Positions 1 through 64,000 of a stretch of DNA of 64,000 nucleotides are shown here, in pieces. The number at the start of each line of letters is the position of its first letter. Position 1 is the stretch's first letter. The notes below the pieces were generated by a model. The model made no database searches, had not been told where the DNA came from, and worked only from the letters and a program-made list of their open reading frames with translations. The position numbers and the translations under genes are program-made. Source of the DNA: Alloalcanivorax mobilis (lineage in GTDB: Bacteria; Pseudomonadota; Gammaproteobacteria; Pseudomonadales; Alcanivoracaceae); contig NZ_NMQZ01000006.1 in the NCBI RefSeq assembly GCF_002864685.1, positions 124,001 to 188,000 on the forward strand, in the 5' to 3' direction.

Positions 1-555
1 GACGACGCCGCCGGCGAGGCGTTCGATAAAGTCGCCAAGATGATGGGCCTGGGCTACCCCGGCGGCCCACGGGTGGCGAAGCTGGCCGAGACCGGCACGC
101 CCGGCCGGTTCCGTTTCCCCCGGCCGATGACCGACCGCCCGGGGCTGGACATGAGCTTCTCGGGCCTGAAGACCTTCACCCTCAATACCATCAACGACCT
201 GGGCGGGCCCGCCGCGCTCAGCGACCAGGACCGCGCCGACGTCGCCCGTGCCTTTGAGGAGGCGGCGGTGGACACCCTGGTGATCAAGTGCCGGCGCGCC
301 ATCCAGGCCAGCGGCCACCAGCGCCTGGTGGTGGCCGGCGGCGTCAGCGCCAACCGGCGCCTGCGGGAAAAACTGGACGCCGACATGAAAAAGCGCGGTG
401 TGCGGGTGTACTACCCGGGCCTGCAATACTGCACCGACAACGGCGCCATGATCGCCTACGCCGGCGCCCTGCGCCTGCAGGCCGGCGAACACAGCGACCT
501 GCCGATCAGCGTGCGGCCGCGTTGGCCGTTGGTGGAGTTGGAGGCGCTGGGGTAG
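1..555 (+). CDS. tsaD: tRNA N6-adenosine threonylcarbamoyltransferase TsaD, C-terminal part
   Basis: The gene enters from the left edge, so only the last 184 residues are present. TsaD transfers threonylcarbamoyl to A37 of ANN-decoding tRNAs, working with TsaB and TsaE in the cytoplasm. The fragment opens with [20 protein letters not shown] and continues with [24 protein letters not shown] and [10 protein letters not shown], which are typical ASKHA-fold TsaD motifs. The TAG stop is followed at once by the left arm of a heptamer inverted repeat shared with convergent plsY. The identification is secure; the N-terminus is outside the window. Confidence 0.97.
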
Positions 556-720
556 GGCGCTGGACGCCGGACGCTAGACGCCGGACGCTAGACGCTGGAC
601 GCTAAACCCGTGCCACCGGCCAGCTTTGCGGGTTTGCAGAAACGTTCTGCGAACCCGCAAGACTTGCGGCCACGGGTTTTGACTTAGCGTCCGGCGTCCG
701 GCGTCTGGCGTCCAGCGCCT
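556..720. repeat. Heptamer-arm inverted repeat, GACGCNN family, copy 1
   Basis: The left arm (556-610) is a run of 7-bp units such as GACGCCG, GACGCTA and GACGCTG ending in AAACCCG. The right arm (673-720) is the complementary run of GGCGTCC/TAGCGTC units. An inner hairpin at 627-659 pairs GCGGGTTTGCAGA with TCTGCGAACCCGC. The element fills the gap between the stop codons of convergent tsaD and plsY. It has no T-tract, so a terminator role is inferred from position and fold. Confidence 0.9.
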
Positions 721-1333
721 AGCTCTTCCTCCGAAACCCCAATTCCTCGCCGCTGAGCAGCTTGGCGAGGTTGGCGCGGTGGCGGATGAACATGATCACG
801 GTGAGGGCGGCCATTGGCCAGAAGGCACCGGGGAGCCAGAACCACAGGCTGATCGGGGCGGCCACGAAGGCGCTCAGCGACGCCACCGAGGAAATCCGGG
901 TGATGCCGAAGACCCCCAGCCAAACGCCGCCGGCGATCAGGCCGCTGAGCCAGTGCAACGGGAACAGCAGACCGAAAGCGGTGGCCACGCCCTTGCCGCC
1001 GCGGAATTGAAAGAACACCGGGAACAGATGGCCGAGAAAAGCGCAGAAGCCGACCAGCGCCACCGCGAACGGCGACAACTCCAGGGCGCGGGCGATCAGC
1101 ACCGGCACGGTGCCTTTGAGCACGTCGCCGAGCAGGGTCAGGGCGGCGGCGGGTTTGCCGCCGATGCGCAGCACATTGGTGGCGCCCGGGTTGCTGGAGC
1201 CCTGGGTGCGCGGGTCGGGGTAACCGAACAGCCGGCACACCAGAATCGCGCTGGACACCGAGCCCAGCAGGTAGGCGCCCGCGCACAAAGCCAACAACCA
1301 GATCCCGCTTTCCTGTAATGCCATGGCGTCCAC
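719..1333 (-). CDS. plsY: Glycerol-3-phosphate acyltransferase PlsY
   Basis: This 204-residue integral membrane acyltransferase uses acyl-phosphate to acylate sn-glycerol-3-phosphate, the first step of phospholipid synthesis. The PlsY motifs are visible: GSVSSAILVCRLFGYPDPR followed by GSSNPGATNVLRIGG near residues 45-60, and GHLFPVFFQFRGGKGVAT near residues 98-115. Several hydrophobic spans match the usual five-helix topology. The start gives a normal family length. The TAG stop overlaps the end of repeat copy 1. It is divergent from folB, a common arrangement in gammaproteobacteria. Confidence 0.97.
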   Translation of the reverse strand: MDAMALQESGIWLLALCAGAYLLGSVSSAILVCRLFGYPDPRTQGSSNPGATNVLRIGGKPAAALTLLGDVLKGTVPVLIARALELSPFAVALVGFCAFLGHLFPVFFQFRGGKGVATAFGLLFPLHWLSGLIAGGVWLGVFGITRISSVASLSAFVAAPISLWFWLPGAFWPMAALTVIMFIRHRANLAKLLSGEELGFRRKS

Positions 1334-1337
1334 CGGC

Positions 1338-1343
1338 TATAAT
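1338..1343 (+). promoter_or_regulatory. Possible -10 element upstream of folB
   Basis: A TATAAT hexamer lies in the plsY/folB divergent gap, about 137 bp before the folB start. No convincing -35 is seen at 16-18 bp, so this is only a weak candidate. Confidence 0.25.
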
Positions 1344-1479
1344 TCCCATTGTGAAGTCCACGGCATTGTACACGCACCGCGTGGCTTGCATGCATACGCG
1401 ATGACCGGCCCGCCCGGGGCATCGCGTCCGCGAACCGTAACAAGAGATGTGGCCGTGCGCACGCGCCACCTGGAGCCCC

Positions 1480-1836
1480 ATGGATATCGTCTATATCAGT
1501 GACCTGAAGGTCAGCACCGTGATCGGCATCTTCGACTGGGAGCGCCGTATCCGCCAGACCGTCAGCCTGGACCTGGAAATGGCCACCGACATCCGCCGCG
1601 CCGCTGCCAGCGACCAGATCGACGACGCCCTGGACTACAAGTCCATCGGCAAACGGGTGATCGCCTTTATCGAGGAAAGCGAATTCCAATTGGTGGAAAC
1701 CCTGGCCGAGAAAGTCGCGCAAATGGTGCGCGAGGAGTTCGGCGTGAGCTGGTTGAAACTGCGCCTGAGCAAGCCCGGCGCGCTGCGTGGCTCGCGCGAC
1801 GTGGGCGTGATCATCGAGCGCGGGGAGCGCGGCTGA
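1480..1836 (+). CDS. folB: Dihydroneopterin aldolase FolB
   Basis: This 118-residue enzyme converts 7,8-dihydroneopterin to 6-hydroxymethyl-dihydropterin in folate synthesis. The protein starts MDIVYISDLKVSTVIGIFDWE, and the GIFDWER segment plus the ALDYKSIGKRVIAFIE region are typical of FolB. I chose the ATG at 1480, preceded by TGGAG, over an upstream in-frame ATG because it matches family length. The stop overlaps the folK start (TGATG), so the two are translationally coupled and act in consecutive steps. Confidence 0.96.
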   Translation: MDIVYISDLKVSTVIGIFDWERRIRQTVSLDLEMATDIRRAAASDQIDDALDYKSIGKRVIAFIEESEFQLVETLAEKVAQMVREEFGVSWLKLRLSKPGALRGSRDVGVIIERGERG

Positions 1837-2336
1837 TGGCAACGGTGTTTCTCAGCCTGGGCTCCAACATCGACCGCGAGCACAACATCCACTCCGGCCT
1901 GGACCACCTCGCCGAGGCGTTTGGCGAGCTGGCCTTGAGCCCGGTGTACGAAAGCGAAGCGGTGGGCTTCGACGGCAGCCCCTTTTATAACCTGGTGGTG
2001 CAAATCGACACCGCCCTGGCGGTGGCCGAGCTGGCCGAGGCGCTGCGCCACATCGAACGGGCCCACGGCCGCGTGCGCGGCGAAAAGAAGTTCGCCAGCC
2101 GCACCCTGGACATCGACATCCTCACCTACGACCAGCTCAGCGGCGACGTCGACGGCGTCAACCTGCCCCGCGATGAGATTCTCAAGCACGCCTTCGTGCT
2201 CAAGCCGCTGGCGGACCTGGCGCCGCGCGCGGAACATCCGGTGCTGCGGCGCGGTTACGCGGCGCTGCTTGAGGAGTACGATTTTCCCGGGCAGCGTTTG
2301 TGGACGGTGCCGTTTCAGTGGCCGGCTGGAATCTGA
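1836..2336 (+). CDS. folK: 6-hydroxymethyl-7,8-dihydropterin pyrophosphokinase FolK
   Basis: FolK (166 residues) transfers pyrophosphate from ATP to 6-hydroxymethyl-dihydropterin, the product of FolB. Motifs include the N-terminal VFLSLGSNIDRE, YESEAVGF, FYNLVVQ, GRVRGEKKFASRTLDIDIL and the C-terminal LPRDEILKHAFVLKPLADL. The TLDIDIL segment carries the metal-binding aspartates. It overlaps folB by one base. Downstream there is no gene on this strand for several kilobases, because the lipoprotein array runs the other way. Confidence 0.97.
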   Translation: MATVFLSLGSNIDREHNIHSGLDHLAEAFGELALSPVYESEAVGFDGSPFYNLVVQIDTALAVAELAEALRHIERAHGRVRGEKKFASRTLDIDILTYDQLSGDVDGVNLPRDEILKHAFVLKPLADLAPRAEHPVLRRGYAALLEEYDFPGQRLWTVPFQWPAGI

Positions 2337-2463
2337 CGCGCCGCGGAAAGATCAAATCCGTCGCTGGCACGGCGGCCACTGCCCCGAACCTGATGGTTTT
2401 GGCATCAGTCGTTGCGTGCCGAAGGCAAAAGATCAAAACCAAAAGGCGGAGGCCGGCGGCAAA

Positions 2464-2481
2464 GCTCAGCGCAGGCTGAGC
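2464..2481. terminator. Hairpin overlapping the stop codon of lipoprotein gene 1
   Basis: GCTCAGC and GCTGAGC form a perfect 7-bp stem with a 4-nt loop, spanning the TGA stop of the minus-strand gene. On that strand only TTT follows, so it is a weak intrinsic terminator candidate. It could serve folK and the lipoprotein gene, which converge here. The rest of 2337-2463 shows nothing recognisable. Confidence 0.4.
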
Positions 2482-3410
2482 GGAGAGCCGTCGATGGGTA
2501 GCCATTGTCTGAATTCGTCACAGCTCATATCGTGTGCCACGCCATTGACAGTCACCGTGATCTGATCGCTGCCGGCGAAATACACATTAATGCTGGTGTT
2601 GTCGGCGCCGTTGACAGTAATGTCTCCGCTTTCGCTGCAGACGTCGCCGTCGTATGTCCGTGGCGTGTTGGTCACCACGTCCACGTAGCTTTGCAAACCC
2701 TCAGCAAGCAGCGGTGTAAGGCGACCGTTAGTGGTCACTCCCGGCTGTTCTTCAGAAAGCATCTCGACAACGCTGGACCAGTCTTTGACACTGAGCTGGA
2801 AATTCATTTCCGACGCATCGCCGGTCTCGTTTTCGATCTTTTGATTTATTTTAAAAGTAAAGTTCGCTTCGGTGAGCGAGGGAGCTGGGTCAGAACTCAC
2901 CTTCCCAGAGCCGTCCAGCTCCAAAGATTCTGAGTTAAAATATTCATAACTCAGTTCCAACAAAACATAGAACCGCTGAGCGTCGAAAAAGAAAGGAGAA
3001 GCCGGCTCGGGGCTGTCATAAGTTAATTGCAGCTCGCCATCAAGCACCTCACGAAAAGTTTCATCGTCGTTGGTAGCGGTACAATTGTCGGCGGAGAGGA
3101 GGCTTAGTCGTTCATTATTTGTAGCGTCAAGGCTGGTCTCTAGGGTGGCGCTGCCACTTTGGCATTCCGGACTGGTGACGATAGTTCCAGGGATGGAAAA
3201 ATTCGTCAGGCTGAGCGCTATCTCCGGCGCTATAAGTGTTTGTGCGACAACCTGAGCGGCGTTGTCGTCGGTGATTTTCAGTGGGCCGGCGCTGCTGTCG
3301 TGGTGGCTGCTGCTGTCGCCGCCGCAGGCGCTGAGAACAAGGGCGCCGAGAACGGCGGGCACAAGGGTGCGTGTCCGGCTGTGGGCAGCCGGGAGTAGAC
3401 GGTGTTTCAT
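2466..3410 (-). CDS. Uncharacterised lipoprotein, tandem family member 1
   Basis: The 314-residue product has a lipoprotein signal ending LGALVLSACGGDSSSHHDSS, so it should be lipidated at the Cys and exported. The ATG at 3408-3410 is preceded by a GGGGGG Shine-Dalgarno; an upstream extension lacks a signal sequence. I recognise no known domain. It shares with the next three genes an ACGGD lipobox tail with a His/Ser patch, a DGELQLTYD-like stretch, and a C-terminal block (GDITVNGADNTS, DQITVTVNGVAHDMSCDEF, QWL). Base composition is visibly more AT-rich than its neighbours, suggesting later arrival. Function unknown. Confidence 0.85.
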   Translation of the reverse strand: MKHRLLPAAHSRTRTLVPAVLGALVLSACGGDSSSHHDSSAGPLKITDDNAAQVVAQTLIAPEIALSLTNFSIPGTIVTSPECQSGSATLETSLDATNNERLSLLSADNCTATNDDETFREVLDGELQLTYDSPEPASPFFFDAQRFYVLLELSYEYFNSESLELDGSGKVSSDPAPSLTEANFTFKINQKIENETGDASEMNFQLSVKDWSSVVEMLSEEQPGVTTNGRLTPLLAEGLQSYVDVVTNTPRTYDGDVCSESGDITVNGADNTSINVYFAGSDQITVTVNGVAHDMSCDEFRQWLPIDGSPLSLR

Positions 3411-3523
3411 GGTGGTATCCCCCCTAGGGATTGAGTCTGTCAGGATAATCGGGCGCTGACCGGCTGTTGTGAAGTTTGGGTATTGTTGGTGTGCCGGTGC
3501 GCGGATTCGAATAATAGCGCATT

Positions 3524-3547
3524 GCCGGGGGCTGGGAAGCCCCCGGC
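3524..3547 (-). terminator. Strong hairpin downstream of lipoprotein gene 2
   Basis: GCCGGGGGCT pairs perfectly with AGCCCCCGGC around a 4-nt loop, starting a few bases past the TGA of the minus-strand gene. The downstream side is AT-rich (CTATTATT) rather than a clean T-tract. It is a likely terminator separating lipoprotein genes 2 and 1. Confidence 0.6.
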
Positions 3548-3552
3548 GTGCA

Positions 3553-4479
3553 TCAGCCGTTGGCGGTGGGTTCGGCAAGCCACTGCAGGAACTGTTCGCA
3601 GGTTCGTTCGCTTTGCGCGACGCCGTTCACCGTTACGGTGATGTGGTCCGCGCCGTTGAACAGGACGCTGGTGTAGCTGCTGCCGGCGCCTTCCAGGGTG
3701 ATCTCGCCGCCGATCGGGCAGTCCGAGTCGGGACTGACTCTGATGCCGGGCGCTTCGGTGATCAGTTCCACGGGCAGGTCCGAGCCGGGGATTAGCAGTT
3801 GGCCGCTGACCTGGAGCAGGTCGTCGTCGCCGGTGGCGCTGGCGATTACGCTCAGGCCGGGAAAGCGCAACACGATGTCATTGGGTGGATCGCTCGGGGC
3901 GGTGTTGCGGAAGCTGGTCAGGGTCCCGTTGGCGGTATAGCTGAGCGGCGAGACGGTGCCTTCCGGTAACTCGAATACGCCGTCGGCGGTATCCACCCGG
4001 CCGTTGGTGTCGCCAAGCTGTAACTCGTTGGAGAACTGCTCGGCGACGATGCGGCTCACATCGCCGTTCTCGTTGTATTCAAAACTTAAGCCGCCGTCGA
4101 TTATCTGGCCGAACCAGGGACCAGACCCGAAACTATAGCTTTGCGTGCACTGGTCAAAGAACACCGAAGTGACCCGGTTCTGGTCGTTCAGGGTTTGTTC
4201 CTGGCTGCCGCCGTCGGTGCAATCGTTGAGGACCACGTAGTTCGGGTCGGTGGCGTCGATCAGCGCCGCCAACAGCGGTGGGCTGGTGGTCAGGCTGGAC
4301 CAGGTCTGATCGATGGCCACCGGCGCGGTGCTTTCATCAATGCTTAATGCCGTTTCCGTGCGGTGGTGGTGTGAGTCGCCGCCGCAAGCGGCCAGTGAAA
4401 GTGATGACAATGCCGCCAGCGCGCACAGCGCAAAGCGGCCGGTTCGGGCGTGGTGCCCGCCGGTCGTTTTCTGGTTCAT
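3553..4479 (-). CDS. Uncharacterised lipoprotein, tandem family member 2
   Basis: This 308-residue protein begins MNQKTTGGHHARTGRFALC and has the lipobox LSLAACGGDSHHHRTE. The ATG at 4477-4479 follows a TGGGGGGAACC leader; a TTG four codons upstream is less likely. It has no recognised domain. It keeps the family C-terminal block: DCPIGGEITLEGAG, TSVLFNGADHITVTVNGVAQ, TCEQFLQWL. A short GC hairpin (4494-4509) lies just upstream of the Shine-Dalgarno in the mRNA leader. Gaps of about 140-150 bp on both sides and a strong hairpin behind it suggest its own transcription unit. Confidence 0.85.
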   Translation of the reverse strand: MNQKTTGGHHARTGRFALCALAALSSLSLAACGGDSHHHRTETALSIDESTAPVAIDQTWSSLTTSPPLLAALIDATDPNYVVLNDCTDGGSQEQTLNDQNRVTSVFFDQCTQSYSFGSGPWFGQIIDGGLSFEYNENGDVSRIVAEQFSNELQLGDTNGRVDTADGVFELPEGTVSPLSYTANGTLTSFRNTAPSDPPNDIVLRFPGLSVIASATGDDDLLQVSGQLLIPGSDLPVELITEAPGIRVSPDSDCPIGGEITLEGAGSSYTSVLFNGADHITVTVNGVAQSERTCEQFLQWLAEPTANG

Positions 4480-4629
4480 GGTTCCCCCCAAATGGAGCCC
4501 GTGGGCTCCGGTTCAAATGCAAAGTTATGGTGCAAATGCGGCGCGGCCTGGCCGCGCTCGGTAATGTTTTAGCATTCGGCCAGGGGTGGGGCAATTTTTC
4601 GCTGCGCGCTTTGTTTTATACAAGTCCGT

Positions 4630-5628
4630 TTAAAACGCGTAGGGCAGCACCCGGTAGATGTCCTGCAGGTAGGGCGCCAGGGTGTCGCAGGTCAGGGTTT
4701 CGCCATTGCCATTGGTGGTCAGCACCAGTTCATCGCCGTTGAAGGTCAGGTTGGCGCTGCTGTCGTCGTCGTCGGCCAGATCCAGGGCGCCCAGGTCCGG
4801 GCAGGTGTTGTCGGAGAAATGGATCGGGATCGAGGTGCTGGCGTCGGCGCTGCCGGCCAGCTCGCCGTGGAAGGTAATCCGGCCGTCGATGCTGTTGTCG
4901 GCGTTGCCGTCGTTGGCCAGTGCGAAGCGGGAGTCGTAGTCCTGGAAATCCCAGCGCAGACTTTGCGCGTCGATGGGGGTGGGGTCGCCTTCGACTTCGC
5001 GGTGGTAATCGACAGCGAGCCTCATGTTGACATCCACAAAGCTGAATTCCACCGGCTCGGGCAGCAACGAGACGGTAAAGGCGCCGTCCAGGGTAAGGGT
5101 GTGCACGGTGATCTCGCCGTCGCTGCTTTCCCGGGTTTCCACCGTCAGGTTGTCGGCGAGCACATGAATGGGCGCGTCCACGCCCTCGCCGTCGTAGATC
5201 ATGCTCAGGCCGCCATTCTGAATGCGCTGGTAGCCGTCGTCATTGAGCTGGCAGTCCTGATAGGTGACCTGTTCGGTTCTGAAATCCTCGCCGAGTTCGG
5301 CGTCCGCCGTGGCCGGGTCGTCGCAATAGATGGCGGGTGCGTACATCAGTTGGGTGACCGGGTCGAACAGCATCAGCAGGGTATTGCTGGACAGTATGGT
5401 CTGGGCCATCAGGTTGAGGGCCGAGTCGCGATTGATCAGTGCGGTGGTGTCCGGTGGCTCGGAGCCGTTGTCGTCGCCATTGTTGTCGCCGCCATTGTCC
5501 ACCGGCGGATTATTGTCCCGCTGGTCATGGTGGTGGTCATCGCCGCCGCAGGCGGCGAGCAGAATCGTCAGTACGAGAATAAACAGCCAGACGCCGGCGC
5601 GGGCGCTGCTGCGGTTGGTAAAGTCCAT
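4630..5628 (-). CDS. Uncharacterised lipoprotein, tandem family member 3
   Basis: The 332-residue product has the signal FILVLTILLAACGGDDHHHDQRD followed by a low-complexity Asn/Asp/Gly linker up to about residue 58. The ATG at 5626-5628 sits behind TTGGGGACAACC. The body is related to its neighbours but is the most diverged member. It keeps a Cys pair (YCDDPATADAELG ... YQDCQL), GGLSMIYDGEG, and a C-terminal CPDLGALDL ... SANLTFNGDELVLTTNGNGE ... TCDTLAPYLQ block. The long Asp/Asn linker is unique to this copy. Function unknown. Confidence 0.83.
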   Translation of the reverse strand: MDFTNRSSARAGVWLFILVLTILLAACGGDDHHHDQRDNNPPVDNGGDNNGDDNGSEPPDTTALINRDSALNLMAQTILSSNTLLMLFDPVTQLMYAPAIYCDDPATADAELGEDFRTEQVTYQDCQLNDDGYQRIQNGGLSMIYDGEGVDAPIHVLADNLTVETRESSDGEITVHTLTLDGAFTVSLLPEPVEFSFVDVNMRLAVDYHREVEGDPTPIDAQSLRWDFQDYDSRFALANDGNADNSIDGRITFHGELAGSADASTSIPIHFSDNTCPDLGALDLADDDDSSANLTFNGDELVLTTNGNGETLTCDTLAPYLQDIYRVLPYAF

Positions 5629-5790
5629 GTGGTTGTCCCCAAAACACAGCCCAAGGGCGAGGCCGAGCCTCGCCATGCGATCACGTGGACACCTCGAAGG
5701 CGTGCCACCGCCAACAGACTGCCAGGGGCGTGGGGCCGGCTCTATCACCGTGGTTTCAGGGAAAGTGGACGTTTTGTCCCGGCGGGCTTA

Positions 5791-5812
5791 CCGCCCCTGA
5801 TCAGAGGGGCGG
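5791..5812 (-). terminator. Hairpin downstream of lipoprotein gene 4
   Basis: CCGCCCCT and AGGGGCGG form an 8-bp stem with a 6-nt loop, about 24 bp beyond the stop of the minus-strand gene. There is no T-tract, so a terminator call is tentative. Confidence 0.4.
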
Positions 5813-5835
5813 CAGCGTGTTGCCGTGGCGGGCAA

Positions 5836-6753
5836 TCAGATCGGTGAATTGGGGAAATCCATGGCTTCCTGGAGCCAGGCCCCGTACTCCTCGCAGCTGT
5901 AATGGGTGCCCACGCCATTAAGCGTGATCAGAATGTCGTCATTGTCGATCACGCTCAGGTTCAGTGAGGTGCCGTCGCCGCCCTCCGCGGTGATGTCGCC
6001 CGCACTGGGACAGCTCGAGAGACCGTTCGCGCCGACCGGCGCGTAGGTGGTCAATACGACGCGGCCAGCCGGGTCACCCAGTGTCACATCGCCGGAGAGC
6101 TCGGCCAGGTAGGCGCCACTTTGATTGACCCCAATCTGGCGGTAGTCATCAAGGATCCACTGGCGTTGGAATGACTGCTGCTCCCCGTCGTACGTGCTGT
6201 CGAGGGAAAAGGCCAGAGTGCCATCCACTTCTTGGAAATCCGAGTTCTCCAGATTCTCATCCACCTGGAAATCAATCTCGCCGTCGAAGCTGAAGTGAGT
6301 CTCCGATGAATTGTCGGTGTCGCCGTACGTGGAGATCAGGGTGAAACTCTCTGCGTTCAACTCCGAGGGCGGCGCATCGGGGTCCTCACTGTCGTAGTCA
6401 AATCGCAGGGTCCCGTCCACTGTAACGCCGTTCTCCACCACGCAATCGCTCATTGAAGCAGAGACCGGCCGCTCCAGGTCGTCGGATTGCACACTTGCCT
6501 CGCCTGACAGGCAGTTTTGTCCGGTTGCCAGAAAGCCTGCCGCTGAAATCATGGCATAGAAACTCTCGGGCAGTAGTTGGGCAAACAGCAGCGTATCCCC
6601 TGCGACCCGGGCGGCATTGGCTTCGCTCAATACCAGAGCCTGGGGCTCGGGGTCGGGGTCGGCGGAGGAATGGGAAGAATCGCCGCCGCAGGCGGACAGC
6701 ATCGCGCACGCCACGGCGAGCATCGCCATGGCGTTTTTCTTTTTGCTCATCAT
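5836..6753 (-). CDS. Uncharacterised lipoprotein, tandem family member 4
   Basis: This 305-residue lipoprotein starts MMSKKKNAMAMLAVACAMLSACGGDSSHSS. Two adjacent ATG codons (6748-6753) follow a TGGGGGTCAACCA leader like those of the other three copies. The body has NAARVAGDTLLFAQLLPE near residue 45, a Cys pair (NCLSGEASV ... MSDCV), DGTLRFDYDSE, and the C-terminal block SCPSAGDITAEGGDGTS, DDILITLNGVGTHYSCEEY. The four conserved Cys could form two disulfides in the periplasm; that is inference. No enzymatic motif is visible. Confidence 0.85.
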   Translation of the reverse strand: MMSKKKNAMAMLAVACAMLSACGGDSSHSSADPDPEPQALVLSEANAARVAGDTLLFAQLLPESFYAMISAAGFLATGQNCLSGEASVQSDDLERPVSASMSDCVVENGVTVDGTLRFDYDSEDPDAPPSELNAESFTLISTYGDTDNSSETHFSFDGEIDFQVDENLENSDFQEVDGTLAFSLDSTYDGEQQSFQRQWILDDYRQIGVNQSGAYLAELSGDVTLGDPAGRVVLTTYAPVGANGLSSCPSAGDITAEGGDGTSLNLSVIDNDDILITLNGVGTHYSCEEYGAWLQEAMDFPNSPI

Positions 6754-6887
6754 TGGTTGACCCCCAGTAAAGTGTTAATGCCCGGCACGGGCGCTATTAT
6801 TTTGTCTTCTTTCCGAGCTGAAGGATACTTCGGAATGAGAGGGGCGCCCCTCCTTGCTATCGATGCAAGGGTCGCGGCGCGCTCGGC

Positions 6888-7646
6888 TCAACCGCCGGGG
6901 AAGGACAGCGAACGACCGCCGTCCACGGCCAGGATCTGGCCGGTGACGTAGGGGGCGTCCAGGGCCAGCCAGGCGACCGCGCCGGCGATGTCGCCGGGGC
7001 TGCCGGCGCGGCCCAGGGCGGTGGCGTCGACAATGGTGGCTTGTTGGTCCTGGCCGTTTTCGGACGACAGGGGCTCGGGCCACAGGATCGCCCCGGGGGC
7101 GACGCCGTTGACGCGCACCGTCGGCCCCAGTTCGCGGGCCAGGCCGCGGGTCATCGTCGCCAGGCCGGCCTTGGCCATGCAGTAGAGGCTGTGATTGAGC
7201 AGCGGCTTTTCCGCGTACACGTCGACCAGATTGACGATGGCGCCGGTGCCCGTGTCGGCGAGGGCGCCGGCCAGGCGCTGGCTGAGCAGAAACGGAGCAC
7301 GCAGGTTGCTGTGCATGAGCGCGTCCCAATCCTGGTCGGTCGCTTGGGCCAGGGGGGTGGGGTAGAAGCTGGAGGCGTTGTTGACCAGCACTTGCAGGGT
7401 GCCGAAGGCGTCCAGGGCGCGGTCCGCCAGGTCGCGCACCGCGTGCGGGTCGTTGAGGTCCGCTGGCAGCGCCATGGCGCTGTCGGCGCGCCGCTGGTTC
7501 AGTTCCGCCACCAGTGCCTCGGCGTCGGCGGCACTGCGATGGTAGTGGACGATGACCCGGCACTGCCGTTGGTGGAGGCCGCGCACGATTTCCGCGCCGA
7601 TGCGTCGGGCGCCCCCGGTGATCAGGGCGACGGGTCCTGTTGCCAT
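6888..7646 (-). CDS. SDR-family pteridine reductase
   Basis: This 252-residue short-chain dehydrogenase is probably an NADPH-dependent dihydropteridine reductase (FolM/PTR1-like). The cofactor loop reads ALITGGARRIGAEIV; the Arg pair in TGGARRIG is typical of pteridine reductases. The active site shows NNASSFYPT, the YCMAK (YxxxK) pair and the ARELGP/VRVNGVAPGAILWPE segment. The start codon lies 25 bp inside the cca 3' end, so it is coupled to cca. Proximity to folB-folK fits a pterin role, though other SDR substrates cannot be excluded. Confidence 0.85.
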   Translation of the reverse strand: MATGPVALITGGARRIGAEIVRGLHQRQCRVIVHYHRSAADAEALVAELNQRRADSAMALPADLNDPHAVRDLADRALDAFGTLQVLVNNASSFYPTPLAQATDQDWDALMHSNLRAPFLLSQRLAGALADTGTGAIVNLVDVYAEKPLLNHSLYCMAKAGLATMTRGLARELGPTVRVNGVAPGAILWPEPLSSENGQDQQATIVDATALGRAGSPGDIAGAVAWLALDAPYVTGQILAVDGGRSLSFPGG

Positions 7647-8875
7647 TGTTCCTGGAACTCCTTCTTGTATTCCTTGAGGGCGCGCACCCGTTTGTCGTCC
7701 AGGGCGCGCCCCAGGGCCGGGCCGTTGAGGCCGGCTTCACGCAGGCCGGCGACGTCCACGGTGCGAATGATTTCCGCCGCGCCGATCAGAAATTCCCGTT
7801 GTGGGAACGGCGCTTTGGGGTCGGCGGCGCAGGTGCGGAAATCCGCTTCGCAGGCGTCCACCAGGAATTTGAGACGCCGCGGCCGGCGCAGCACGTCGAG
7901 CGTGCGCAGCAGGTGCAGCAGCGCCGGGGGGCGCAGTTTAAGCGCCCGGTGCACCTGAACCTGCCAGCGCACCATGGTCATGCCCGCGTCGGCCATCTCT
8001 TTGGGGGCCTTGAGCCGCTCGGACATTTCCCGGGCCGGGGTTTCGCCGCGCCGTTCGTGGTTGCGGTGATCCGGCCAGCCGTCCGGGGTGGTCATGCTTT
8101 TGCCGAGATCATGACACAGCAGGGCGTAGCGGGGCGTCAGGGGCAGGTTCTGGCGGGCCGCCTGGGCCAGGCAGCGCCATTGGTGGGTCAACACGTCCAC
8201 GGTGGGGTGATGATCGGGGGCCTGGGGGATGCCGTCCAGGTCGGCCAGTTCCGGGAACAGGTCGGCCAGGGCGCCGCAATCGTGCAGGGTGCGGAAGAAG
8301 ATCTGCGGCGATTTTTCCATCAGGGCGCGGCTGGTCTCTTTCCAGACCCGCTCGGCGACCAGGTGGCGCAGCTCTCCGCTGAGGGTAATGCGGGTCATCA
8401 TCTGCACGGTTTCCTCGGCGACGCGAAAGCCCAGTGAGTAATAGCGGGCGGCGAAGCGCGCCACGCGCAGCACGCGCAGAGGGTCCTCGGCGAAGGCGTC
8501 GGACACATGGCGCAGCACCTTGGCCTCGAGGTCGGCTCGACCGTTGAAGGGATCGATGATGCTGCCATCGGGGGCCTGGGCCATGGCGTTGATGGTCAGG
8601 TCGCGGCGGATCAGATCCTGCTCCAGGGTAATGTCCGGCGCGGTGTGGAACACGAAGCCGCCGTGGCCATGGCCGCTCTTGCGTTCGGTGCGCGCGAGCG
8701 CATACTCCTCGCCGGTTTGTGGATGCAGGAATACCGGAAAGTCGTTGCCGACCGGTTTGAAACCGCTGGCCTGAAGCGCTTCCGGCGTGCCGCCGACCAC
8801 CACCCAGTCCTTTTCCTTGACCGGTAATCCAAGTAGTTCGTCGCGGACGGCGCCGCCTACCAGATAAATGTCCAT
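7622..8875 (-). CDS. cca: Multifunctional CCA tRNA nucleotidyltransferase
   Basis: The 417-residue enzyme adds and repairs the 3' CCA of tRNAs without a template. The nucleotidyltransferase signature MDIYLVGGAVRDELLGLPVKEKDWVVVGG is at the N-terminus, followed by the RRDLTINAMAQ and RADLEAKVLRHVSDAFAEDPLRVLRVARFAARY blocks. An HD domain (LLCHDLGKSMT, near residue 256) indicates the long bacterial type with phosphohydrolase activity. It overlaps the downstream reductase by 25 bp. The divergent gap to the DMT gene (8876-9087) holds nothing I can name. Confidence 0.97.
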   Translation of the reverse strand: MDIYLVGGAVRDELLGLPVKEKDWVVVGGTPEALQASGFKPVGNDFPVFLHPQTGEEYALARTERKSGHGHGGFVFHTAPDITLEQDLIRRDLTINAMAQAPDGSIIDPFNGRADLEAKVLRHVSDAFAEDPLRVLRVARFAARYYSLGFRVAEETVQMMTRITLSGELRHLVAERVWKETSRALMEKSPQIFFRTLHDCGALADLFPELADLDGIPQAPDHHPTVDVLTHQWRCLAQAARQNLPLTPRYALLCHDLGKSMTTPDGWPDHRNHERRGETPAREMSERLKAPKEMADAGMTMVRWQVQVHRALKLRPPALLHLLRTLDVLRRPRRLKFLVDACEADFRTCAADPKAPFPQREFLIGAAEIIRTVDVAGLREAGLNGPALGRALDDKRVRALKEYKKEFQEQWQQDPSP

Positions 8876-9087
8876 TTGTTCGTTATAACCCCTTTAACGC
8901 AAAATACTCGCACGTCTGTTGTTGTTCTGGAACCGGCCGTGGTTGGCGATGGCAGGTGCATCAGGCGGGTGTGTGGCCCGTCGAGCAGGCCCCGCAGCCG
9001 CATTGTCACCACGCGTGCGCTTGTTCACAACCCCTTCCGCTTGCGAATTTGCTGTCCCCTTTTTTATTTCTTTGCGTCGGAGAATGA

Positions 9088-10005
9088 ATGAATACCGCGC
9101 TTGCGTACCTGATCGTGATCGCTGTCTGGGCGACCACGCCGCTGGCGATTAAATGGAGTGGCGAGGCCTTGCCGCCGCTGGCGGCGGCCGGTGCGCGCAT
9201 GGCGTGCGCCGCGCTGCTGGGGCTGGTGTGGCTGGCGGCGCGGCGCCAGCCGTTGCCGCTGCACCGCCATGCCTTGCTCAGTTACGTGGCGGCGCTGCCG
9301 GGCATCTTCGGCGCCATGGGCTGCAGCTATATGGCGGCACGGGATCTGCCCTCGGGGCTGATTTCGGTGATGTTTGGGCTGGCGCCGTTGATCTCGGGCA
9401 TTTTTTTGCAACTGGTGCCTGGTGGATTCCGGCTCAACCGCTGGCACTGGCTGGCGTGTCTGTTGGGCGTGGCGGGGCTGGCGCTGGTGTTCGATGACAG
9501 CCTGGCGTCCCTGTTGCGGGGCGACCCGGGGCAGCGTGGCCGGGGGCTGCTGTGGATGCTCTGCGCGGTGACGCTGTTTGCCGGCTCGGGCATCGTGGTG
9601 CAGCGGGTCGGTGCGGGGCTGGCGCCGATGGCGCAGACGGTGGGCGGCTTGTTGTTGTCGGTGCCGTTGTACGGGCTGGCACTGTGGGCCAGTGGTCAGG
9701 GGCTGGCCTTCAGCGGCGCGGCGCGCGGCCTGTTCGCGATTGCTTATCTGGCTACCTTCGGCTCGTTGCTGGGCTTTTATTGCTATTTCCAGGTATTGGC
9801 ACGGATGCCGGCGGCAACGGTCGCGCTGGTGACGCTGATCACGCCGGTGCTGGCGCTGTTGCTGGGCGCCTCGCTCAACGATGAGCGGCTTGGCGTGCCG
9901 GTGCTGGCGGGCACCAGCCTGATCGTGATGGCCCTGGGGCTGTATCTGCTCGGCGACCGGCGAGTACGCCGGCGGGTCGTTTCCACCACGATTGATGACG
10001 GGTAA
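9088..10005 (+). CDS. EamA/DMT-family transporter
   Basis: The 305-residue protein has about ten hydrophobic helices in two EamA halves, as in drug/metabolite transporters of the RhaT/YdcZ type. It begins MNTALAYLIVIAVWATTPLAIKWSGE, with the N-terminal helix/WxxTP pattern common to the family, and contains GCSYMAARDLPSGLISVMFGLAPLISGIFL. The second half ends with VALVTLITPVLALLLGASLNDERL. The ATG at 9088 has CGGAGAA in front of it. Substrate is unknown, and no neighbour indicates one. Confidence 0.85.
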   Translation: MNTALAYLIVIAVWATTPLAIKWSGEALPPLAAAGARMACAALLGLVWLAARRQPLPLHRHALLSYVAALPGIFGAMGCSYMAARDLPSGLISVMFGLAPLISGIFLQLVPGGFRLNRWHWLACLLGVAGLALVFDDSLASLLRGDPGQRGRGLLWMLCAVTLFAGSGIVVQRVGAGLAPMAQTVGGLLLSVPLYGLALWASGQGLAFSGAARGLFAIAYLATFGSLLGFYCYFQVLARMPAATVALVTLITPVLALLLGASLNDERLGVPVLAGTSLIVMALGLYLLGDRRVRRRVVSTTIDDG

Positions 10006-10125
10006 GGTCATTGCGCCCGTGGGATTGCCTCAGTAGGGTCGAAACCTGTTTAACGGCCGCCGCCGCGCAGCCTGTCCGCTGTGCCGCCCGCGTGGCCATT
10101 CGCGAGCATCTGGGAGAGAGAAACA

Positions 10126-11103
10126 ATGAAAACACGCATTACGGAATTGCTGGGCACGCGCTATCCGATTGTCCAGGGCGGCATGCAGAACGTGGGCTAC
10201 GCGGAACTGGCGGCGGCGGTCTCCAACGCCGGTGGCCTGGGCGTGATCACCGGCCTGACCCAGCCGACGCCGGAGGATCTCGCCAAGGAGATCGCTCGCT
10301 GTCAGCAAATGACCGACCAGCCGTTCGGGGTTAATCTGACGCTGCTGCCGACCATCAAACCGGTGCCCTACGACGAGTACGTTCAGGTGATCGTCGATGC
10401 CGGCGTGAAAATCGTCGAGACCGCCGGGCGCAGCCCGGAGCCGTTCATGGCCACCTTTAACCAGCATGGCATCAAGGTGATTCATAAATGCACCTCGGTG
10501 CGGCACGCCCTGAAAGCGGAGAAGCTGGGCTGTTCGGCGGTCTCGGTGGACGGCTTTGAGTGCGCCGGCCACCCCGGTGAAGACGACGTCACCAACCTGG
10601 TGCTGCTGCCCGCCGCCGCCCGCGTGCTGAAGATTCCCATGCTCGCCTCTGGCGGCATTGGCACCGGCGTGCAGATGGCCGCCTGCCTGGCGCTGGGCGC
10701 GGACGGCATCAATATGGGCACCCGCTTTATGGCCACCAAAGAGGCGCCCATTCACGACAACATCAAGCGCGCCATCGTCGCCGCCAGCGAACGGGACACG
10801 GCGCTGGTGTACCGGCCGCTGCGCAACACCGCGCGGGTCTATAAGAACAAGGTCGCCGAGCAGGTCAACGAGATCGAGCGCGAGGCCGGTAAGGACATGA
10901 AGTTCGAGCTGATCCGCGACATGGTCGCCGGCACCAAGGGCAAGGTGGCCCTCAGCGAGGGCGACATCGACCACGGCATCTGGACCAGCGGCATGGTGCA
11001 GGGCCTGATCGATTCCATCCCCAGCTGTGAAGAGCTGATCCAGGACATCATCGGCGAATGCCAGAGCACCGTGCGCGAGCGTTTGAATGCGTTGATGGCG
11101 TGA
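10126..11103 (+). CDS. Nitronate monooxygenase-family flavoprotein
   Basis: This 325-residue FMN protein belongs to the NMO/2-nitropropane dioxygenase TIM-barrel family. The N-terminus reads RYPIVQGGMQNVGYAELAAAVSNAGGLGVITG, followed by NLTLLP, the GFECAGHPGEDD loop, and the FMN phosphate-binding LASGGIGTGVQMAACLALGADGINMGTRFMATKE. The ATG at 10126 has GGGAGAG upstream. Family members oxidise nitronates, but the related enoyl reductase FabK shares this fold, so the substrate is uncertain. It converges with fbpC across repeat copy 2. Confidence 0.88.
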   Translation: MKTRITELLGTRYPIVQGGMQNVGYAELAAAVSNAGGLGVITGLTQPTPEDLAKEIARCQQMTDQPFGVNLTLLPTIKPVPYDEYVQVIVDAGVKIVETAGRSPEPFMATFNQHGIKVIHKCTSVRHALKAEKLGCSAVSVDGFECAGHPGEDDVTNLVLLPAAARVLKIPMLASGGIGTGVQMAACLALGADGINMGTRFMATKEAPIHDNIKRAIVAASERDTALVYRPLRNTARVYKNKVAEQVNEIEREAGKDMKFELIRDMVAGTKGKVALSEGDIDHGIWTSGMVQGLIDSIPSCEELIQDIIGECQSTVRERLNALMA

Positions 11104-11121
11104 TCGCGGCGCGGTTGAGGA

Positions 11122-11294
11122 GACGCCGGACGCCGGACGCCTGACGCCGGACGCTAAACCCTTAGTCGGATGGGTGTGACGTGTTTCCTGCTACGTTAGC
11201 GTTACAGAAAACATGCCCATCCTTTCCGCATCGGGTTTTAGCGTCCGGCGTCAGGCGTCCAGCGTCCAGCGTCCAGCGTCCAGCGTCCAGCGTC
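11122..11294. repeat. Heptamer-arm inverted repeat, GACGCNN family, copy 2
   Basis: The left arm (11122-11155) and right arm (11240-11294) are runs of GACGCNN heptamers in opposite orientation. The core carries GACGTGTTTCCTG and TACAGAAAACATG as an inner palindrome. The reverse complement of the core is about 92% identical to that of copy 3 (about 7 differences in 85 bp by eye). The right arm is translated as the end of fbpC. It lies between convergent genes. Confidence 0.9.
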
Positions 11295-12326
11295 CGTGCG
11301 AAACGCCACCAACGGCGTCACCGCCGGTGCCAGGCGAACCCGGCTGCCTTCGGCCAGGCGCGGGTGGCCGGGCAGGCTGCACACCAGTTGCTGGCCGTCG
11401 TTAAGCGCCAGGGTGTACCACACGCGGGCACCACGAAACACGCTGCCCACCACCCGCGCTCGCAGTGGGCCGTGCGGGTCGGTGTGTAAATCCTCCGGTC
11501 GTATCAGCACCTCCACCGGGTCACCGGGGCGGGCGTCGTGCACGGCCGTCACCGGCACGCTGGCACCGTCCAGTTCGGCCTGGCCCGGGTGGCTCAGGCG
11601 TGCTCGCAAAAAACGCCCACGGCCCAGGAATTCCGCCACGAATCGGTTGGCGGGCCGTTGGTAGAGGCGCGCCGGCGTATCCCACTGTTGTATTCGTCCC
11701 TGACGCATCACGCCGAGGCGGTCGGCCATGGCGAAGGCTTCCTGTTGATCGTGAGTGACCATCAGCGCGGTGCTGCCCTGGTCGCGCAGAATGGCGCGCA
11801 CATCGGCGCTGATCTGTTCGCGCAGTTCCGCGTCCAGAGCGGAGAACGGCTCATCCAGCAGCAACAGACGTGGCCGTGGCGCCATCGCCCGGGCCAGCGC
11901 CACGCGCTGCTGCTGGCCGCCGGAAAGCTGGTGTGGGTAGCGCCGGCCGAGCCCGGGCAGGCCCACCCGGTCCAGCAATTCCGCCACCCGCTGGCGGCGC
12001 TGGGAGCGGCGTTCGCGGGGCAGGCCAAAGGCGATGTTGGCGGCCACGTCCAGGTGCGGAAACAGCGCCATGTCTTGAAACACCATGCCCACCCGGCGCT
12101 GCTCCGGCGGCACCGGTTCGCCGGCGCCCAGCATCCGCTCGCCGGCCAGCGTCAGCGCACCGCGCTGGGCGTCCACGAAGCCGGCGATCAGCCGCAGCAA
12201 GGTGGTTTTACCGCAGCCGGAGGGGCCCAGCAGGCAGCCGATCTCGCCTGTTGGCAGGCTCAGGTCGATGCCGTCGAGCACGGTCTGGCCGGCCAGCCGG
12301 ACGTGCACGGCGTCAAGGCGCAGCAT
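11238..12326 (-). CDS. fbpC: Iron(III) ABC transporter ATP-binding protein FbpC-like
   Basis: The 362-residue ATPase powers ferric iron import with FbpA and FbpB. Walker A is GPSGCGKTT (residues 34-42), the signature is LSGGQQQR, Walker B is LLLLDEPFSALD, and VTHDQQEA carries the switch His. A TOBE-like C-terminal domain follows (VEVLIRPEDL). The ATG at 12324-12326 has GAGGAG in front and overlaps the permease end. The last 18 residues (DAGRWTLDAGRWTPDAGR) and the TAA are encoded by repeat copy 2, so the native C-terminus has been replaced or extended. Confidence 0.92.
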   Translation of the reverse strand: MLRLDAVHVRLAGQTVLDGIDLSLPTGEIGCLLGPSGCGKTTLLRLIAGFVDAQRGALTLAGERMLGAGEPVPPEQRRVGMVFQDMALFPHLDVAANIAFGLPRERRSQRRQRVAELLDRVGLPGLGRRYPHQLSGGQQQRVALARAMAPRPRLLLLDEPFSALDAELREQISADVRAILRDQGSTALMVTHDQQEAFAMADRLGVMRQGRIQQWDTPARLYQRPANRFVAEFLGRGRFLRARLSHPGQAELDGASVPVTAVHDARPGDPVEVLIRPEDLHTDPHGPLRARVVGSVFRGARVWYTLALNDGQQLVCSLPGHPRLAEGSRVRLAPAVTPLVAFRTDAGRWTLDAGRWTPDAGR

Positions 12327-13902
12327 GGGCGGTCTCCTCAAGGCGCTGGCCGGGCGGGGCGTTGCCCGGGTCGGATGTGGGCCGCGGGTGATCCAGGGAG
12401 CGGGTCAACAGCAGCACCGGAATCACCCCGGCGAGCAGGATCGCCAGTGCCGGCAGGGCGGCGTCGGCGAGGCGCTCGTCGGAGGCCAGCTCGAAGGCGC
12501 GCACCGCCAGGGTGTTGGTGTTGAACGGGCGCAGCACCAGGGCGGCGGGAAGCTCTTTGAGGGTGTCCACGAACACCAGCAGCGCGGCGCTGGCCAGCGG
12601 CACCCGCAACAGCGGCAGGTGCACCCGGCGCAGCAGGCGCGCCGGGCCGGCACCCAGCGAGCGGGCGGCGTGATCGAGGCTGGGCGGCAATGCCTGAAGG
12701 CCGGCGTCCAGGCTTTGAATGGGAATGGTGGCGAAGCGCACCGTGCAGGCGAACACCACCGCGAACAGGGTACCCGAGAGCAGCAGGCCGGGCGCGGCCA
12801 GGCCAACGGCGCCGGCCAGCCGGTTCACGCCCTGATCGAGCGCGGCCAGCACCAACACCGTGCCCACCGCCAGCACCGTGCCGGGCACCGCGTAGCCGAA
12901 ACCGGCCAGGCTGGCGGCCAGCCGGCGTGGCCGGTCGGGCCGCAGCCGGCGGGCCCAGACCAGCGCCAGGGCCAGCGCGGTGGTGGCCAGCGCCGTGCAC
13001 AGCGCAATCAGCAGGCTGGTGCCGACCAGCTTGAGAAAGTCCGCGTCGCCGGCCTGGGCCAGGCGCGGCAGGCTCCAGATCAGAAGCTGCAGGGCCGGCA
13101 GCACGAAGCCAAGTAGCACCGGCAGGCACAGCGCCAGCGGCACCAGCACCGCCGGTGCCGCGCGCAACGTCAGCGCCGCTGCCGGGCGGGCGTCGCCGCT
13201 CACCCGGCGCTGCCGCCGGGCGCCTCGCTCCAGGGCCAGCAGCGCCACCATCGCCGCCAGCAGCACGGCGGCCAGTTGCGCGGCGGCGAGCCGGTCGCCG
13301 AGCCCGAACCAGGTGCGGAAGATGCCGGTGCTCAGGGTGGGCACGCCGAAGTAGGCCACGGTGCCGTAGTCGGCCAGGGTTTCCATCAGCACCAGCGCCA
13401 GGCCGGCAATGATCGCTGGCCGCGCCAGCGGCAAGGCGACGCGGAAAAACCGCCGGGCCGGGCCGGCGCCGAGGCTGCGCGCCACCTCCTGGGCGAGGGC
13501 CGATTGGTGCACGAAGGCGGCGCGGGCCAGCAGGTAGACATAGGGATACAGCACCAGGGTCAGCATCAGCGCCGCGCCCCAGGGGTTGCGGATGTCGGGC
13601 AGCGCCACCGGCAGCCAGGCCTGCAGCGGCCCTTCCGGGGCCAGCAGGCCGGTCCAGGTGTAGGCAATCAGATAGGCGGGGCAGGCCATTGGGAGCAGCA
13701 GCGCCCATTGCAGGAGCCGATGCCCGGGAAAGCGCAGCCGCGCCACCGCCCAGGCGGCGGCGGTGCCGATCACCAGGGTGCCGCCACCGGTGAGCAGCGC
13801 CAGCAATAACGAGTGCCGCAGATAGACCGGCAACACCGTGGCGGTCAGGTGCGACCACTGCGGCGACGGCCCCGCCAGCCAGCTGCCGGCGACCACCAAC
13901 AC
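12313..13902 (-). CDS. fbpB: Iron(III) ABC transporter permease FbpB-like
   Basis: This is a fused double-length permease (about 529 residues) with two binding-protein-dependent transport domains and around twelve membrane helices. EAA-type loops appear twice: EVARSLGAGPARRFFRVALPLARPAI and HAARSLGAGPARLLRRVHLPLLR. The coordinates use a GTG at 13900-13902, but that start cuts the first helix and has a poor Shine-Dalgarno. A CTG at 13972-13974, preceded by TGAGG overlapping the fbpA stop, would add 24 residues with a complete first helix and is probably the true start. The middle gene of fbpABC. Confidence 0.92.
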   Translation of the reverse strand: MLVVAGSWLAGPSPQWSHLTATVLPVYLRHSLLLALLTGGGTLVIGTAAAWAVARLRFPGHRLLQWALLLPMACPAYLIAYTWTGLLAPEGPLQAWLPVALPDIRNPWGAALMLTLVLYPYVYLLARAAFVHQSALAQEVARSLGAGPARRFFRVALPLARPAIIAGLALVLMETLADYGTVAYFGVPTLSTGIFRTWFGLGDRLAAAQLAAVLLAAMVALLALERGARRQRRVSGDARPAAALTLRAAPAVLVPLALCLPVLLGFVLPALQLLIWSLPRLAQAGDADFLKLVGTSLLIALCTALATTALALALVWARRLRPDRPRRLAASLAGFGYAVPGTVLAVGTVLVLAALDQGVNRLAGAVGLAAPGLLLSGTLFAVVFACTVRFATIPIQSLDAGLQALPPSLDHAARSLGAGPARLLRRVHLPLLRVPLASAALLVFVDTLKELPAALVLRPFNTNTLAVRAFELASDERLADAALPALAILLAGVIPVLLLTRSLDHPRPTSDPGNAPPGQRLEETAHAAP

Positions 13903-13981
13903 CGGGGTCGCCAGCGCCAGGGCCAGGGCCAGCAGCAGCGCCGAGCGCGGATTAAACCGGCGGGCCGTGCTCAGGGAAACC

Positions 13982-14995
13982 TCAGCGCCAGCCGGCGCGG
14001 TCCATCACGCGGACCGCCTCGCCGTTGAGTTCGCCCAGCTTCACCAGCGGCAAAGTGTCGGCTTTGAAATCGCCCCAGCTGGACAGCCGGTCGCTGGCCG
14101 GCACGGTGGCGCGCACCGGGTATTCGTGGTTGGCGTCGGCGTACCAGCGCTGGGCTTCGTCACTGACCAGGAATTCCAGCAGCCGCACCGCGTGATCCCG
14201 ATTCGGCGCATCGCGGGTGACGCCGGCGCCGGAAATGTTGATGTGGGTGCCACGGCCATCCTGGTTGGGCCAGAACACCGCCACCCGCGAGGCGGTTTCC
14301 TGGCTTTGTGGGTCGGCCTGCATCATGGCCAGGTAGTAGGTGTTGACCAGCGCCAGGTCGCACTCGCCGGCCACCACCGCTTTGATCTGGTCGCGGTCGC
14401 CGCCCACCGGGTTGCGCGCCAGGTTGGCCACCAGGCCACGCACCCAGGTTTCGGTGGCCTCGGCGCCGTCATGGGCGATCAGGCTGGCGACCAGGGACTG
14501 GTTATAGATGTTGTCCGAGGAGCGCACGCACAGGCGGCCGCGCCAGCGCGGGTCGGCCAACCCTTCGTAGCTGGACAGTTGAGCGGATTCGACCCGGTCC
14601 GGGGCGTACACGATGACCCGCGCGCGCACCGACAGACCAAACCAGCGGCCTTGCGGGTCGCGCAGTTCGGCGGGCACCGCGTCTTCGAGCACGGCGTTGT
14701 CGGTGCTCGCCAGCAGGGCGGCCTGATCGGCGCGGTAGAGGCGCCCGGCGTCGGTGGTCAGCAGCAGGTCGGCGGGGCTGTGTTCACCTTCCGCTTTGAT
14801 GCGCTCGACCAGGGCATCGGCGTTGCCGGTGATCAGGTTGACCTTGACGCCGGTCTGTTCGGTGAAGCGCTCCAGCAGAGGCTTGATCAGCGCCTCTTTG
14901 CGCGCCGAATAGACGTTGACCTCTTCGCTTTCGTTGCCGCAACCGGCAACCAGGAACAGGGCGAACAGCGGCGACAAAAACAGTAAAGAGCGCAT
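13982..14995 (-). CDS. fbpA: Iron(III) ABC transporter substrate-binding protein FbpA-like
   Basis: The 337-residue protein captures ferric iron outside the inner membrane. It has the body of the FbpA/FutA family: VNVYSARKEALIKPLLERF, TGNADALVERIKAEG, SVRARVIVY, and the tandem iron-coordinating tyrosines in VNTYYLA (Tyr220, Tyr221). The signal ends FLVAGCGNES, a lipobox, so it is predicted to be lipid-anchored rather than freely soluble as in Neisseria. The ATG at 14993-14995 has GGAG upstream. A good Fur box lies 40-60 bp before it, so iron repression of the operon is likely. Confidence 0.93.
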   Translation of the reverse strand: MRSLLFLSPLFALFLVAGCGNESEEVNVYSARKEALIKPLLERFTEQTGVKVNLITGNADALVERIKAEGEHSPADLLLTTDAGRLYRADQAALLASTDNAVLEDAVPAELRDPQGRWFGLSVRARVIVYAPDRVESAQLSSYEGLADPRWRGRLCVRSSDNIYNQSLVASLIAHDGAEATETWVRGLVANLARNPVGGDRDQIKAVVAGECDLALVNTYYLAMMQADPQSQETASRVAVFWPNQDGRGTHINISGAGVTRDAPNRDHAVRLLEFLVSDEAQRWYADANHEYPVRATVPASDRLSSWGDFKADTLPLVKLGELNGEAVRVMDRAGWR

Positions 14996-15034
14996 GCAAC
15001 AATCTCCGGATAACGAGGGCGCCGGAGTATAAAC

Positions 15035-15054
15035 ACTAATGAGAATATTTATCA
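15035..15054 (-). promoter_or_regulatory. Fur box upstream of fbpA
   Basis: TGAGAATATTTATCA (15040-15054, as read on the plus strand) matches the 7-1-7 Fur palindrome TGATAATNATTATCA at 12 of 14 defined positions. The wider 19-bp site at 15035-15053 also fits GATAATGATAATCATTATC. It sits 40-60 bp upstream of fbpA, where it would overlap a promoter. Iron-dependent repression is inferred. Confidence 0.75.
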
Positions 15055-15087
15055 ATTAAGGGTCAAGACAGTGTACGCAGAGGCTCC

Positions 15088-16605
15088 CTAGATCGCTAAC
15101 TCCGGCATGGAAAGGCGCTCCACCACGGCGCCGTTGTCGATGCTTTCCAGGTGCACGTCAAAGCCCCACAGGCGATGCAGGTGGCGCAAGACTTCGTTGC
15201 CGGAGTCCGGGTCCAGGGGCCGGTGGTGCTGGCGCACGTGCTGCAAGGTCAGCGAGCGGTCGCCGCGGATGTCGGCGTCGTAGACCTGGATATTGGGCTC
15301 CTGAATGCTCAGGTTGTACTGCTCGGACAAGCGGTTGCGCACGGTCTGGTAGCCACGATCATCGTGGATCGCGTTGATCTCGATGTAATCGCGCTCGTCG
15401 TCGTCGAACAGGCTGAACAGCTTGAATTCCCGGATCAGGCGTGGCGAGAGAAACTGCTGAATAAAACTCTCGTCCTTGAAGCTCTCCATGGCGAACTTCA
15501 GCGTTTTCACCCAGTCGCTGCCGGCGATGTCCGGGAACCACTGGCGATCTTCCTCGCTGGGCTTTTCGCAGATGCGGCGCAGGTCGGTGAACATGGCGAA
15601 GCCGAGGGCGTAGGGATTAATGCCCGAGTAGTAAGGGGAATCAAACGGAGGTTGATACACCACCTGGCTGTGGTTCTGCAGAAACTCAAGCATAAAGCCG
15701 TCGCTGACCCGGCCCTGGTCGTAGAGGTCGTGCAGCAGGGTGTAATGCCAGAAAGTAGCCCAGCCTTCGTTCATGACCTTGGTCTGGCGTTGCGGGTAAA
15801 AGTACTGGGCCATCTTGCGCACGATGCGAATGATCTCGCGCTGCCAGGGCTCCAGAAGCGGGGCGTTTTTTTCCAGAAAATAGAGAATGTTCTCCTGCGG
15901 TTCGGCGGGGAAGCGGCTGGTGGGTTGACGGCGCTGGATCGCCGGCTGCATGTCCGGGAAGGTCTTCCAGAGTTCCGACACCTGCTGTTGCAGCAGGGCT
16001 TCGCGTTCGCGCAGGCGGCGTTTTTCCTCCAGTGCGGAGATCGGCGTGGGCCGCTTGTAGCGGTCCACGCCGTAGTTCATCAGGGCGTGGCAGGAATCCA
16101 GTGTTTCTTCCACGGCGGCGACGCCGTGGCGTTGCTCGCACTCGCTGATGTAGTGCCGGGCGAACACCAGGTAATCAATGATCGCCGAGGCGTCGGTCCA
16201 GGTCTTGAACAGATAGTTGCCTTTAAAAAAAGAGTTGTGGCCATAGCTGGCGTGGGCGATCACCAGGGCCTGCATGGTGATGGTGTTCTCTTCCATCAGG
16301 TAGGCGATGCAGGGGTTGGAATTGATTACGATCTCATAGGCCAGGCCCATCTGGCCGCGCCGGTAACGGCCTTCCACTTCCACGAACTGCTTGCCGAAGG
16401 ACCAGTGGTTGTAGCCCACCGGCATGCCCACCGAGGAGTAGGCGTCCATCATCTGTTCCGAGGAGATCACCTCGATCTGATTGGGGTAGGTGTCCAGGCC
16501 GTATTTGCCGTGGGCCAGCTCGGCGATGGCCTGGTCGTAGCGGGCCAGGGTCTCGAAATCCCAATCCGACCCGGTGGAAAGCAGTTTTTCGTCAATCGTG
16601 CTCAT
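15088..16605 (-). CDS. SpoVR family protein (YcgB-like)
   Basis: The 505-residue protein is a SpoVR/YcgB homologue: [70 protein letters not shown] and [12 protein letters not shown] are all family landmarks. The biochemical role is not established; in E. coli the gene goes with the YeaG/YeaH stress system. The start overlaps the yeaH stop by four bases (ATGA), making it the last gene of a prkA-yeaH-spoVR operon. Full length, no anomalies. Confidence 0.95.
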
Positions 16606-17882
16606 GCGGCCTCCATTCGCCGTTTGAACAGCCGACGGAATACCGGGTAAATGTCGCCCGGGTTATCGATCTGCGCCATCGCGAAGGCGTCGCCGTGGCG
16701 GTCCATCACGGTTTGGTACTGGTCCCACAGCGCCTGGTGGCTGCGCGGCATCACTTCCACGTAAGAGAAATGCTGCATGCGTGGCAGCAGCTCTTTTTCC
16801 AGCAGGCGGGCGCAACCGGGGGAATCGTCGTTCCAGTTGTCGCCGTCGGAGGCCTGCGCACCGTAGATGTTCCATTCCTGCACCGGGTAGCGCTTTTTGA
16901 TGATGTCCAGGGTCAGCTTAAGGGCGCTGGAGACAATGGTGCCGCCGGTCTCGCGGGAGTAGAAAAACTCTTCTTCGTCGACCTCCTTGGCGCTGGTGTG
17001 GTGGCGAATGAACACCACTTCGGTGTGTTCGTAGTTGCGGCGCAGAAACAGGTAGAGCAGCAGGAAGAATCGTTTCGCCAAGTCCTTCATGTCCTGATTC
17101 ATGGAGCCGGACACATCCATGATGCAGAACATCACCGCCCGGCTGACCGGCACCGGCACCTTGACGTGGTGGTTGTAGCGCAGATCGACTTCGTCGAGGA
17201 ACGGGATGCGGTCAATGCGACGGCGCAGCCGGGCGATTAGTTCTTCCAGCTCGCCAAGGCGCTCCTGGCGGGCCGGTGATTGATCCTGTTCCAGCAACTG
17301 CGCGTGCTCGGCTTCCAGCTCGCGCAGCTTGCGCCGGCTGGCGGCGCTGAGCGCGCGCCGGCGCATGGAGGCCTGGCGCATGGAGCGCACGATATTGATT
17401 TTCGCCGGCAGCCCGTGGCTGATGATGCCGCCGTGGCGGGTATGGAAGCTGCGGCTGCCCTGCAACTGGCGCTTGACCAGATTGGGCAGCGCCAGATCCT
17501 CGAACAGGAAATTGAGGAATTCCCGCTGGTCGATTTCAAAGGCGAAATCGTCATCGCCCTCACCGCTGTCGCCGGCCTGCTGGCCAGCGCCACCACCGGC
17601 GCCACCGGGAGGGCGCTGGACCCGGTCACCCTGTTGGAACTCCCGATTGCCGGGGTGAACGATGTTGCGCTGGCCGCCACCGCCATGCTGAAAACCGGGT
17701 TCGGAAAGATCCTTGCGGGGGATGGTGATGCGCTCGCCCTGTTCCATTTCCTTGATCGAGCGCCGCCCCACCGCATCATTGACCGCTTCACGAATATGGC
17801 GCCGGTAGCGATCAAGAAACCGCTGCCGGTTCACCGTGCTCTTGTGGCGGCCATTGAGACGCCGGTCGATGATATAGCTCAT
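16602..17882 (-). CDS. yeaH: DUF444 family protein YeaH
   Basis: This 426-residue protein belongs to the YeaH/YhbH DUF444 family, which travels with PrkA. It begins [27 protein letters not shown]. The C-terminal half holds a VWA-like domain with a MIDAS-type DVSGSMNQ segment and [31 protein letters not shown]. The ATG at 17880-17882 follows TCCGGAGGA; an upstream extension would run through a repeat and is rejected. The 173 bp separating it from prkA are almost entirely a family B inverted repeat. Confidence 0.95.
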
Positions 17883-17899
17883 GGCTTCCTCCGGAAGCA

Positions 17900-18050
17900 G
17901 TTGCAAGTTGAAAGTTTCAAGTTGCAACGCGAAATACGCTTGTAAGCGGCTTTTCCCGACGCGGGCCGCGATTCCGGGTTGTACGCGGGCACCGCCGTTA
18001 AGATTCCCGAAACGCGCCCGCGTTGTAACTTTTAACTTTTCACTTGCAAC
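17900..18050. repeat. Heptamer-arm inverted repeat, GTTNNAA family, copy B1
   Basis: The left arm is exactly four heptamers (GTTGCAA, GTTGAAA, GTTTCAA, GTTGCAA; 17900-17927) then CGCG. The right arm is CGCG then four heptamers (TTGTAAC, TTTTAAC, TTTTCAC, TTGCAAC; 18019-18050). The loop is GC-rich. It begins 5 bp past the prkA stop and separates prkA from yeaH inside an otherwise conserved operon. Confidence 0.9.
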
Positions 18051-18055
18051 TGCAT

Positions 18056-19978
18056 TTATTGCGCCTTGCGCACCCGCAGATACCATTCCGAAAGCAGGCG
18101 CACCTGCTTCTCGGTGTAGCCACGATCCATCATGCGATGCACGAAGTTGTCGTGTTTGCGGCGATCGTCGTCGCTGCCCTTGGGGTTGAACGAAATCACC
18201 GGAAGAAGCTCCTCGGTATTGGAGAACATTTTCTTCTCGATCACGTCGCGCAGCTTTTGGTAGCTCATCCAGCTCGGATTGCGGCCCTGATTGTTGGCGC
18301 GTGCCCGCAGCACGAAATTGACGACTTCGTTGCGGAAGTCCTTGGGATTGGAAATGCCCGCCGGCTTTTCGATTTTCTCCAGTTCTTCATTGAGTGACTG
18401 GCGGTCGAAAATCTCGCCGGTGTCCGGGTCGCGGAACTCCTGATCCTGAATCCAGAAATCGGCGTAGATCACGTAGCGGTCAAAAATGTTCTGGCCGTAT
18501 TCGGAGTAGGATTCCAGATAGGCGGTCTGAATCTCCTTGCCGATGAATTCCACGTAGTGCGGAACCAGGTATTCCTTGATAAAGCGGCGGTACAGTTCCT
18601 GGCGCTCCTGGGCGTACTGTTCCTGCTCGATGCGCTGTTCCAGCACATGCATCAGGTGCACCGGATTGGCGGCCACTTCGGTATGGTCGAAGTTGAACAC
18701 CTTGGAGAGAATCTTGAACGCGAAGCGGGTGGAGAGCCCGTCCATGCCTTCGTCGACGCCCGCCATGTCGCGGTATTCCTGCAGCGATTTGGCGCGCGGG
18801 TCCACATCCTTGAGATTTTCGCCGTCGTAAATGCGCATTTTTGAATAAATGCTGGAGTTTTCCGGTTCCTTGAGCCGGGTCAGCACCGAGAATTGCGCCA
18901 GCATGCGCAGGGTGTCCGGCGCGCACTGGGCGTCGCGCAAGCTGGAATTGCGCAGCAGCTTGTCGTAGATCATCTGTTCTTCGTCGACACGCAGGCAGTA
19001 CGGCACCTTGACGATGTAGACGCGGTCGATAAAGGCTTCGTTGTTCTTGTTGTTGCGGAAGGTTTGCCACTCGGCCTCGTTGGAGTGCGCCAGCACGATG
19101 CCCTCGAAGGGAATCGCGCCCATGTGTTCGGTGCCGTTGTAGTTGCCTTCCTGGGTGGCGGTGAGCAGCGGATGCAGCACCTTGATTGGCGCCTTGAACA
19201 TCTCCACGAATTCCAGCAGCCCCTGGTTGGCCCGGCACAGGCCGCCGGAGAACGCATAGGCATCCGGGTCGTCCTGGCCAAAGTCTTCCAGCTTGCGGAT
19301 GTCCACCTTGCCGACCAGAGCGGAAATGTCCTGGTTGTTCTCGTCGCCGGGTTCGGTTTTGGCCACGGCGATCTGATCGAGAATCGAGGGGTAACGCTTG
19401 ACCACCCGGAACTGGCTGAGGTCGCCGCCGAACTCATGCAGACGCTTGACCGCCCACGGAGACATGATGGTGCGCACATAGCGGCGCGGGATGCCGTATT
19501 CCTCTTCCAGGATCGGGCCGTCTTCGTCGGGGTCGAACAGGCTCAGCGGCGATTCGTTCACCGGCGAGCCCTTGATCGCGTAGAACGGCACTTTCTGCAT
19601 CAGCGCCTTGAGTTTCTCGGCGAGCGAGGACTTGCCGCCGCCCACCGGGCCGAGCAGATAAAGGATTTGTTTCTTTTCTTCCAGGCCCTGGGCGGCGTGG
19701 CGGAAGTAGCTGACGATGTTCTCGATCACGTCTTCGAGGCCGTAGAACTCGTCAAAGGCGGGGTAGCGGCGGATGATCTTGTTGGAAAAGATGCGGGAGC
19801 GGCGGGGGTCTTTGGCGGTGTCCACCAGCTCCGGTTCGCCGATCGCCATCAGCATGCGTTCGGACGCCGTGGCGTAGACGCCGGGGTCGCTTTTGCACAA
19901 CCCGAGGTAGTCCTCGAGGGACATCTCGTCTTCCTGATAGGCGTCAAACCGGGCCTGATAGTGGCGAATAATGCTCAT
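18056..19978 (-). CDS. prkA: Serine protein kinase PrkA (YeaG)
   Basis: The 640-residue PrkA/YeaG has an AAA-type N-terminal domain with Walker [15 protein letters not shown] (about residues 110-118) and a C-terminal kinase-like domain. Landmarks include [89 protein letters not shown] and LAHSNEAEW. Family members act in stationary-phase and nitrogen-starvation responses. Start ATG at 19976-19978 follows AGGAGGGAG. First gene of the prkA-yeaH-spoVR set. Confidence 0.96.
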
Positions 19979-20302
19979 GCCTTACTCCCTCCTGGCGGTC
20001 TGGGAACCCTCGCGGCTCCTGGGGCCGTCATCTGTTTACATGAAAGAAAATCCTTGCTGGGTTGATATCCGGGCTGGATTCAATAAACGGGCCAATCCCG
20101 TTTGCGATCCGATTCGGTTCTAGCATGGCGCCAAAACGAACGCCAAGTCAAAGGCCAAGTCGATGCCGGCTAAAAAAATAAATTGTCGGAAGTTTTTGCG
20201 AATAAAGCGTGGATAAACGGCGTGTTCGGCGTGCTTAAGAATCTCACTCGGGGCTGTGGCGGGGTGGGGAACAGGGGGGAGGTTGAAGGGAGCAGTCAGG
20301 CC
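19979..20302. other. Gene-free region upstream of prkA
   Basis: About 320 bp with no supported ORF, lower in GC at 20160-20220. On the minus strand three 12-bp-spaced TTGGC motifs (about 20125-20160) precede prkA and could be regulatory. A TTGACT hexamer is present without a good partner. I cannot assign a promoter. Confidence 0.4.
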
Positions 20303-20454
20303 TGCGCTGGACGCTGGACGCCGGACGCCGGACGCTAAAACCCGATGCGGGCAGGATGGTCATGTTTTCTGTAACGCTAACGCAGCAGAAAACACGTCAC
20401 ACCAATCCGATTAAGGGTTTGGCGTCTAGCGTCCGGCGTCCGGCGTCCAGCGTC
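20303..20454. repeat. Heptamer-arm inverted repeat, GACGCNN family, copy 3
   Basis: The left arm (20303-20336) and right arm (20418-20454) are GACGCNN heptamer runs; the core has CATGTTTTCTG and CAGAAAACACG. The core closely matches the reverse complement of copy 2. The right arm ends two bases from the apaH stop codon, so the element lies just behind the apaH 3' end. Confidence 0.9.
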
Positions 20455-20455
20455 T

Positions 20456-21265
20456 TCAGGAGCAGGGAGCGTGAAACCGCCGCAGATCGTCCAGGCGCAG
20501 GGCGGTGAGGCGATTGCCCCACACACAGCCGGTGTCGAGCGCTTCCACCCGCTCGACGCCGGTGTGACCTTCGAGTGCGGCCCAGTGGCCGAACAGCACG
20601 CGACCGCCGTACTGGCGGCGCGGGTGCTCGAACCAGGGCATGAAGCCCGCTGGCGGCTGGTCCGCCTCGCCCTTGCTGGCCAGATCCAGCTCGCCGGCGT
20701 CGTTGACGAAGCGCATGCGGGTGAAATAGTTGGTGATCACCCGCCAGCGGGCCGGGCCTTGCAGGGTGTCGTCCCAGCCGGCGGGGGTGTTGCCGTACAT
20801 ATTGGCGAAGTAATCCGGGGCCCGGGCCGGGTCGGCCAGCACCGCCTCGACCTCGCGGGCGCGCTCGCGGGCCTCGGCCAGGCTCCACAGCGGCGGCAAG
20901 CCGGCGTGGGCCATCACCGCGTCGAATTCGGGCACCTCCACCAGCAGCGGTTGGCGCTGCAGCCAGGCCAGCAGGCGGGGGCCGTCGGTGGCGTCCAGAA
21001 TCGGCTGCAGGGTATCGTGTTTCTTCAGCCTGGCGTGGCCGTGGGCCACCGCCAGCAAGTGCAGGTCGTGGTTGCCCAGCACCACCTGGACGTCGTCGCC
21101 AAGCGCATGCGCCCGGCGCAGCGTGCCCAGGGAATCCGGCCCACGATTGACCAGGTCCCCGGCCAGCAACAGCCGGTCCCGCCCGGCCGCGAACCCGATC
21201 CGCTCCAGCAACGCCTCGAACGGCCCCAGACAGCCCTGTAGATCGCCGATCACGTAGGTGCTCAT
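20456..21265 (-). CDS. apaH: Bis(5'-nucleosyl)-tetraphosphatase, symmetrical (ApaH)
   Basis: The 269-residue metallophosphatase hydrolyses Ap4A to two ADP and can remove Np4 caps from RNA. The phosphoesterase motifs are clear: YVIGDLQGC, LAGDLVNRGPDSLGTLR, VVLGNHDLHLLAVAHG and MAHAGLPPLWS, with FGHWAALEG and LDTGCVWG near the C-terminus. Order with apaG, rsmA and pdxA is as in E. coli, but a 180-bp gap filled by repeat copy 4 separates it from apaG. Its TGA is two bases from repeat copy 3. Confidence 0.97.
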   Translation of the reverse strand: MSTYVIGDLQGCLGPFEALLERIGFAAGRDRLLLAGDLVNRGPDSLGTLRRAHALGDDVQVVLGNHDLHLLAVAHGHARLKKHDTLQPILDATDGPRLLAWLQRQPLLVEVPEFDAVMAHAGLPPLWSLAEARERAREVEAVLADPARAPDYFANMYGNTPAGWDDTLQGPARWRVITNYFTRMRFVNDAGELDLASKGEADQPPAGFMPWFEHPRRQYGGRVLFGHWAALEGHTGVERVEALDTGCVWGNRLTALRLDDLRRFHAPCS

Positions 21266-21278
21266 GGTGTGGCTGCGC

Positions 21279-21442
21279 CACGTCTGGCGTCTGACGTCGG
21301 ACGTCGGACGCTAAACCCGGAACCTGTAAGGTTGATCGTGTTTTCTGCCGCGTTCCAGATAGTAAACACTCCGATGATTTCAGCCACGGGTTAAAGCGTC
21401 CGACGCCCGACGTCCGACGTCCGACGTCCGACGCCCGACGTG
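21279..21442. repeat. Heptamer-arm inverted repeat, GACGCNN family, copy 4 (GACGTCG variant)
   Basis: This copy uses mainly GTCGGAC/GACGTCG units instead of GACGCCG, on both arms (21279-21313 and 21393-21442). The core keeps AAACCCG, CGTGTTTTCTG and AGTAAACACT. Matching variants on both arms imply arms co-evolve. It lies behind apaG and before apaH, three bases from the apaG stop. Confidence 0.88.
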
Positions 21443-21445
21443 TAT

Positions 21446-21838
21446 TCAATGCAACGCCCGGGGTACGGCGAGGGTGAAGGCGGGGATGTCGGCGTCGAAG
21501 CAGGTGCCGTCTTCGGCGAGCATTTGATAGCTGCCGCGCATGCTGCCGACTTCGGTTTCCAGGATCGCGCCGCTGGAGTATTCGAACTCCTGGCCGGGGG
21601 CGATGCTGGGCTGTTCGCCGATCACGCCTTCGCCGTGCACTTCGCGAACCCGCTCTTCGCCGTCGGTGATCACCCAATGGCGGGTGAGCAGGCGCGCGGT
21701 GATCTCGCCCTGGTTGAGAATACGGATGTGGTAGGCGAACACCCAGCGCTTGTTGCCTTCGTCGCTTTGCTCGGGCAGGTATTCGGCCGTTACCTGCACC
21801 TGGATTCGATAGCGGTCGTTGTCGACGGCGAGGGTCAT
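21446..21838 (-). CDS. apaG: ApaG protein
   Basis: The 130-residue ApaG has a single fibronectin-III-like fold; its molecular role is unsettled (phosphate or metal ligand binding and links to Co2+ resistance have been discussed). Typical segments are VQVTAEYLPEQS, FAYHIRILNQG, LLTRHWVITD, VHGEGVIGEQPSIAPGQEFEYSSGAILETEVGSMRGSY. The start overlaps the rsmA stop by four bases, so it is translated with rsmA-pdxA upstream. Confidence 0.96.
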   Translation of the reverse strand: MTLAVDNDRYRIQVQVTAEYLPEQSDEGNKRWVFAYHIRILNQGEITARLLTRHWVITDGEERVREVHGEGVIGEQPSIAPGQEFEYSSGAILETEVGSMRGSYQMLAEDGTCFDADIPAFTLAVPRALH

Positions 21839-22635
21839 GACGACAAAGCTCCTTGTCGATCGGCGGTGGCGTTGGCGAGGGCCACGTAATCGGCCACGTG
21901 GAGGTGGTCCGGGCGCAGCCCCGGATCAACGCCGACGGTGGCGAAATCGGCGATCTCCACCAGGGTTTTCAAGCTGTTGCGGATCGCCTTGCGGCGCTGG
22001 CTGAAGGCCTGGGCCACCAGCCGCGCCAGCCACGCCGGGTCGTCGGCCGGCCAGGGCGGGGTGGCGTGGGGCACCAGCCGCACCACGGCGGAATCGACCC
22101 GCGGCGGCGGGCTGAACGCCCCCGGTGGCACGAAAAACAGGTAATCCGCCTGGCAATGATACTGCACCATCACCGACAGACGCCCGTAATCCTTGCCGCC
22201 GGGGGCGGCGGTGAGGCGCTCCACCACTTCTTTCTGCAGCATGAAGGTCATGTCGCTGATCACGTCGGCCTGGCTGAGCAGGTGGAAAATCAGCGGCGTG
22301 GAGATGTTGTAGGGCAGATTGCCGACCACCCGGATCGGTTGGCCAGCCACCGCCAGGGCGCGGAAATCAAAGCGCAGCGCGTCGCTTTGATGAAGGGTCA
22401 ACCGTTCCGGGGCGACCCGCCGTTTGAGCAGGGCGATCAGGTCGCGATCCAGCTCCACCACGTGAAGGTGGCTGATTTCATCGAGCAGCGGGAAGGTCAG
22501 GGCGCCCTGGCCGGGGCCGATTTCCACCAGGGTGTCCTGGTCGCGGGGCGCCACGCTGCGCACCAGTTGGTCGATCACCCCGGTGTCGGTGAGAAAATGC
22601 TGGCCGAACCGTTTCCGGGCGCGGTGTTCGCTCAT
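21835..22635 (-). CDS. rsmA: 16S rRNA dimethyladenosine transferase RsmA (KsgA)
   Basis: The 266-residue enzyme dimethylates A1518 and A1519 of 16S rRNA during late 30S assembly. It shows KRFGQHFLTD, the SAM-binding EIGPGQGALT, VVELDRDL, and the catalytic NLPYNIS (NLPY) motif, followed by FMLQKEVVERLTAAPG. It overlaps pdxA by four bases on one side and apaG by four on the other. Normal length. Confidence 0.98.
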   Translation of the reverse strand: MSEHRARKRFGQHFLTDTGVIDQLVRSVAPRDQDTLVEIGPGQGALTFPLLDEISHLHVVELDRDLIALLKRRVAPERLTLHQSDALRFDFRALAVAGQPIRVVGNLPYNISTPLIFHLLSQADVISDMTFMLQKEVVERLTAAPGGKDYGRLSVMVQYHCQADYLFFVPPGAFSPPPRVDSAVVRLVPHATPPWPADDPAWLARLVAQAFSQRRKAIRNSLKTLVEIADFATVGVDPGLRPDHLHVADYVALANATADRQGALSS

Positions 22636-23615
22636 GGTGCGTCGCCCCCGGTCAGGTGTGCCGCCAGTCGGGTGGCGGCCAGCAGGCTGCCGCCGTGAGC
22701 CTGGCCGCTGCCGGCCAGTTCGAAGGCGGTGCCGTGATCCACCGAGGTGCGCACGAACGGCAGCCCCAGGGTAATGTTGACCGCCTCGCCGAAGCCGGCG
22801 TACTTGAGCACCGGCAGCCCTTGATCGTGGTACATGGCGAGCACCGCGTCATGGCGCTCCAGCAGGGCCGGTTGAAAGGCGGTGTCGGCCGGCAGCGGGC
22901 CGGTGAGGGCAAAGCCCGCGGCGCGCAGACGTTCCAGGGTGGGGCTGATGATGTCGATCTCCTCGCGGCCGAGGTGGCCACTCTCGCCGGCGTGGGGGTT
23001 AAGGCCCAGCACCAGGATGCGTGGTTCGGCGATGGCGAATTTGTCGCGCAGGTCGTCGCGCAGAATGGTCAGGGTGCGGGTCAGGTCGGCGCCATTGATG
23101 GCCGAGGGTACCCGCGCCAGGGGCAGGTGCGTGGTGGCCAGCGCCACGCGCAGATCGCCGGCGGCGAGCATCATCACCACCCGCTCAATGCCGGCGCGAG
23201 CAGCCAGGAACTCGGTGTGGCCGGTGAAGGCCGGGTCGGCGCGGTCACGGATCACGTTTTTCGCCAGCGGCGCGGTGACCATGGCGGCGAAAGTCCCGTC
23301 CAGGCAGCCGTCGGCGGCGCGCTCCAGCATGGTCAGGGTGCCGGCGCCGGTGGCCGGGTCCGGCCGGCCGGCTTGCACCGGCGCACCGGCGGCGCAATGC
23401 CACAAGGCGGTGCCGTGTTCGGGCAGGGCCTGGCCGGGCCGCCAGTCAATCAGCGCCACGTTCAGGCCGAGTCGCCGGGCGCGCTCATCGAGCACCTGGC
23501 GGTCACCCAGTAACACCAGCGGCAGCCCGGGCAGGGCCGCCGCCAGTGGCAATACCAGATCCGGGCCGATGCCGGCCGGATCGCCGCTGGTGATGGCGAG
23601 CGGACGCCGGCTCAT
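22632..23615 (-). CDS. pdxA: 4-hydroxythreonine-4-phosphate dehydrogenase PdxA
   Basis: The 327-residue enzyme oxidises 4-phosphohydroxy-L-threonine in pyridoxal phosphate synthesis. Motifs include ITSGDPAGIGPDL, VTAPLAKNVIRD, FTGHTEFLA (metal-binding His), LATTHLPLARV, LNPHAGESGHLGREE and MYHDQGLPVLKY. I took the ATG at 23613-23615, matching family length; an upstream extension of 57 residues has no family similarity. It sits 46 bp after surA and overlaps rsmA. Confidence 0.97.
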   Translation of the reverse strand: MSRRPLAITSGDPAGIGPDLVLPLAAALPGLPLVLLGDRQVLDERARRLGLNVALIDWRPGQALPEHGTALWHCAAGAPVQAGRPDPATGAGTLTMLERAADGCLDGTFAAMVTAPLAKNVIRDRADPAFTGHTEFLAARAGIERVVMMLAAGDLRVALATTHLPLARVPSAINGADLTRTLTILRDDLRDKFAIAEPRILVLGLNPHAGESGHLGREEIDIISPTLERLRAAGFALTGPLPADTAFQPALLERHDAVLAMYHDQGLPVLKYAGFGEAVNITLGLPFVRTSVDHGTAFELAGSGQAHGGSLLAATRLAAHLTGGDAP

Positions 23616-23661
23616 GGGCGCGCGCTCGCGATCAGGCACGGCTCTCTCATCAAGGGATGAG

Positions 23662-24993
23662 TCATGAAGGGTTGAGTCGAATGTCCACGTAGGCCTCGGA
23701 GCGTTGCTCTTGCTCCCAGGTCTGCAGTTCTTCGTCGAAGCGCCGTTTTTGCAGCGCCTGGCGGGCCTGCAGGCGGCGGAACTCATCGCTCATGTCCGCC
23801 TCGCGCACATCCTCGACCTGCAAAAAATGGAACCCGAACTGGGTTTCAAACACCGGTGACAGCGCTCCTTTTGGGGTCTCGGTCATCATCTGTTCGAACT
23901 CGGGCACCATCTGGCCCGGGGTCACCCAGCCCAGCTCGCCACCCTGGCTGGCGCTGCCCGGGTCGTCGGAATGTTCGCGGGCGATGTCGGCGAAGCTCAC
24001 CTGGCCGCTGGCGATCTGGTCGTGGGCGCGCTGACTTTCCTGGCGGGCCTGGGCTTCGGTGGTGAGGGCATCGGTTTTCACCAGCACATGGCGAACCTGA
24101 TACTGGGTCACCACCTTGGCGGCGCCGCCACGGCGGTCGATCATTTTCAGAATATGGAAACCGGCCCCGGAGCGCAGTGGCGTGGAGATGTCGCCTTTTT
24201 GCAACTCCACCGCCGCCTCGGAGAACAGCGACGGCCATTGCGCCGCCGGGCGCCAGCCCAGGTCACCGCCTTCCAGGGCGTTGGGGCCGTCGGATTCGGC
24301 CACCGCCAGCTCGCTGAAATCGGCGCCGCCGCGCAACCGCGAGACGATCTGGTTGGCTTTCTGCTGGGCCTGGGCCACCTGCTCGGGGGCGGCGCTGCCG
24401 GGCACCTTGATCAGAATGTGGCCGAGGTGGAAGTCGGCCTGGAACATCTTTTCACCGAGCTGGGAGCTCAGAAAGCGATCCACTTCCCGGTCGGTGACCC
24501 GCACCCGCGACGCCACGGTGCGCTGCTGCAGCCGCGAAATGACCATTTCGTTGCGGATCTGCTCACGGAAACGGGACCAGTCCTGGCCCTGGGAGCGGAC
24601 CGCATCGACAAACTGCTCCAGGTTCATGTTGTTCTGCCGGGCAATACCGGCGAGCGCCTGGTTGAGGCTGGCGTCGTCCACGCGGATGCCGCCGCGTTCG
24701 GCCAGTTGCAGTTCGATGCGTTCCTGGATCATGCGCTCGAGCACCTGCTCGCGCATCACGTCCAGCGGCGGCATTGATCGATTGTCGGCCTGGAACTGGG
24801 CGCCGATTTCGGCGACCCGGTCCTGCAGTTCGCTGTTCATGATCACGCCGTCGTTGACCACCGCGACGATGCGATCAAGCATCTCGACCCGGGCCTGGGC
24901 GGCCAGGGGCAGCAACAGGCTCAGGCCCAGCAGGCAAATCGCCAGGGGATGGATCGCCGGCTTCGCCAGGAAGCTGCGGGTGTGCCTATTCAT
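23662..24993 (-). CDS. surA: Periplasmic chaperone and peptidyl-prolyl isomerase SurA
   Basis: SurA (443 residues) escorts outer membrane proteins, including LptD encoded just upstream. A signal peptide ends LLPLAAQARVEMLDRIVAVVNDGVI. The N-terminal chaperone domain is followed by two parvulin domains (FHLGHILIKVPG ... GGDLGWRPAAQWP; QVRHVLVKTDALT ... GGELGWVTPGQM). The ATG at 24991-24993 overlaps the lptD stop by eight bases. Order lptD-surA-pdxA-rsmA-apaG is conserved in gammaproteobacteria. Confidence 0.97.
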   Translation of the reverse strand: MNRHTRSFLAKPAIHPLAICLLGLSLLLPLAAQARVEMLDRIVAVVNDGVIMNSELQDRVAEIGAQFQADNRSMPPLDVMREQVLERMIQERIELQLAERGGIRVDDASLNQALAGIARQNNMNLEQFVDAVRSQGQDWSRFREQIRNEMVISRLQQRTVASRVRVTDREVDRFLSSQLGEKMFQADFHLGHILIKVPGSAAPEQVAQAQQKANQIVSRLRGGADFSELAVAESDGPNALEGGDLGWRPAAQWPSLFSEAAVELQKGDISTPLRSGAGFHILKMIDRRGGAAKVVTQYQVRHVLVKTDALTTEAQARQESQRAHDQIASGQVSFADIAREHSDDPGSASQGGELGWVTPGQMVPEFEQMMTETPKGALSPVFETQFGFHFLQVEDVREADMSDEFRRLQARQALQKRRFDEELQTWEQEQRSEAYVDIRLNPS

Positions 24994-27259
24994 ATTCGCT
25001 CCTGTATCCGGGAATACTGCGCTCAAGCAGCGAGTCCACACGCCCGCCAAAGCCGCCGAGCCCGGTCATCTGTATCTGTAGCAAAACGGTGGAGTCCGCT
25101 TCCAGGGTGGTGTCGCCGTCTTCATCGGACAGCTCCCGCTGGCTGAGCAGACGGATTTTCCAACAGCAGTTGCGCCATTCGGCGCCGGCCAGGGTTTCCA
25201 GGGTGCGCTGACGATCAACGTCGTACAGCCAGCGGCCAATCAGGCGCCAGTTGTTGTGGATCGGCCAGATCGCGGCCACCTCCGACTGGCGAATGTCATC
25301 CTGCGGCCGGTCGGTGAAGCCCAGATTGAAAATACGTCTCTCCCGGTCGGTGTAGCCCAGGCGCAGCGTGGAACGCTCGCGCTCGTTGATGTCGCTGTCC
25401 CATTGGCCCTCGGAGTAGAGGTACCAATCGTGCCCAAAGTTCCACCGCATATCGGCGACCATCGGGGTCTGGTCGGCGTCTTCCGGGTCCTGGCCGTCCA
25501 GTTGCACCCGCTGCTTGCCGCGGTAATAGCCCTGGCCGACGCGCAGACGCAACTGCTCGCGGCCGTCGTCGTCGCGCAGGAAGCGGCTGGTCAGGCCCAG
25601 GGCGATCTTTTCTTCGTCGCCGATGCGGTCGTAACCGATAAAGCGGTTTTCGCGGAACAGGGTGTTGTAGCCGAAGGTCAGCTCGCCGGCGTCGAAGTCC
25701 GGCAGGTTGCTCTGATCCTGATAGGCGACTTTGTTGATGAACACGCGCGGTTCCAGGGTTTGCGAATAGTTGCGGCCGAACAAACTGGTGCCGCGTTCCA
25801 TGAACAGCCCGGAATCGAGGCTGGCGCCCCAGGTGGTCAGGCTCGGGTCGCTGGAGGTGGCGAAGGCGTCATCGAGCTGATAGCGGGTGTGGTACACCTT
25901 GAAACGCGGTTCCAGGTAACCCCAACTGCGGGTCAGGCGCATGCCCAGGCCGGGTTCGAAGTGCACGCGCGCGCCGGTCGGGTTGGAGCTGGTGTCCTTG
26001 CTGGGCCGGTCGAAGGCGGTCACGTCGCTGAGCCACAGGGCGTGCAGCGGGCCGATCAGGTGCGGCGAACCGGAAAGCTGCAACTGCGGCAGGCGGCGGT
26101 AGGGCAGCTGGTCATCGGGCAGCGTCGGGTCAATGGTCTGCCAGGACTGTATCCGCGCCAGCGCCCGCCAGGTGCGGCCGTAGTAGCGTGCTTCACCGAG
26201 GCGCGGCAGGTGGGTCCGCGAGCTGACTTCCAGGCCGGTGTCGAGATCCTTGAAGTAGAAATCATCGGACACGTAATTGACGTCCGCCTTGAGGGTCCAA
26301 CGGCCCACCGAGCCGTCGTGCTTCCACGACGCCAGGGTGCGGTTCTGGTCGTCGAACTCCCGGTCCTTGAACAGCACCCCGTAATTGACCTGACCATGGC
26401 CGAGGTGGGACAGGTAGCGGAACTGGGTGTCCACGCCGCTGCCCCGGCCGTCGATGTAGCGCGGCGACACGGTGGCGTCCATCTGCGGGTGGATGTTGAC
26501 GTAAACCGGCTGGGTAAAATCCAGGCCGCCGTTGTCGCCGCTGGCGATGGTCGGGAACAGCAGGCCGGTTTTGCGCCGGTCATCAATCGGGAAGGTAATC
26601 CAGGGCAGCCACAGCACCGGCATGCTCTTCACCCGGATTACCACGTCACGGCCCTCGCCCCAGCCTTTTTGCCGGTCCAGGCGAATCTGCCGGCCGGCCA
26701 CTTCCCAGCCGTTGGAGCCGGGTGGGCAGGTGGTGTAGGTGCCGCGCGTCACGGTAATGAAATTCTTGACCTGATCCAGGTATTTGGCGGTGCCGCGGGC
26801 GCCGGCGCCGAAGATCGAATAGCGGGCGTTTTCCAGGCTGATGTCGCCGCGCTGGGTCTGGCCGCTCATGCCGTCGGCGAGGAAGGTGACCTGGTCGGAT
26901 TCCAGGCGCAGGGCGCTGTCCACCTCGAACTTGCCACTGGACTGATCCAGGGTGGCGCTGTCGGTGGTGACCCGCCGGCCGGGGCGCTCGATCAGCACGT
27001 CGCCGCCCATCTGGATCAGGCCGTCGCGGGTCAGGCTGGTCTGGTCGGCGGTAATGATCGTGTCGCTCTCTTCCGCGGGCACGCCGACATCCGGGTTGTA
27101 ATAGATTCCGCTGCACCAGACCGGTATATCCCGCTGGAGCACCGGCGGAAGCGCGTTCATGGTGTCGCGGTCGACCCAGTTCAGATCGTCTTCGGCATGG
27201 GCGCCGGCGGCGAAAACCGCGATCAGGCCGGGCAATAGCAAACGTGAGGGCAGTGGCAT
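24986..27259 (-). CDS. lptD: LPS-assembly protein LptD
   Basis: The 757-residue outer membrane barrel inserts lipopolysaccharide into the outer leaflet with LptE. It has a signal peptide (LLLPGLIAVFAAGAHA), an N-terminal OstA/jellyroll domain (ADQTSLTRDGLIQMGGDVLIER), and a long beta-barrel. Cysteines expected for the disulfide relay are present, including WCSG near the N-terminus and the NCC pair near the C-terminus. I chose ATG 27257-27259, which begins the signal peptide; an ATG 16 codons upstream is possible. Divergent from amgK. Confidence 0.95.
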   Translation of the reverse strand: MPLPSRLLLPGLIAVFAAGAHAEDDLNWVDRDTMNALPPVLQRDIPVWCSGIYYNPDVGVPAEESDTIITADQTSLTRDGLIQMGGDVLIERPGRRVTTDSATLDQSSGKFEVDSALRLESDQVTFLADGMSGQTQRGDISLENARYSIFGAGARGTAKYLDQVKNFITVTRGTYTTCPPGSNGWEVAGRQIRLDRQKGWGEGRDVVIRVKSMPVLWLPWITFPIDDRRKTGLLFPTIASGDNGGLDFTQPVYVNIHPQMDATVSPRYIDGRGSGVDTQFRYLSHLGHGQVNYGVLFKDREFDDQNRTLASWKHDGSVGRWTLKADVNYVSDDFYFKDLDTGLEVSSRTHLPRLGEARYYGRTWRALARIQSWQTIDPTLPDDQLPYRRLPQLQLSGSPHLIGPLHALWLSDVTAFDRPSKDTSSNPTGARVHFEPGLGMRLTRSWGYLEPRFKVYHTRYQLDDAFATSSDPSLTTWGASLDSGLFMERGTSLFGRNYSQTLEPRVFINKVAYQDQSNLPDFDAGELTFGYNTLFRENRFIGYDRIGDEEKIALGLTSRFLRDDDGREQLRLRVGQGYYRGKQRVQLDGQDPEDADQTPMVADMRWNFGHDWYLYSEGQWDSDINERERSTLRLGYTDRERRIFNLGFTDRPQDDIRQSEVAAIWPIHNNWRLIGRWLYDVDRQRTLETLAGAEWRNCCWKIRLLSQRELSDEDGDTTLEADSTVLLQIQMTGLGGFGGRVDSLLERSIPGYRSEYE

Positions 27260-27406
27260 CGGCTGCTCAGAACAGGTAAAAAGGCCGCTTTGGTACCTCT
27301 GAACCATCCTGTTTGAGGTTATGGCTCTCCCTGGGGCCCGTGTTCCGCGCTCGGCTTGGGGCTGTTCAGAGGTTCCTTCGAATAATCGCGGCAGTGTAAT
27401 CGATCA

Positions 27407-28432
27407 ATGATGGCAATGCAGCCTGAGAACGGTAACCCGGACCGGCGCCGCCGGGAACTTGACCAGTGGGTGAGCGATTGGCTGGGGGTGGCGGTGCGTG
27501 GTGAGAACGCCTCCGCCGACGCCAGCTTCCGCCGCTATTTTCGTTATCGGCACCAGGGGCGCAGCCTGGTGGCCATGGACGCGCCGCCGCCCCAGGAGGA
27601 TTGCCGGCCGTTTGTCCAGGTGGCCGGGCGGCTCGCCGCCGCCGGTGTCAATGTGCCGGAAATTCTCGCCCAGGACCTGGAACGCGGCTTTCTGCTGCTC
27701 ACCGACATGGGCTCGGAAACCTGGCTCACCGCGCTCAACGACGCCAACGCCGACGCCTGGTTTGGCGCCGCCCTGGAGACGCTGATCGTTCAGCAGAGCC
27801 GCGCCGACGCCAGCGGCTTGCCGGCCTATGACCGCGCGCTGCTGCGCCGCGAGCTGGACCTGTTTCCGCAATGGTACCTGGCGCGGGAGAAAAATCTGAC
27901 CCTGGACGCTGCTGCCAGCGCTCGCCTGGACGCGGTGTTCGATACCCTGATCGAGGCCGCCCTGGCCCAGCCCACCGTGTTCGTGCACCGCGATTACATG
28001 CCCCGCAACCTGATGGTCAGCGAGCCCAACCCGGGCGTGCTGGATTTCCAGGACGCGGTGCGCGGGCCGATCACTTATGACGCCATCAGCCTGTTCAAGG
28101 ACGCCTTCCTGAGCTGGCCGGAGGCGCGCGTGCACGGCTGGCTGCGGGAGTATCAGCGCCGTGGGCTGGAAGCCGGTCTGCCGGTGCCAGCGGATTTCGA
28201 GGCGCTGCTGCGCGATTGCGACCTGATGGGCGCCCAACGGCACTTGAAGGTAATCGGTATCTTCGCGCGTATTTGCCACCGCGACGGCAAACCCCGATAC
28301 CTGGCGGACACGCCGCGTTTCTTTGCCTACCTGCGCACCGTGATCGCACGGCGCCCGGAACTGGCGGACCTGGGCGTGCTGCTCGACGAATGGGGCTGCC
28401 CCACCGGTGAGGGGCCCTCATGCGCGCCATGA
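27407..28432 (+). CDS. amgK: N-acetylmuramate/N-acetylglucosamine kinase AmgK
   Basis: This 341-residue aminoglycoside-phosphotransferase-fold kinase phosphorylates MurNAc (and GlcNAc) at the anomeric position in peptidoglycan recycling, as described for Pseudomonas. The catalytic loop is [13 protein letters not shown] (Asp196, Asn201) and the metal motif [11 protein letters not shown] (Asp213). The end overlaps murU by 13 bp, so they are coupled. Location divergent from lptD is the same as in pseudomonads, supporting the name. This pathway bypasses fosfomycin-sensitive MurA steps. Confidence 0.92.
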
Positions 28433-29085
28433 TTCTGGCCGCCGGCCACGGCAAACGCATGCGCCCGCTCACCGAGCACACGCCGAAGCCGCTGTTGGAA
28501 GCCGGCGGCAAGCCGTTGATCCAGTATCATATCGAGGCGCTGCGGGCGGCCGGAATCACCGATCTGGTGATCAACACCGGCTGGCTGGGCGAGCAGTTGC
28601 CGGCGCGCCTGGGCGACGGCACCGACCTGGGCGTGCGCATTCGCTGGTCGCACGAGGGCGAGCCGCTGGAAACCGCCGGTGGCATTCGCCGGGCGTTGCC
28701 GCTGCTCGGCGAGGCGCCGTTCGTGCTGGTCAACGGCGACATCTGGACCGATTACGATTTCACCGCGCTGGCCGGCGGTGAGTCCGCCGACCTGGCCCAC
28801 CTGGTACTGGTGGACAACCCGGCGCACCATGTGGACGGTGATTTTCATCTCAGCGACACCGGGCGGGTGCGCGACAGCGGCCAGCCCAGGCTCACCTACG
28901 CCGGCATCGCGCGCCTCGATCCGGCGCTGTTCGCCGGCCTGGCGCAGGGCGAGCGGCGCCTGGCGCCGTTACTGCGTGAGGCCATCGCCGCCCAGCGGGT
29001 CGGCGGTGAGCACCATCGCGGCCAGTGGTGGGACATCGGCACGCCGCGGCGGCTGGAACAACTCAATGACTATTTACGAGCCTGA
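28420..29085 (+). CDS. murU: N-acetylmuramate alpha-1-phosphate uridylyltransferase MurU
   Basis: The 221-residue nucleotidyltransferase makes UDP-MurNAc from AmgK's product. The NTP-binding signature [23 protein letters not shown] opens the protein, followed by [38 protein letters not shown] (metal Asp) and [17 protein letters not shown]. It overlaps amgK and is followed nine bases later by rpe, so the three form an operon. Confidence 0.93.
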
Positions 29086-29094
29086 GGAATTTTG

Positions 29095-29775
29095 ATGGCC
29101 AAGCAGGACTTCTGGATCGCGCCTTCCATTCTCGCCGCCGACTTCGCGCGGCTGGGCGAGGAGTGCGACGCGGTGCTCGCCGCCGGCGCCGACGTGATTC
29201 ACTTCGACGTCATGGACAACCACTACGTGCCCAACCTGACCATCGGGCCGATGGTGTGCAAGGCGCTGCGCAAGCACGGCGTGACCGCGCCCATCGACGT
29301 GCACCTGATGGTCAGCCCGGTGGACGATCTGATCGGCATGTTCGCCGATGCCGGGGCGTCCATGATCACTTTTCATCCGGAAGCCTCCCGCCACGTGGAC
29401 CGCTCCCTGCAACTGATCCGCGACGCTGGCTGCCAGGCCGGGCTGGTGCTCAACCCGGCCACCGGCCCGGAGTGCCTGGACTACGTGATGGACAAACTGG
29501 ACATGGTGCTGCTGATGAGCGTCAACCCGGGGTTCGGTGGCCAGTCGTTCATTCCCGGCACCCTCAACAAAATCGAGCGGGTCCGTGAGCGGATCGACGC
29601 CAGCGGCCGCGCCATCCGCCTGGAAGTGGACGGCGGCGTCTCCGAAAAGAACATCGGCCAGGTGGCCGCCGCCGGCGCCGACACCTTCGTCGCCGGCTCA
29701 GCGATCTTCGGCAAGGACGATTACAAGGCGGTGATTGATGCCATGCGGGGGGAGTTGAAGGACGCCGGACGCTAG
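29095..29775 (+). CDS. rpe: Ribulose-phosphate 3-epimerase
   Basis: The 226-residue TIM-barrel enzyme interconverts ribulose-5-P and xylulose-5-P. Motifs: [81 protein letters not shown] and AGSAIFG. ATG 29095 has GAGGA upstream. The last four residues (DAGR) and the TAG stop are encoded by the first heptamers of repeat copy 5, so the gene end was rewritten by the repeat. In many genomes rpe precedes gph and trpE, but here trp lies 12 kb away. Confidence 0.96.
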
Positions 29776-29923
29776 ACGCCGGACGCCGGACGCTAAAAAA
29801 ACCGGCCCCGAGCCGATTGGCGCGCGCAAAACGCTCTTGCGTAGCCGCAATGCCGTCAGCGATGGGTTTTGACTTTGGCGTCCGGCGTCCGGCGTCCGGC
29901 GTCTGGCATCCCGCGTCCAACGC
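29761..29923. repeat. Heptamer-arm inverted repeat, GACGCNN family, copy 5
   Basis: The left arm (29761-29795) begins inside the rpe coding sequence and supplies its stop codon; the right arm spans about 29876-29923 with degenerate outer units. The core differs from the GTGTTT type and carries a short CGCAAAACG/CTTGCG hairpin, like copy 1. It lies between two genes in the same direction. Confidence 0.88.
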
Positions 29924-29955
29924 CAGAAATCCAACCAACGGAAGGAGGCACAATC

Positions 29956-30618
29956 ATGCTGGACTGGGTAACGTGGCCAATGCTGGTGGGCTGGGCGGTG
30001 GTGGATCTGCTGTGCGTGGCCTGGGTGGTGCGCGATCTGCGCCGGCACAACGCCTTTCTTGGCGGCATGATGAAAATGGTGTGGGTGCTGAGCGTGCTCT
30101 ATTCCGGCCCGTTGGGGCTGGCGGTGTACGTCGTCACCGGCCGTGGGCAGATTCGCCGGGACTCCCTGTGGCGCAAGAGCTTTCGTTCGGTGGCGCATTG
30201 CTATTCCGGCTGCGGGCTGGGCGAGGTGATCGGCGTGTTGGTGCTCTCCGGAGCGTTCGCGATCACCGGCTGGCCGGTCAACGTGGTCACCTTCACGCTC
30301 GCCTATGTGATCGGCTTCGGTTTTACCCTGGGCCCGCTGATGCAGGGCGGCGAGCCGTTTTCCACCGCGTTGAAAGACACGGTGCTGGCGGAGACGCTCA
30401 GCATCACCGCCATGGAAGTGTCGGCGCTGTTGGTCAATAACGGTCTCGCCGCCGGGGCGCGCCTGTCCGAGCCGCCGTTCTGGGCGGCGCTGATAGTGTC
30501 GCTGTCCGCCGGTTTGCTGGTTGCCTACCCGGTCAATGCCCTGCTGATCCGCTTCGGTGTCAAGGAAGGCATGCACGACCCTCGCCATATGATGCACCAC
30601 GCGCAATCGGGTGCATGA
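29956..30618 (+). CDS. DUF4396 integral membrane protein
   Basis: The 220-residue protein has about six hydrophobic helices. A HCYSGCGLGE motif near residue 78 is the HCxxGCxxGE hallmark of DUF4396 proteins and could bind a metal; a HDPRHMMHHAQ stretch ends the protein and may add ligands. ATG 29956 has GGAGG upstream. I know of no established function; sometimes such proteins accompany copper or heavy-metal genes, but nothing here shows that. Preceded by repeat copy 5. Confidence 0.8.
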   Translation: MLDWVTWPMLVGWAVVDLLCVAWVVRDLRRHNAFLGGMMKMVWVLSVLYSGPLGLAVYVVTGRGQIRRDSLWRKSFRSVAHCYSGCGLGEVIGVLVLSGAFAITGWPVNVVTFTLAYVIGFGFTLGPLMQGGEPFSTALKDTVLAETLSITAMEVSALLVNNGLAAGARLSEPPFWAALIVSLSAGLLVAYPVNALLIRFGVKEGMHDPRHMMHHAQSGA

Positions 30619-30714
30619 GCACTCGCTAACCCCGCCGGGTGCGCAGTCCGGGATTGTCGTGCCGTGGCGGCTGGTGCACTATGGCGCGGATCAAAGGAGA
30701 TGAGAGGAGTCCGC

Positions 30715-31326
30715 GTGCCTTGGAGCGGAGCGTCACTGAGAACACCGTGTCTGGTCGCCCTGCTGGTGGCGGGCACCTTGCTTTACGGTTGTTCCGGCAT
30801 GCCGGCACGTACCCATTCCAGCCCCGCCCAGGTCGAGGACCGTTACCGGCCCGAGCCGTCTCCGCCGCCCTCCCTGCGTGACGACCAACCCGCCACCGGG
30901 GTGCCGCCGCTGATTCTCTCGTCACTGCGCGACCAGGCCGAGCAATGGCGCGGCGTCCCTTATCGCTACGGCGGTTTGAGCGAGAACGGCGTAGATTGCT
31001 CCGGCTTCGTGTATCTCACCTTCCAATCGCGCCTGGGCATGGAATTACCCCGCACCACCCACGAGCTGGCCGAGCAGGGCGAAAAAGTGGCCCGGGATCA
31101 ATTGCGTGCCGGCGATCTGGTGTTTTTCAAGACCGGTTTCCGCGACCGTCATGTGGGCATCTACATGGGCGGCGACCGCTTCCTGCACGCCTCCACCAGC
31201 CGTGGTGTGATGACCTCGTCGCTGAACAACGTGTACTGGCGTAAGCATTACTGGAAGGCGCGGCGCCTGGATCTGCCAGCGCGGCAGACGTTTCAGCCGA
31301 CCTCGCTGTCGTCGTCGGCGCCGTAG
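30715..31326 (+). CDS. NlpC/P60 family peptidoglycan hydrolase lipoprotein
   Basis: About 203 residues. A lipoprotein signal (LVALLVAGTLLYGCSG) precedes a Pro-rich linker and an NlpC/P60 domain with catalytic Cys in GVDCSGFVYLTF, His in DRHVGIYMG, and FLHASTSRGV. It resembles MepS/MepH endopeptidases that cut peptidoglycan cross-links. The GTG at 30715 has GAGGAG five bases upstream; an ATG at 30700 is in frame but its Shine-Dalgarno abuts it. The 3' end overlaps the convergent HxlR gene by 34 bp. Confidence 0.9.
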   Translation: MPWSGASLRTPCLVALLVAGTLLYGCSGMPARTHSSPAQVEDRYRPEPSPPPSLRDDQPATGVPPLILSSLRDQAEQWRGVPYRYGGLSENGVDCSGFVYLTFQSRLGMELPRTTHELAEQGEKVARDQLRAGDLVFFKTGFRDRHVGIYMGGDRFLHASTSRGVMTSSLNNVYWRKHYWKARRLDLPARQTFQPTSLSSSAP

Positions 31327-31766
31327 GTGTCGCCCTCGGCGCGATAGAACACCTCGCGCAGGCTCAGAGCGCGGCCATCGGCGCTGTGCACCGTCACCGG
31401 TGGCACCGGGCGGCCCTGGGCGCGGTCCACCAGGGTGGGGGTGTCGCCAGCGCCGTTCCAACGATCGCTCCACTGGCGCAGGGCGATCACCACCGCGAAC
31501 AGATCGCGGCCCTTGTCGGTGAGCCGGTACTCATAGCGCACGCCGTGCTCGCCCACGTCGCGCTTGCTGAGCACACCGTTGTCCACCAGCCGCGCCAGCC
31601 GGTCGCAGAGAATATTGCGGGCGATGCCCAGGTTTTGCTGGAAGTCGACAAACCGGCGCGTGCCCACCATCGCTTCCTTGACCAGCAGCAACGACCACCA
31701 ATCGCCCACGTCGTTGAGGGCTCGGGCTACGGAACAGTGATCATCGGCAAGGCGTTTTCGGCTCAT
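31293..31766 (-). CDS. HxlR-family transcriptional regulator
   Basis: The 157-residue protein carries the HxlR winged helix: HCSVARALNDVGDWWSLLLVKEAMVGTRRFVDFQQNLGIARNILCDRLARLVDNGVLSKRDV. A conserved Cys near residue 11 (DDHCSVA) is the position that senses redox or electrophiles in HypR/QorR-type members. It is divergent from an Old Yellow Enzyme gene and an inverted repeat lies between them, so it probably regulates that reductase and itself. Its 3' end overlaps the NlpC gene. Confidence 0.9.
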   Translation of the reverse strand: MSRKRLADDHCSVARALNDVGDWWSLLLVKEAMVGTRRFVDFQQNLGIARNILCDRLARLVDNGVLSKRDVGEHGVRYEYRLTDKGRDLFAVVIALRQWSDRWNGAGDTPTLVDRAQGRPVPPVTVHSADGRALSLREVFYRAEGDTYGADDDSEVG

Positions 31767-31786
31767 GGGGGCAGTGTGCCAAAAAT

Positions 31787-31831
31787 GGTTGCAAGAGAAA
31801 ACCTTTCTGGGTACGGTTTTGAAATGCAACC
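31787..31831. promoter_or_regulatory. Inverted repeat, candidate HxlR operator
   Basis: GGTTGCAAGAGAAAACC (31787-31803) and GGTTTTGAAATGCAACC (31815-31831) are imperfect inverted half-sites around an 11-bp spacer. The element lies in the gap between the divergent HxlR and OYE genes, 20 bp from the regulator start. A role as operator is inferred from position and symmetry. Confidence 0.6.
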
Positions 31832-31885
31832 AGATTGCCGCCCTGACTGATGGCGGCCCCTATCAATGCGTCTTCGGGAGAGACC

Positions 31886-33004
31886 ATGAGCGAGCCCCTG
31901 GCACCCCTGTTTCGTCCATTCGAGCACAAATCCCTGAAACTGCGTAACCGGGTGGCGATGGCGCCGATGACCCGCAACTTCTCGCCGGGACAGGTGCCCA
32001 CCGAAGAGGTGGCGGGTTATTACCGGCGCCGTGCCGAGGGTGAAGTGGGGCTGTTGATCACCGAGGGCACCACCGTGGGCCACCCGGGGGCGCCCGGGCA
32101 TGATGGCGTGCCGGCGTTCCACGGTGAGCAGGCGCTCAACGGCTGGCGCCGGGTGGTGGAAGAGGTGCACGCCGCCGGCGGCGCGATCATTCCGCAGCTG
32201 TGGCATGTGGGCGGCACCCGCCGGCCCGGCGTGGGCATCGACAAGGACGCCCCCGGCTACTCGCCGTCCGGGCTGTTCAAGCCGGGCAAGCCCAATGGCC
32301 AGGCCATGGACGCCGACGATATCCGCGATGTGATCCAGGCGTTCGCGGATTCCGCCCGTTCCGCCAAGGCGCTGGGTTTTGACGGCGTGGAAATTCACGG
32401 CGCCCACGGTTACCTGCTGGACCAGTTTTTCTGGGAAGGCACCAATCAGCGCAGCGACGGCTACGCCGGCTCTTTGGAGGAGCGTGCCCGATTCGGCGTC
32501 GAGGTGATCGAGGCGGTGCGCGAGGCGGTGGGCGAGGAGTTCGCCATCGTGCTGCGTTTCTCGCAATGGAAACAACAGGATTACGGCGCCCGGCTGGCGC
32601 AAACCCCCGAGGAGCTGGAGCGCTTTTTGAAGTTATTCGTGGACGCCGGCGTGGATGTCTTCCATGCCTCCACCCGCCGCTTCTGGGTGCCGGAATTCGA
32701 AGGCTCCGATCTCAACCTGGCCGGCTGGACCCGCAAACTCAGCGGCAAACCGGTGATCTCGGTGGGCAGCGTCGGGCTGGACGATGATTTCATCGGCGCC
32801 AACGACCAGGGCATCGGCGGCACCGCCAACCCCAACCCGCACGGCATGAACGAACTGCTCAAGCGCATGGACAACGACGAGTTCGACATGATCGCCGTGG
32901 GCCGCGCGCTGTTGCAGGACCCGAACTGGCTGATCAAGATGCGCGATGGCCGCGCCGAAGAAATCGAGCCCTTCACCAAGGCCGCGCTGGGGTCGCTGAG
33001 TTAG
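31886..33004 (+). CDS. Old Yellow Enzyme family NADH:flavin oxidoreductase
   Basis: The 372-residue FMN TIM-barrel protein has family landmarks: LKLRNRVAMAPMTRNFSPGQVPTEEVAGYYRRRAEGEVGLLITEGT, IIPQLWHVGG, GFDGVEIHGAHGYLLDQFFWEGTNQRSDGYAGSLEERARF, and an FMN-phosphate end VGRALLQDPNW. It probably reduces alpha,beta-unsaturated carbonyls or other electrophiles. ATG 31886 has GGGAGAG upstream. Control by the divergent HxlR regulator is likely. It ends 5 bp before repeat B2. Confidence 0.92.
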   Translation: MSEPLAPLFRPFEHKSLKLRNRVAMAPMTRNFSPGQVPTEEVAGYYRRRAEGEVGLLITEGTTVGHPGAPGHDGVPAFHGEQALNGWRRVVEEVHAAGGAIIPQLWHVGGTRRPGVGIDKDAPGYSPSGLFKPGKPNGQAMDADDIRDVIQAFADSARSAKALGFDGVEIHGAHGYLLDQFFWEGTNQRSDGYAGSLEERARFGVEVIEAVREAVGEEFAIVLRFSQWKQQDYGARLAQTPEELERFLKLFVDAGVDVFHASTRRFWVPEFEGSDLNLAGWTRKLSGKPVISVGSVGLDDDFIGANDQGIGGTANPNPHGMNELLKRMDNDEFDMIAVGRALLQDPNWLIKMRDGRAEEIEPFTKAALGSLS

Positions 33005-33009
33005 CACCA

Positions 33010-33097
33010 GTTAAAAGTGAAAAGTTGAAAGCGCGGGCAAGGCCTTGCCGCCATTGGGGCCTGCCCGCGTTTCAACTTTCAACTTGTAACTTTCAAC
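33010..33097. repeat. Heptamer-arm inverted repeat, GTTNNAA family, copy B2
   Basis: Left arm GTTAAAA, GTGAAAA, GTTGAAA (33010-33030) then GCGCGGGC; right arm GCCCGCG then TTTCAAC, TTTCAAC, TTGTAAC, TTTCAAC (33070-33097). At 88 bp it is the shortest copy, with a GGCAAGGCCTTGCC palindrome in the loop. It lies between convergent OYE and MFS genes. Confidence 0.9.
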
Positions 33098-33106
33098 CGA
33101 TTCTTT

Positions 33107-34432
33107 TCAGTCGTTGTCTTCCAGGCGCCGGTTGACGCGCAGGGCGAGCAGGGTGCAGACCACGCCGGAGAGCAGGTAAACGCTTACGTAGGCGAGCCCG
33201 AACCGGGCCGACAAACCGAGCGCCACCAGCGGCGCGAAGGCGGCGCCGAACAGCCAGGCGAAATCCGAGGTCAGGGCGGCGCCGGTGTAGCGGAAGCGGG
33301 ATTCGAAGTTGGCGGTCACGGTGCCCGATGCCTGGCCGTAGGAGACGCCCAGCAAGGCGAAGCCGATCAGGATAAAGGCGTCTTGCTGAATCGCCGAGCC
33401 GTTCATCAGCATCGGCGTGAACAGCGCGAACACCCCGATCAGACAAGCCAGTAGCGCCACGGTGGTGCGCTTGCCGATGCGATCGGCGATCCAACCCGAG
33501 GCGATGGTGCCGACGATGCCCACCAGCGCGCCGACGATCTGAATGGTCAGCACATCATTGATGCCCTGGCTGGCCTGCAGAGCGATCCAGGACAGCGGGA
33601 AGATGGTCACCAGGTGGAACAGCGCGTAGCTGGCCAGCGCCGCGAACGAGCCGATAAAAATGTTGTAGCCCTGTTTGCGCAGCATCTCGCGGGTGCCGAT
33701 CGGCTCCAGGTCGCTTTCTTCCAGGGCCGCGGTGTATTCGTCGGTGAGCACCAGCCGCAGCCGCGCGAACAGCGCCACCACGTTGATGGCGAACGCCACG
33801 AAGAACGGATAGCGCCAGCCCCAGCCGGTGAAGTCGGCGTTGGAGAGGCTGGTATGCAAGAACAGGAACAGGGCGCTGGCCACCAGGAAGCCAATCGGCG
33901 CGCCCAGCTGGCCGAGCATCGCGTACCAACTGCGCCGGTTGCGCGGCGCGTTCAGCGACAGCAGTGAGGGCAGGCCATCCCAGGAGCCGCCCAGGGCGAT
34001 GCCCTGCAATATTCGAAACAGCGCCAGCAGCACGATGGCGGCGCCGCCCAGTGTCTCGTAGCCGGGCAAGAACGCCATGCCGACGGTGGCGGTGCCGAGC
34101 AGGAACAGGGCCGCCGTCAATTTGACGCTGCGCCCCCAGTGTTTCTGGATCGACATGAACAGCGCGGTGCCGAACGGGCGCGCGATGAACGCGAACGAGA
34201 AAATGGTGAACGCATACAGCGTACCCTGCAGGCGCTCCTCGAAGGGAAAGAACACCGACGGGAACACCAGCACCGAGGCAATGCCATAGACGAAGAAGTC
34301 GAAATACTCCGAGGCACGGCCGATGACCACGCCCACGGCGATCTCACCGGGGGCGACCGGAGAGTGGCTGGCGGGCCTGGAATCCTGGTCCAGGGGCGGC
34401 GACGAAGGATGGGCTTGGTCTATGCTGGGCAT
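33107..34432 (-). CDS. MFS transporter, metabolite:H+ symporter type
   Basis: The 441-residue protein has about twelve membrane helices. The opening GVVIGRASEYFDFFVYGIASVLVFPSVFFP and FIARPFGTALFMSIQKHWGRS are typical of the MHS (ProP/ShiA-like) branch, as is RILQGIALGGSWDGLPSLL. The second half contains GWIADRIGKRTTV. It may import a carboxylate or osmolyte; the substrate cannot be read from context. Divergent from cyoA. Confidence 0.88.
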   Translation of the reverse strand: MPSIDQAHPSSPPLDQDSRPASHSPVAPGEIAVGVVIGRASEYFDFFVYGIASVLVFPSVFFPFEERLQGTLYAFTIFSFAFIARPFGTALFMSIQKHWGRSVKLTAALFLLGTATVGMAFLPGYETLGGAAIVLLALFRILQGIALGGSWDGLPSLLSLNAPRNRRSWYAMLGQLGAPIGFLVASALFLFLHTSLSNADFTGWGWRYPFFVAFAINVVALFARLRLVLTDEYTAALEESDLEPIGTREMLRKQGYNIFIGSFAALASYALFHLVTIFPLSWIALQASQGINDVLTIQIVGALVGIVGTIASGWIADRIGKRTTVALLACLIGVFALFTPMLMNGSAIQQDAFILIGFALLGVSYGQASGTVTANFESRFRYTGAALTSDFAWLFGAAFAPLVALGLSARFGLAYVSVYLLSGVVCTLLALRVNRRLEDND

Positions 34433-34501
34433 CTCACTGGCTCGTAGTGCAAAAAGGCTGGTAAGCCTAAAGGATCACCGGTTTGTGCCCTGGCCGCCAT
34501 A

Positions 34502-34514
34502 GGACAAAATGTCC
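34502..34514. promoter_or_regulatory. Short palindrome upstream of cyoA
   Basis: GGACAAAATGTCC pairs two 5-bp half-sites around AAA, 68 bp before the cyoA start and 70 bp before the MFS start. The placement suits an operator in this divergent gap; no regulator is assigned. Confidence 0.35.
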
Positions 34515-34581
34515 AATTCAAGTCCACGGCTGAAGGGCGTACAGTTTCAGACACTCTAGGCCACGTTTATTCAGACCGGCA

Positions 34582-35583
34582 ATGCCTTTTCTCAAGTGTT
34601 TACGCGGATTGTCTGTACTCCTGCCCCTCGCCCTGCTCTCGGGTTGCGAGGCGGTGGTGATGTCCCCCTCCGGCGATGTGGCCGTTCAGCAGCGTGACCT
34701 GATCCTGTGGTCCACGTTCCTGATGCTGCTGGTGATCGTGCCGGTGATCGTGCTCACCTTTGTGTTTGCCTGGCGGTATCGGGCCGGCAACAACGACGCC
34801 GACTACGATCCCGAATGGGATCACTCCACGGTGTTGGAGCTGCTGATCTGGGCGGTGCCGCTGCTGATCATTATCGCCCTCGGCGCGATGACCTGGGTCA
34901 GCACCCATCAGCTTGATCCCTATCGGCCGCTGGATCGCATCGACGCCCAACGCCAGGTGCCGGCGGGCATGGAGCCGCTGGTGATCGAAGTGGTGGCGAT
35001 GGATTGGAAATGGCTGTTCCTGTATCCGGAACAGGGCATCGCCACGCTCAACGAAGTGGCGGCGCCGGTGGATCGCCCGATCCGCTTCAAGATCACCTCC
35101 ACGACGATGATGAATTCCTTCTTCATTCCGGCGCTGGCGGGGCAGATCTATGCCATGGCGGGCATGGAAACCAAGCTGCACGCGGTGATCAATAAAGAGG
35201 GCGTGTACGAGGGCTTTTCCGCCAACTACAGCGGCGCCGGCTTCTCGGACATGCGCTTCAAGTTCCACGGCCTCAGTGAAAGCGATTTCAATGATTGGGT
35301 GGCCAAAGTGCACGCCGATGGCGGCGCGCTCAGCCGTGATGCGTACCGGCAACTGGAACAGCCCAGCCAGAACGAACCCGTGCAGCTTTATGGCGAGGTC
35401 GAGCCGGGCCTTTATGAGGCCATCCTCAATCGCTGTGTGGAGCCGGGCAGCCTGTGCATGAAAGACATGATGGCCATCGATATGCTCGGTTCGCAAAACA
35501 TGTGCGGTATCGGCGATGGACCGCGCACGCTGGGCAAGACGCCGCTGGAAACCCTCGGCGCACCCCGATCCGCGCTGAATTGA
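34582..35583 (+). CDS. cyoA: Cytochrome bo3 ubiquinol oxidase subunit II
   Basis: The 333-residue subunit has a lipoprotein signal (LLPLALLSGCEAV), two membrane helices (about residues 40-65 and 85-108) and a cupredoxin domain. VAMDWKWLFLYPEQGIATLNE, STTMMNSFFIPALAGQIYAMAGMETKL and EGFSANYSGAGFSDMRFKF are typical; the CuA ligands of cytochrome c oxidases are absent, as expected for a quinol oxidase. First gene of cyoABCD. Confidence 0.97.
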   Translation: MPFLKCLRGLSVLLPLALLSGCEAVVMSPSGDVAVQQRDLILWSTFLMLLVIVPVIVLTFVFAWRYRAGNNDADYDPEWDHSTVLELLIWAVPLLIIIALGAMTWVSTHQLDPYRPLDRIDAQRQVPAGMEPLVIEVVAMDWKWLFLYPEQGIATLNEVAAPVDRPIRFKITSTTMMNSFFIPALAGQIYAMAGMETKLHAVINKEGVYEGFSANYSGAGFSDMRFKFHGLSESDFNDWVAKVHADGGALSRDAYRQLEQPSQNEPVQLYGEVEPGLYEAILNRCVEPGSLCMKDMMAIDMLGSQNMCGIGDGPRTLGKTPLETLGAPRSALN

Positions 35584-35657
35584 GAGCTTCGGGCCGGCCG
35601 GTTCAGCGACCCGCCCGACACACCATTCATTAAACGCCTTGGGCGCCGGTAAAAACG

Positions 35658-37661
35658 ATGTTCGATCAACTTGACCTGACCAAGCTTGTTTTCGGGCGGC
35701 TCACCTGGGAGTCGTTTCCGTACCATGAACCGATTCTGGTCGCCACTTTCGTGGCGGTGGCGCTGGGCGGCCTGGCGCTGCTGGCGCTGGTGACCCGCTA
35801 CCGGTTGTGGGGTTACCTGTGGAACGAATGGTTCACCACCATCGACCACAAGAAAATCGGCATCATGTACATGATCCTGGGCATCATCATGCTGCTGCGT
35901 GGCTTCGCCGACGCCATCATGATGCGCATCCAGCAGGCGATTGCGTTCAATGGCTCGGAAGGTTATTTGCCGCCGGAACATTACGATCAGATTTTCACCG
36001 CCCATGGCGTGATCATGATTTTCTTTGTCGCCATGCCGTTGGTGACCGGCCTGATGAACTACGTGGTGCCGCTGCAGATCGGCGCCCGCGACGTGGCGTT
36101 TCCGTTCCTCAACAATTTCAGTTTCTGGATGACCACCAGCGGCGCGGTGCTGGTGATGATGTCCCTGTTCGTGGGCGAGTTCGCCAAGACCGGCTGGCTC
36201 GCCTATCCGCCGCTGTCGGGAATATTACAAAGCCCCGATGTGGGGGTGGACTATTACATATGGTCGCTACAGATAGCGGGGGTGGGCACGTTGCTGTCCG
36301 GCGTAAACCTGCTGGTGACCATCGTCAAGATGCGCGCGCCGGGCATGAACATGATGAAAATGCCGGTGTTCACCTGGACCTCGCTGTGCACCAACGTGCT
36401 GATCGTGGCCGCCTTCCCGGTGCTCACCGCGGTGCTGGTGCTGCTGTCGCTGGATCGTTACCTGGGGACCGCTTTTTTCTCCAACGATCTGGGCGGCAAC
36501 TCGATGATGTACATCAACCTGATCTGGATCTGGGGTCACCCGGAGGTGTACATCCTGATCCTGCCGCTGTTTGGTGTGTTCTCGGAGGTGGTGTCCACCT
36601 ACAGCAGTAAGCGCCTGTTCGGTTACGCGTCGATGGTCTACGCCACGGTGGTGATCACGGTGCTCTCGTATCTGGTGTGGCTGCATCACTTCTTCACCAT
36701 GGGCTCCGGGGCCAGCGTCAACTCGTTCTTCGGCATCACCACCATGATTATCTCGATTCCCACCGGGGCGAAGATTTTCAACTGGCTGTTCACCATGTAC
36801 CGCGGGCGCATCAAATTCGACGTGCCGATGTTGTGGACCCTGGGTTTTATGGTGACCTTCGTGATCGGCGGCATGACCGGGGTGCTGCTGGCGGTGCCGC
36901 CAGCGGACTTCGTGCTGCACAACAGCCTGTTCCTGATTGCCCACTTCCATAACGTGATCATCGGTGGCGTGCTGTTCGGCCTGTTCGCCGGGATTACTTA
37001 CTGGTATCCGAAAGCGTTCGGTTACAAGCTTGATCCGTTCTGGGGCAAGTGCTCGTTCTGGTTCTGGCTGATCGGCTTCTATATGGCGTTCATGCCGCTG
37101 TACGTGCTGGGCCTGATGGGTGTCACCCGGCGCATGAACCACTTCGACGATCCGTCGTTGCAGATCTGGTTCCAGATCGCCGCGCTGGGCGCGTTCCTGA
37201 TCGCCTTGGGCATCGCCTGTTTCCTGATCCAGCTGGTGGTCAGCTACCGTCGCCGCGAATCGCTGCGCGACACCACCGGTGATCCCTGGAATGGCCGCAC
37301 CCTGGAGTGGTCCACCTCGTCGCCGCCGCCGGCTTACAATTTCGCGTTCACGCCGCAGGTGCACGACACCGACGCCTGGTGGCAGATGAAGCAGCACGGC
37401 TTTCAGCGCCCCGAGGACGGTTACCAGGCCATCCATATGCCCAAGAACACCGGCGCGGGCATTATTCTCGCCGGTATCAGCACGGTGCTGGGCTTCTCGC
37501 TGATCTGGCACATGTGGCTGCTCTCGGGCGTCGCCTTCGTCGCTCTGCTGGCGGTGGCCATCGGGCACACTTTCAACTACAAGCGCGATTACTATATTCC
37601 GGCCGAGGAGGTCGAACGCGTGGAAGCTGAACGTACACGGATGCTTGCTGACAATGTCTGA
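35658..37661 (+). CDS. cyoB: Cytochrome bo3 ubiquinol oxidase subunit I
   Basis: The 667-residue catalytic subunit has about fifteen membrane helices and binds hemes b and o3 plus CuB. Ligand motifs are visible: [29 protein letters not shown] (His-Tyr crosslink), LHHFFTMG (CuB His pair) and [12 protein letters not shown]. It couples quinol oxidation to O2 reduction and proton pumping. The stop overlaps the cyoC start by eight bases. No cyoE heme O synthase lies in this window. Confidence 0.98.
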
Positions 37662-38301
37662 TTCCAATGTCCTTTCGCCCAACGTAACCGGCGAACACGG
37701 CACCGACCGGCGCCCGCTGGAGTTCCTGGTTAAAGGGGAACACCATCCGCAGAGCCCGACGCTGCTGGGGTTCTGGATTTATTTGATGAGCGATTGCCTG
37801 ATCTTCGCTTGTCTGTTCGCCACCTACGGCGTGCTCGGCCGCAGTTACGCGGCCGGCCCCACCGGCGCCGAGCTGTTCGAGCTGCCGCTGGTGGCGCTGA
37901 ACACGGCGATGCTGTTGTTCTCGTCGATCACCTACGGCTTCGCCATGCTGCAGATGCAGCAGAACAAGCTGAAAGGCACGATGATCTGGCTGGCCATCAC
38001 CGGCCTGTTCGGCGCCGTGTTCCTGGGCCTGGAGCTGTACGAATTCGCCCATCTGATCCACGAAGGCGCCGGCCCGCAACGCAGCGCGTTTTTGTCCGCC
38101 TTCTTTACCCTGGTGGGCACCCACGGCCTGCACGTTACCTTCGGTATTATCTGGTTGGTGACGCTGCTGGTGCAGTTGCGCAAACACGGGCTGATTCCTG
38201 AAAACCGGCGCCGCCTGTTCTGCCTGTCCATGTTCTGGCACTTCCTGGACGTGGTCTGGATTGGCGTGTTCACCTTCGTTTATCTGATGGGAGTGCTGTG
38301 A
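37654..38301 (+). CDS. cyoC: Cytochrome bo3 ubiquinol oxidase subunit III
   Basis: The 215-residue subunit has five hydrophobic helices. It shows [46 protein letters not shown], and [12 protein letters not shown] plus [24 protein letters not shown], all typical of CyoC. I chose ATG 37654 (MSDSNVLS); a TTG three codons earlier is less likely. It overlaps cyoB and abuts cyoD. Confidence 0.97.
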
Positions 38302-38699
38302 TGAGCGAGCCGACCCGTTCCGCCCACGGTCACGACGATCATGGCGATCACCACGACGACGATACCCCGCACAGCAGCTTCAAGGGCTACATGACCGGGT
38401 TCGTGCTGTCGGTGATCCTCACCGCCATTCCCTTCTGGCTGGTGATGGCCGAAGTGTTCAAAACCGCCGAGGTCACCGCGGTGGTGATTCTGGGCTTCGC
38501 CGTGGTGCAGATTTTCGTGCATATGGTGTATTTCCTGCACATGAACTTCCGTTCCCAGGGTGGCTGGAACATGCTGGCGCTGATTTTTACTCTGGTGCTG
38601 GTGTTCATCACGCTGGCGGGTTCCCTGTGGGTGATGTACCACCTCAACCACAACATGATGCCGGGGATGATGCACGAGACGCATAACCTGCAGTCGTGA
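38301..38699 (+). CDS. cyoD: Cytochrome bo3 ubiquinol oxidase subunit IV
   Basis: The 132-residue subunit has three helices (FVLSVILTAIPFWLVMA; VVILGFAVVQIFVHMVYFLHM; IFTLVLVFITLAGSLWVMYHL), as in CyoD. The N-terminal 20 residues are unusually rich in His and Asp (HGHDDHGDHHDDDTPH), a possible metal-binding tail. The start overlaps the cyoC TGA; the stop overlaps the GTG of the SURF1 gene. Confidence 0.95.
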   Translation: MSEPTRSAHGHDDHGDHHDDDTPHSSFKGYMTGFVLSVILTAIPFWLVMAEVFKTAEVTAVVILGFAVVQIFVHMVYFLHMNFRSQGGWNMLALIFTLVLVFITLAGSLWVMYHLNHNMMPGMMHETHNLQS

Positions 38700-39472
38700 G
38701 CGCCTCCCGCCCCTCCTTCCCGGGCCGCGCCAGCGGCCCCGCCCCGCGCGCCACCGGCGGGCTGATTGTCTGGTTCGTGTTTCTGCTGATCGCGTTCGCG
38801 GCCTTCGTGGCCTTGGGCACCTGGCAGATCGAACGTCGCGCCTGGAAACTCGATCTGATCGAGCGCGTTGACCAGCGGGTGCACGCCGATCCGGTGGCCG
38901 CACCCGGTGCGGCGCGGTGGCCGGCGGTCACCGCCGAAGGCGACGAGTACCGCCATGTGCGCCTCAGTGGCCGCTATTTACCAGGGCCCAATACCCTGGT
39001 TCAGGCCAGCACCGAGCTGGGCGCCGGTTACTGGGTGCTGACGCCGCTGTCCCGTGGCGACGGTTCGGTGGTGCTGGTCAACCGCGGGTTCGTGCCCCAG
39101 GCACAACGGACCACGGCAATCGCTGAACCCGCGCCGGGGGGGCCGGTCACGGTGACCGGGCTGTTGCGCCTCAGCGAGCCCGGCGGCGGTTTCCTGCGCG
39201 ACAACGACCCGGCTGCCGGGCGCTGGTATTCCCGCGACGTGCAGGCCATTGCCCGAGCCCGTGGCCTGGGCCCGGTGGCGCCCTATTTCGTGGACGCCGG
39301 CGTCGCCGGTGGCGAACCGCCCGCCGGGGCGCCGGTGCCGGGGTTGACGGTGGTGCGCTTCCACAACAGCCACCTGGTCTATACGATCACCTGGTACGCC
39401 TTGGCGGCCATGACCCTGGGCGCCGCCGTGTTGATCGCCCGGGATGAGCGGCGCCGGCGCCGGGTCCGATAA
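38696..39472 (+). CDS. SURF1 family oxidase assembly protein
   Basis: The 258-residue protein has two membrane helices flanking a periplasmic domain: an N-terminal VWFVFLLIAFAAFVALGTWQIERRAWKLDLI and a C-terminal ITWYALAAMTLGAAVLIARDERRRR. WQxxRxxWK, GYWVLTPL, VLVNRGFVP and HLVYTITWY are SURF1 hallmarks. It probably helps insert heme into the bo3 oxidase (SURF1q-type role), given its translational overlap with cyoD via GTG 38696. Confidence 0.92.
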   Translation: MSASRPSFPGRASGPAPRATGGLIVWFVFLLIAFAAFVALGTWQIERRAWKLDLIERVDQRVHADPVAAPGAARWPAVTAEGDEYRHVRLSGRYLPGPNTLVQASTELGAGYWVLTPLSRGDGSVVLVNRGFVPQAQRTTAIAEPAPGGPVTVTGLLRLSEPGGGFLRDNDPAAGRWYSRDVQAIARARGLGPVAPYFVDAGVAGGEPPAGAPVPGLTVVRFHNSHLVYTITWYALAAMTLGAAVLIARDERRRRRVR

Positions 39473-39509
39473 ACCGCCGGCACCGGCTCGGATAGCAAAG
39501 AGACTCCGC

Positions 39510-40826
39510 ATGGCAGTTTCCATACCACGGCTGGCGGGCGCCGCCTTGCCCAGAGCCGGGGAAGACGACGGCACCGGCCGCAAGAATCTTCAGCAACTGA
39601 GCCAACTGCGCTGGATCGCCGTGCTCGGCCAGGTGGTGACCATCGCCGTGGCCCATTTCGGTTTTCGCATCGACCTGCCTTTGAATTATATGCTGGCGGT
39701 GCTGCTCGGGCTGGTGGCCTTCAACGGCATCAGCCTGTTGCGCCTGCGGCTGCGCCGCGACGTCAGCAACGGCGAACTGTTTGTCTCGTTGCTGGTGGAT
39801 GTGATCACCCTGACCATGCAGCTCTATCTCAGCGGCGGCGCCACCAATCCCTTTGTGTTCCTGTTTCTGTTGCAGGTGGTGCTCGGCGCGGTGCTGCTGG
39901 AGACCTGGTCAACCTGGACCATTCTGCTGGTCACCGCGGTGTGTTTCGTGTGGCTGGAGTTCGCCGGCCGGCCACTGGCGTTGCCGCTGGACTACGAGCG
40001 CGGCCCCTGGAGCCTGTACATCCAGGGCATGCTGATCTGCTTCGTGTTGAACGCGGCGCTGCTGGTCACCTTTATCAACCGCATTACCCGCAATCGCCGC
40101 GCCCGCGACGCGCGCCTGGCGGAGCTGCGCCAGCGTGCCGCAGAGGAAGAGCACATCGTGCGTATGGGCCTGCTGGCCTCCGGCGCCGCCCACGAGCTGG
40201 GCACGCCGTTGGCCACCCTGGCGGTGATCCTGGGCGACTGGCGGCGCATGCCGGCGTTCACCGATGACCCCGACCTGTTGCAGGAAATCGGCGAAATGCA
40301 GACCCAGGTACTGCGCTGCAAATCCATCGTCAGCGGTATCCTGTTGTCCGCCGGCGAGGCCCGTGGCGAGGCGCCGGAAGAGACCACCGTGCATCGTTTT
40401 CTGGAGGATCTGATCGCCGAATGGCGGGCCACCCGGTCGGTGGCCGGCTTTGGTTACCAGAACCACTTTGGCGAGGATCTGGCGATTGTCTCCGACTCGG
40501 CGCTCAAGCAGACCATCTGCAATGTGCTCGACAACGCCCTGGAGGCCTCGCCGCGCTGGGTGGGCCTGGAGGTTACCCGGGAAGAGGACACCCTGGTGCT
40601 CACCGTGCTCGACCGCGGCCCCGGCTTCGCGCCGGACATGCTCGAGCGCCTCGGGCGGCCTTATCAGTCCAGCAAGGGCCGGCCGGGTGGCGGGCTGGGG
40701 CTGTTTCTGGTGATGAACGTGGCGCGTACCCTGGGCGGTAACGTCAGCGCCAGCAACCGGCCCCAGGGCGGCGCCATGGTGTCGCTGTCGCTGCCGCTGT
40801 CCGCCATTGAACTGAGTGGAAACTAG
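39510..40826 (+). CDS. regB: RegB/PrrB-type redox sensor histidine kinase
   Basis: The 438-residue kinase has about six membrane helices carrying the quinone-sensing heptapeptide GGATNPF (residues 109-115), an H-box ASGAAHELGTPLATL (His228), a Cys in LRCKSIV (Cys270) at the place of the RegB redox Cys, and an HATPase domain with NVLDNALEASP and GGGLGLFL. Such kinases read the quinone pool and regulate respiration. Placement after cyoABCD-SURF1 suggests it senses oxidase activity. The Pseudomonas equivalent is called RoxS. Start chosen at ATG 39510. Confidence 0.9.
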   Translation: MAVSIPRLAGAALPRAGEDDGTGRKNLQQLSQLRWIAVLGQVVTIAVAHFGFRIDLPLNYMLAVLLGLVAFNGISLLRLRLRRDVSNGELFVSLLVDVITLTMQLYLSGGATNPFVFLFLLQVVLGAVLLETWSTWTILLVTAVCFVWLEFAGRPLALPLDYERGPWSLYIQGMLICFVLNAALLVTFINRITRNRRARDARLAELRQRAAEEEHIVRMGLLASGAAHELGTPLATLAVILGDWRRMPAFTDDPDLLQEIGEMQTQVLRCKSIVSGILLSAGEARGEAPEETTVHRFLEDLIAEWRATRSVAGFGYQNHFGEDLAIVSDSALKQTICNVLDNALEASPRWVGLEVTREEDTLVLTVLDRGPGFAPDMLERLGRPYQSSKGRPGGGLGLFLVMNVARTLGGNVSASNRPQGGAMVSLSLPLSAIELSGN

Positions 40827-41378
40827 ATGGAACACACCGTCGACCCGCAGCCCCGCACCTTACTGATCGTCGAGGACGACGCCGCCTTCGCGCGCACCCT
40901 GAGCCGCTCGTTCGAGCGTCGCGGCTACCAGGTGCTGCATGCCAGCGGCATGGAAGCGATGATCGAACTGCTCGGCGAGCAGACGCCGGGTTACGCGGTG
41001 GTCGATCTCAAGCTCAAGGGCGAAGCGTCCGGGCTTGCCTGCGTGCAAACGCTGCACGAACACGACCCGGACATGTTGATCGTGGTGCTGACCGGCTACG
41101 CCAGCATCGCCACCGCCGTGGAGGCGATCAAACTGGGCGCCTGCCATTACCTGGCCAAACCCTCCAACACCGACGACATCGAAGCGGCGTTCGAACGCGC
41201 CGAAGGCAGCACCGACGTCGCCCTCACCCAACGCGCCACCTCGATCAAAACCCTGGAATGGGAACGCATCCACGAAACCCTGGCGGAAACCGGCTTCAAC
41301 ATCTCCGAAACCGCCCGCCGCCTGGGCATGCACCGCCGCACTTTGGCACGCAAGCTGGGTAAGCAGAGGGTTAAGTAA
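40827..41378 (+). CDS. regA: RegA/PrrA-type response regulator
   Basis: The 183-residue regulator has a receiver domain (LLIVEDDAAFARTL; phosphoacceptor Asp60 in YAVVDLKLKGE; VLTGYASIATAV; YLAKPSNTDD) and a C-terminal Fis-like HTH (FNISETARRLGMHRRTLARKLGKQ). It immediately follows regB and is its likely partner; the Pseudomonas equivalent is RoxR. The TAA stop lies within the first, degenerate unit of repeat B3. Confidence 0.92.
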   Translation: MEHTVDPQPRTLLIVEDDAAFARTLSRSFERRGYQVLHASGMEAMIELLGEQTPGYAVVDLKLKGEASGLACVQTLHEHDPDMLIVVLTGYASIATAVEAIKLGACHYLAKPSNTDDIEAAFERAEGSTDVALTQRATSIKTLEWERIHETLAETGFNISETARRLGMHRRTLARKLGKQRVK

Positions 41379-41559
41379 AAGTTGAAGGTGAAAAGTTAAA
41401 AGTTGAAAGCGCGGGTGAGGGCCTCGGAGCCGAGGAGCCGTGCCCGCGAAGAGACATAGAGCCTCTCAGCATCCTCAATCGTCGGGGCGCGGCCGCCGCG
41501 GCTTTCAAAGTGCACAGGGTCTCACCCGCGCTTTCAACTTTTCACCTTCAACTTTCAAC
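41375..41559. repeat. Heptamer-arm inverted repeat, GTTNNAA family, copy B3
   Basis: Left arm: a 6-bp degenerate unit GTAAAA (containing the regA stop) then GTTGAAG, GTGAAAA, GTTAAAA, GTTGAAA (41381-41408) and GCGCGGGTGAG. Right arm: CTCACCCGCGC then TTTCAAC, TTTTCAC, CTTCAAC, TTTCAAC (41532-41559). The loop has smaller hairpins. It sits between convergent regA and the PNPOx-family gene. Confidence 0.9.
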
Positions 41560-41564
41560 CGCCT

Positions 41565-42089
41565 TCAAGGCACCAACCTGCGCGGCGCCTGCTCCCCTCG
41601 ATAGAACCAATGCCGGTGCGGTGTACAAGCCAGTTCCAAAACATCGACGTTGTGCACGGTGAGCCTGAGCAGGGCGAAGTGGGCGGTGGGGGTGGCGCCG
41701 GCGGGGGTGGGTTCGCCGTGCCAGGGGCTGCCGGGCGGGGGGCCGTTGAAGCGCGCCCGGGCTTGCTCGTCGAGCCGGTCCCAGAGCCGCTGGCAGTGCT
41801 CGGCGTGCCGCTCGCGGGTGAGGAAATCCACGCGGCCGGCGAAACGCCATTGCACGCGGCTGGTGAGGTCGTACCAGCAGGCCTCGGCGCGCGGGTCGTC
41901 GGCCAGATGGCTGGCTTTAACGGAGCGCGTGTCAGTGGTGAACCAGAGCGTGTCGCCGTGGTGTTCGCGCAGGGTCAGGGTGCGCAGGCGCGGGCCCTGC
42001 TCGCCGATGCTGGCGAGCTGCATAAAGCAGTGGGGCGCGGCGGCGCGCAGGCGATCAAACCAGTGTGTCCAGGATGGGGGCGTTGTCAT
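41565..42089 (-). CDS. Pyridoxamine 5'-phosphate oxidase-family FMN protein
   Basis: The 174-residue protein resembles the Alr4036-like branch of the PNPOx split-barrel family: FMQLASIGEQGPRLRTLTLREH, LWFTTDTRSVKASHLADDPRAEACWYDLTSRVQWRFAGRVDF, and a basic C-terminus ACTPHRHWFYRGE. It is likely an FMN or heme-binding oxidoreductase; true PdxH activity is not established. ATG 42087-42089 was preferred to a TTG-type upstream extension. Divergent from trpE. Confidence 0.82.
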   Translation of the reverse strand: MTTPPSWTHWFDRLRAAAPHCFMQLASIGEQGPRLRTLTLREHHGDTLWFTTDTRSVKASHLADDPRAEACWYDLTSRVQWRFAGRVDFLTRERHAEHCQRLWDRLDEQARARFNGPPPGSPWHGEPTPAGATPTAHFALLRLTVHNVDVLELACTPHRHWFYRGEQAPRRLVP

Positions 42090-42341
42090 GGCCGTCAGTA
42101 TGGCAACCGGCGTCCGGGCTGGCCATTGGCAATTGCCCCGTGGCGGGGCTAGAATCCGGCTATCGTTTTTTTGGTTTAAGGATTGGCGGTGTTTTTTCAA
42201 CGTCCGCGCCACCACAAACTGACCCTTCCCCTCTCTCCCGCCTCCTGGCGATGGTGACGCTTCACCTTGCCCGCCGGTAACGGCACCTTTTTATTCGCAT
42301 TCCGTCTACAATCTGACGCCTGTAAAAGATCGGGGACCACC

Positions 42342-43880
42342 ATGTCACCACGAAATCTGGACGATTACGCCCGCCAGGGCTACACCCGCGTACCCGTGGT
42401 GCGCGAAGTGCTGGCGGATCTGGACACGCCGCTGACCGCCTACCGCAAGCTGGCCGCCGGTGCTTACAGCTATCTGTTCGAATCGGTGCAGGGCGGTGAA
42501 CGCTGGGGGCGCTATTCGATCATCGGCCTGCCCGCCCGCGAAGTGGTGCGCATCGCTGGCTCGCGCATCGCGGTGAGTGGCGAGAATGGCGAGCGCGTGT
42601 TCGAGCATGACAACCCGATCGCCTGGATCGAAGAGTATCGCCAACAGTACCGCACGCCGGAGCTGCCCGATCTGCCGCGCTTCAACGGTGGGCTGGTGGG
42701 TTATTTCGGTTACGACAGCGTGCGCTATTTCGAGCCGCGCCTGGGGCCGGCGCCGGGCAAGGACGTGCTGGGCGTGCCGGACATCCTGTTGATGCGCTCC
42801 GAAGAAGTGGTGGTGTTCGATAACCTGCGTGGCAGCCTGTTCCTGATCGTGCACGTGGACCCGGCCCGCGAGGGCGCCGAGGCGGCTGCCCAGGCACGGC
42901 TTGACGAGCTGGAGCGGCAGTTGCGCGCGCCCCTGCCCGAGCCGGAGCACCGGGTGTACGGCGAGCCGGTGGACGAGACCGATTTCGTCTCCGAATTTCC
43001 CCGCGAGCTGCACGGCCAGGCGGTGGCGAAAATCCGCGAGTACATTCTCGCCGGCGATGTGATGCAGGTGGTGCCGGCTCAGCGCATGAGCTGCGATTTT
43101 CCGGCGCCGGCGATTGATCTGTACCGCGCGCTGCGCTATCTCAATCCCTCGCCGTACATGTTTTATCTGGATCTGGAGGATTTTCACATCGCCGGCTCCT
43201 CGCCGGAGATCCTTACCCGCACGGAACACGACCAGGTCACGGTACGGCCGATCGCGGGCACCCGTAAACGCGGCGCCACGCCGGAACGGGACAAGGAACT
43301 GGAAGAAGAGCTGCTCGCCGACCCCAAGGAGATCGCCGAACATCTGATGCTGATCGATCTGGGCCGCAACGACGTTGGGCGTGTCGCCAGGCCCGGCCAG
43401 GTGCGCCTGACCGGCAAGATGGAGATCGAGCGCTACTCCCATGTGATGCACATCGTCTCCAATGTGGAGGGCACCCTGCGCGAAGGCCTGGGGCCGCTGG
43501 AGGTGCTGGCGGCGACGTTCCCGGCGGGCACGCTGAGCGGCGCGCCGAAGATCCGCGCCATGGAGATCATCGATGAGCTGGAACCCACCAAACGAGGCGT
43601 CTACGGCGGCGCGGTGGGCTACATCGGCTTCAACGACGACATGGACATGGCGATCGCGATCCGCACCGCGGTGGTCAAGGATGGCCGCCTGTACGTGCAG
43701 GCCGGCGGCGGCATCGTCGCCGATTCGGTGCCGGAGATGGAGTGGAAAGAAACCATGAACAAGGCGCGCGCCGTGTTCCGCGCGGTGAACATGGCCCTGG
43801 GCGGGCTCGACCTGGGCGCGCCGATGCAAAGCGCCCCGGTGCAAAAAAGCACCCCCACGCAAACCAAAGAGGGGCAGTGA
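42342..43880 (+). CDS. trpE: Anthranilate synthase component I
   Basis: The 512-residue subunit converts chorismate to anthranilate with TrpG. Motifs: the tryptophan-binding region [101 protein letters not shown] and [17 protein letters not shown] 42342 follows GGGGA. A TACAAT at 42307-42312 could be a -10 box; no leader peptide or attenuator is evident. Overlaps trpG. Confidence 0.98.
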
Positions 43881-44470
43881 TGCGCGTCCTGATGATCGAC
43901 AATTACGACAGCTTCACCTACAACCTGGTGCAGTATCTTCAGGAGCTGGGTGCCGAGGTGCTGGTGCACCGCAATGACCAGATCACCCTGGGGCAGATCG
44001 AAGCCCTGGGCGTGGACCGGCTGATGATCTCGCCAGGCCCGTGCACGCCCAACGAGGCGGGCATCTCGGTGGAGGCGATCCGCCATTTCGCCGGCAAACT
44101 GCCGATTCTCGGAGTATGCCTGGGGCATCAGGCGCTGGGGCAGGCGTTCGGCGGCAAGGTGGTGCGCGCCGCCCGGGTGATGCACGGCAAGACCTCGCCG
44201 GTCCATCATAATGGCAAGGGCGTCTTCCGGGGCCTGCCGAGCCCCTATACAGCGACCCGTTATCACTCGCTGGTGCTGGAAAAAAACAGCCTGCCGGAGT
44301 GCTTCGAGGTGACCGCCTGGACCCTGGATGACCAGGGCGAAATGGACGAGATCATGGGCATGCGCCACCGGGAGTTGCCGCTGGAAGGCGTGCAGTATCA
44401 TCCCGAGTCGATTCTCACCGAGCACGGCCACGATCTGTTGAATAATTTTCTTAAAGGGGAGCGCGCATGA
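43880..44470 (+). CDS. trpG: Anthranilate synthase component II, glutamine amidotransferase
   Basis: The 196-residue amidotransferase supplies ammonia to TrpE. It opens [20 protein letters not shown], with [13 protein letters not shown], the catalytic nucleophile in [28 protein letters not shown], and the His-Glu pair in [14 protein letters not shown]. It overlaps both trpE (1 bp) and trpD (4 bp). The same protein can serve p-aminobenzoate synthesis in some bacteria. Confidence 0.97.
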
Positions 44471-45510
44471 ACATCCAGGACGCCCTGGCCACGGTGGTCG
44501 AGCACATTGATCTGTCCGTTGAGCAAATGAACGGCGTGATGCGCCAGATCATGACCGGCGGCGCCACCGACGCGCAGATCGGTGGCTTCCTGGTGGCGCT
44601 GCGCATGAAGAGCGAATCCCTGGACGAGATCACCGGCGCCGCCATGGTGATGCGCGAGCTGGTTACCCCGGTGGTGTTGGAAAACCGCCGTCATCTGGTG
44701 GATATCGTCGGCACCGGCGGCGACGGCGCCAACCTGTTCAATGTGTCCACCGCCAGCGCCTTCGTGGCCGCCGCCGCCGGTTGCCGGGTGGCCAAGCACG
44801 GCAACCGCTCGGTGAGCTCGAAAAGCGGCTCCTCGGATCTGCTCGAAGCGGCCGGCATCCGCCTGGATCTGAGCCCCGTTGAAGTGGCCCAGTGCGTGGA
44901 TTCCGTGGGCGTGGGGTTCATGTTCGCGCCCTCGCACCACAGTGCCATGAAGTACGCCATTGGCCCGCGCAAGGAACTGGGCATGCGCACCCTGTTCAAC
45001 ATTCTCGGGCCCATGACCAACCCGGCCGGTGTGCAAAGGCTGGTGGTGGGCGTGTTCTCCGACAAACTGTGCCGGCCGATGGCCGAGGTGATGGGCCGCT
45101 TGGGCGCGGAGCACGTGATGGTGGTGCACGGCCTGGACGGCCTGGATGAGATCAGCCTGGCGGGGCGCACCCATGTGGCCGAGTTCAAGGACGGCCAGGT
45201 GAGCGAATACAGCCTCACCCCCGAGGATCTGGGCATTGATTCCGCCTCCCTGGTGGGGCTGGACGTGACCGACCCGCGCGCCTCGCTGGCGTTGATTCGT
45301 GACGCCTTTGGCAAGCGTCGCCAGGCGGTCGCCGGCAAGGCCGCGGACATGATCGCCCTGAATGCCGGCGCCGCCATCTATGTGTCCGGGGTGACCCGCA
45401 CCCTGCAGGAGGGCGTGCGCATGGCGGAGGATCTGATCCACAACGGCGAAGCCGCCGAACGCCTGCGCGAACTGGCCCAATTCACCTACGCCCTGAAGGA
45501 GGAAGTATGA
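44467..45510 (+). CDS. trpD: Anthranilate phosphoribosyltransferase
   Basis: The 347-residue enzyme joins anthranilate with PRPP. Family motifs: [99 protein letters not shown] and [12 protein letters not shown]. It starts inside the trpG stop and overlaps trpC by four bases. Confidence 0.98.
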
Positions 45511-46301
45511 GCACTGGCACGGTTCTGGATCGCATCATTGAGCGTAAGCGTGAGGAAATCATCGAGGGCAAACGGCGCTTCACCGTCGGTGAGCTGGAGT
45601 CGATGGCCGCCAGCCAGGGGCGACCCCGGGGTTTCATCAAACGGCTCTACGAAAGTGTGCACCTGGGGCGGCCGGCGGTGATCGCCGAGGTCAAGAAGGC
45701 CTCACCGAGCAAAGGCGTGATCCGTGAGGACTTCGATCCGGTGGACATTGCCCGCCGTTACCAGGCCGGTGGAGCCAGCGCGCTGTCGGTGCTCACCGAT
45801 CAGGACTTTTTCCAGGGGCATGAGGACTATTTGCGCGCCGCGCGCAACGCCGTCGGGCTGCCGGTACTGCGCAAGGATTTTATCATTGACCCCTGGCAGG
45901 TGTTCGAGAGCCGCGCCATGGGCGCCGATGCGCTGTTGCTGATCGTCGCCGCGCTCAGCGATGCGCAGTTGAACGAACTGTATCGCGCCGCCCAGCGCGC
46001 CGGTTGCGATGTGCTGGTGGAAGTGCACACCGCCGAGGAGCTGGAGCGGGCGCTGGCCCTGAATGCGGAGCTGATCGGCATCAATAACCGCGACCTGCAC
46101 ACCTTCGATACTCGCCTGGACACCACTCTGGAACTGGCACAGCAGGTACCCGGCGACCACCTGGTGATCACCGAAAGCGGCATTCATACCCGCGAAGACG
46201 TGGCGCTGATGCGCAATAACGGCATCCACGCCTTCCTGGTCGGCGAGGCGTTTATGAAAGCGGAGGACCCGGGCGTGGCGTTGAAGGGGTTGTTTTTTTA
46301 G
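45507..46301 (+). CDS. trpC: Indole-3-glycerol phosphate synthase
   Basis: The 264-residue TIM barrel closes the indole ring. It shows [81 protein letters not shown] and [16 protein letters not shown]. It is monofunctional, not fused to TrpF. trpF, trpB and trpA are not in the window. The end is 5 bp from repeat B4. Confidence 0.98.
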
Positions 46302-46306
46302 GGGCT

Positions 46307-46451
46307 GTTGAAGGTTAAAAGTTGAAACGCGGCCGGCGCTGGTCGTGCACCCAACGAAGGAGGCCGCGCCGGGATGCCCGGGCGCGGCCTCTTCTCCTTT
46401 CGGCCGCACCGGGGTGGGCCGCGTTTCAACTTTTAACCTTCAACTTTCAAC
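46307..46451. repeat. Heptamer-arm inverted repeat, GTTNNAA family, copy B4
   Basis: Left arm GTTGAAG, GTTAAAA, GTTGAAA (46307-46327) then CGCGGCC; right arm GGCCGCG then TTTCAAC, TTTTAAC, CTTCAAC, TTTCAAC (46424-46451). A strong inner hairpin (GGCCGCGCC with GGCGCGGCC) lies in the loop. It separates convergent trpC and crp. Confidence 0.9.
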
Positions 46452-46472
46452 TCATTGTGACCGGGCCGCGCC

Positions 46473-47102
46473 TCAGCGCGTGCCGTAAACCACCATCGTC
46501 TTGCCCTTCACGGACACCAGACCCTGTTCTTCCAGATTTTTCAGGACCCGGCCGACCATTTCGCGGGAGCAGCCGACGATGCGGCCGATTTCCTGGCGGG
46601 TCACTTTGATCTGCATGCCATCCGGGTGGGTCATGGCGTCGGGCTGTTTGCACAGGTCCAGCAGCGTGCCGGCGACGCGGCCGGTGACGTCCAGAAACGC
46701 CAGGTCACCGACCTTGCGGGTGGTGGCGCGCAGCCGCCCGGCGATCTGCGCCGACACCGCGAACAGGATGTCCGCGTCCTCGCGGGCCATCTGGCGGAAT
46801 TTGGCGTAGCTCACTTCGGCCACTTCGCATTCGGTCTTGGCTTTTACCCAGGCGGAGCGGGACGGGTCCGTTTCGAACAAACCCATCTCACCGAAGAAGT
46901 CGCCTTCGTTCAGGTAAGCCATGATCATCTCGCGACCGTCGTCGTCTTCGATCATAACGGTGACCGAGCCCTTCAGAATATAATAGAGGGCATCGGATTC
47001 ATCGCCGGCGTAGATAATGGTGCTCTTGGCCGGATACTTCCTGCGATGACAGTTAGCGAGAAAATGGTCCAGATTAGGAATAATTTTGTTTCCGTCGCTC
47101 AT
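46473..47102 (-). CDS. crp: cAMP-activated global regulator, CRP/Vfr type
   Basis: The 209-residue protein has a cyclic-nucleotide domain with the phosphate-binding cassette [16 protein letters not shown] and a C-terminal winged helix [30 protein letters not shown]. It matches Crp and Pseudomonas Vfr in length, and its place next to trpC, osmC and speD follows pseudomonads, so it could be named vfr. It probably controls carbon use or virulence-like traits through cAMP. Confidence 0.95.
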
Positions 47103-47427
47103 GGGGACTCTACGTAAAGCCAGAAGAAAGGCGTAGACATTTAAGCCCCAGGATATTGCCTGTTTTTTGCGGACATGCCAAGGGACATGCCTTACAACCT
47201 TGGTCGTGCCCGCCCCGGCGCCGGTTCGGCAGGCTCTTACTGTGCGCCTTTGCGGCGCTGATCGCCAGTGCCGGGGCGTCGTTCCGGGGGTGGCGAGAGG
47301 GTATGGCGAGGGGCCGCTCTATGGTACTCTGCGCCCCCGTTTCCAGGCGGCTCCGGGCGGGTCCGGCGCCGTGAGAGCCGGTGCTTCCTCCCTGGGGCGC
47401 CGGTTTGTCCGATCAGGAGAGACACAG
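47103..47427. other. Divergent crp/osmC intergenic region
   Basis: About 325 bp without a supported gene. It contains a direct repeat GGACATGCC (47171-47179 and 47183-47191, 12-bp period) near the crp side, on one face of the helix and possibly a binding site. The rest is GC-rich and shows nothing I can name. Confidence 0.4.
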
Positions 47428-47856
47428 ATGAAAGCGGTGGTCCAATGGCAGGGCGAGGCCTGCTTTCAGGCGGAGTCGGAAAGCGGCCATACGGTAGTGA
47501 TGGACGGTCCGCCGGATCATGGTGGTCATAATCGTGGCCCGCGGCCCATGGAGACCCTGTTGATCGGGGTCGGCGGTTGTTCCAGTTTCGACGTGGTGCA
47601 CATTCTGGGCAAGTCCCGCCAGGACGTCACTGATTGCCGCTGCGAGATCAGCGCCGAGCGCGCCGACGATCAGGTGCCGGCCGTTTTTACTAAAATTCAC
47701 CTGCATTTCGTGGTCTCGGGCAATAACCTCAAAGAGGCCCAGGTGAAGCGGGCGGTGGAACTTTCCGCGGAAAAATATTGCTCCGCGTCGATCATGCTGG
47801 CCCGTGGTGGCGTGGACATTACCCACAGCTACAGCATTGAAGACAGCCAGCCATGA
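47428..47856 (+). CDS. OsmC family protein (YhfA-like)
   Basis: The 142-residue protein has OsmC-fold peroxidase-type cysteines in GVGGCSSFDVVHIL and SAEKYCSASIML. GPPDHGGHNRGPRPMETLLIGVGG is typical of the YhfA group, which sits beside crp in E. coli as here. Related proteins reduce organic peroxides, but YhfA itself has no firm function. ATG 47428 has AGGAGAG upstream. Confidence 0.9.
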   Translation: MKAVVQWQGEACFQAESESGHTVVMDGPPDHGGHNRGPRPMETLLIGVGGCSSFDVVHILGKSRQDVTDCRCEISAERADDQVPAVFTKIHLHFVVSGNNLKEAQVKRAVELSAEKYCSASIMLARGGVDITHSYSIEDSQP

Positions 47857-47860
47857 TCCC

Positions 47861-47877
47861 GGAGCGCAACGCGCTCC
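47861..47877 (+). terminator. Hairpin downstream of the OsmC-family gene
   Basis: GGAGCGC and GCGCTCC form a perfect 7-bp stem with an AAC loop, four bases past the TGA, followed by ATATTGAG. It may be a weak terminator before speD. Confidence 0.45.
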
Positions 47878-47974
47878 ATATTGAGAATCCGGACCCGGTG
47901 AGCGATGAGGCTGTCGCGCGCCGGGGGTGAGTTCCTGCACTGTGAGCGGCACCGGCCGCCAACGGGGAAAAGCC

Positions 47975-48775
47975 GTGGTGAAAGATCCCAATCCCAAGAT
48001 TACGGTTCATGGTTTCAACAACCTGACCAAATCATTGAGCTTTAATATCTTCGACATCGCTTACGCGAAGACCGAGCAACACCGCAAGGAATACATCGAA
48101 TACATCGATGAGCTTTATAACGCTGAACGGCTGACCGAAATCCTCACCAACGTCACCCGCATTATCGGCGCGAACATTCTCAATATCGCCCGTCAGGATT
48201 ACGACCCGCAGGGCGCCAGCGTCACCATGCTGATCGCCGAGCACGAAACGCCGCCCACCGGCGACTGGGACGAAGAAGCGCCCGGCCCACTGCCGGATTC
48301 AGTGGTGGCGCACCTGAACAAAAGTCATGTGACCGTGCACACCTACCCGGAATCACACCCGGATAACGGCATTTCCACCTTTCGGGTGGACGTGGACGTG
48401 TCCACCTGTGGCGTGATCTCGCCGCTGCGCGCGCTCAACTACCTGATCCACAGCTTCGATTCGGACATCGTCACCATCGATTACCGGGTGCGCGGCATGA
48501 CCCGCGACGTGGACGGCACCAAGCATTACATCGATCACGACATCACCTCGATCCAGAACTTCCTCACCGAAGACACCCAGAACGCCTATCAGATGATCGA
48601 CGTCAATGTGTACCAGGAGAACATCTTCCACACCAAGATGCTGCTCAAGGAATTCGAAATCGACAACTACCTGTTCGGCGCCGGCAGCGACGAGTTCGAC
48701 AATGCCGAACTGGCCAACATCAAGGAGCGCCTGCGCACCGAGATGCTGGAGATTTTCTACAGCCGCAACATGTAA
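47975..48775 (+). CDS. speD: S-adenosylmethionine decarboxylase proenzyme
   Basis: The 266-residue proenzyme self-cleaves to form a pyruvoyl group and supplies aminopropyl donor for spermidine. [41 protein letters not shown] and the cleavage site [17 protein letters not shown] (Ser about 117) match the E. coli-type class. Start is GTG 47975 or the adjacent GTG 47978, behind GGGGAAA. A longer ORF start is not conserved. No speE is next to it; repeat copy 6 follows. Confidence 0.95.
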
Positions 48776-48805
48776 GCGGTGCACCGCGCCGCTCGCTTGG
48801 GCAAT

Positions 48806-48945
48806 ACGCCTGACGCCTGACGCCTGACGCCTGACGCTAAACCCGTAACCTGAAGGGTGTGGTGTGTTTCCTGCCATTCAGTAAACACACCATTGCTGTC
48901 CGCGCTGGGTTAGGCGTCTGGCGTCCGGCGTCTGGCGTCCGGCGT
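48806..48945. repeat. Heptamer-arm inverted repeat, GACGCNN family, copy 6
   Basis: Left arm (48806-48839) is mainly TGACGCC units; right arm (48909-48945) is GGCGTCT/GGCGTCC. The core has GGTGTGTTTCCTG and CAGTAAACACACC. The core is about 92% identical (6 differences in about 73) to the reverse complement of copy 7, on the other side of coq7. It separates convergent speD and coq7. Confidence 0.9.
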
Positions 48946-48959
48946 GTCCAGCTCGCCCC

Positions 48960-49607
48960 TCAAAGCCGATACGTGCTAAACGTCATCACCTTGCTCATCA
49001 ACGCCATCGCCCCTTTGATCGGTGGGGGCAGGGGGGCGCCGCCGGCGTCGCTGGCGGTGATGGCGTGGCGCAGTTCGTCTTCGCGCATCTGGGTAAGGAT
49101 GGCGCGGCTGCGCAGGTCGTTGTCGGGCAGGCGGGTGAGGTGATCTTCCAGGTGGCGCACCACCTGCTGTTCGGTTTCGGAGACGAAACCCAGGCTCCAG
49201 CGGTCGCCGGCCAGACCGGCGCCGGCGCCGAGGGCGTAGCTGATCGCGTAGAACAGCGGATTGAGGTGGCTGGGTACGCTGCCCAGTTCCAGAATCCGGT
49301 CTTCGCACCAGGCCAAATGGTCTTCTTCTTCGCGGGCGGCTTCTTCCATGGCGTGGCGCGCGTGGGGCAGGGTGGCGGTGCTGGCCTGGCCCTGGTAGAG
49401 CGCTTGGGCACACACTTCGCCGGTGTGGTTGATGCGCATCAAGCCAGCCACATGGCGTCGCAGGGTGTCCGGCAGGGGCGCGTCCTCGCCATTCACGGGG
49501 GCCGGGTTCTGGCGCTCCGCCCGGGTGGTGCCGGGGGTCAGGGTGCGCAGGGCGTTGTCGACCCGGCTGAGCAGCCGGTCCAGGGAAGAGAGCTGTCGGG
49601 CGGTCAT
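48960..49607 (-). CDS. coq7: 2-nonaprenyl-3-methyl-6-methoxy-1,4-benzoquinol hydroxylase Coq7
   Basis: The 215-residue di-iron hydroxylase catalyses the penultimate step of ubiquinone synthesis. Carboxylate/His ligands are in LMRINHTGEVCAQALYQGQ, AAREEEDHLAWCEDRI and QMREDELRHA. Coq7 replaces UbiF in many gammaproteobacteria. The gene is bracketed by repeat copies 6 and 7 in opposite orientation, forming a potentially invertible cassette of about 0.7 kb. Confidence 0.96.
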   Translation of the reverse strand: MTARQLSSLDRLLSRVDNALRTLTPGTTRAERQNPAPVNGEDAPLPDTLRRHVAGLMRINHTGEVCAQALYQGQASTATLPHARHAMEEAAREEEDHLAWCEDRILELGSVPSHLNPLFYAISYALGAGAGLAGDRWSLGFVSETEQQVVRHLEDHLTRLPDNDLRSRAILTQMREDELRHAITASDAGGAPLPPPIKGAMALMSKVMTFSTYRL

Positions 49608-49660
49608 GTTGGGCTCCGGAGCGGGGTTGTCGGCATGCTAGCGTTAATGGTGGGGGGAGG

Positions 49661-49854
49661 CTAGACGCTAGACGCCGGACGCCGGACGCCGGACGCCGGA
49701 CGCCGGACGCCTGACGCCTGACGCCTGACGCCTGACGCCTGACGCTAAACCCGGCGCGGACAGCAATGGTGTGTTTACTGAACGGCAGGAAACACACCGC
49801 ACTCTTCAGGCTAAGGGTTTAGCGTCCGGCGTCCGGCGTCCGGCGTCCAGCGTC
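49661..49854. repeat. Heptamer-arm inverted repeat, GACGCNN family, copy 7 (expanded arm)
   Basis: The left arm holds twelve consecutive heptamers (49661-49744): two CTAGACG, five CCGGACG, five CCTGACG, then CTAAACC. The right arm (49815-49854) has only about five. The unequal arms point to slippage-type expansion. The core is the inverted near-copy of copy 6. The right end supplies two bases of the TGA stop of the hybrid kinase gene. Confidence 0.92.
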
Positions 49855-52609
49855 AATCCCCCCGAGTAAACCGCACCAAAGCCTCCCGCAACACATTGAT
49901 CTCCACCGGCTTGGGGATATGGGCGTTCATGCCGGAGGCGAGGCTGCGTTCGCGGTGCTCGCGCAGGATGTGCGCGGTGAGTGCGACGATCGGCACCGGC
50001 GCCAGGCCGTGTTCGCGCTCGTGTTGGCGAATCCGGCGGGTGGCCTCGAAGCCGTCCATTTCCGGCATTTCGCAATCCATCAGGATCAGATCGTAGCGGT
50101 TTTGTGATGCCATTTGCAGGGCCTCGCGGCCGTTGGCGGCGAGCTCGGCATCCAGGCCCAGCTTGTTGAGCATGCCTCGAATCACTTTCTGGCTGAGCTT
50201 GTGGTCCTCCACCACCAGCAGGCGCAGGCCCGGGTCGGGGGCTTGCTGACGGCCCGGTTCCGGGTGGCGCCGTTGCAGGCCGAGCTCCTCGGCCAGCACC
50301 TGTTTCAGACGCGGCGCCGACACCGGTTTGCTGAGCACCCGGTGGATGCCCACGTTGCGCGCCTCGGTGGCGGTGGGGGCATTATTGACACCGGTCAGCA
50401 TGATCAGGATCGCCGGGTGGGTGATCACCGGGTCTTCCTGAATGCGGGTGGCCAGTTGCATGCCGTTGATGCCCGGCATCAGGTGATCCAGCAGCACCAC
50501 GTCGTAGGGCTCGTTGAGATTGGCCTGGGTGCGTAACGAGGCCAGGGCTTCGCGGGGGTCGTGGCAGGCGGTGACGCGCATGCCCCAGCTCAACGCCAGA
50601 TGGCGGATCACCCGGGTCACGGTGCTGGAGTCATCGACCACCAGCATGCTGCGGCCCTGCAGGGCGGAAATGTCGGTATCGATGCGCGGCTGGGGCGATT
50701 CCAGCGCCGGCAGGGGCACCACGAACCAGTACAGCACTTCGCTGCCGTGCTCATCGCGGAAGCCGCTGCGTCCGCCCATCGCTTCAAGCAATTGCTCGGC
50801 GATGGAAAGATTCAGGCCACTGCTGTCCTGGCGGGCGCTGCTCTCGCGCAATTCCACAATGGTGCCGGCGCGCAGCGCCGAGCCGCCCAGTTCGAAGCGC
50901 ACCTGGCCGGCGCGGCCGGTGGGGTCCAGGGAAATATCGATGACCAGTTCGCCGGGCTGGGCGCGGCGGATCAGCGCGCCGATCAGGTTGGTGAGCACCT
51001 GACGCAGGCGGCCGGGATCGCCTTCCATGCGCTCGGGCAGGTTGGTGTGCACATGGGTGATCAGCTCGATCTGTTTCTCTTCGGCCCGTTCGCGGAACAG
51101 TTCCACCGCGTCCATCAACAGTTCATTGGCGTTCAGCGCCTCGCGGTTGATGTCCGCGCCCTGGGTGGAAAGCTGTGAGTATTCGAGCACGTCGTTGATG
51201 ATCTTGAGCAAGCTTTCGCCGGCGTTACGAATGCCGCCGACACAGTCTTTCTGGTTGGGCGTCAGCGGTGTGTCCTCGAGGATTTCGGCCATGCCGAGAA
51301 TGCCGCTGAGCGGGGTGCGCACATCGTGCCCCATGCGTGACAGGGTTTCCCGGCGGGTGGTGTCGGCGGTCTCTTCCACGGTCTGGCTGCGCCGCCGTTC
51401 CATCAGCAGGCGCAGGTCGCGTTGTTGTTGCAGCCGTAGCCCCACCGCCTGCACCACGCCGGCCAGGTTAACGGTGATCAGCAGGCACAGCGCCAGGTCA
51501 AGATCGTTCTGCAGCACCCCGATCATCGACAGGCAACTCACCACCACCGGGCTGCCGACCAGCAGGCTGCTGAGAAAATACAGCGTGCCCAGCGGCACTT
51601 CCCGGTGCCAGGCCAGCACCCCCAGGGTGACCAGCGCGGCGGCGGCGATCAGGGCGAAGCCATAGGCCAGCATGAACGCCACGGTAATCGGCAGCCAGGG
51701 CATCACCAGCAGAGACAACGGCCCGATGATCATCAGGACTTGCAGAAAACGGTCCAGGTAGGGCGCGTGGCGGCGGCTGTTGACGAAAGTACGGCCCACG
51801 CCACAGACGCTGGCCAGGGCCAGCATCAGGGTGGCGATTTTCAAGGGCGGCACCAGCGGGCCCCAGAAATCGTTGCCTGCCAGGGTTCCGGAGGAAACCA
51901 GGATCAGCGCCACCAGAAAGATCAGAAAGCCGGCGTGATAGGCGTGGCTGTGCGCTGAGCGCATCACCGCCACCAGCGCGTTGTACAGCGCCAGGGTCAG
52001 CATCATGCCCAGCAGCAGCCAGTACAGTGAGAACGCCGGGTCGTTGCTCATCGCCGCGGGCAGGGTGGTCAGCCGCAGCGAATAGACCAGGCTGCCGTGG
52101 GCGTTGATGCGCCAGTAATAGACGCGCGGCTGGCCCACCGGCAAGTCCAGCAGTTGCACCGGGGTGCGGTGCTGGAAGTGCTCGCTGGCGGCGGAAGGGC
52201 GGTAGCCGGAAGGCCCGGGCCGATAGAAGACGCTGTCGTGATAGTGGCGGGTGCCCAGCACCAGGGCGAACAGGCTCTGGCCGGCCATTTCGTTCTGGAT
52301 CGACACTCGCACCCACCAGGGGTGATCGCTCAGGCCGAGCCGCTCGACGAACCGCGATGCCGGTTGGAAGTCGCCGTCAAAGCGGCCGCTGGCGATGTCC
52401 GCCACGCTCAGTGTGCCGCCGGGATCGGGCAGGTACTCGGAATAGATGGTAATGCGGGCGTCCTGGGGCAGGCTGCCTATCACGAAGGGCGGCGGCGGGG
52501 AGGCGTGGCTGGCGCTGGCCAGCAAGGTGGTCAGCACGATCAGCGGCCACCAGAAAGCGGCCGGCCGCCGCCGGCGTGGTTGACGAGGTGATCGATCCCC
52601 AGTGCCCAT
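49853..52609 (-). CDS. 7TMR-DISM hybrid histidine kinase with two receiver domains, degenerate ATPase
   Basis: The 918-residue protein has a signal peptide (about residues 20-36), a 7TMR-DISM-like periplasmic domain (about 40-185), seven membrane helices (about 193-395), a HisKA domain with SRMGHDVRTPLSGILG (His428), an HATPase-like domain (about 538-645), and two receivers with Asp708 (LLDHLMPG) and Asp845 (LMDCEMPEMDG). In the ATPase region the N-box reads RQVLTNLIGALIRRA and no DxGxG G1 box is visible; G2 is SSGLNLSI. It may act without ATPase activity, like a RetS-type modulator. ATG 52607-52609 fits the signal peptide. Confidence 0.88.
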   Translation of the reverse strand: MGTGDRSPRQPRRRRPAAFWWPLIVLTTLLASASHASPPPPFVIGSLPQDARITIYSEYLPDPGGTLSVADIASGRFDGDFQPASRFVERLGLSDHPWWVRVSIQNEMAGQSLFALVLGTRHYHDSVFYRPGPSGYRPSAASEHFQHRTPVQLLDLPVGQPRVYYWRINAHGSLVYSLRLTTLPAAMSNDPAFSLYWLLLGMMLTLALYNALVAVMRSAHSHAYHAGFLIFLVALILVSSGTLAGNDFWGPLVPPLKIATLMLALASVCGVGRTFVNSRRHAPYLDRFLQVLMIIGPLSLLVMPWLPITVAFMLAYGFALIAAAALVTLGVLAWHREVPLGTLYFLSSLLVGSPVVVSCLSMIGVLQNDLDLALCLLITVNLAGVVQAVGLRLQQQRDLRLLMERRRSQTVEETADTTRRETLSRMGHDVRTPLSGILGMAEILEDTPLTPNQKDCVGGIRNAGESLLKIINDVLEYSQLSTQGADINREALNANELLMDAVELFRERAEEKQIELITHVHTNLPERMEGDPGRLRQVLTNLIGALIRRAQPGELVIDISLDPTGRAGQVRFELGGSALRAGTIVELRESSARQDSSGLNLSIAEQLLEAMGGRSGFRDEHGSEVLYWFVVPLPALESPQPRIDTDISALQGRSMLVVDDSSTVTRVIRHLALSWGMRVTACHDPREALASLRTQANLNEPYDVVLLDHLMPGINGMQLATRIQEDPVITHPAILIMLTGVNNAPTATEARNVGIHRVLSKPVSAPRLKQVLAEELGLQRRHPEPGRQQAPDPGLRLLVVEDHKLSQKVIRGMLNKLGLDAELAANGREALQMASQNRYDLILMDCEMPEMDGFEATRRIRQHEREHGLAPVPIVALTAHILREHRERSLASGMNAHIPKPVEINVLREALVRFTRGD

Positions 52610-52740
52610 GATGTTCCCAATCCCTGTTGTCGCGGCGCTCCGAGTTTGGCGCTTCCCCGGCGCCGCTGCACCGCCAGAGGATAAAGGCATCGCCGGGGTC
52701 GCGTCGACCGCAGCCTCCATGACAGCGCGGTGGCGCGGGG

Positions 52741-53484
52741 TTAAAGGGCGGTGAACACAATGCCGCTGCCGGTGATCACCAGCAACACGAACACGCCCCG
52801 GCGCAGGGCTTTATCGGAGATGCGCGGCGGATAACGGGTACCCAGCCAGGCGGCCGCCAGGACCACTGGAATCGACAAGCCTCCCATGCGCAGCACTTCT
52901 TCGGTGATCTGCCCCTGCACGCCGACCACGGTCAGGCGCCCCACGCTCATGATCGAGAACAGCGTCACCAGGGTGATGCGAATGCGCAGCAGTGGCAGTG
53001 GCTGCCGGTAAAACTGATAGACCAGGGGTGGCCCGGACACACTGAACAGGCCGCCCAGCAGGCCACTGATCAGACCCATGCCGATAAAGCCGCCCTTGGA
53101 GGAAAGCGTTGCGCGCGGATGGGGGCGCCAGACCAGCACCAGGCCGCCGCCGATGATCATCAGCCCGAGCAGAATGCGCAGAATGTTCTGGGCGTGGTTG
53201 CTGAGACCGTTGAGCAGCAGCACGCCGACCACCATCGCCGGCATGGTGCCGATCAGGGTCAGGCGCAGGGTGGGCCAGTGCACTTTCTTCAGGCGCGGCA
53301 GCACCATCACCGTGCTGTTGGCCAGGGTCATGATGTTCATCGCCATGGCGGCCACCGGAATCGAACTGAAGTGCAACAGCGCCACCGCCGCCAGCACGAA
53401 GATGCCCAGGGCAAAGCCGGTGATCGACTGCACATAGGCGCCCAGGGCCACGGCGGCCAGAAACAGCAAGAGCGATGTGTCCAT
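52741..53484 (-). CDS. TauE/SafE (TSUP) family membrane transporter
   Basis: The 247-residue protein has about eight hydrophobic helices. The two half-repeats read AYVQSITGFALGIFVLAAVALL and GLISGLLGGLFSVSGPPLVYQFY, with the G-x-x-SGLLGGLFSVSGPP pattern typical of TSUP permeases. Family members move sulfite, sulfoacetate or other organosulfur anions; the neighbouring rhodanese-containing protein makes a sulfur link conceivable but unproven. Confidence 0.87.
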   Translation of the reverse strand: MDTSLLLFLAAVALGAYVQSITGFALGIFVLAAVALLHFSSIPVAAMAMNIMTLANSTVMVLPRLKKVHWPTLRLTLIGTMPAMVVGVLLLNGLSNHAQNILRILLGLMIIGGGLVLVWRPHPRATLSSKGGFIGMGLISGLLGGLFSVSGPPLVYQFYRQPLPLLRIRITLVTLFSIMSVGRLTVVGVQGQITEEVLRMGGLSIPVVLAAAWLGTRYPPRISDKALRRGVFVLLVITGSGIVFTAL

Positions 53485-53553
53485 GAATGCCCCGAGGTCG
53501 CCGGCGGGGGCGCCTCTGTGTGTATGGGTGGCGCCGGCGCGGGCCGGCGGTGG

Positions 53554-54606
53554 TTACGGTGCGGCGGGCGGCGACACGGCTTCCGGCACCGCTGCCGGGC
53601 CGCTCTCGCGCTCCAGCACGTAGGCGTTCAGGCCAGCCTCGGAGAGCAAGTAGGCGCCCAGCTCACTGCGGCGGCCCTCGGCGCAAAGAATATAAGTGAA
53701 CTCGGGCGCCAGCTTGAGCGCCTGCTGACGCAACTCCGCCAGGGGAATATGGCGGGCGCCGGGAATGCGGTCGTGGCGGGCTTCCATGGCCAGGCGCACG
53801 TCGATCAACTGGCACGGGCTTTCGCCGTCAAGTACCTGACGCTGCAACTCCTGCTCACTGATTCGCCGCACCACCGACGCCTGCACGATGGCCTGGAAGC
53901 GGGCTTTGTCCAGGGTCATCAGATCGCCGTCGCTGGTCATGGTGACGGTGGCGTTGCGCGGCTGGTCGCTGATCAGGGCGTCTTCGCCAAAAAAACGCCC
54001 TGGCCCCAGGCCGGCCAGGGTCTCCCGGCCGCGCGTGACCATCGCATGGCCGCGCTTGATCACGTAGAAGGTGTCCCCGGCGTCGCCTTCGCGGACCACT
54101 TCCTGGCCGAGCTCCACGGCGAGGGGAGTGAAGCGCATGAACAGTTCATGCAGGCGCGCCGGCGCCACCCGGGCGAACAGGCCGGAGCCGAGCAGGGCGT
54201 CCATCCAGTCGCGGTCGTCGTCGCCGGGTTTGCTTTCGGGCAGCAGATCGGAGGCGCCGGCCCAGGCCATCAGCAGGTCCAGCTTGTCGCGGTCGAGGCT
54301 ATACAGAACGCACGCTTCGCGGGTGATCGCGTTGACGGTGTGGCGCGGATAATTGTCCACCGCCAGGTAGTTTTCGTCGTCGTCGGCGGCGAACGGGCGT
54401 ACCGAGAAGCCGGCGTCCACCAGGTCCAGGGTGCCCTCGATCAGAAACCAGGCGACCCGGTCGACGTCGCCCCGTTTGAAGACCATGCGTCCGGCCGGCA
54501 GCCGGTGCACCTGAATCTGGTCGGCAAGCGCGTCCAGGTGAGAGGGGCTGAGGCCATCAAAAGGAATGAACGCGGCCAGCCGTGTGATCTGTGGTGTCGA
54601 TGTCAT
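53554..54606 (-). CDS. Cyclic nucleotide-binding and rhodanese domain protein
   Basis: The 350-residue protein has a diverged cNMP fold (about 8-115), a second cNMP-binding domain (about 140-250) with a good phosphate cassette FFGEDALISDQPRNATV (Arg217), and a rhodanese domain (about 255-335) whose active-site loop is ILCAEGRRS (Cys308). It lacks a DNA-binding domain. It could tie a cAMP or c-di-GMP-like signal to sulfur transfer or redox chemistry, but this is inference. 69 bp upstream of the TSUP gene, same strand. Confidence 0.88.
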   Translation of the reverse strand: MTSTPQITRLAAFIPFDGLSPSHLDALADQIQVHRLPAGRMVFKRGDVDRVAWFLIEGTLDLVDAGFSVRPFAADDDENYLAVDNYPRHTVNAITREACVLYSLDRDKLDLLMAWAGASDLLPESKPGDDDRDWMDALLGSGLFARVAPARLHELFMRFTPLAVELGQEVVREGDAGDTFYVIKRGHAMVTRGRETLAGLGPGRFFGEDALISDQPRNATVTMTSDGDLMTLDKARFQAIVQASVVRRISEQELQRQVLDGESPCQLIDVRLAMEARHDRIPGARHIPLAELRQQALKLAPEFTYILCAEGRRSELGAYLLSEAGLNAYVLERESGPAAVPEAVSPPAAP

Positions 54607-54713
54607 GGGCTCTCCCGGCGAGCGGCGGGCCGCTGGTCAGAGCGGGAAACGCCCGACCACCAGCCCGTTATGGTCAGGGAGTCTAACAGGCTGCTGAAAA
54701 AACCGTGATGGAC

Positions 54714-56012
54714 TCAGGAGCGGCCAGCCGTGTTCTCGCGCGCCACGGCACGATAGCCGATGTCGGTCCGGTGGTAGGCGTCGTGCCAGCCAATGCCGGC
54801 CAATGCCTGATAAGCGTTGCGCTGGGCGTCGGCGACGCTGTCGCCCAGCGCGGTGACACACAGCACCCGGCCGCCGCTGGTGACCACTTCGCCGTCGCGT
54901 TCGGCGGTGCCGGCGTGGAACACTTTGACGTGCTCGGAATCGGCCTGCTCCAGCCCGTGGATCGGGTCGCCTTTTCGATACTGATCGGGATAGCCGCCAG
55001 CGGCCATCACCACGCCCAGCGACGGCCGCGCATCCCAGTCGGCGCTGACGCGGTCCAGTTCGCCCTCCACCGCGGCCAGGCACAGGGCGGCCAGGTTGGA
55101 GCGCAGGCGCATCATGATCGGCTGAGTTTCCGGGTCGCCGAAGCGGCAGTTGTATTCAATCACCTTGGGCTCGCCGGCGGCGGAGATCATCAGCCCGGCG
55201 TACAGGAAACCGGTGTAGGGCATGCCCTCGCTGGCCATGCCGGCGACGGTGGGGCGGATCACCTGATCCATGATGCGCTGGTGGATCTCGTCGGTGACCA
55301 CCGGCGCCGGCGAGTAGGCGCCCATGCCGCCGGTATTGGGGCCGCTGTCGCCGTCGCCGACGCGCTTATGATCCTGGCTGGTGGCCATCGGCAGAATGTG
55401 TTCGCCGTCCACCAGCACGATAAAGCTGGCTTCTTCGCCTTCCAGAAATTCCTCGATCACCACCCGATGGCCGGCGTCGCCGAAGCGGTTGCCGCCGAGC
55501 ATGTCGCGCACCGCTTCTTCCGCTTCTTCCAGGGTCATCGCCACGATCACCCCTTTGCCGGCGGCCAGGCCGTCGGCCTTGACCACGATCGGCGCGCCGT
55601 GTTCGCGCAGGTAGGCGAGCGCCTCGTCGACGTCGGTGAAATTGCCGTAGGCGGCGCTGGGAATGTGGTGGCGGGCGAGAAAGTCCTTGGTGAACGCTTT
55701 CGAACCTTCCAGTTGCGCGGCCGCCTGTTTGGGGCCGAAGCATTTCAGCCCGCGACTTTGGAAGTAATCCACCACGCCGGCCACCAGCGGCGCCTCCGGG
55801 CCGACAATGGTCAGCGCCACGCCTTCGCGCTCGGCCAGATCGGCGAGCGCCTGCTGGTCCATCACATCGATGGCCACGTTCTCGACCCCGGCTTCCCGGG
55901 CGGTACCGGCGTTACCCGGCGCCACCAGCACCTTCTCCACGTCGCCGGCTTGCGCCACCTTCCAGGCCAGAGCGTGCTCGCGCCCGCCGGAGCCGATGAT
56001 GAGTACCTTCAT
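54714..56012 (-). CDS. purD: Phosphoribosylamine-glycine ligase
   Basis: The 432-residue ATP-grasp enzyme forms GAR in purine synthesis. MKVLIIGSGGREHALAWK, VGPEAPLVAGVVD, IVVKADGLAAGKGVIVA, SQDHKRVGDGDSGPNTGGMGAYSPAP and EYNCRFGDPETQ are family motifs. ATG 56010-56012 gives the normal N-terminus. Downstream of purH on the same strand, with repeat copy 8 filling the gap, so they may be transcribed separately. Confidence 0.98.
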   Translation of the reverse strand: MKVLIIGSGGREHALAWKVAQAGDVEKVLVAPGNAGTAREAGVENVAIDVMDQQALADLAEREGVALTIVGPEAPLVAGVVDYFQSRGLKCFGPKQAAAQLEGSKAFTKDFLARHHIPSAAYGNFTDVDEALAYLREHGAPIVVKADGLAAGKGVIVAMTLEEAEEAVRDMLGGNRFGDAGHRVVIEEFLEGEEASFIVLVDGEHILPMATSQDHKRVGDGDSGPNTGGMGAYSPAPVVTDEIHQRIMDQVIRPTVAGMASEGMPYTGFLYAGLMISAAGEPKVIEYNCRFGDPETQPIMMRLRSNLAALCLAAVEGELDRVSADWDARPSLGVVMAAGGYPDQYRKGDPIHGLEQADSEHVKVFHAGTAERDGEVVTSGGRVLCVTALGDSVADAQRNAYQALAGIGWHDAYHRTDIGYRAVARENTAGRS

Positions 56013-56059
56013 GGTGAGTTCCATTGGCTATAGATGGTTCAGTTGTTGGTTGGGTTGGC

Positions 56060-56210
56060 GTCGGACGCCTGACGCCTGACGCCTGACGCTGGACGCCGGA
56101 CGCCTGACGCTAAACCCTGGCTCCGAAAGGCACGAAGTGTTTTCTGCCTTGCTCTCAGGAAACACGTCATACTTCCCCGTTTCCGGGTTGAGCGTCCGGC
56201 GTCCAGCGTC
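56060..56210. repeat. Heptamer-arm inverted repeat, GACGCNN family, copy 8
   Basis: The left arm has seven heptamers (GTCGGAC, GCCTGAC, GCTGGAC, GCCGGAC mix; 56060-56108); the right arm (56184-56210) is shorter. The core shares AGTGTTTTCTGC...CTCTCAGGAAACACG with copy 9. It lies behind the purH 3' end and contributes to its TGA stop. Confidence 0.9.
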
Positions 56211-57777
56211 AATGCCGAAAATGCCGCATTCCCGTGAACACCATCGCCATGTCCGCTTGGTCGGCGGCGGCGATGACTTCTTCGTCACGAATCGAGCCGC
56301 CGGGTTGGATCACGCAGCGCACGCCGTTTTCGGCGGCGTTGTCGATGCCGTCGCGGAACGGGAAGAAGGCGTCCGAGGCCATCACCGAGCCTTGCACCGC
56401 CAGGCCCGCGTGTTCGGCCTTGATGGCGGCGATGCGGGCGGAGTTGATGCGGCTCATCTGGCCGGCGCCAACGCCCACGGTTTGGCGGTTTTTGGCGTAC
56501 ACGATGGCGTTGGACTTAACGAATTTGGCGACTTTCCAGGCGAAGATCAGATCGTGCATTTCCGCCTCGGTGGGGGCGCGTTTGCTGACCACCTTAAGCT
56601 CGCTTTCGCCGATCATGCCGGTGTCCCGGTCCTGCACCAGCAGGCCACCGTTGACGCGCTTGTAATCCAGGCCGCCGGCGGTGGCGCCCTGCCACTGGCC
56701 GCACACCAGCACGCGCACGTTTTTCTTGGCGGCGGTGATCGCCAGGGCCTCGTCGCTGGCGGACGGCGCGATGATCACTTCCACGAACTGGCGATCAACG
56801 ATGGCCCGCGCGGTGTCGGCGTCCAGCTCGCGGTTAAAGGCAATGATGCCGCCGAACGCGGATTCCGGGTCGGTGGCGAAGGCCAGATCGTAGGCCGCGC
56901 CGATGCCGTCCAGGCTGACCGCCACGCCACACGGGTTGGCGTGCTTGACGATCACGCAGGCCGGTTTGGTGAACGACTTGACGCACTCCAGAGCGGCGTC
57001 GGTGTCAGCGATGTTGTTGTAGCTGAGTTCCTTGCCCTGCAACTGGCGGGCGGTGGCCACCGAGGCGTCGCCGGGGTGGCGCTCGGTGTAGAACGCCGCT
57101 TTCTGGTGCGGGTTCTCGCCGTAGCGCATCTCCTGAGCTTTGACGAAGTTCAGGTTGATGGTGCGCGGGAAGTCGGCGCTGCCGTTGCCGACCCGGCGGC
57201 CAAAATAGTTGGCGATGGCGCTGTCGTAGGCGGCGGTGTGCTCGAACGCCTTGATCGCCAGGTCAAAGCGCAGCGCTTCGGAGAGGGTGCCGCCATTGGC
57301 GGACATGTCTTCAAGCACGCGCGAATAGTCGGCGGTGTCGGTGACAATGCCCACATGGGCGTTGTTCTTGGCCGCCGAGCGCACCATGGTCGGGCCGCCG
57401 ATGTCGATGTTCTCGATGGCGTCTTCCAGGCTGCAATCCGGATTGGCGACAGTGCGCTCGAACGGGTACAGATTGACCACCACCAGATCGATGGGGGCGA
57501 TGCCGTTGTCCGCCATCACCGCGTCGTCCTGGCCACGGCGGCCAAGAATGCCGCCGTGAATGGTGGGGTGCAGGGTTTTCACCCGGCCATCCATCATTTC
57601 CGGGAAGCCGGTGTGTTCGGAGACTTCGAGCACCGCGATGCCCGCTTCGCGGATCGCTTTGAAGGTACCGCCGGTGGACAGCAGTTGCACGCCCCGTTCG
57701 GTGAGGGCTCGGGCGAAGTCAACGATGCCGGTTTTGTCGGAGACGCTGATCAGCGCGCGTTCAACGGCCTTGCTCAT
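56209..57777 (-). CDS. purH: Bifunctional AICAR transformylase/IMP cyclohydrolase
   Basis: The 522-residue enzyme performs the last two steps to IMP. The N-terminal cyclohydrolase shows [49 protein letters not shown] and the transformylase [24 protein letters not shown] and [10 protein letters not shown]. The C-terminal [33 protein letters not shown] is intact. The TGA stop is formed at the edge of repeat copy 8. Confidence 0.98.
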
Positions 57778-57791
57778 GGTGGGTCACCTTT

Positions 57792-57892
57792 GGTGACGCT
57801 GGCACGCTTCACGCAACACGCTTTCACGCGGGGGTGTGAGCGGTTTTGTGGGGGGCGTGCCAGCGTGCAGCGTGTTGCGTGTTAGCGTTACC
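57792..57892. repeat. Heptamer-arm inverted repeat, NNCACGC family, copy C1
   Basis: The left arm (57792-57829) reads GGTGACGC, TGGCACGC, TTCACGC, AACACGC, TTTCACGC; the right arm (57855-57892) is the complement of GGTAACGC, TAACACGC, AACACGC, TGCACGC, TGGCACGC. Units are 7-8 bp and unrelated in sequence to the other families, but the architecture is the same. It lies behind the fis terminator and before purH. Confidence 0.85.
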
Positions 57893-57921
57893 AAAAAGAA
57901 AGGGGCAGTTTCCACTGCCCC
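57893..57921 (-). terminator. Intrinsic terminator of the dusB-fis unit
   Basis: GGGGCAGT and ACTGCCCC form a perfect 8-bp stem with a 4-nt loop, 17 bp past the fis stop, and on the minus strand TTTCTTTTT follows directly. This is a classic Rho-independent terminator, the best in the window. Confidence 0.85.
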
Positions 57922-57938
57922 CGACATTACGGATTGCT

Positions 57939-58250
57939 TCAGAGCAGGCCGTACTGTTTGAGTTTCTTACGCAGGGTGCCGCGGTTCAGGCCAAGCAGCT
58001 CGGCGGCCTTGGTCTGGTTGCCCCGGGTGTATTCCAGCACTTTCTCCAGCAGGGGGATTTCCATCTCCGCCAGTACCATCTGGTAGAGCTCGCTGACTGG
58101 CTCGCCGTCGAGTTGATTGAAATAGTCGGCGAGTGAGCGTCGCACGCAGTTGCGCAGCGTGTCGTGGGTTTCGCTGCGGGCCAGCGTGAGGTGCGGTTTG
58201 CGTGTTTCAGCGGTATTCATTTCTGTCAGTGTCCGTGCAGAAAGGGTCAT
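57939..58250 (-). CDS. fis: DNA-binding protein Fis
   Basis: The 103-residue nucleoid protein bends DNA and regulates rRNA and many promoters. The C-terminal helix-turn-helix is [27 protein letters not shown] and the central dimer region is [10 protein letters not shown]. It overlaps dusB by four bases, the classic dusB-fis operon. An internal ATG ten codons in would give a 93-residue form. Confidence 0.96.
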
Positions 58251-59287
58251 GCGGCCAATGCTCCGTCTTTGTTCCGGGCAGACACTTCGCCATAGCGACC
58301 GAATCGAATGCGGTCGCCCAGGGCGCTGATCTGTAGGAAAAACTGCTCAACGGCCCGCCATTGTTGGCCGGCCTTTTCCAAATTGTTGAAACCGCGCCGG
58401 AAGTCCTCGCCACCGGGCAAATTCTGCGTATACCAGCCCAGGTGTTTGCGAGCGATGCGCACGCCGGAATACTCGCCGTAGAAGTGGTGCAGGTCGGTCA
58501 GATGCGAGAGCACGCGATCCTGAACATCCTCCACCAGCGGTGCCGGCGGCAACCGACCGTGCTCCAGGTAATGCACGGTGTCCCGGAATATCCAGGGATT
58601 ACCTTGGGCAGCGCGGCCGATCATGATACCACCGGCGCCCGTGGTTTCCAGTATCCGTTCGGTTTTTTGTGGCGAATCGATATCACCGTTGGCGATAACG
58701 GGAATCGACACCGCCGCCACCACCTCGCGGATGGTGTCGAATTCCGCCTCGCCGTTGAATTTGTCGGCGCGGGTACGGCCATGAATCGCCAGCGCCTGGA
58801 TGCCAGCCTGCTCAGCGAGCCGGGCGATGTGCAGCGCATTGCGTTGCTCCGGCGTCGGCCCGGTGCGGATCTTGAGGGTCACTGGCACGTCCACGGCGGC
58901 GACCACCGCGTCGAGGATGCGCGCCACCAGATCCGGGTCGCACAGCAGCGCCGAGCCGGCGGCGCGTTTGCACACTTTCTTGGCCGGGCAGCCCATGTTG
59001 ATGTCGATGATCTGCGCGCCCCGGTCCACGTTGGCGCGCGCCGCCTCCGCCATCATGCTCGGTTCGCCGCCGGCGATCTGGACCGAAATCGGCCCGGGCT
59101 CGCCGCTGTGATCCAGCCGCTGGCGGGATTTGCGCGAGTCCCACAGGCGGGTGTCGGACGTGACCATCTCCGAGACCACCAGGCCGGCGCCCAGCTCCCG
59201 GCACAGCCGGCGGAACGGCTGATCGGTGACGCCGGCCATGGGGGCCAGGATCAGGCGATTGGGCAGGCTGTAGGGACCGATGCGCAT
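58247..59287 (-). CDS. dusB: tRNA-dihydrouridine synthase DusB
   Basis: The 346-residue FMN enzyme reduces uridines in t[56 protein letters not shown] (catalytic Cys), [31 protein letters not shown] and [13 protein letters not shown] are intact. It precedes fis in the standard operon. The 194 bp before it carry a 14-bp tandem GGTTGGNCCGGCCA repeat (59411-59438) and no gene. Confidence 0.97.
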
Positions 59288-59481
59288 GGTGAGGCGTCCG
59301 AGCGGGTGGGTGCGGGGTCGGGGCGCACCGGCATAAGGCGCCGGGCGCGGCCGCGCTGGCGCGGGGCGACCATGATAGAGATCCTGCCCGGCGGGGGAAA
59401 GTCCCAGCCTGGTTGGCCCGGCCAGGTTGGTCCGGCCAGGTCGCTGGGCTGGGGCGTGCCCGGGAAGTGAGTCGGCGGCGC

Positions 59482-60549
59482 CTAGCGGGCCAGGCTCAGG
59501 CGTGAGGATGAGGCGGGCGCGGGCAACAGGCGCAAATGATAGCTGACCGCGCGGCTGCCCGGGTCAACGATCTCCAGAGCCACATGGACCGGCGTTTGCA
59601 CTGGCAGTTGCCGCAGTTCGCCGAGCTCCCCGTGCAGATATTCCACGGGCTGAAAACGGCGGCTCGCCACCGGTTCGCCCTCCAGATCGCTGAACGTCAA
59701 TTCCAGCACCGGGAATGGCTGCGGCCAGCGCCCTTCATTGAACAGCAGGGCATCCACCACCAGCGCGTTGTCGTAGTGGGGATGGCTGCGCACCACCAGA
59801 TTGGCGCCGCGCAGGTAACGCAGATCCGATTGCAGTGGCAACTGGCAGCCGATCACTTCGCAGGCCTGGGCGTAGAGCGGGCGCCACTGTGGCGAGCGCG
59901 CCAGGGTATCGAAATGAAACCAGGCGTATTGGCCGGCGAGCACCAGCAGAGCCAGAATCACCAGAGGCAGCCATTTGAGAACCTGGCTGACGCCGCGGCG
60001 GCCACCCCCCGGGTTGCTGTCGGCGGGCTCAAAGGCGTGACGCGGCGGGCTGGCGTTCAGAAAATCGAAGCTGTCGTCGTGACGTGCCGGAGCGCGGGGG
60101 GCCGGTGCCGCGGTGGCGGCCGGCGGCGGCGCGGTGGAGACCGGCTCGGCCTGGTCTTCCAGATCCTCCAGCAGCGCTTCGGCCCAGGACTCGTCGGCGT
60201 TGCCGCCCAGGGCGTCCTGCTGCCCCTCGAGCCCCGGGGCGTGGTCCGGCTCGTCCTGGTCCAGGGACAGAAAGGAGTCGCTCAGTTCCAGGCCCGCCGG
60301 GGCAACGCCGCCGGCGTGGGCGGGCGTTTGGCGGTCGGCTTCCGGGTCCATGTCCAGCGCGTATTGCCATTGCGGTGGCGTGGCGGCCTGTTCCACCGCC
60401 GGTGGTTCTCCCACCAGATGATCGGTGGCCTGGAAAATCTGCAAACAGGAACCACAGCGCACGGCCCCCTGAGCCTGGCCGAGATGCTCGTCGCTGATTT
60501 TGAACTGGGCGCCGCAATGCGGGCAGCGGGTTTTGTACTGGCCGGCCAT
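59482..60549 (-). CDS. Zinc-ribbon membrane protein, DUF3426 family
   Basis: The 355-residue protein starts with an MJ0042-type zinc ribbon (Cys9, Cys12, Cys32, Cys35 in TRCPHCGAQFK and VRCGSCLQIF), then an acidic, Pro/Ala-rich linker, one membrane helix (VLKWLPLVILALLVLAGQYAWFHF) and a periplasmic DUF3426 domain (GANLVVRSHPHYDNALVVDALLFNEG). Function unknown; the family commonly sits between prmA and dusB, as here. Confidence 0.9.
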   Translation of the reverse strand: MAGQYKTRCPHCGAQFKISDEHLGQAQGAVRCGSCLQIFQATDHLVGEPPAVEQAATPPQWQYALDMDPEADRQTPAHAGGVAPAGLELSDSFLSLDQDEPDHAPGLEGQQDALGGNADESWAEALLEDLEDQAEPVSTAPPPAATAAPAPRAPARHDDSFDFLNASPPRHAFEPADSNPGGGRRGVSQVLKWLPLVILALLVLAGQYAWFHFDTLARSPQWRPLYAQACEVIGCQLPLQSDLRYLRGANLVVRSHPHYDNALVVDALLFNEGRWPQPFPVLELTFSDLEGEPVASRRFQPVEYLHGELGELRQLPVQTPVHVALEIVDPGSRAVSYHLRLLPAPASSSRLSLAR

Positions 60550-60746
60550 GGTGGTCTCGATGATTGGGGAGCCGTTGAACCCGAAGGAGGCATTCCGGAG
60601 GACCGGGCGCCATCGCCGATCAGATCAAAGGCCGAGTTCCGTTGTACAGAAAAAGTCGGTGTTGCCGCAAGAGCAAAGCGCGGCGGGAGGACTCTTCTGT
60701 GATGGCGGCCGCGCTGATTTTACCTTCCCAGTGGCGGCGCTCGGAA

Positions 60747-61628
60747 TCAATCGCTCTTGCGATGGCCGTCCACGCGCACCCAGTCACCGCGCTGGCTGAG
60801 CGGGTTGAGATCGAACCAGGGCGCATAGGCGTCGCGCACCGCCTCGGCCTGATCGGCGAGAATACCGGACAGCGCCATCGGTGCGCCGGGGCGGCAATAG
60901 CCGGCCAGCGTCGGCGCCAGCTCGATCAGCGGGCCGGCGAGAATATTGGCGATCAGAGCGTCACAACGGTAGCCGGCGGGCATCGCCGCCGGCTGGCACA
61001 GGCTCAGGCGCTCCGACACGGCGTTGCTGGTGGCGTTGTCGCGGCTGGCGGTGAGAGCCTGGTCGTCGATGTCAGTGCCCAGGGCATGCGCGGCGCCCAG
61101 CAGCAGGGCGGCGATCGCCAATACGCCGGAGCCACAGCCGAAGTCGAGCACTTCGCGGCCGGCCAGCCCGGTGCCCTCCAGCCATTCCAGGCACAACGCC
61201 GTGGTTTCATGGGTGCCGGGGCCGAAGGCCAGCCCCGGGTCCAGTTTCAGGTTGACCGCCTGCGGGACCGGCGGCGCGCTCCAGCTCGGCACGATCCACA
61301 ACCGCTGGCCGAAGCGCATCGGCGCGAAGCTGTCCATCCAGGCCCGCTCCCAGACCTGTTCGGCGAGCGGCTCGACCCGGTGCTCGCCCGGCTTGAGGCC
61401 ACGTTCCGCCAGGGCACGCAGCACCGCATCGGTGTCGGTGCCGGCCTCGAACAGAGCGGTCACCACAGTGGCGTTCCACAGTGGCCGGGCGCCCGGTGGC
61501 GGTTCGAACACCGGCTGGTCGGCGCCGTCGGTGAGGGTCACGGCGCTTGAGCCGAGGCTTTCCAGGGCGTCCTGGAAGGCGTCCGCCTGCCGGGGATCGG
61601 TGGCGATGTGCAGTTGAAGCCAGGCCAT
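60747..61628 (-). CDS. prmA: Ribosomal protein L11 methyltransferase PrmA
   Basis: The 293-residue enzyme trimethylates ribosomal protein L11. It begins MAWLQLHIATDPRQADAFQDALESLGS and carries LDPGLAFGPGTHETTALCLEWLE, the SAM loop VLDFGCGSGVLAIAALLLGA, TDIDDQAL, LIANILAGPLIELAP and LSGILADQAEAVRDAY. ATG 61626-61628 has AGGAG upstream; the longer frame upstream is antisense to another gene. Confidence 0.97.
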   Translation of the reverse strand: MAWLQLHIATDPRQADAFQDALESLGSSAVTLTDGADQPVFEPPPGARPLWNATVVTALFEAGTDTDAVLRALAERGLKPGEHRVEPLAEQVWERAWMDSFAPMRFGQRLWIVPSWSAPPVPQAVNLKLDPGLAFGPGTHETTALCLEWLEGTGLAGREVLDFGCGSGVLAIAALLLGAAHALGTDIDDQALTASRDNATSNAVSERLSLCQPAAMPAGYRCDALIANILAGPLIELAPTLAGYCRPGAPMALSGILADQAEAVRDAYAPWFDLNPLSQRGDWVRVDGHRKSD

Positions 61629-61757
61629 GGCGGCTCCTGAACAAGGGAGGGCGGAGAAGTCGGCGGCAGTATAAGCCAAGCCCCGCCAGGGAGGCGATTT
61701 TTTCACCCGGCGGGAGTACCATGGAGATTCCATTTTGCCCCTCACCGTTGTGTCGCT

Positions 61758-62339
61758 ATGACCGAGAACGCCGCCGAACTGGTTCTGGTACTGATGACCT
61801 CCGCCAGCCTTTTGCTGCACTGGCTGGGCGTGCGCCGGCCGGTGCGCGCCCGGCACCGCCCGGCGCCGCCGCTGGACGTGGAGCAACTGGTGCTGGTGAC
61901 TCTGGTGGCGATCACCATGGTGGTGATTCCGCTGCTCGATAACCTGGTGCCCTGGTTTGAATTCGCCGACTTCATGTTCCTGGATGAGTTCGCCTGGTTT
62001 GGCCTGATGCTGGGTGCCGCCGCGGTATGGCTGTTCTGGCGGGCCAACAGCGACTGGGCCAGCCGCCACCCCGGTGATGGCACCACGGTCATGGATCGCG
62101 GCGTCTACCGTTATCTGCGTCACCCGGTGTACGCCGCCATGTTGCTGTGGTCGCTGGCGCAATTGCTGCTGCTGCAGAACTGGCTGGCCGGGCCGGCGGC
62201 GGCACTGACGTTTATTCTCGTCTATCTGTTGCGGGTGCCTGTGGAAGAACAGCAGCGCCTGGAGCGGCATGGTCACCGTTATCTCGATTACATGGAACGT
62301 ACCGGGGCGATCGTGCCCCGTTTCACGCGCCAGCGTTAA
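61758..62339 (+). CDS. Isoprenylcysteine methyltransferase-like (PEMT/ICMT) membrane protein
   Basis: The 193-residue protein has four to five hydrophobic helices and the ICMT-type SAM signature: GVYRYLRHPVYAAMLLWSLAQLLL and PVEEQQRLERHGHRYLDYMERT. Such bacterial proteins are presumed membrane-embedded methyltransferases of uncertain substrate. Along with the next gene it is inserted between accC and prmA, genes that are adjacent in pseudomonads. Confidence 0.85.
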   Translation: MTENAAELVLVLMTSASLLLHWLGVRRPVRARHRPAPPLDVEQLVLVTLVAITMVVIPLLDNLVPWFEFADFMFLDEFAWFGLMLGAAAVWLFWRANSDWASRHPGDGTTVMDRGVYRYLRHPVYAAMLLWSLAQLLLLQNWLAGPAAALTFILVYLLRVPVEEQQRLERHGHRYLDYMERTGAIVPRFTRQR

Positions 62340-62404
62340 GCCGCGGGGTGGGGCCTGGCAATGCTCGGCTCGGCCCGCCTCGTTCACCAAGGAGACTCGC
62401 CGTC

Positions 62405-63067
62405 ATGATTCGTATCCATCCTCTCAGCCGCGAACAGCTTGAGCGCGTGGTGGAGCGGTCGGAAGTGGTGGAGCGGGACAGCCACGGGATCAAGGTTCTC
62501 AGGCTTGAGGACGGGCGTTACCTGAAATATTTTCGTCGCAAGCGCTATTTCAACCGGGAGTTGCTGTCGCCGGCGGCGGTGCGCTTTGCCCGCCACGCGC
62601 GCCAGCTCGACCGCCTGCGCATTCCCACTGTTGAGGTCGAGAGCCTGCATCGGATCATTGGCGAGCCGCACACCGTGGCGGTGTACCGACCGATGCCCGG
62701 CGATACTTTACGCGCGCTGCTGGCGCGCAACGCGGTGGACACCCAGACGCTCTACCGGGTCGGCGTGTTCCTGGCGCGGTTGCACCGCCAAGGCGTATTT
62801 TTCCGCTCGGTGCACCCGGGCAACATCGTCATCGACGGGCTGCGCATCGGGCTGATCGACCTGCTCGATATGAAAGTGCGCCCCTGGTCCATGTCACGCT
62901 GGGCGCGGCGGCGTAACTGGGGCCATTTTTTGCGCTGCGAGGAAGACCGCCCGCACCTGCGCGCGGAACTGATCGATGCCCTGTTGTTCGGCTACCGCGA
63001 CGCCGCGGATTTGCCGTTCAGTGAGGTGCGTGAAGTGGCGGAGCGGATTCGGGATTATTTGTTTTAG
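62405..63067 (+). CDS. Lipopolysaccharide-kinase-like (RfaY/WaaP fold) protein
   Basis: The 220-residue protein resembles small kinases of the Kdo/WaaP fold, such as RfaY and Pseudomonas 'toluene tolerance' proteins. KVLRLEDGRYLKYFRRKRYFNRE includes the putative ATP-binding Lys, and FFRSVHPGNIVIDGLRIGLIDLLDM resembles the catalytic and metal-binding loops (HPGN, D). It probably phosphorylates a sugar of the outer core or another glycan. ATG 62405 follows AAGGAGA. Ends 2 bp before repeat copy 9. Confidence 0.82.
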   Translation: MIRIHPLSREQLERVVERSEVVERDSHGIKVLRLEDGRYLKYFRRKRYFNRELLSPAAVRFARHARQLDRLRIPTVEVESLHRIIGEPHTVAVYRPMPGDTLRALLARNAVDTQTLYRVGVFLARLHRQGVFFRSVHPGNIVIDGLRIGLIDLLDMKVRPWSMSRWARRRNWGHFLRCEEDRPHLRAELIDALLFGYRDAADLPFSEVREVAERIRDYLF

Positions 63068-63069
63068 GG

Positions 63070-63224
63070 CTGGATGCTAGACGCCGGACGCCGGACGCCG
63101 GACGCTAAACCCGTTGCTGAGATTCTCGGTGTGTTTTCTGCTTCGTTCTCAGGAAACACACCAACGGTTTCCGTCTCGGGTTTAGCGTCCGGCGTCCGGC
63201 GTCCGGCGTCTGGCGCCAGGCGTC
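63070..63224. repeat. Heptamer-arm inverted repeat, GACGCNN family, copy 9
   Basis: The left arm (63070-63107) has GATGCTA, GACGCCG (three) and GACGCTA units; the right arm (63178-63224) has GGCGTCC units. The core holds GGTGTGTTTTCTG and CAGGAAACACACC. It separates the convergent kinase and accC genes and its end forms part of the accC TGA stop. Confidence 0.9.
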
Positions 63225-64000
63225 AATGACTCCCCAACTTCCTTTCCAAATGATGGATATCCACGCCGCCTTTTTCGAACGCGGGGTCGCGGAAGATTTT
63301 GTCGCGGTGCAGGGCGATGTTGGTTTTGATGCCTTCCACCACGATCTCTTCCAGCGCGTTGCGCATGCGCGCGAACGCCACGTCGCGGTTTTCACCCCAG
63401 GTGATCAGCTTGCCGATCAGTGAGTCGTAGTAGGGGGGCACGGTGTAACCGCCGTAGATGTGCGAATCGACCCGCACGCCGTTGCCGCCGGGGGCGTGGA
63501 AATAGGTGATTTTGCCCGGGCAGGGCACGAAGCTGACCGGGTCTTCCGCGTTGACCCGCACCTCAATGGCGTGGCCCTGGAACAGGATGTCTTCCTGTTT
63601 CAGGTTCAGGCCTTCGTCGCCGGCAATGCGCAATTGCTCCTTGACGATGTCCACGCCGGTGATCATTTCGGTGACCGGGTGCTCCACCTGAACGCGGGTG
63701 TTCATCTCGATGAAATAGAAGCGCTCGTTTTCGTAGAGAAACTCAAAGGTGCCGGCGCCCCGATAGTTGATTTCCTTGCAGGCGTTGACGCAGCGTTGCG
63801 CCACCTCTTCTTTAAGGTGAACCGGGATGTCCGGCGCCGGCGCTTCTTCCACCACTTTCTGGTGGCGACGCTGCAGGGAGCAGTCCCGGTCGCCCAGGTG
63901 CACGGCATGGCCGGCGCCATCGGAAAGCACTTGGATTTCCACATGGCGAGGCTGCTGCAGAAATTTTTCCATGTACACGGTGGCGTCGCCGAACGCGTTC
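63223..64000 (-). CDS. accC: Biotin carboxylase subunit of acetyl-CoA carboxylase, C-terminal part
   Basis: The gene runs off the right edge; the last 258 residues are visible. AccC carboxylates biotin on AccB for fatty acid synthesis. The fragment reads [93 protein letters not shown] and [12 protein letters not shown]. The TGA stop overlaps repeat copy 9. accB would lie further right, outside the window. Confidence 0.97.

What the first reader, a model, noticed from the sequence alone, without database searches (positions are those of the whole stretch)
556..63224. Fourteen large inverted repeats with tandem-heptamer arms mark gene 3' ends
Three unrelated sequences (GACGCNN x9, GTTNNAA x4, NNCACGC x1) form inverted repeats of about 90-195 bp whose arms are runs of 7-bp units. 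Every copy lies behind a gene 3' end, at 0-50 bp. Seven of fourteen are between convergent genes and none lie between divergent genes. A shared 7-bp period across unrelated sequences argues for selection on architecture rather than sequence. They resemble neither REP/BIME elements nor the one-sided heptanucleotide tandem repeats of cyanobacteria that I know of. Possible roles: bidirectional terminators, RNA 3'-end protection, or a mobile element.
Basis: partly seen in the sequence, partly recalled or inferred. Interest (0 to 1): 0.88.

Follow-up and report, generated by a model that had tools for sequence, protein, structure and literature searches.

The report
Heptamer-armed hairpins capping gene ends
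In some oil-degrading marine bacteria, many genes end in a large DNA hairpin whose two arms are runs of 7-letter units; the 7-letter, mirror-image design and its place behind the stop codon are kept while the letters differ between species.

Summary
Confirmed, and much larger than the window. The genome is Alcanivoracaceae-like (best named matches Alloalcanivorax and Alcanivorax). All 14 inverted repeats are real. In 462 kb, 7 bp (with its multiple 14) is the only over-represented intergenic tandem period; in 845 kb, 49 matched array pairs are inverted and none direct. Of 57 placeable elements 22 are between convergent, 32 between co-directional and 3 between divergent genes. In 12 of 13 genomes of the genus one of two AT-rich dialects dominates, and one junction carries unrelated heptamers in different species. 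For the AT-rich type of relatives, 81 of 87 arms read in sense behind a stop codon; 46 of 62 are paired between convergent genes, 3 of 19 between co-directional ones. Best reading: gene-3'-end hairpins, with a bidirectional terminator in the AT-rich type and probably a 3'-end or intercistronic RNA barrier in the others. A like layout is published for GGGAATC repeats of Xanthomonas and tied there to G-quadruplexes; families without G-runs show that quadruplexes cannot explain the layout in general. New variant of a known kind; function untested.

The parts
556..719 (.). GACGC-type element between convergent genes
   Evidence: ends at the stop codons at 555 (+) and 719 (-)
11122..11295 (.). GACGC-type element between convergent genes; right arm overlaps the called end of gene 11238-12341 (-); core 91% identical, inverted, to the one at 20305
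17897..18053 (-). AT-rich type (GTTGCAA/GTTTCAA) behind prkA (18056-19978 -)
20305..20454 (-). GACGC-type element behind apaH (20456-21265 -)
21280..21442 (-). GACGTC variant between gene 21446-21838 (-; called apaG by recall) and apaH; no element at this junction in 8 of 9 congeners
29760..29918 (+). GACGC-type element overlapping the end of gene 29092-29775 (+)
33009..33097 (.). AT-rich type (GTTAAAA) with short core, convergent genes
41381..41559 (.). AT-rich type (GTTGAAA), convergent genes
46307..46452 (.). AT-rich type (GTTGAAA) around a GC-rich inner hairpin, between trpC and crp (convergent)
48806..48945 (.). GACGC-type element between speD and coq7 (convergent); by eye at least 16 of 31 relatives' loci hold AT-rich heptamers behind coq7 here
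49657..49863 (-). GACGC-type element behind a hybrid histidine kinase gene (49853-52720 -); left arm of about 12 units; core 91% identical, inverted, to the one at 48806
56064..56210 (-). GACGC-type element at the purH|purD junction (gene names recalled); congeners hold GTTGAAA, ACAGGAT or CACGC heptamers, or nothing
57797..57888 (-). CACGC-type inverted heptamers, units 7-8 bp apart; a terminator-like hairpin lies between them and the stop codon at 57939 (-)
63073..63224 (.). GACGC-type element between convergent genes

Best explanation
These are gene-3'-end hairpin modules made of a tandem 7-bp arm, a core and an inverted 7-bp arm, set a few bases behind stop codons. SHOWN: position, inverted-only pairing, 7-bp period, species dialects, strong predicted folds. 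INFERRED: they act as RNA structures. In the AT-rich type the core often holds an intrinsic terminator readable from both sides, and each gene end tends to bring one arm in sense orientation, so two converging genes give a palindrome. In the GACGC and minor types, mostly without a U-tract, the long hairpin probably stops 3'-to-5' exonucleases and so fixes or stabilises the RNA end of the upstream gene, also between co-transcribed genes. Arms lengthen by 7-bp slippage, each arm on its own; element sequence is spread and homogenised between loci by copying or gene conversion, often between nearby inverted copies. The sequence can therefore be replaced while layout and place persist.
For: Inverted only: 49 inverted and 0 direct period-7 pairs in 845 kb. 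Gene ends: 22 convergent, 32 co-directional, 3 divergent of 57 (p = 7e-5 convergent excess, 7e-4 divergent deficit against intergenic regions of 60 bp or more); in the 32 co-directional cases median 4.5 bp from the upstream stop codon, and nearer the stop than the next gene in 27. AT-rich type in relatives: 81 of 87 arms in sense behind a stop codon; paired in 46 of 62 convergent and 3 of 19 co-directional cases (Fisher p = 8e-6; many are orthologous sites; by distinct genes 12 of 13 against 2 of 5, p = 0.044). In 500 kb of G039: 12 of 13 arms against 2 of 5, p = 0.044. Terminator-like sites readable both ways in 9 of 14 and 6 of 13 AT-rich elements of relatives, 1 each in shuffles. All 59 own elements fold better than 20 base-shuffles each, weakest z -3.0. 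The variable 4th base agrees between arms in G031 (13 elements, r = 0.98, p = 0.00065) and G029 (8, r = 0.97). Arrays recur at the same gene ends of ten species (sum of squares 159 against 85 permuted, 0 of 3000; includes shared descent).
Against: No transcript data for these species. In the AT-rich type, RNA ending at the central terminator lacks the second arm, so arms could pair only in read-through RNA or in DNA. 16 of 62 convergent arms are unpaired (4 with a weak partner). In the window genome the AT-rich type is mostly two-armed in co-directional places too (7 of 9 arms). First-base agreement between arms is weak in G029 (r = 0.09). GACGC arms show no fine covariation or length matching. 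Terminator-like sites in 8 and 9 of 28 GACGC elements (4 both ways) are only about twice the shuffles (4 and 3; 0 both ways), in own AT-rich elements 3 of 15 both ways, in 16 minor-type elements 2 one way; one-way hits occur in up to 5 of 13 shuffles. A. marinus has coq7 and speD about 20 bp apart with no element, so they are dispensable. 3 of 57 are between divergent genes. The count of genes with arrays in two or more species is not above permuted (11 against 11.8). In Xanthomonas, heptamer repeats that cannot form G-quadruplexes, used as controls, showed fewer transcript starts and stops than those that can.
Confidence: 0.5

Rival explanations
1. Selfish palindromic elements (MITE- or REP-like) that copy themselves and survive mainly behind stop codons because insertions elsewhere are removed by selection.
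For: GACGC hits are 733 (own), 513 (G008) and 128 (G012) but 0-17 in the other ten genomes of the genus; the junction in front of apaH holds an element in only 1 of 9 congeners; three core pairs are over 90% identical.
Against: No target-site duplication (mean shared word 3.1 against 3.0 permuted, p = 0.17, 28 elements) and no fixed outer end: 2-12 units per arm. 0 of 30 RAYT (PF01797) loci have a 7-bp array, background 14% (the 30 loci are part of the hits and include none from this genome). Eight co-directional elements lie -1 to 17 bp from the stop although 82-327 bp are free on the other side, and one arm per gene end in the AT-rich type is not expected from passive tolerance.
Confidence: 0.28
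2. DNA-level function: arms extrude as cruciforms or bind a protein and absorb supercoiling or block polymerases where genes converge, as proposed for REP/BIME and gyrase (recalled).
For: Convergent excess; strong single-strand DNA fold of one copy; arms agree in dialect although RNA ending at the core terminator would hold only one.
Against: Many unrelated unit sequences in one genome do not suit one binding protein; single-armed copies exist.
Confidence: 0.12
3. Neutral by-product: 7-bp slippage of the polymerase in relaxed gene-end DNA, without function.
For: Runs of identical NN letters within single arms; heptamers are the commonest intergenic tandem repeats in many prokaryotes (PMC6344855, passages); a slippage explanation of 7 nt is cited in PMC4679880 (passages).
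Against: Slippage alone would not give 49 inverted to 0 direct pairs, one unit sequence at many loci of a genome, or agreement between arms.
Confidence: 0.07
4. G-quadruplex elements, as proposed for Xanthomonas GGGAATC repeats.
For: Like layout behind stop codons in Xanthomonas, and there the quadruplex-forming repeats show more transcript starts and stops than those that cannot form them.
Against: Units such as GTTRAYA, GTTGAAA and AGTKTTC have no runs of G and share the layout.
Confidence: 0.03

Closest known systems
GGGAATC heptameric repeats of Xanthomonas (PMC4692102; passages and sections 10, 13, 15 read)
   Different: One G-rich unit and a quadruplex reading; here many unrelated units, species dialects, shared cores, some with terminators, and different heptamers at one junction.
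Heptanucleotide tandem repeats as the commonest intergenic tandem repeats (PMC6344855; passages read)
   Same: 7-bp period, intergenic; function stated as unclear.
   Different: No inverted pairing or gene-end rule in the passages read.
TAACTGA repeats of Beggiatoaceae (PMC4679880; passages read)
   Same: Intergenic heptamers in many copies.
   Different: Mostly direct and upstream of start codons; 169 direct sets and one inverted.
REP/BIME and RAYT
   Same: Dispersed extragenic palindromes near gene ends (recalled).
   Different: Tandem-heptamer arms; no link to the 30 RAYT loci looked at.
Bidirectional intrinsic terminators
   Same: Core of many AT-rich elements.
   Different: Extra heptamer arms; most GACGC and minor types lack a hairpin plus U-tract.

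Membership tests
Heptanucleotide tandem repeats (Xanthomonas GGGAATC type) | Tandem units of 7 bp, over-represented between genes | tested here: met
Heptanucleotide tandem repeats (Xanthomonas GGGAATC type) | Close behind stop codon in sense, often as inverted pair | tested here: met
Heptanucleotide tandem repeats (Xanthomonas GGGAATC type) | G-rich unit able to form quadruplexes | tested here: not met
   unit sequences
REP/BIME with RAYT | Elements flank or accompany a RAYT gene | tested here: not met
   0 of 30 RAYT loci with a 7-bp array (none of the 30 from this genome); RAYT counts of 2-5 per genome of the genus do not follow GACGC copy number
MITE | Target-site duplication and fixed terminal inverted repeats | tested here: not met
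   28 GACGC elements of this genome only
Bidirectional intrinsic terminator | Hairpin followed by U-tract in both directions | tested here: inconclusive
   AT-rich type: 9 of 14 and 6 of 13 in relatives, 3 of 15 in own genome; GACGC 4 of 28; minor types 0 of 16
Bidirectional intrinsic terminator | Transcripts end there | not testable with these tools
   no RNA data for these species
Known RNA family (Rfam 15) | Reaches a family's gathering score | tested here: not met
   0 matches in the window

The most novel reading that the evidence does not exclude
A class of gene-end element that is inherited as architecture rather than sequence: a genome-wide process keeps rewriting the 7-bp arms and cores, so that related species hold different dialects at matching gene ends, with local inverted copying as the visible trace. 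Heptamer repeats of Xanthomonas and others would be dialects of the same thing, and quadruplexes at most an extra there.
Probability: 0.27. Interest if true: 0.82.

Novelty: new variant of a known kind. Interest (0 to 1): 0.64.

Why it matters
Tandem heptamers are reported as the most abundant intergenic tandem repeats in a wide range of prokaryotes, with 'no clear clue' to function (PMC6344855, passages). Here they follow simple rules (inverted, in sense, just behind stop codons, in the AT-rich type about one arm per gene end), which makes the open question testable with term-seq and arm-swap reporters, and they show that the layout does not need G-quadruplexes.

Tried and rejected
All-frame stop-codon cassette: rejected on inspection, because units such as AGTKTTC, AGCCGCA and ACAGGAT hold no stop and the third unit of one dialect (GTGGAC) loses it. 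RAYT/REP origin: no support. MITE with target duplications: no support. Fine base-pair covariation in GACGC arms: absent; in GACGC cores 1 of 11 predicted pairs has both sides changed in some sequence. Equal arm length: no. Rfam: no hit. Spread in the order: one stretch of 17-20 kb from each of 20 genomes (19 outside the family, 1 of another genus in it) showed 2 period-7 arrays and no inverted pair, so the feature looks patchy; in the 46 loci outside the family the census counts 3 inverted period-7 pairs, and its listing shows four paired elements (three in Halopseudomonas or Pseudomonadaceae, one in Exilibacterium). Paper searches that gave nothing nearer than the three papers cited: (listings only, apart from the passages and sections cited). 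Gene calls are from my own dicodon caller, not a published annotation; starts are approximate, and a few large or negative distances are probably caller errors.
Full report
WHAT IS THERE. The 14 inverted repeats are real. The window lies in a 4.1-Mb, 92-contig genome; the best matches to a window kinase are Alloalcanivorax and Alcanivorax records (records very near the window's own may be left out of that list). I called genes with a dicodon model of my own. In the window 7 elements lie between convergent and 7 between co-directional genes.

PERIOD AND PAIRING. In 462 kb, 57 intergenic arrays (and 5 coding) have period 7; every other period from 4 to 15 has 0-2 intergenic ones, except 14, the double of 7, with 37; a Markov control gives none. 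In 845 kb, at a looser threshold, 145 period-7 arrays include 49 inverted matched pairs within 330 bp and no direct one; of the other periods from 5 to 15, period 14 has 21 inverted pairs, period 6 one inverted and period 9 one direct. Period 7 per Mb at score 12 or more: own 141, congeners 33 (period 6 there: 22), the Alcanivorax-like set 82, loci of other families 22, twenty single stretches from other genomes of the order 5.

PLACE. Of 59 paired elements in 845 kb, 22 are convergent, 32 co-directional, 3 divergent and 2 at sequence ends. Against intergenic regions of 60 bp or more (62 convergent, 227 co-directional, 80 divergent of 369) the convergent excess has p = 7e-5 and the divergent deficit p = 7e-4. 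In co-directional cases the element starts a median 4.5 bp from the upstream stop codon; eight lie -1 to 17 bp from it although 82-327 bp are free before the next gene. In 500 kb of another genome, G039, 18 paired elements are 8 convergent, 10 co-directional, 0 divergent, with 45 of 231 regions divergent.

FAMILIES. The own sample holds units GACGCNN (28 of 59), GTTGAAA-like (15), and GTTGCAA, AGCTGCA, AGCCGCA, AGTTTTC, AGTGTTC, ACAGGAT, AACACGC and GACGTC types (16 together). GACGC elements close with TAAACCC...GGGTTTA or near forms around one of two central hairpin kinds (13 and 13 of 28 cores; 2 others). Many AT-rich elements have a core near 100 bp; in many relatives at coq7-speD and crp-trpC it includes a hairpin with AAGAGGCCGCGCCC or a close form (by eye).

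DIALECTS. Pattern RTKRAYA x3 gives 60-175 matches in each of G004-G011 but 0-6 in G000-G003 and G012; pattern RGTTRAA x3 gives 52-207 in G000-G003 but 0-8 in G004-G012 (13 genomes of the genus; overlapping matches, not elements; reversed-pattern controls up to 24 and 17). So 12 of 13 have one dominant AT-rich dialect and G012 neither. In the sister genus both coexist: in G039 eight of 18 paired elements have unit AAAGTTG (the GTTGAAA type) beside RTKRAYA ones. GACGC x3 gives 733, 513 and 128 in G000, G008 and G012 and 0-17 in the other ten.

SAME PLACE, OTHER LETTERS. At purH|purD (names recalled) the window has GACGC, G003 GTTGAAA, G001 ACAGGAT and G012 (by eye) CACGC heptamers, G005-G007 a bare 28-bp gap; three others lack the upstream gene in the fetched stretch. 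Three loci of Halopseudomonas or Pseudomonadaceae have AGCCGCA/AGCTTGA-type arms at what looks like the same junction. At coq7-speD at least 16 of 31 loci show AT-rich heptamers behind coq7 by eye, in varied dialects (7 of the 8 nearest, L051-L057 and L063), the eighth, A. marinus, nothing, the window GACGC. At the junction in front of apaH 8 of 9 congeners have none; G008 has GACGC, the window GACGTC. Arrays recur at the same gene ends across ten species more than permuted (sum of squares 159 against 85, 0 of 3000), though the count of genes with arrays in two or more species does not (11 against 11.8), and shared descent contributes.

ARMS BELONG TO GENE ENDS. For (RTKRAYA)3+ arms in relatives (3 arms inside called genes set aside), 81 of 87 are in sense orientation behind a stop codon; 46 of 62 are paired when genes converge, 3 of 19 when they run the same way (p = 8e-6). 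Many are orthologous sites; collapsed to 18 distinct genes: 12 of 13 against 2 of 5, p = 0.044. G039 alone: 12 of 13 arms against 2 of 5 (its first 100 kb were also). So in that type a palindrome is largely two gene ends facing each other. In the window genome both types are mostly two-armed whatever the context (AT-rich 20 of 22 convergent and 7 of 9 co-directional arms; GACGC 16 of 16 and 34 of 41), so this rule is not universal.

COUPLING OF ARMS. In G031, elements with A and with G at the fourth base of the unit coexist and the two arms agree (13 elements, r = 0.98, p = 0.00065; G029, 8 elements, r = 0.97); the first base agrees less (r = 0.69 and 0.09) and the sixth moderately (0.56 and 0.65). 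In G039 the fourth base does not vary; the first and sixth agree (8 elements, r = 0.97 and 0.84). Against this, GACGCNN arms do not match in NN, and one crp-trpC copy has arms of different dialect (L057).

SPREAD. Among 29 GACGC/GACGTC cores the three most similar pairs (91-92%) lie 0.9-9.2 kb apart and are all inverted; 20 pairs in all lie within 12 kb. That fits local inverted conversion or copying. No target duplication and no fixed ends, no RAYT link in the 30 loci looked at.

HOW IT PROBABLY WORKS. Many AT-rich elements look like a bidirectional terminator with arms; most GACGC and minor elements look like long hairpins without terminator tails, in three or four window junctions between genes that some relatives keep 13-43 bp apart, where a strong terminator should be harmful. 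I therefore favour RNA 3'-end and intercistronic hairpins. This step is inferred. In published RNA-seq of Xanthomonas, transcripts started or stopped more often at G4-forming heptamer repeats than at control repeats that cannot form them (section 15 read): a link of such repeats to RNA ends, but also a point for quadruplexes there.

RELATION TO THE KNOWN. PMC4692102 describes for GGGAATC in Xanthomonas the four-unit preference, closeness to stop codons on the coding strand, rarity between divergent ORFs and 70 and 75 inverted pairs. The present families share that layout without G-runs, so quadruplexes cannot explain the layout in general. In the held library I did not find this layout described for Alcanivorax (searches; listings only).

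Noticed in passing
window 48806-49863; own contig C4 92727-93999: Neighbouring elements share cores 91-92% identical in inverted orientation, suggesting local inverted conversion.
   Followed up: partly
L057, coq7-speD and crp-trpC junctions: REP-like GTGGGAGC...GCTCCCAC hairpins replace the usual core at two nearby loci, apparently inverted to each other by eye, with a mixed-dialect arm pair at one.
   Followed up: no
RAYT loci L213-L242: GTRGGAGC words occur near 12 of 30 RAYT loci against 19% of 360 background stretches.
   Followed up: no
G017 (another genus of the family): 29 hits to the reversed control pattern (CGCAGNN x3), so possibly yet another heptamer family there.
   Followed up: no
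window 57797-57938: A terminator-like hairpin lies between the stop codon and the heptamer palindrome, the reverse of the AT-rich order.
   Followed up: no
G039 sample, a convergent element: One arm is a run of about 18 GTGAACA units facing a 4-unit arm.
   Followed up: no
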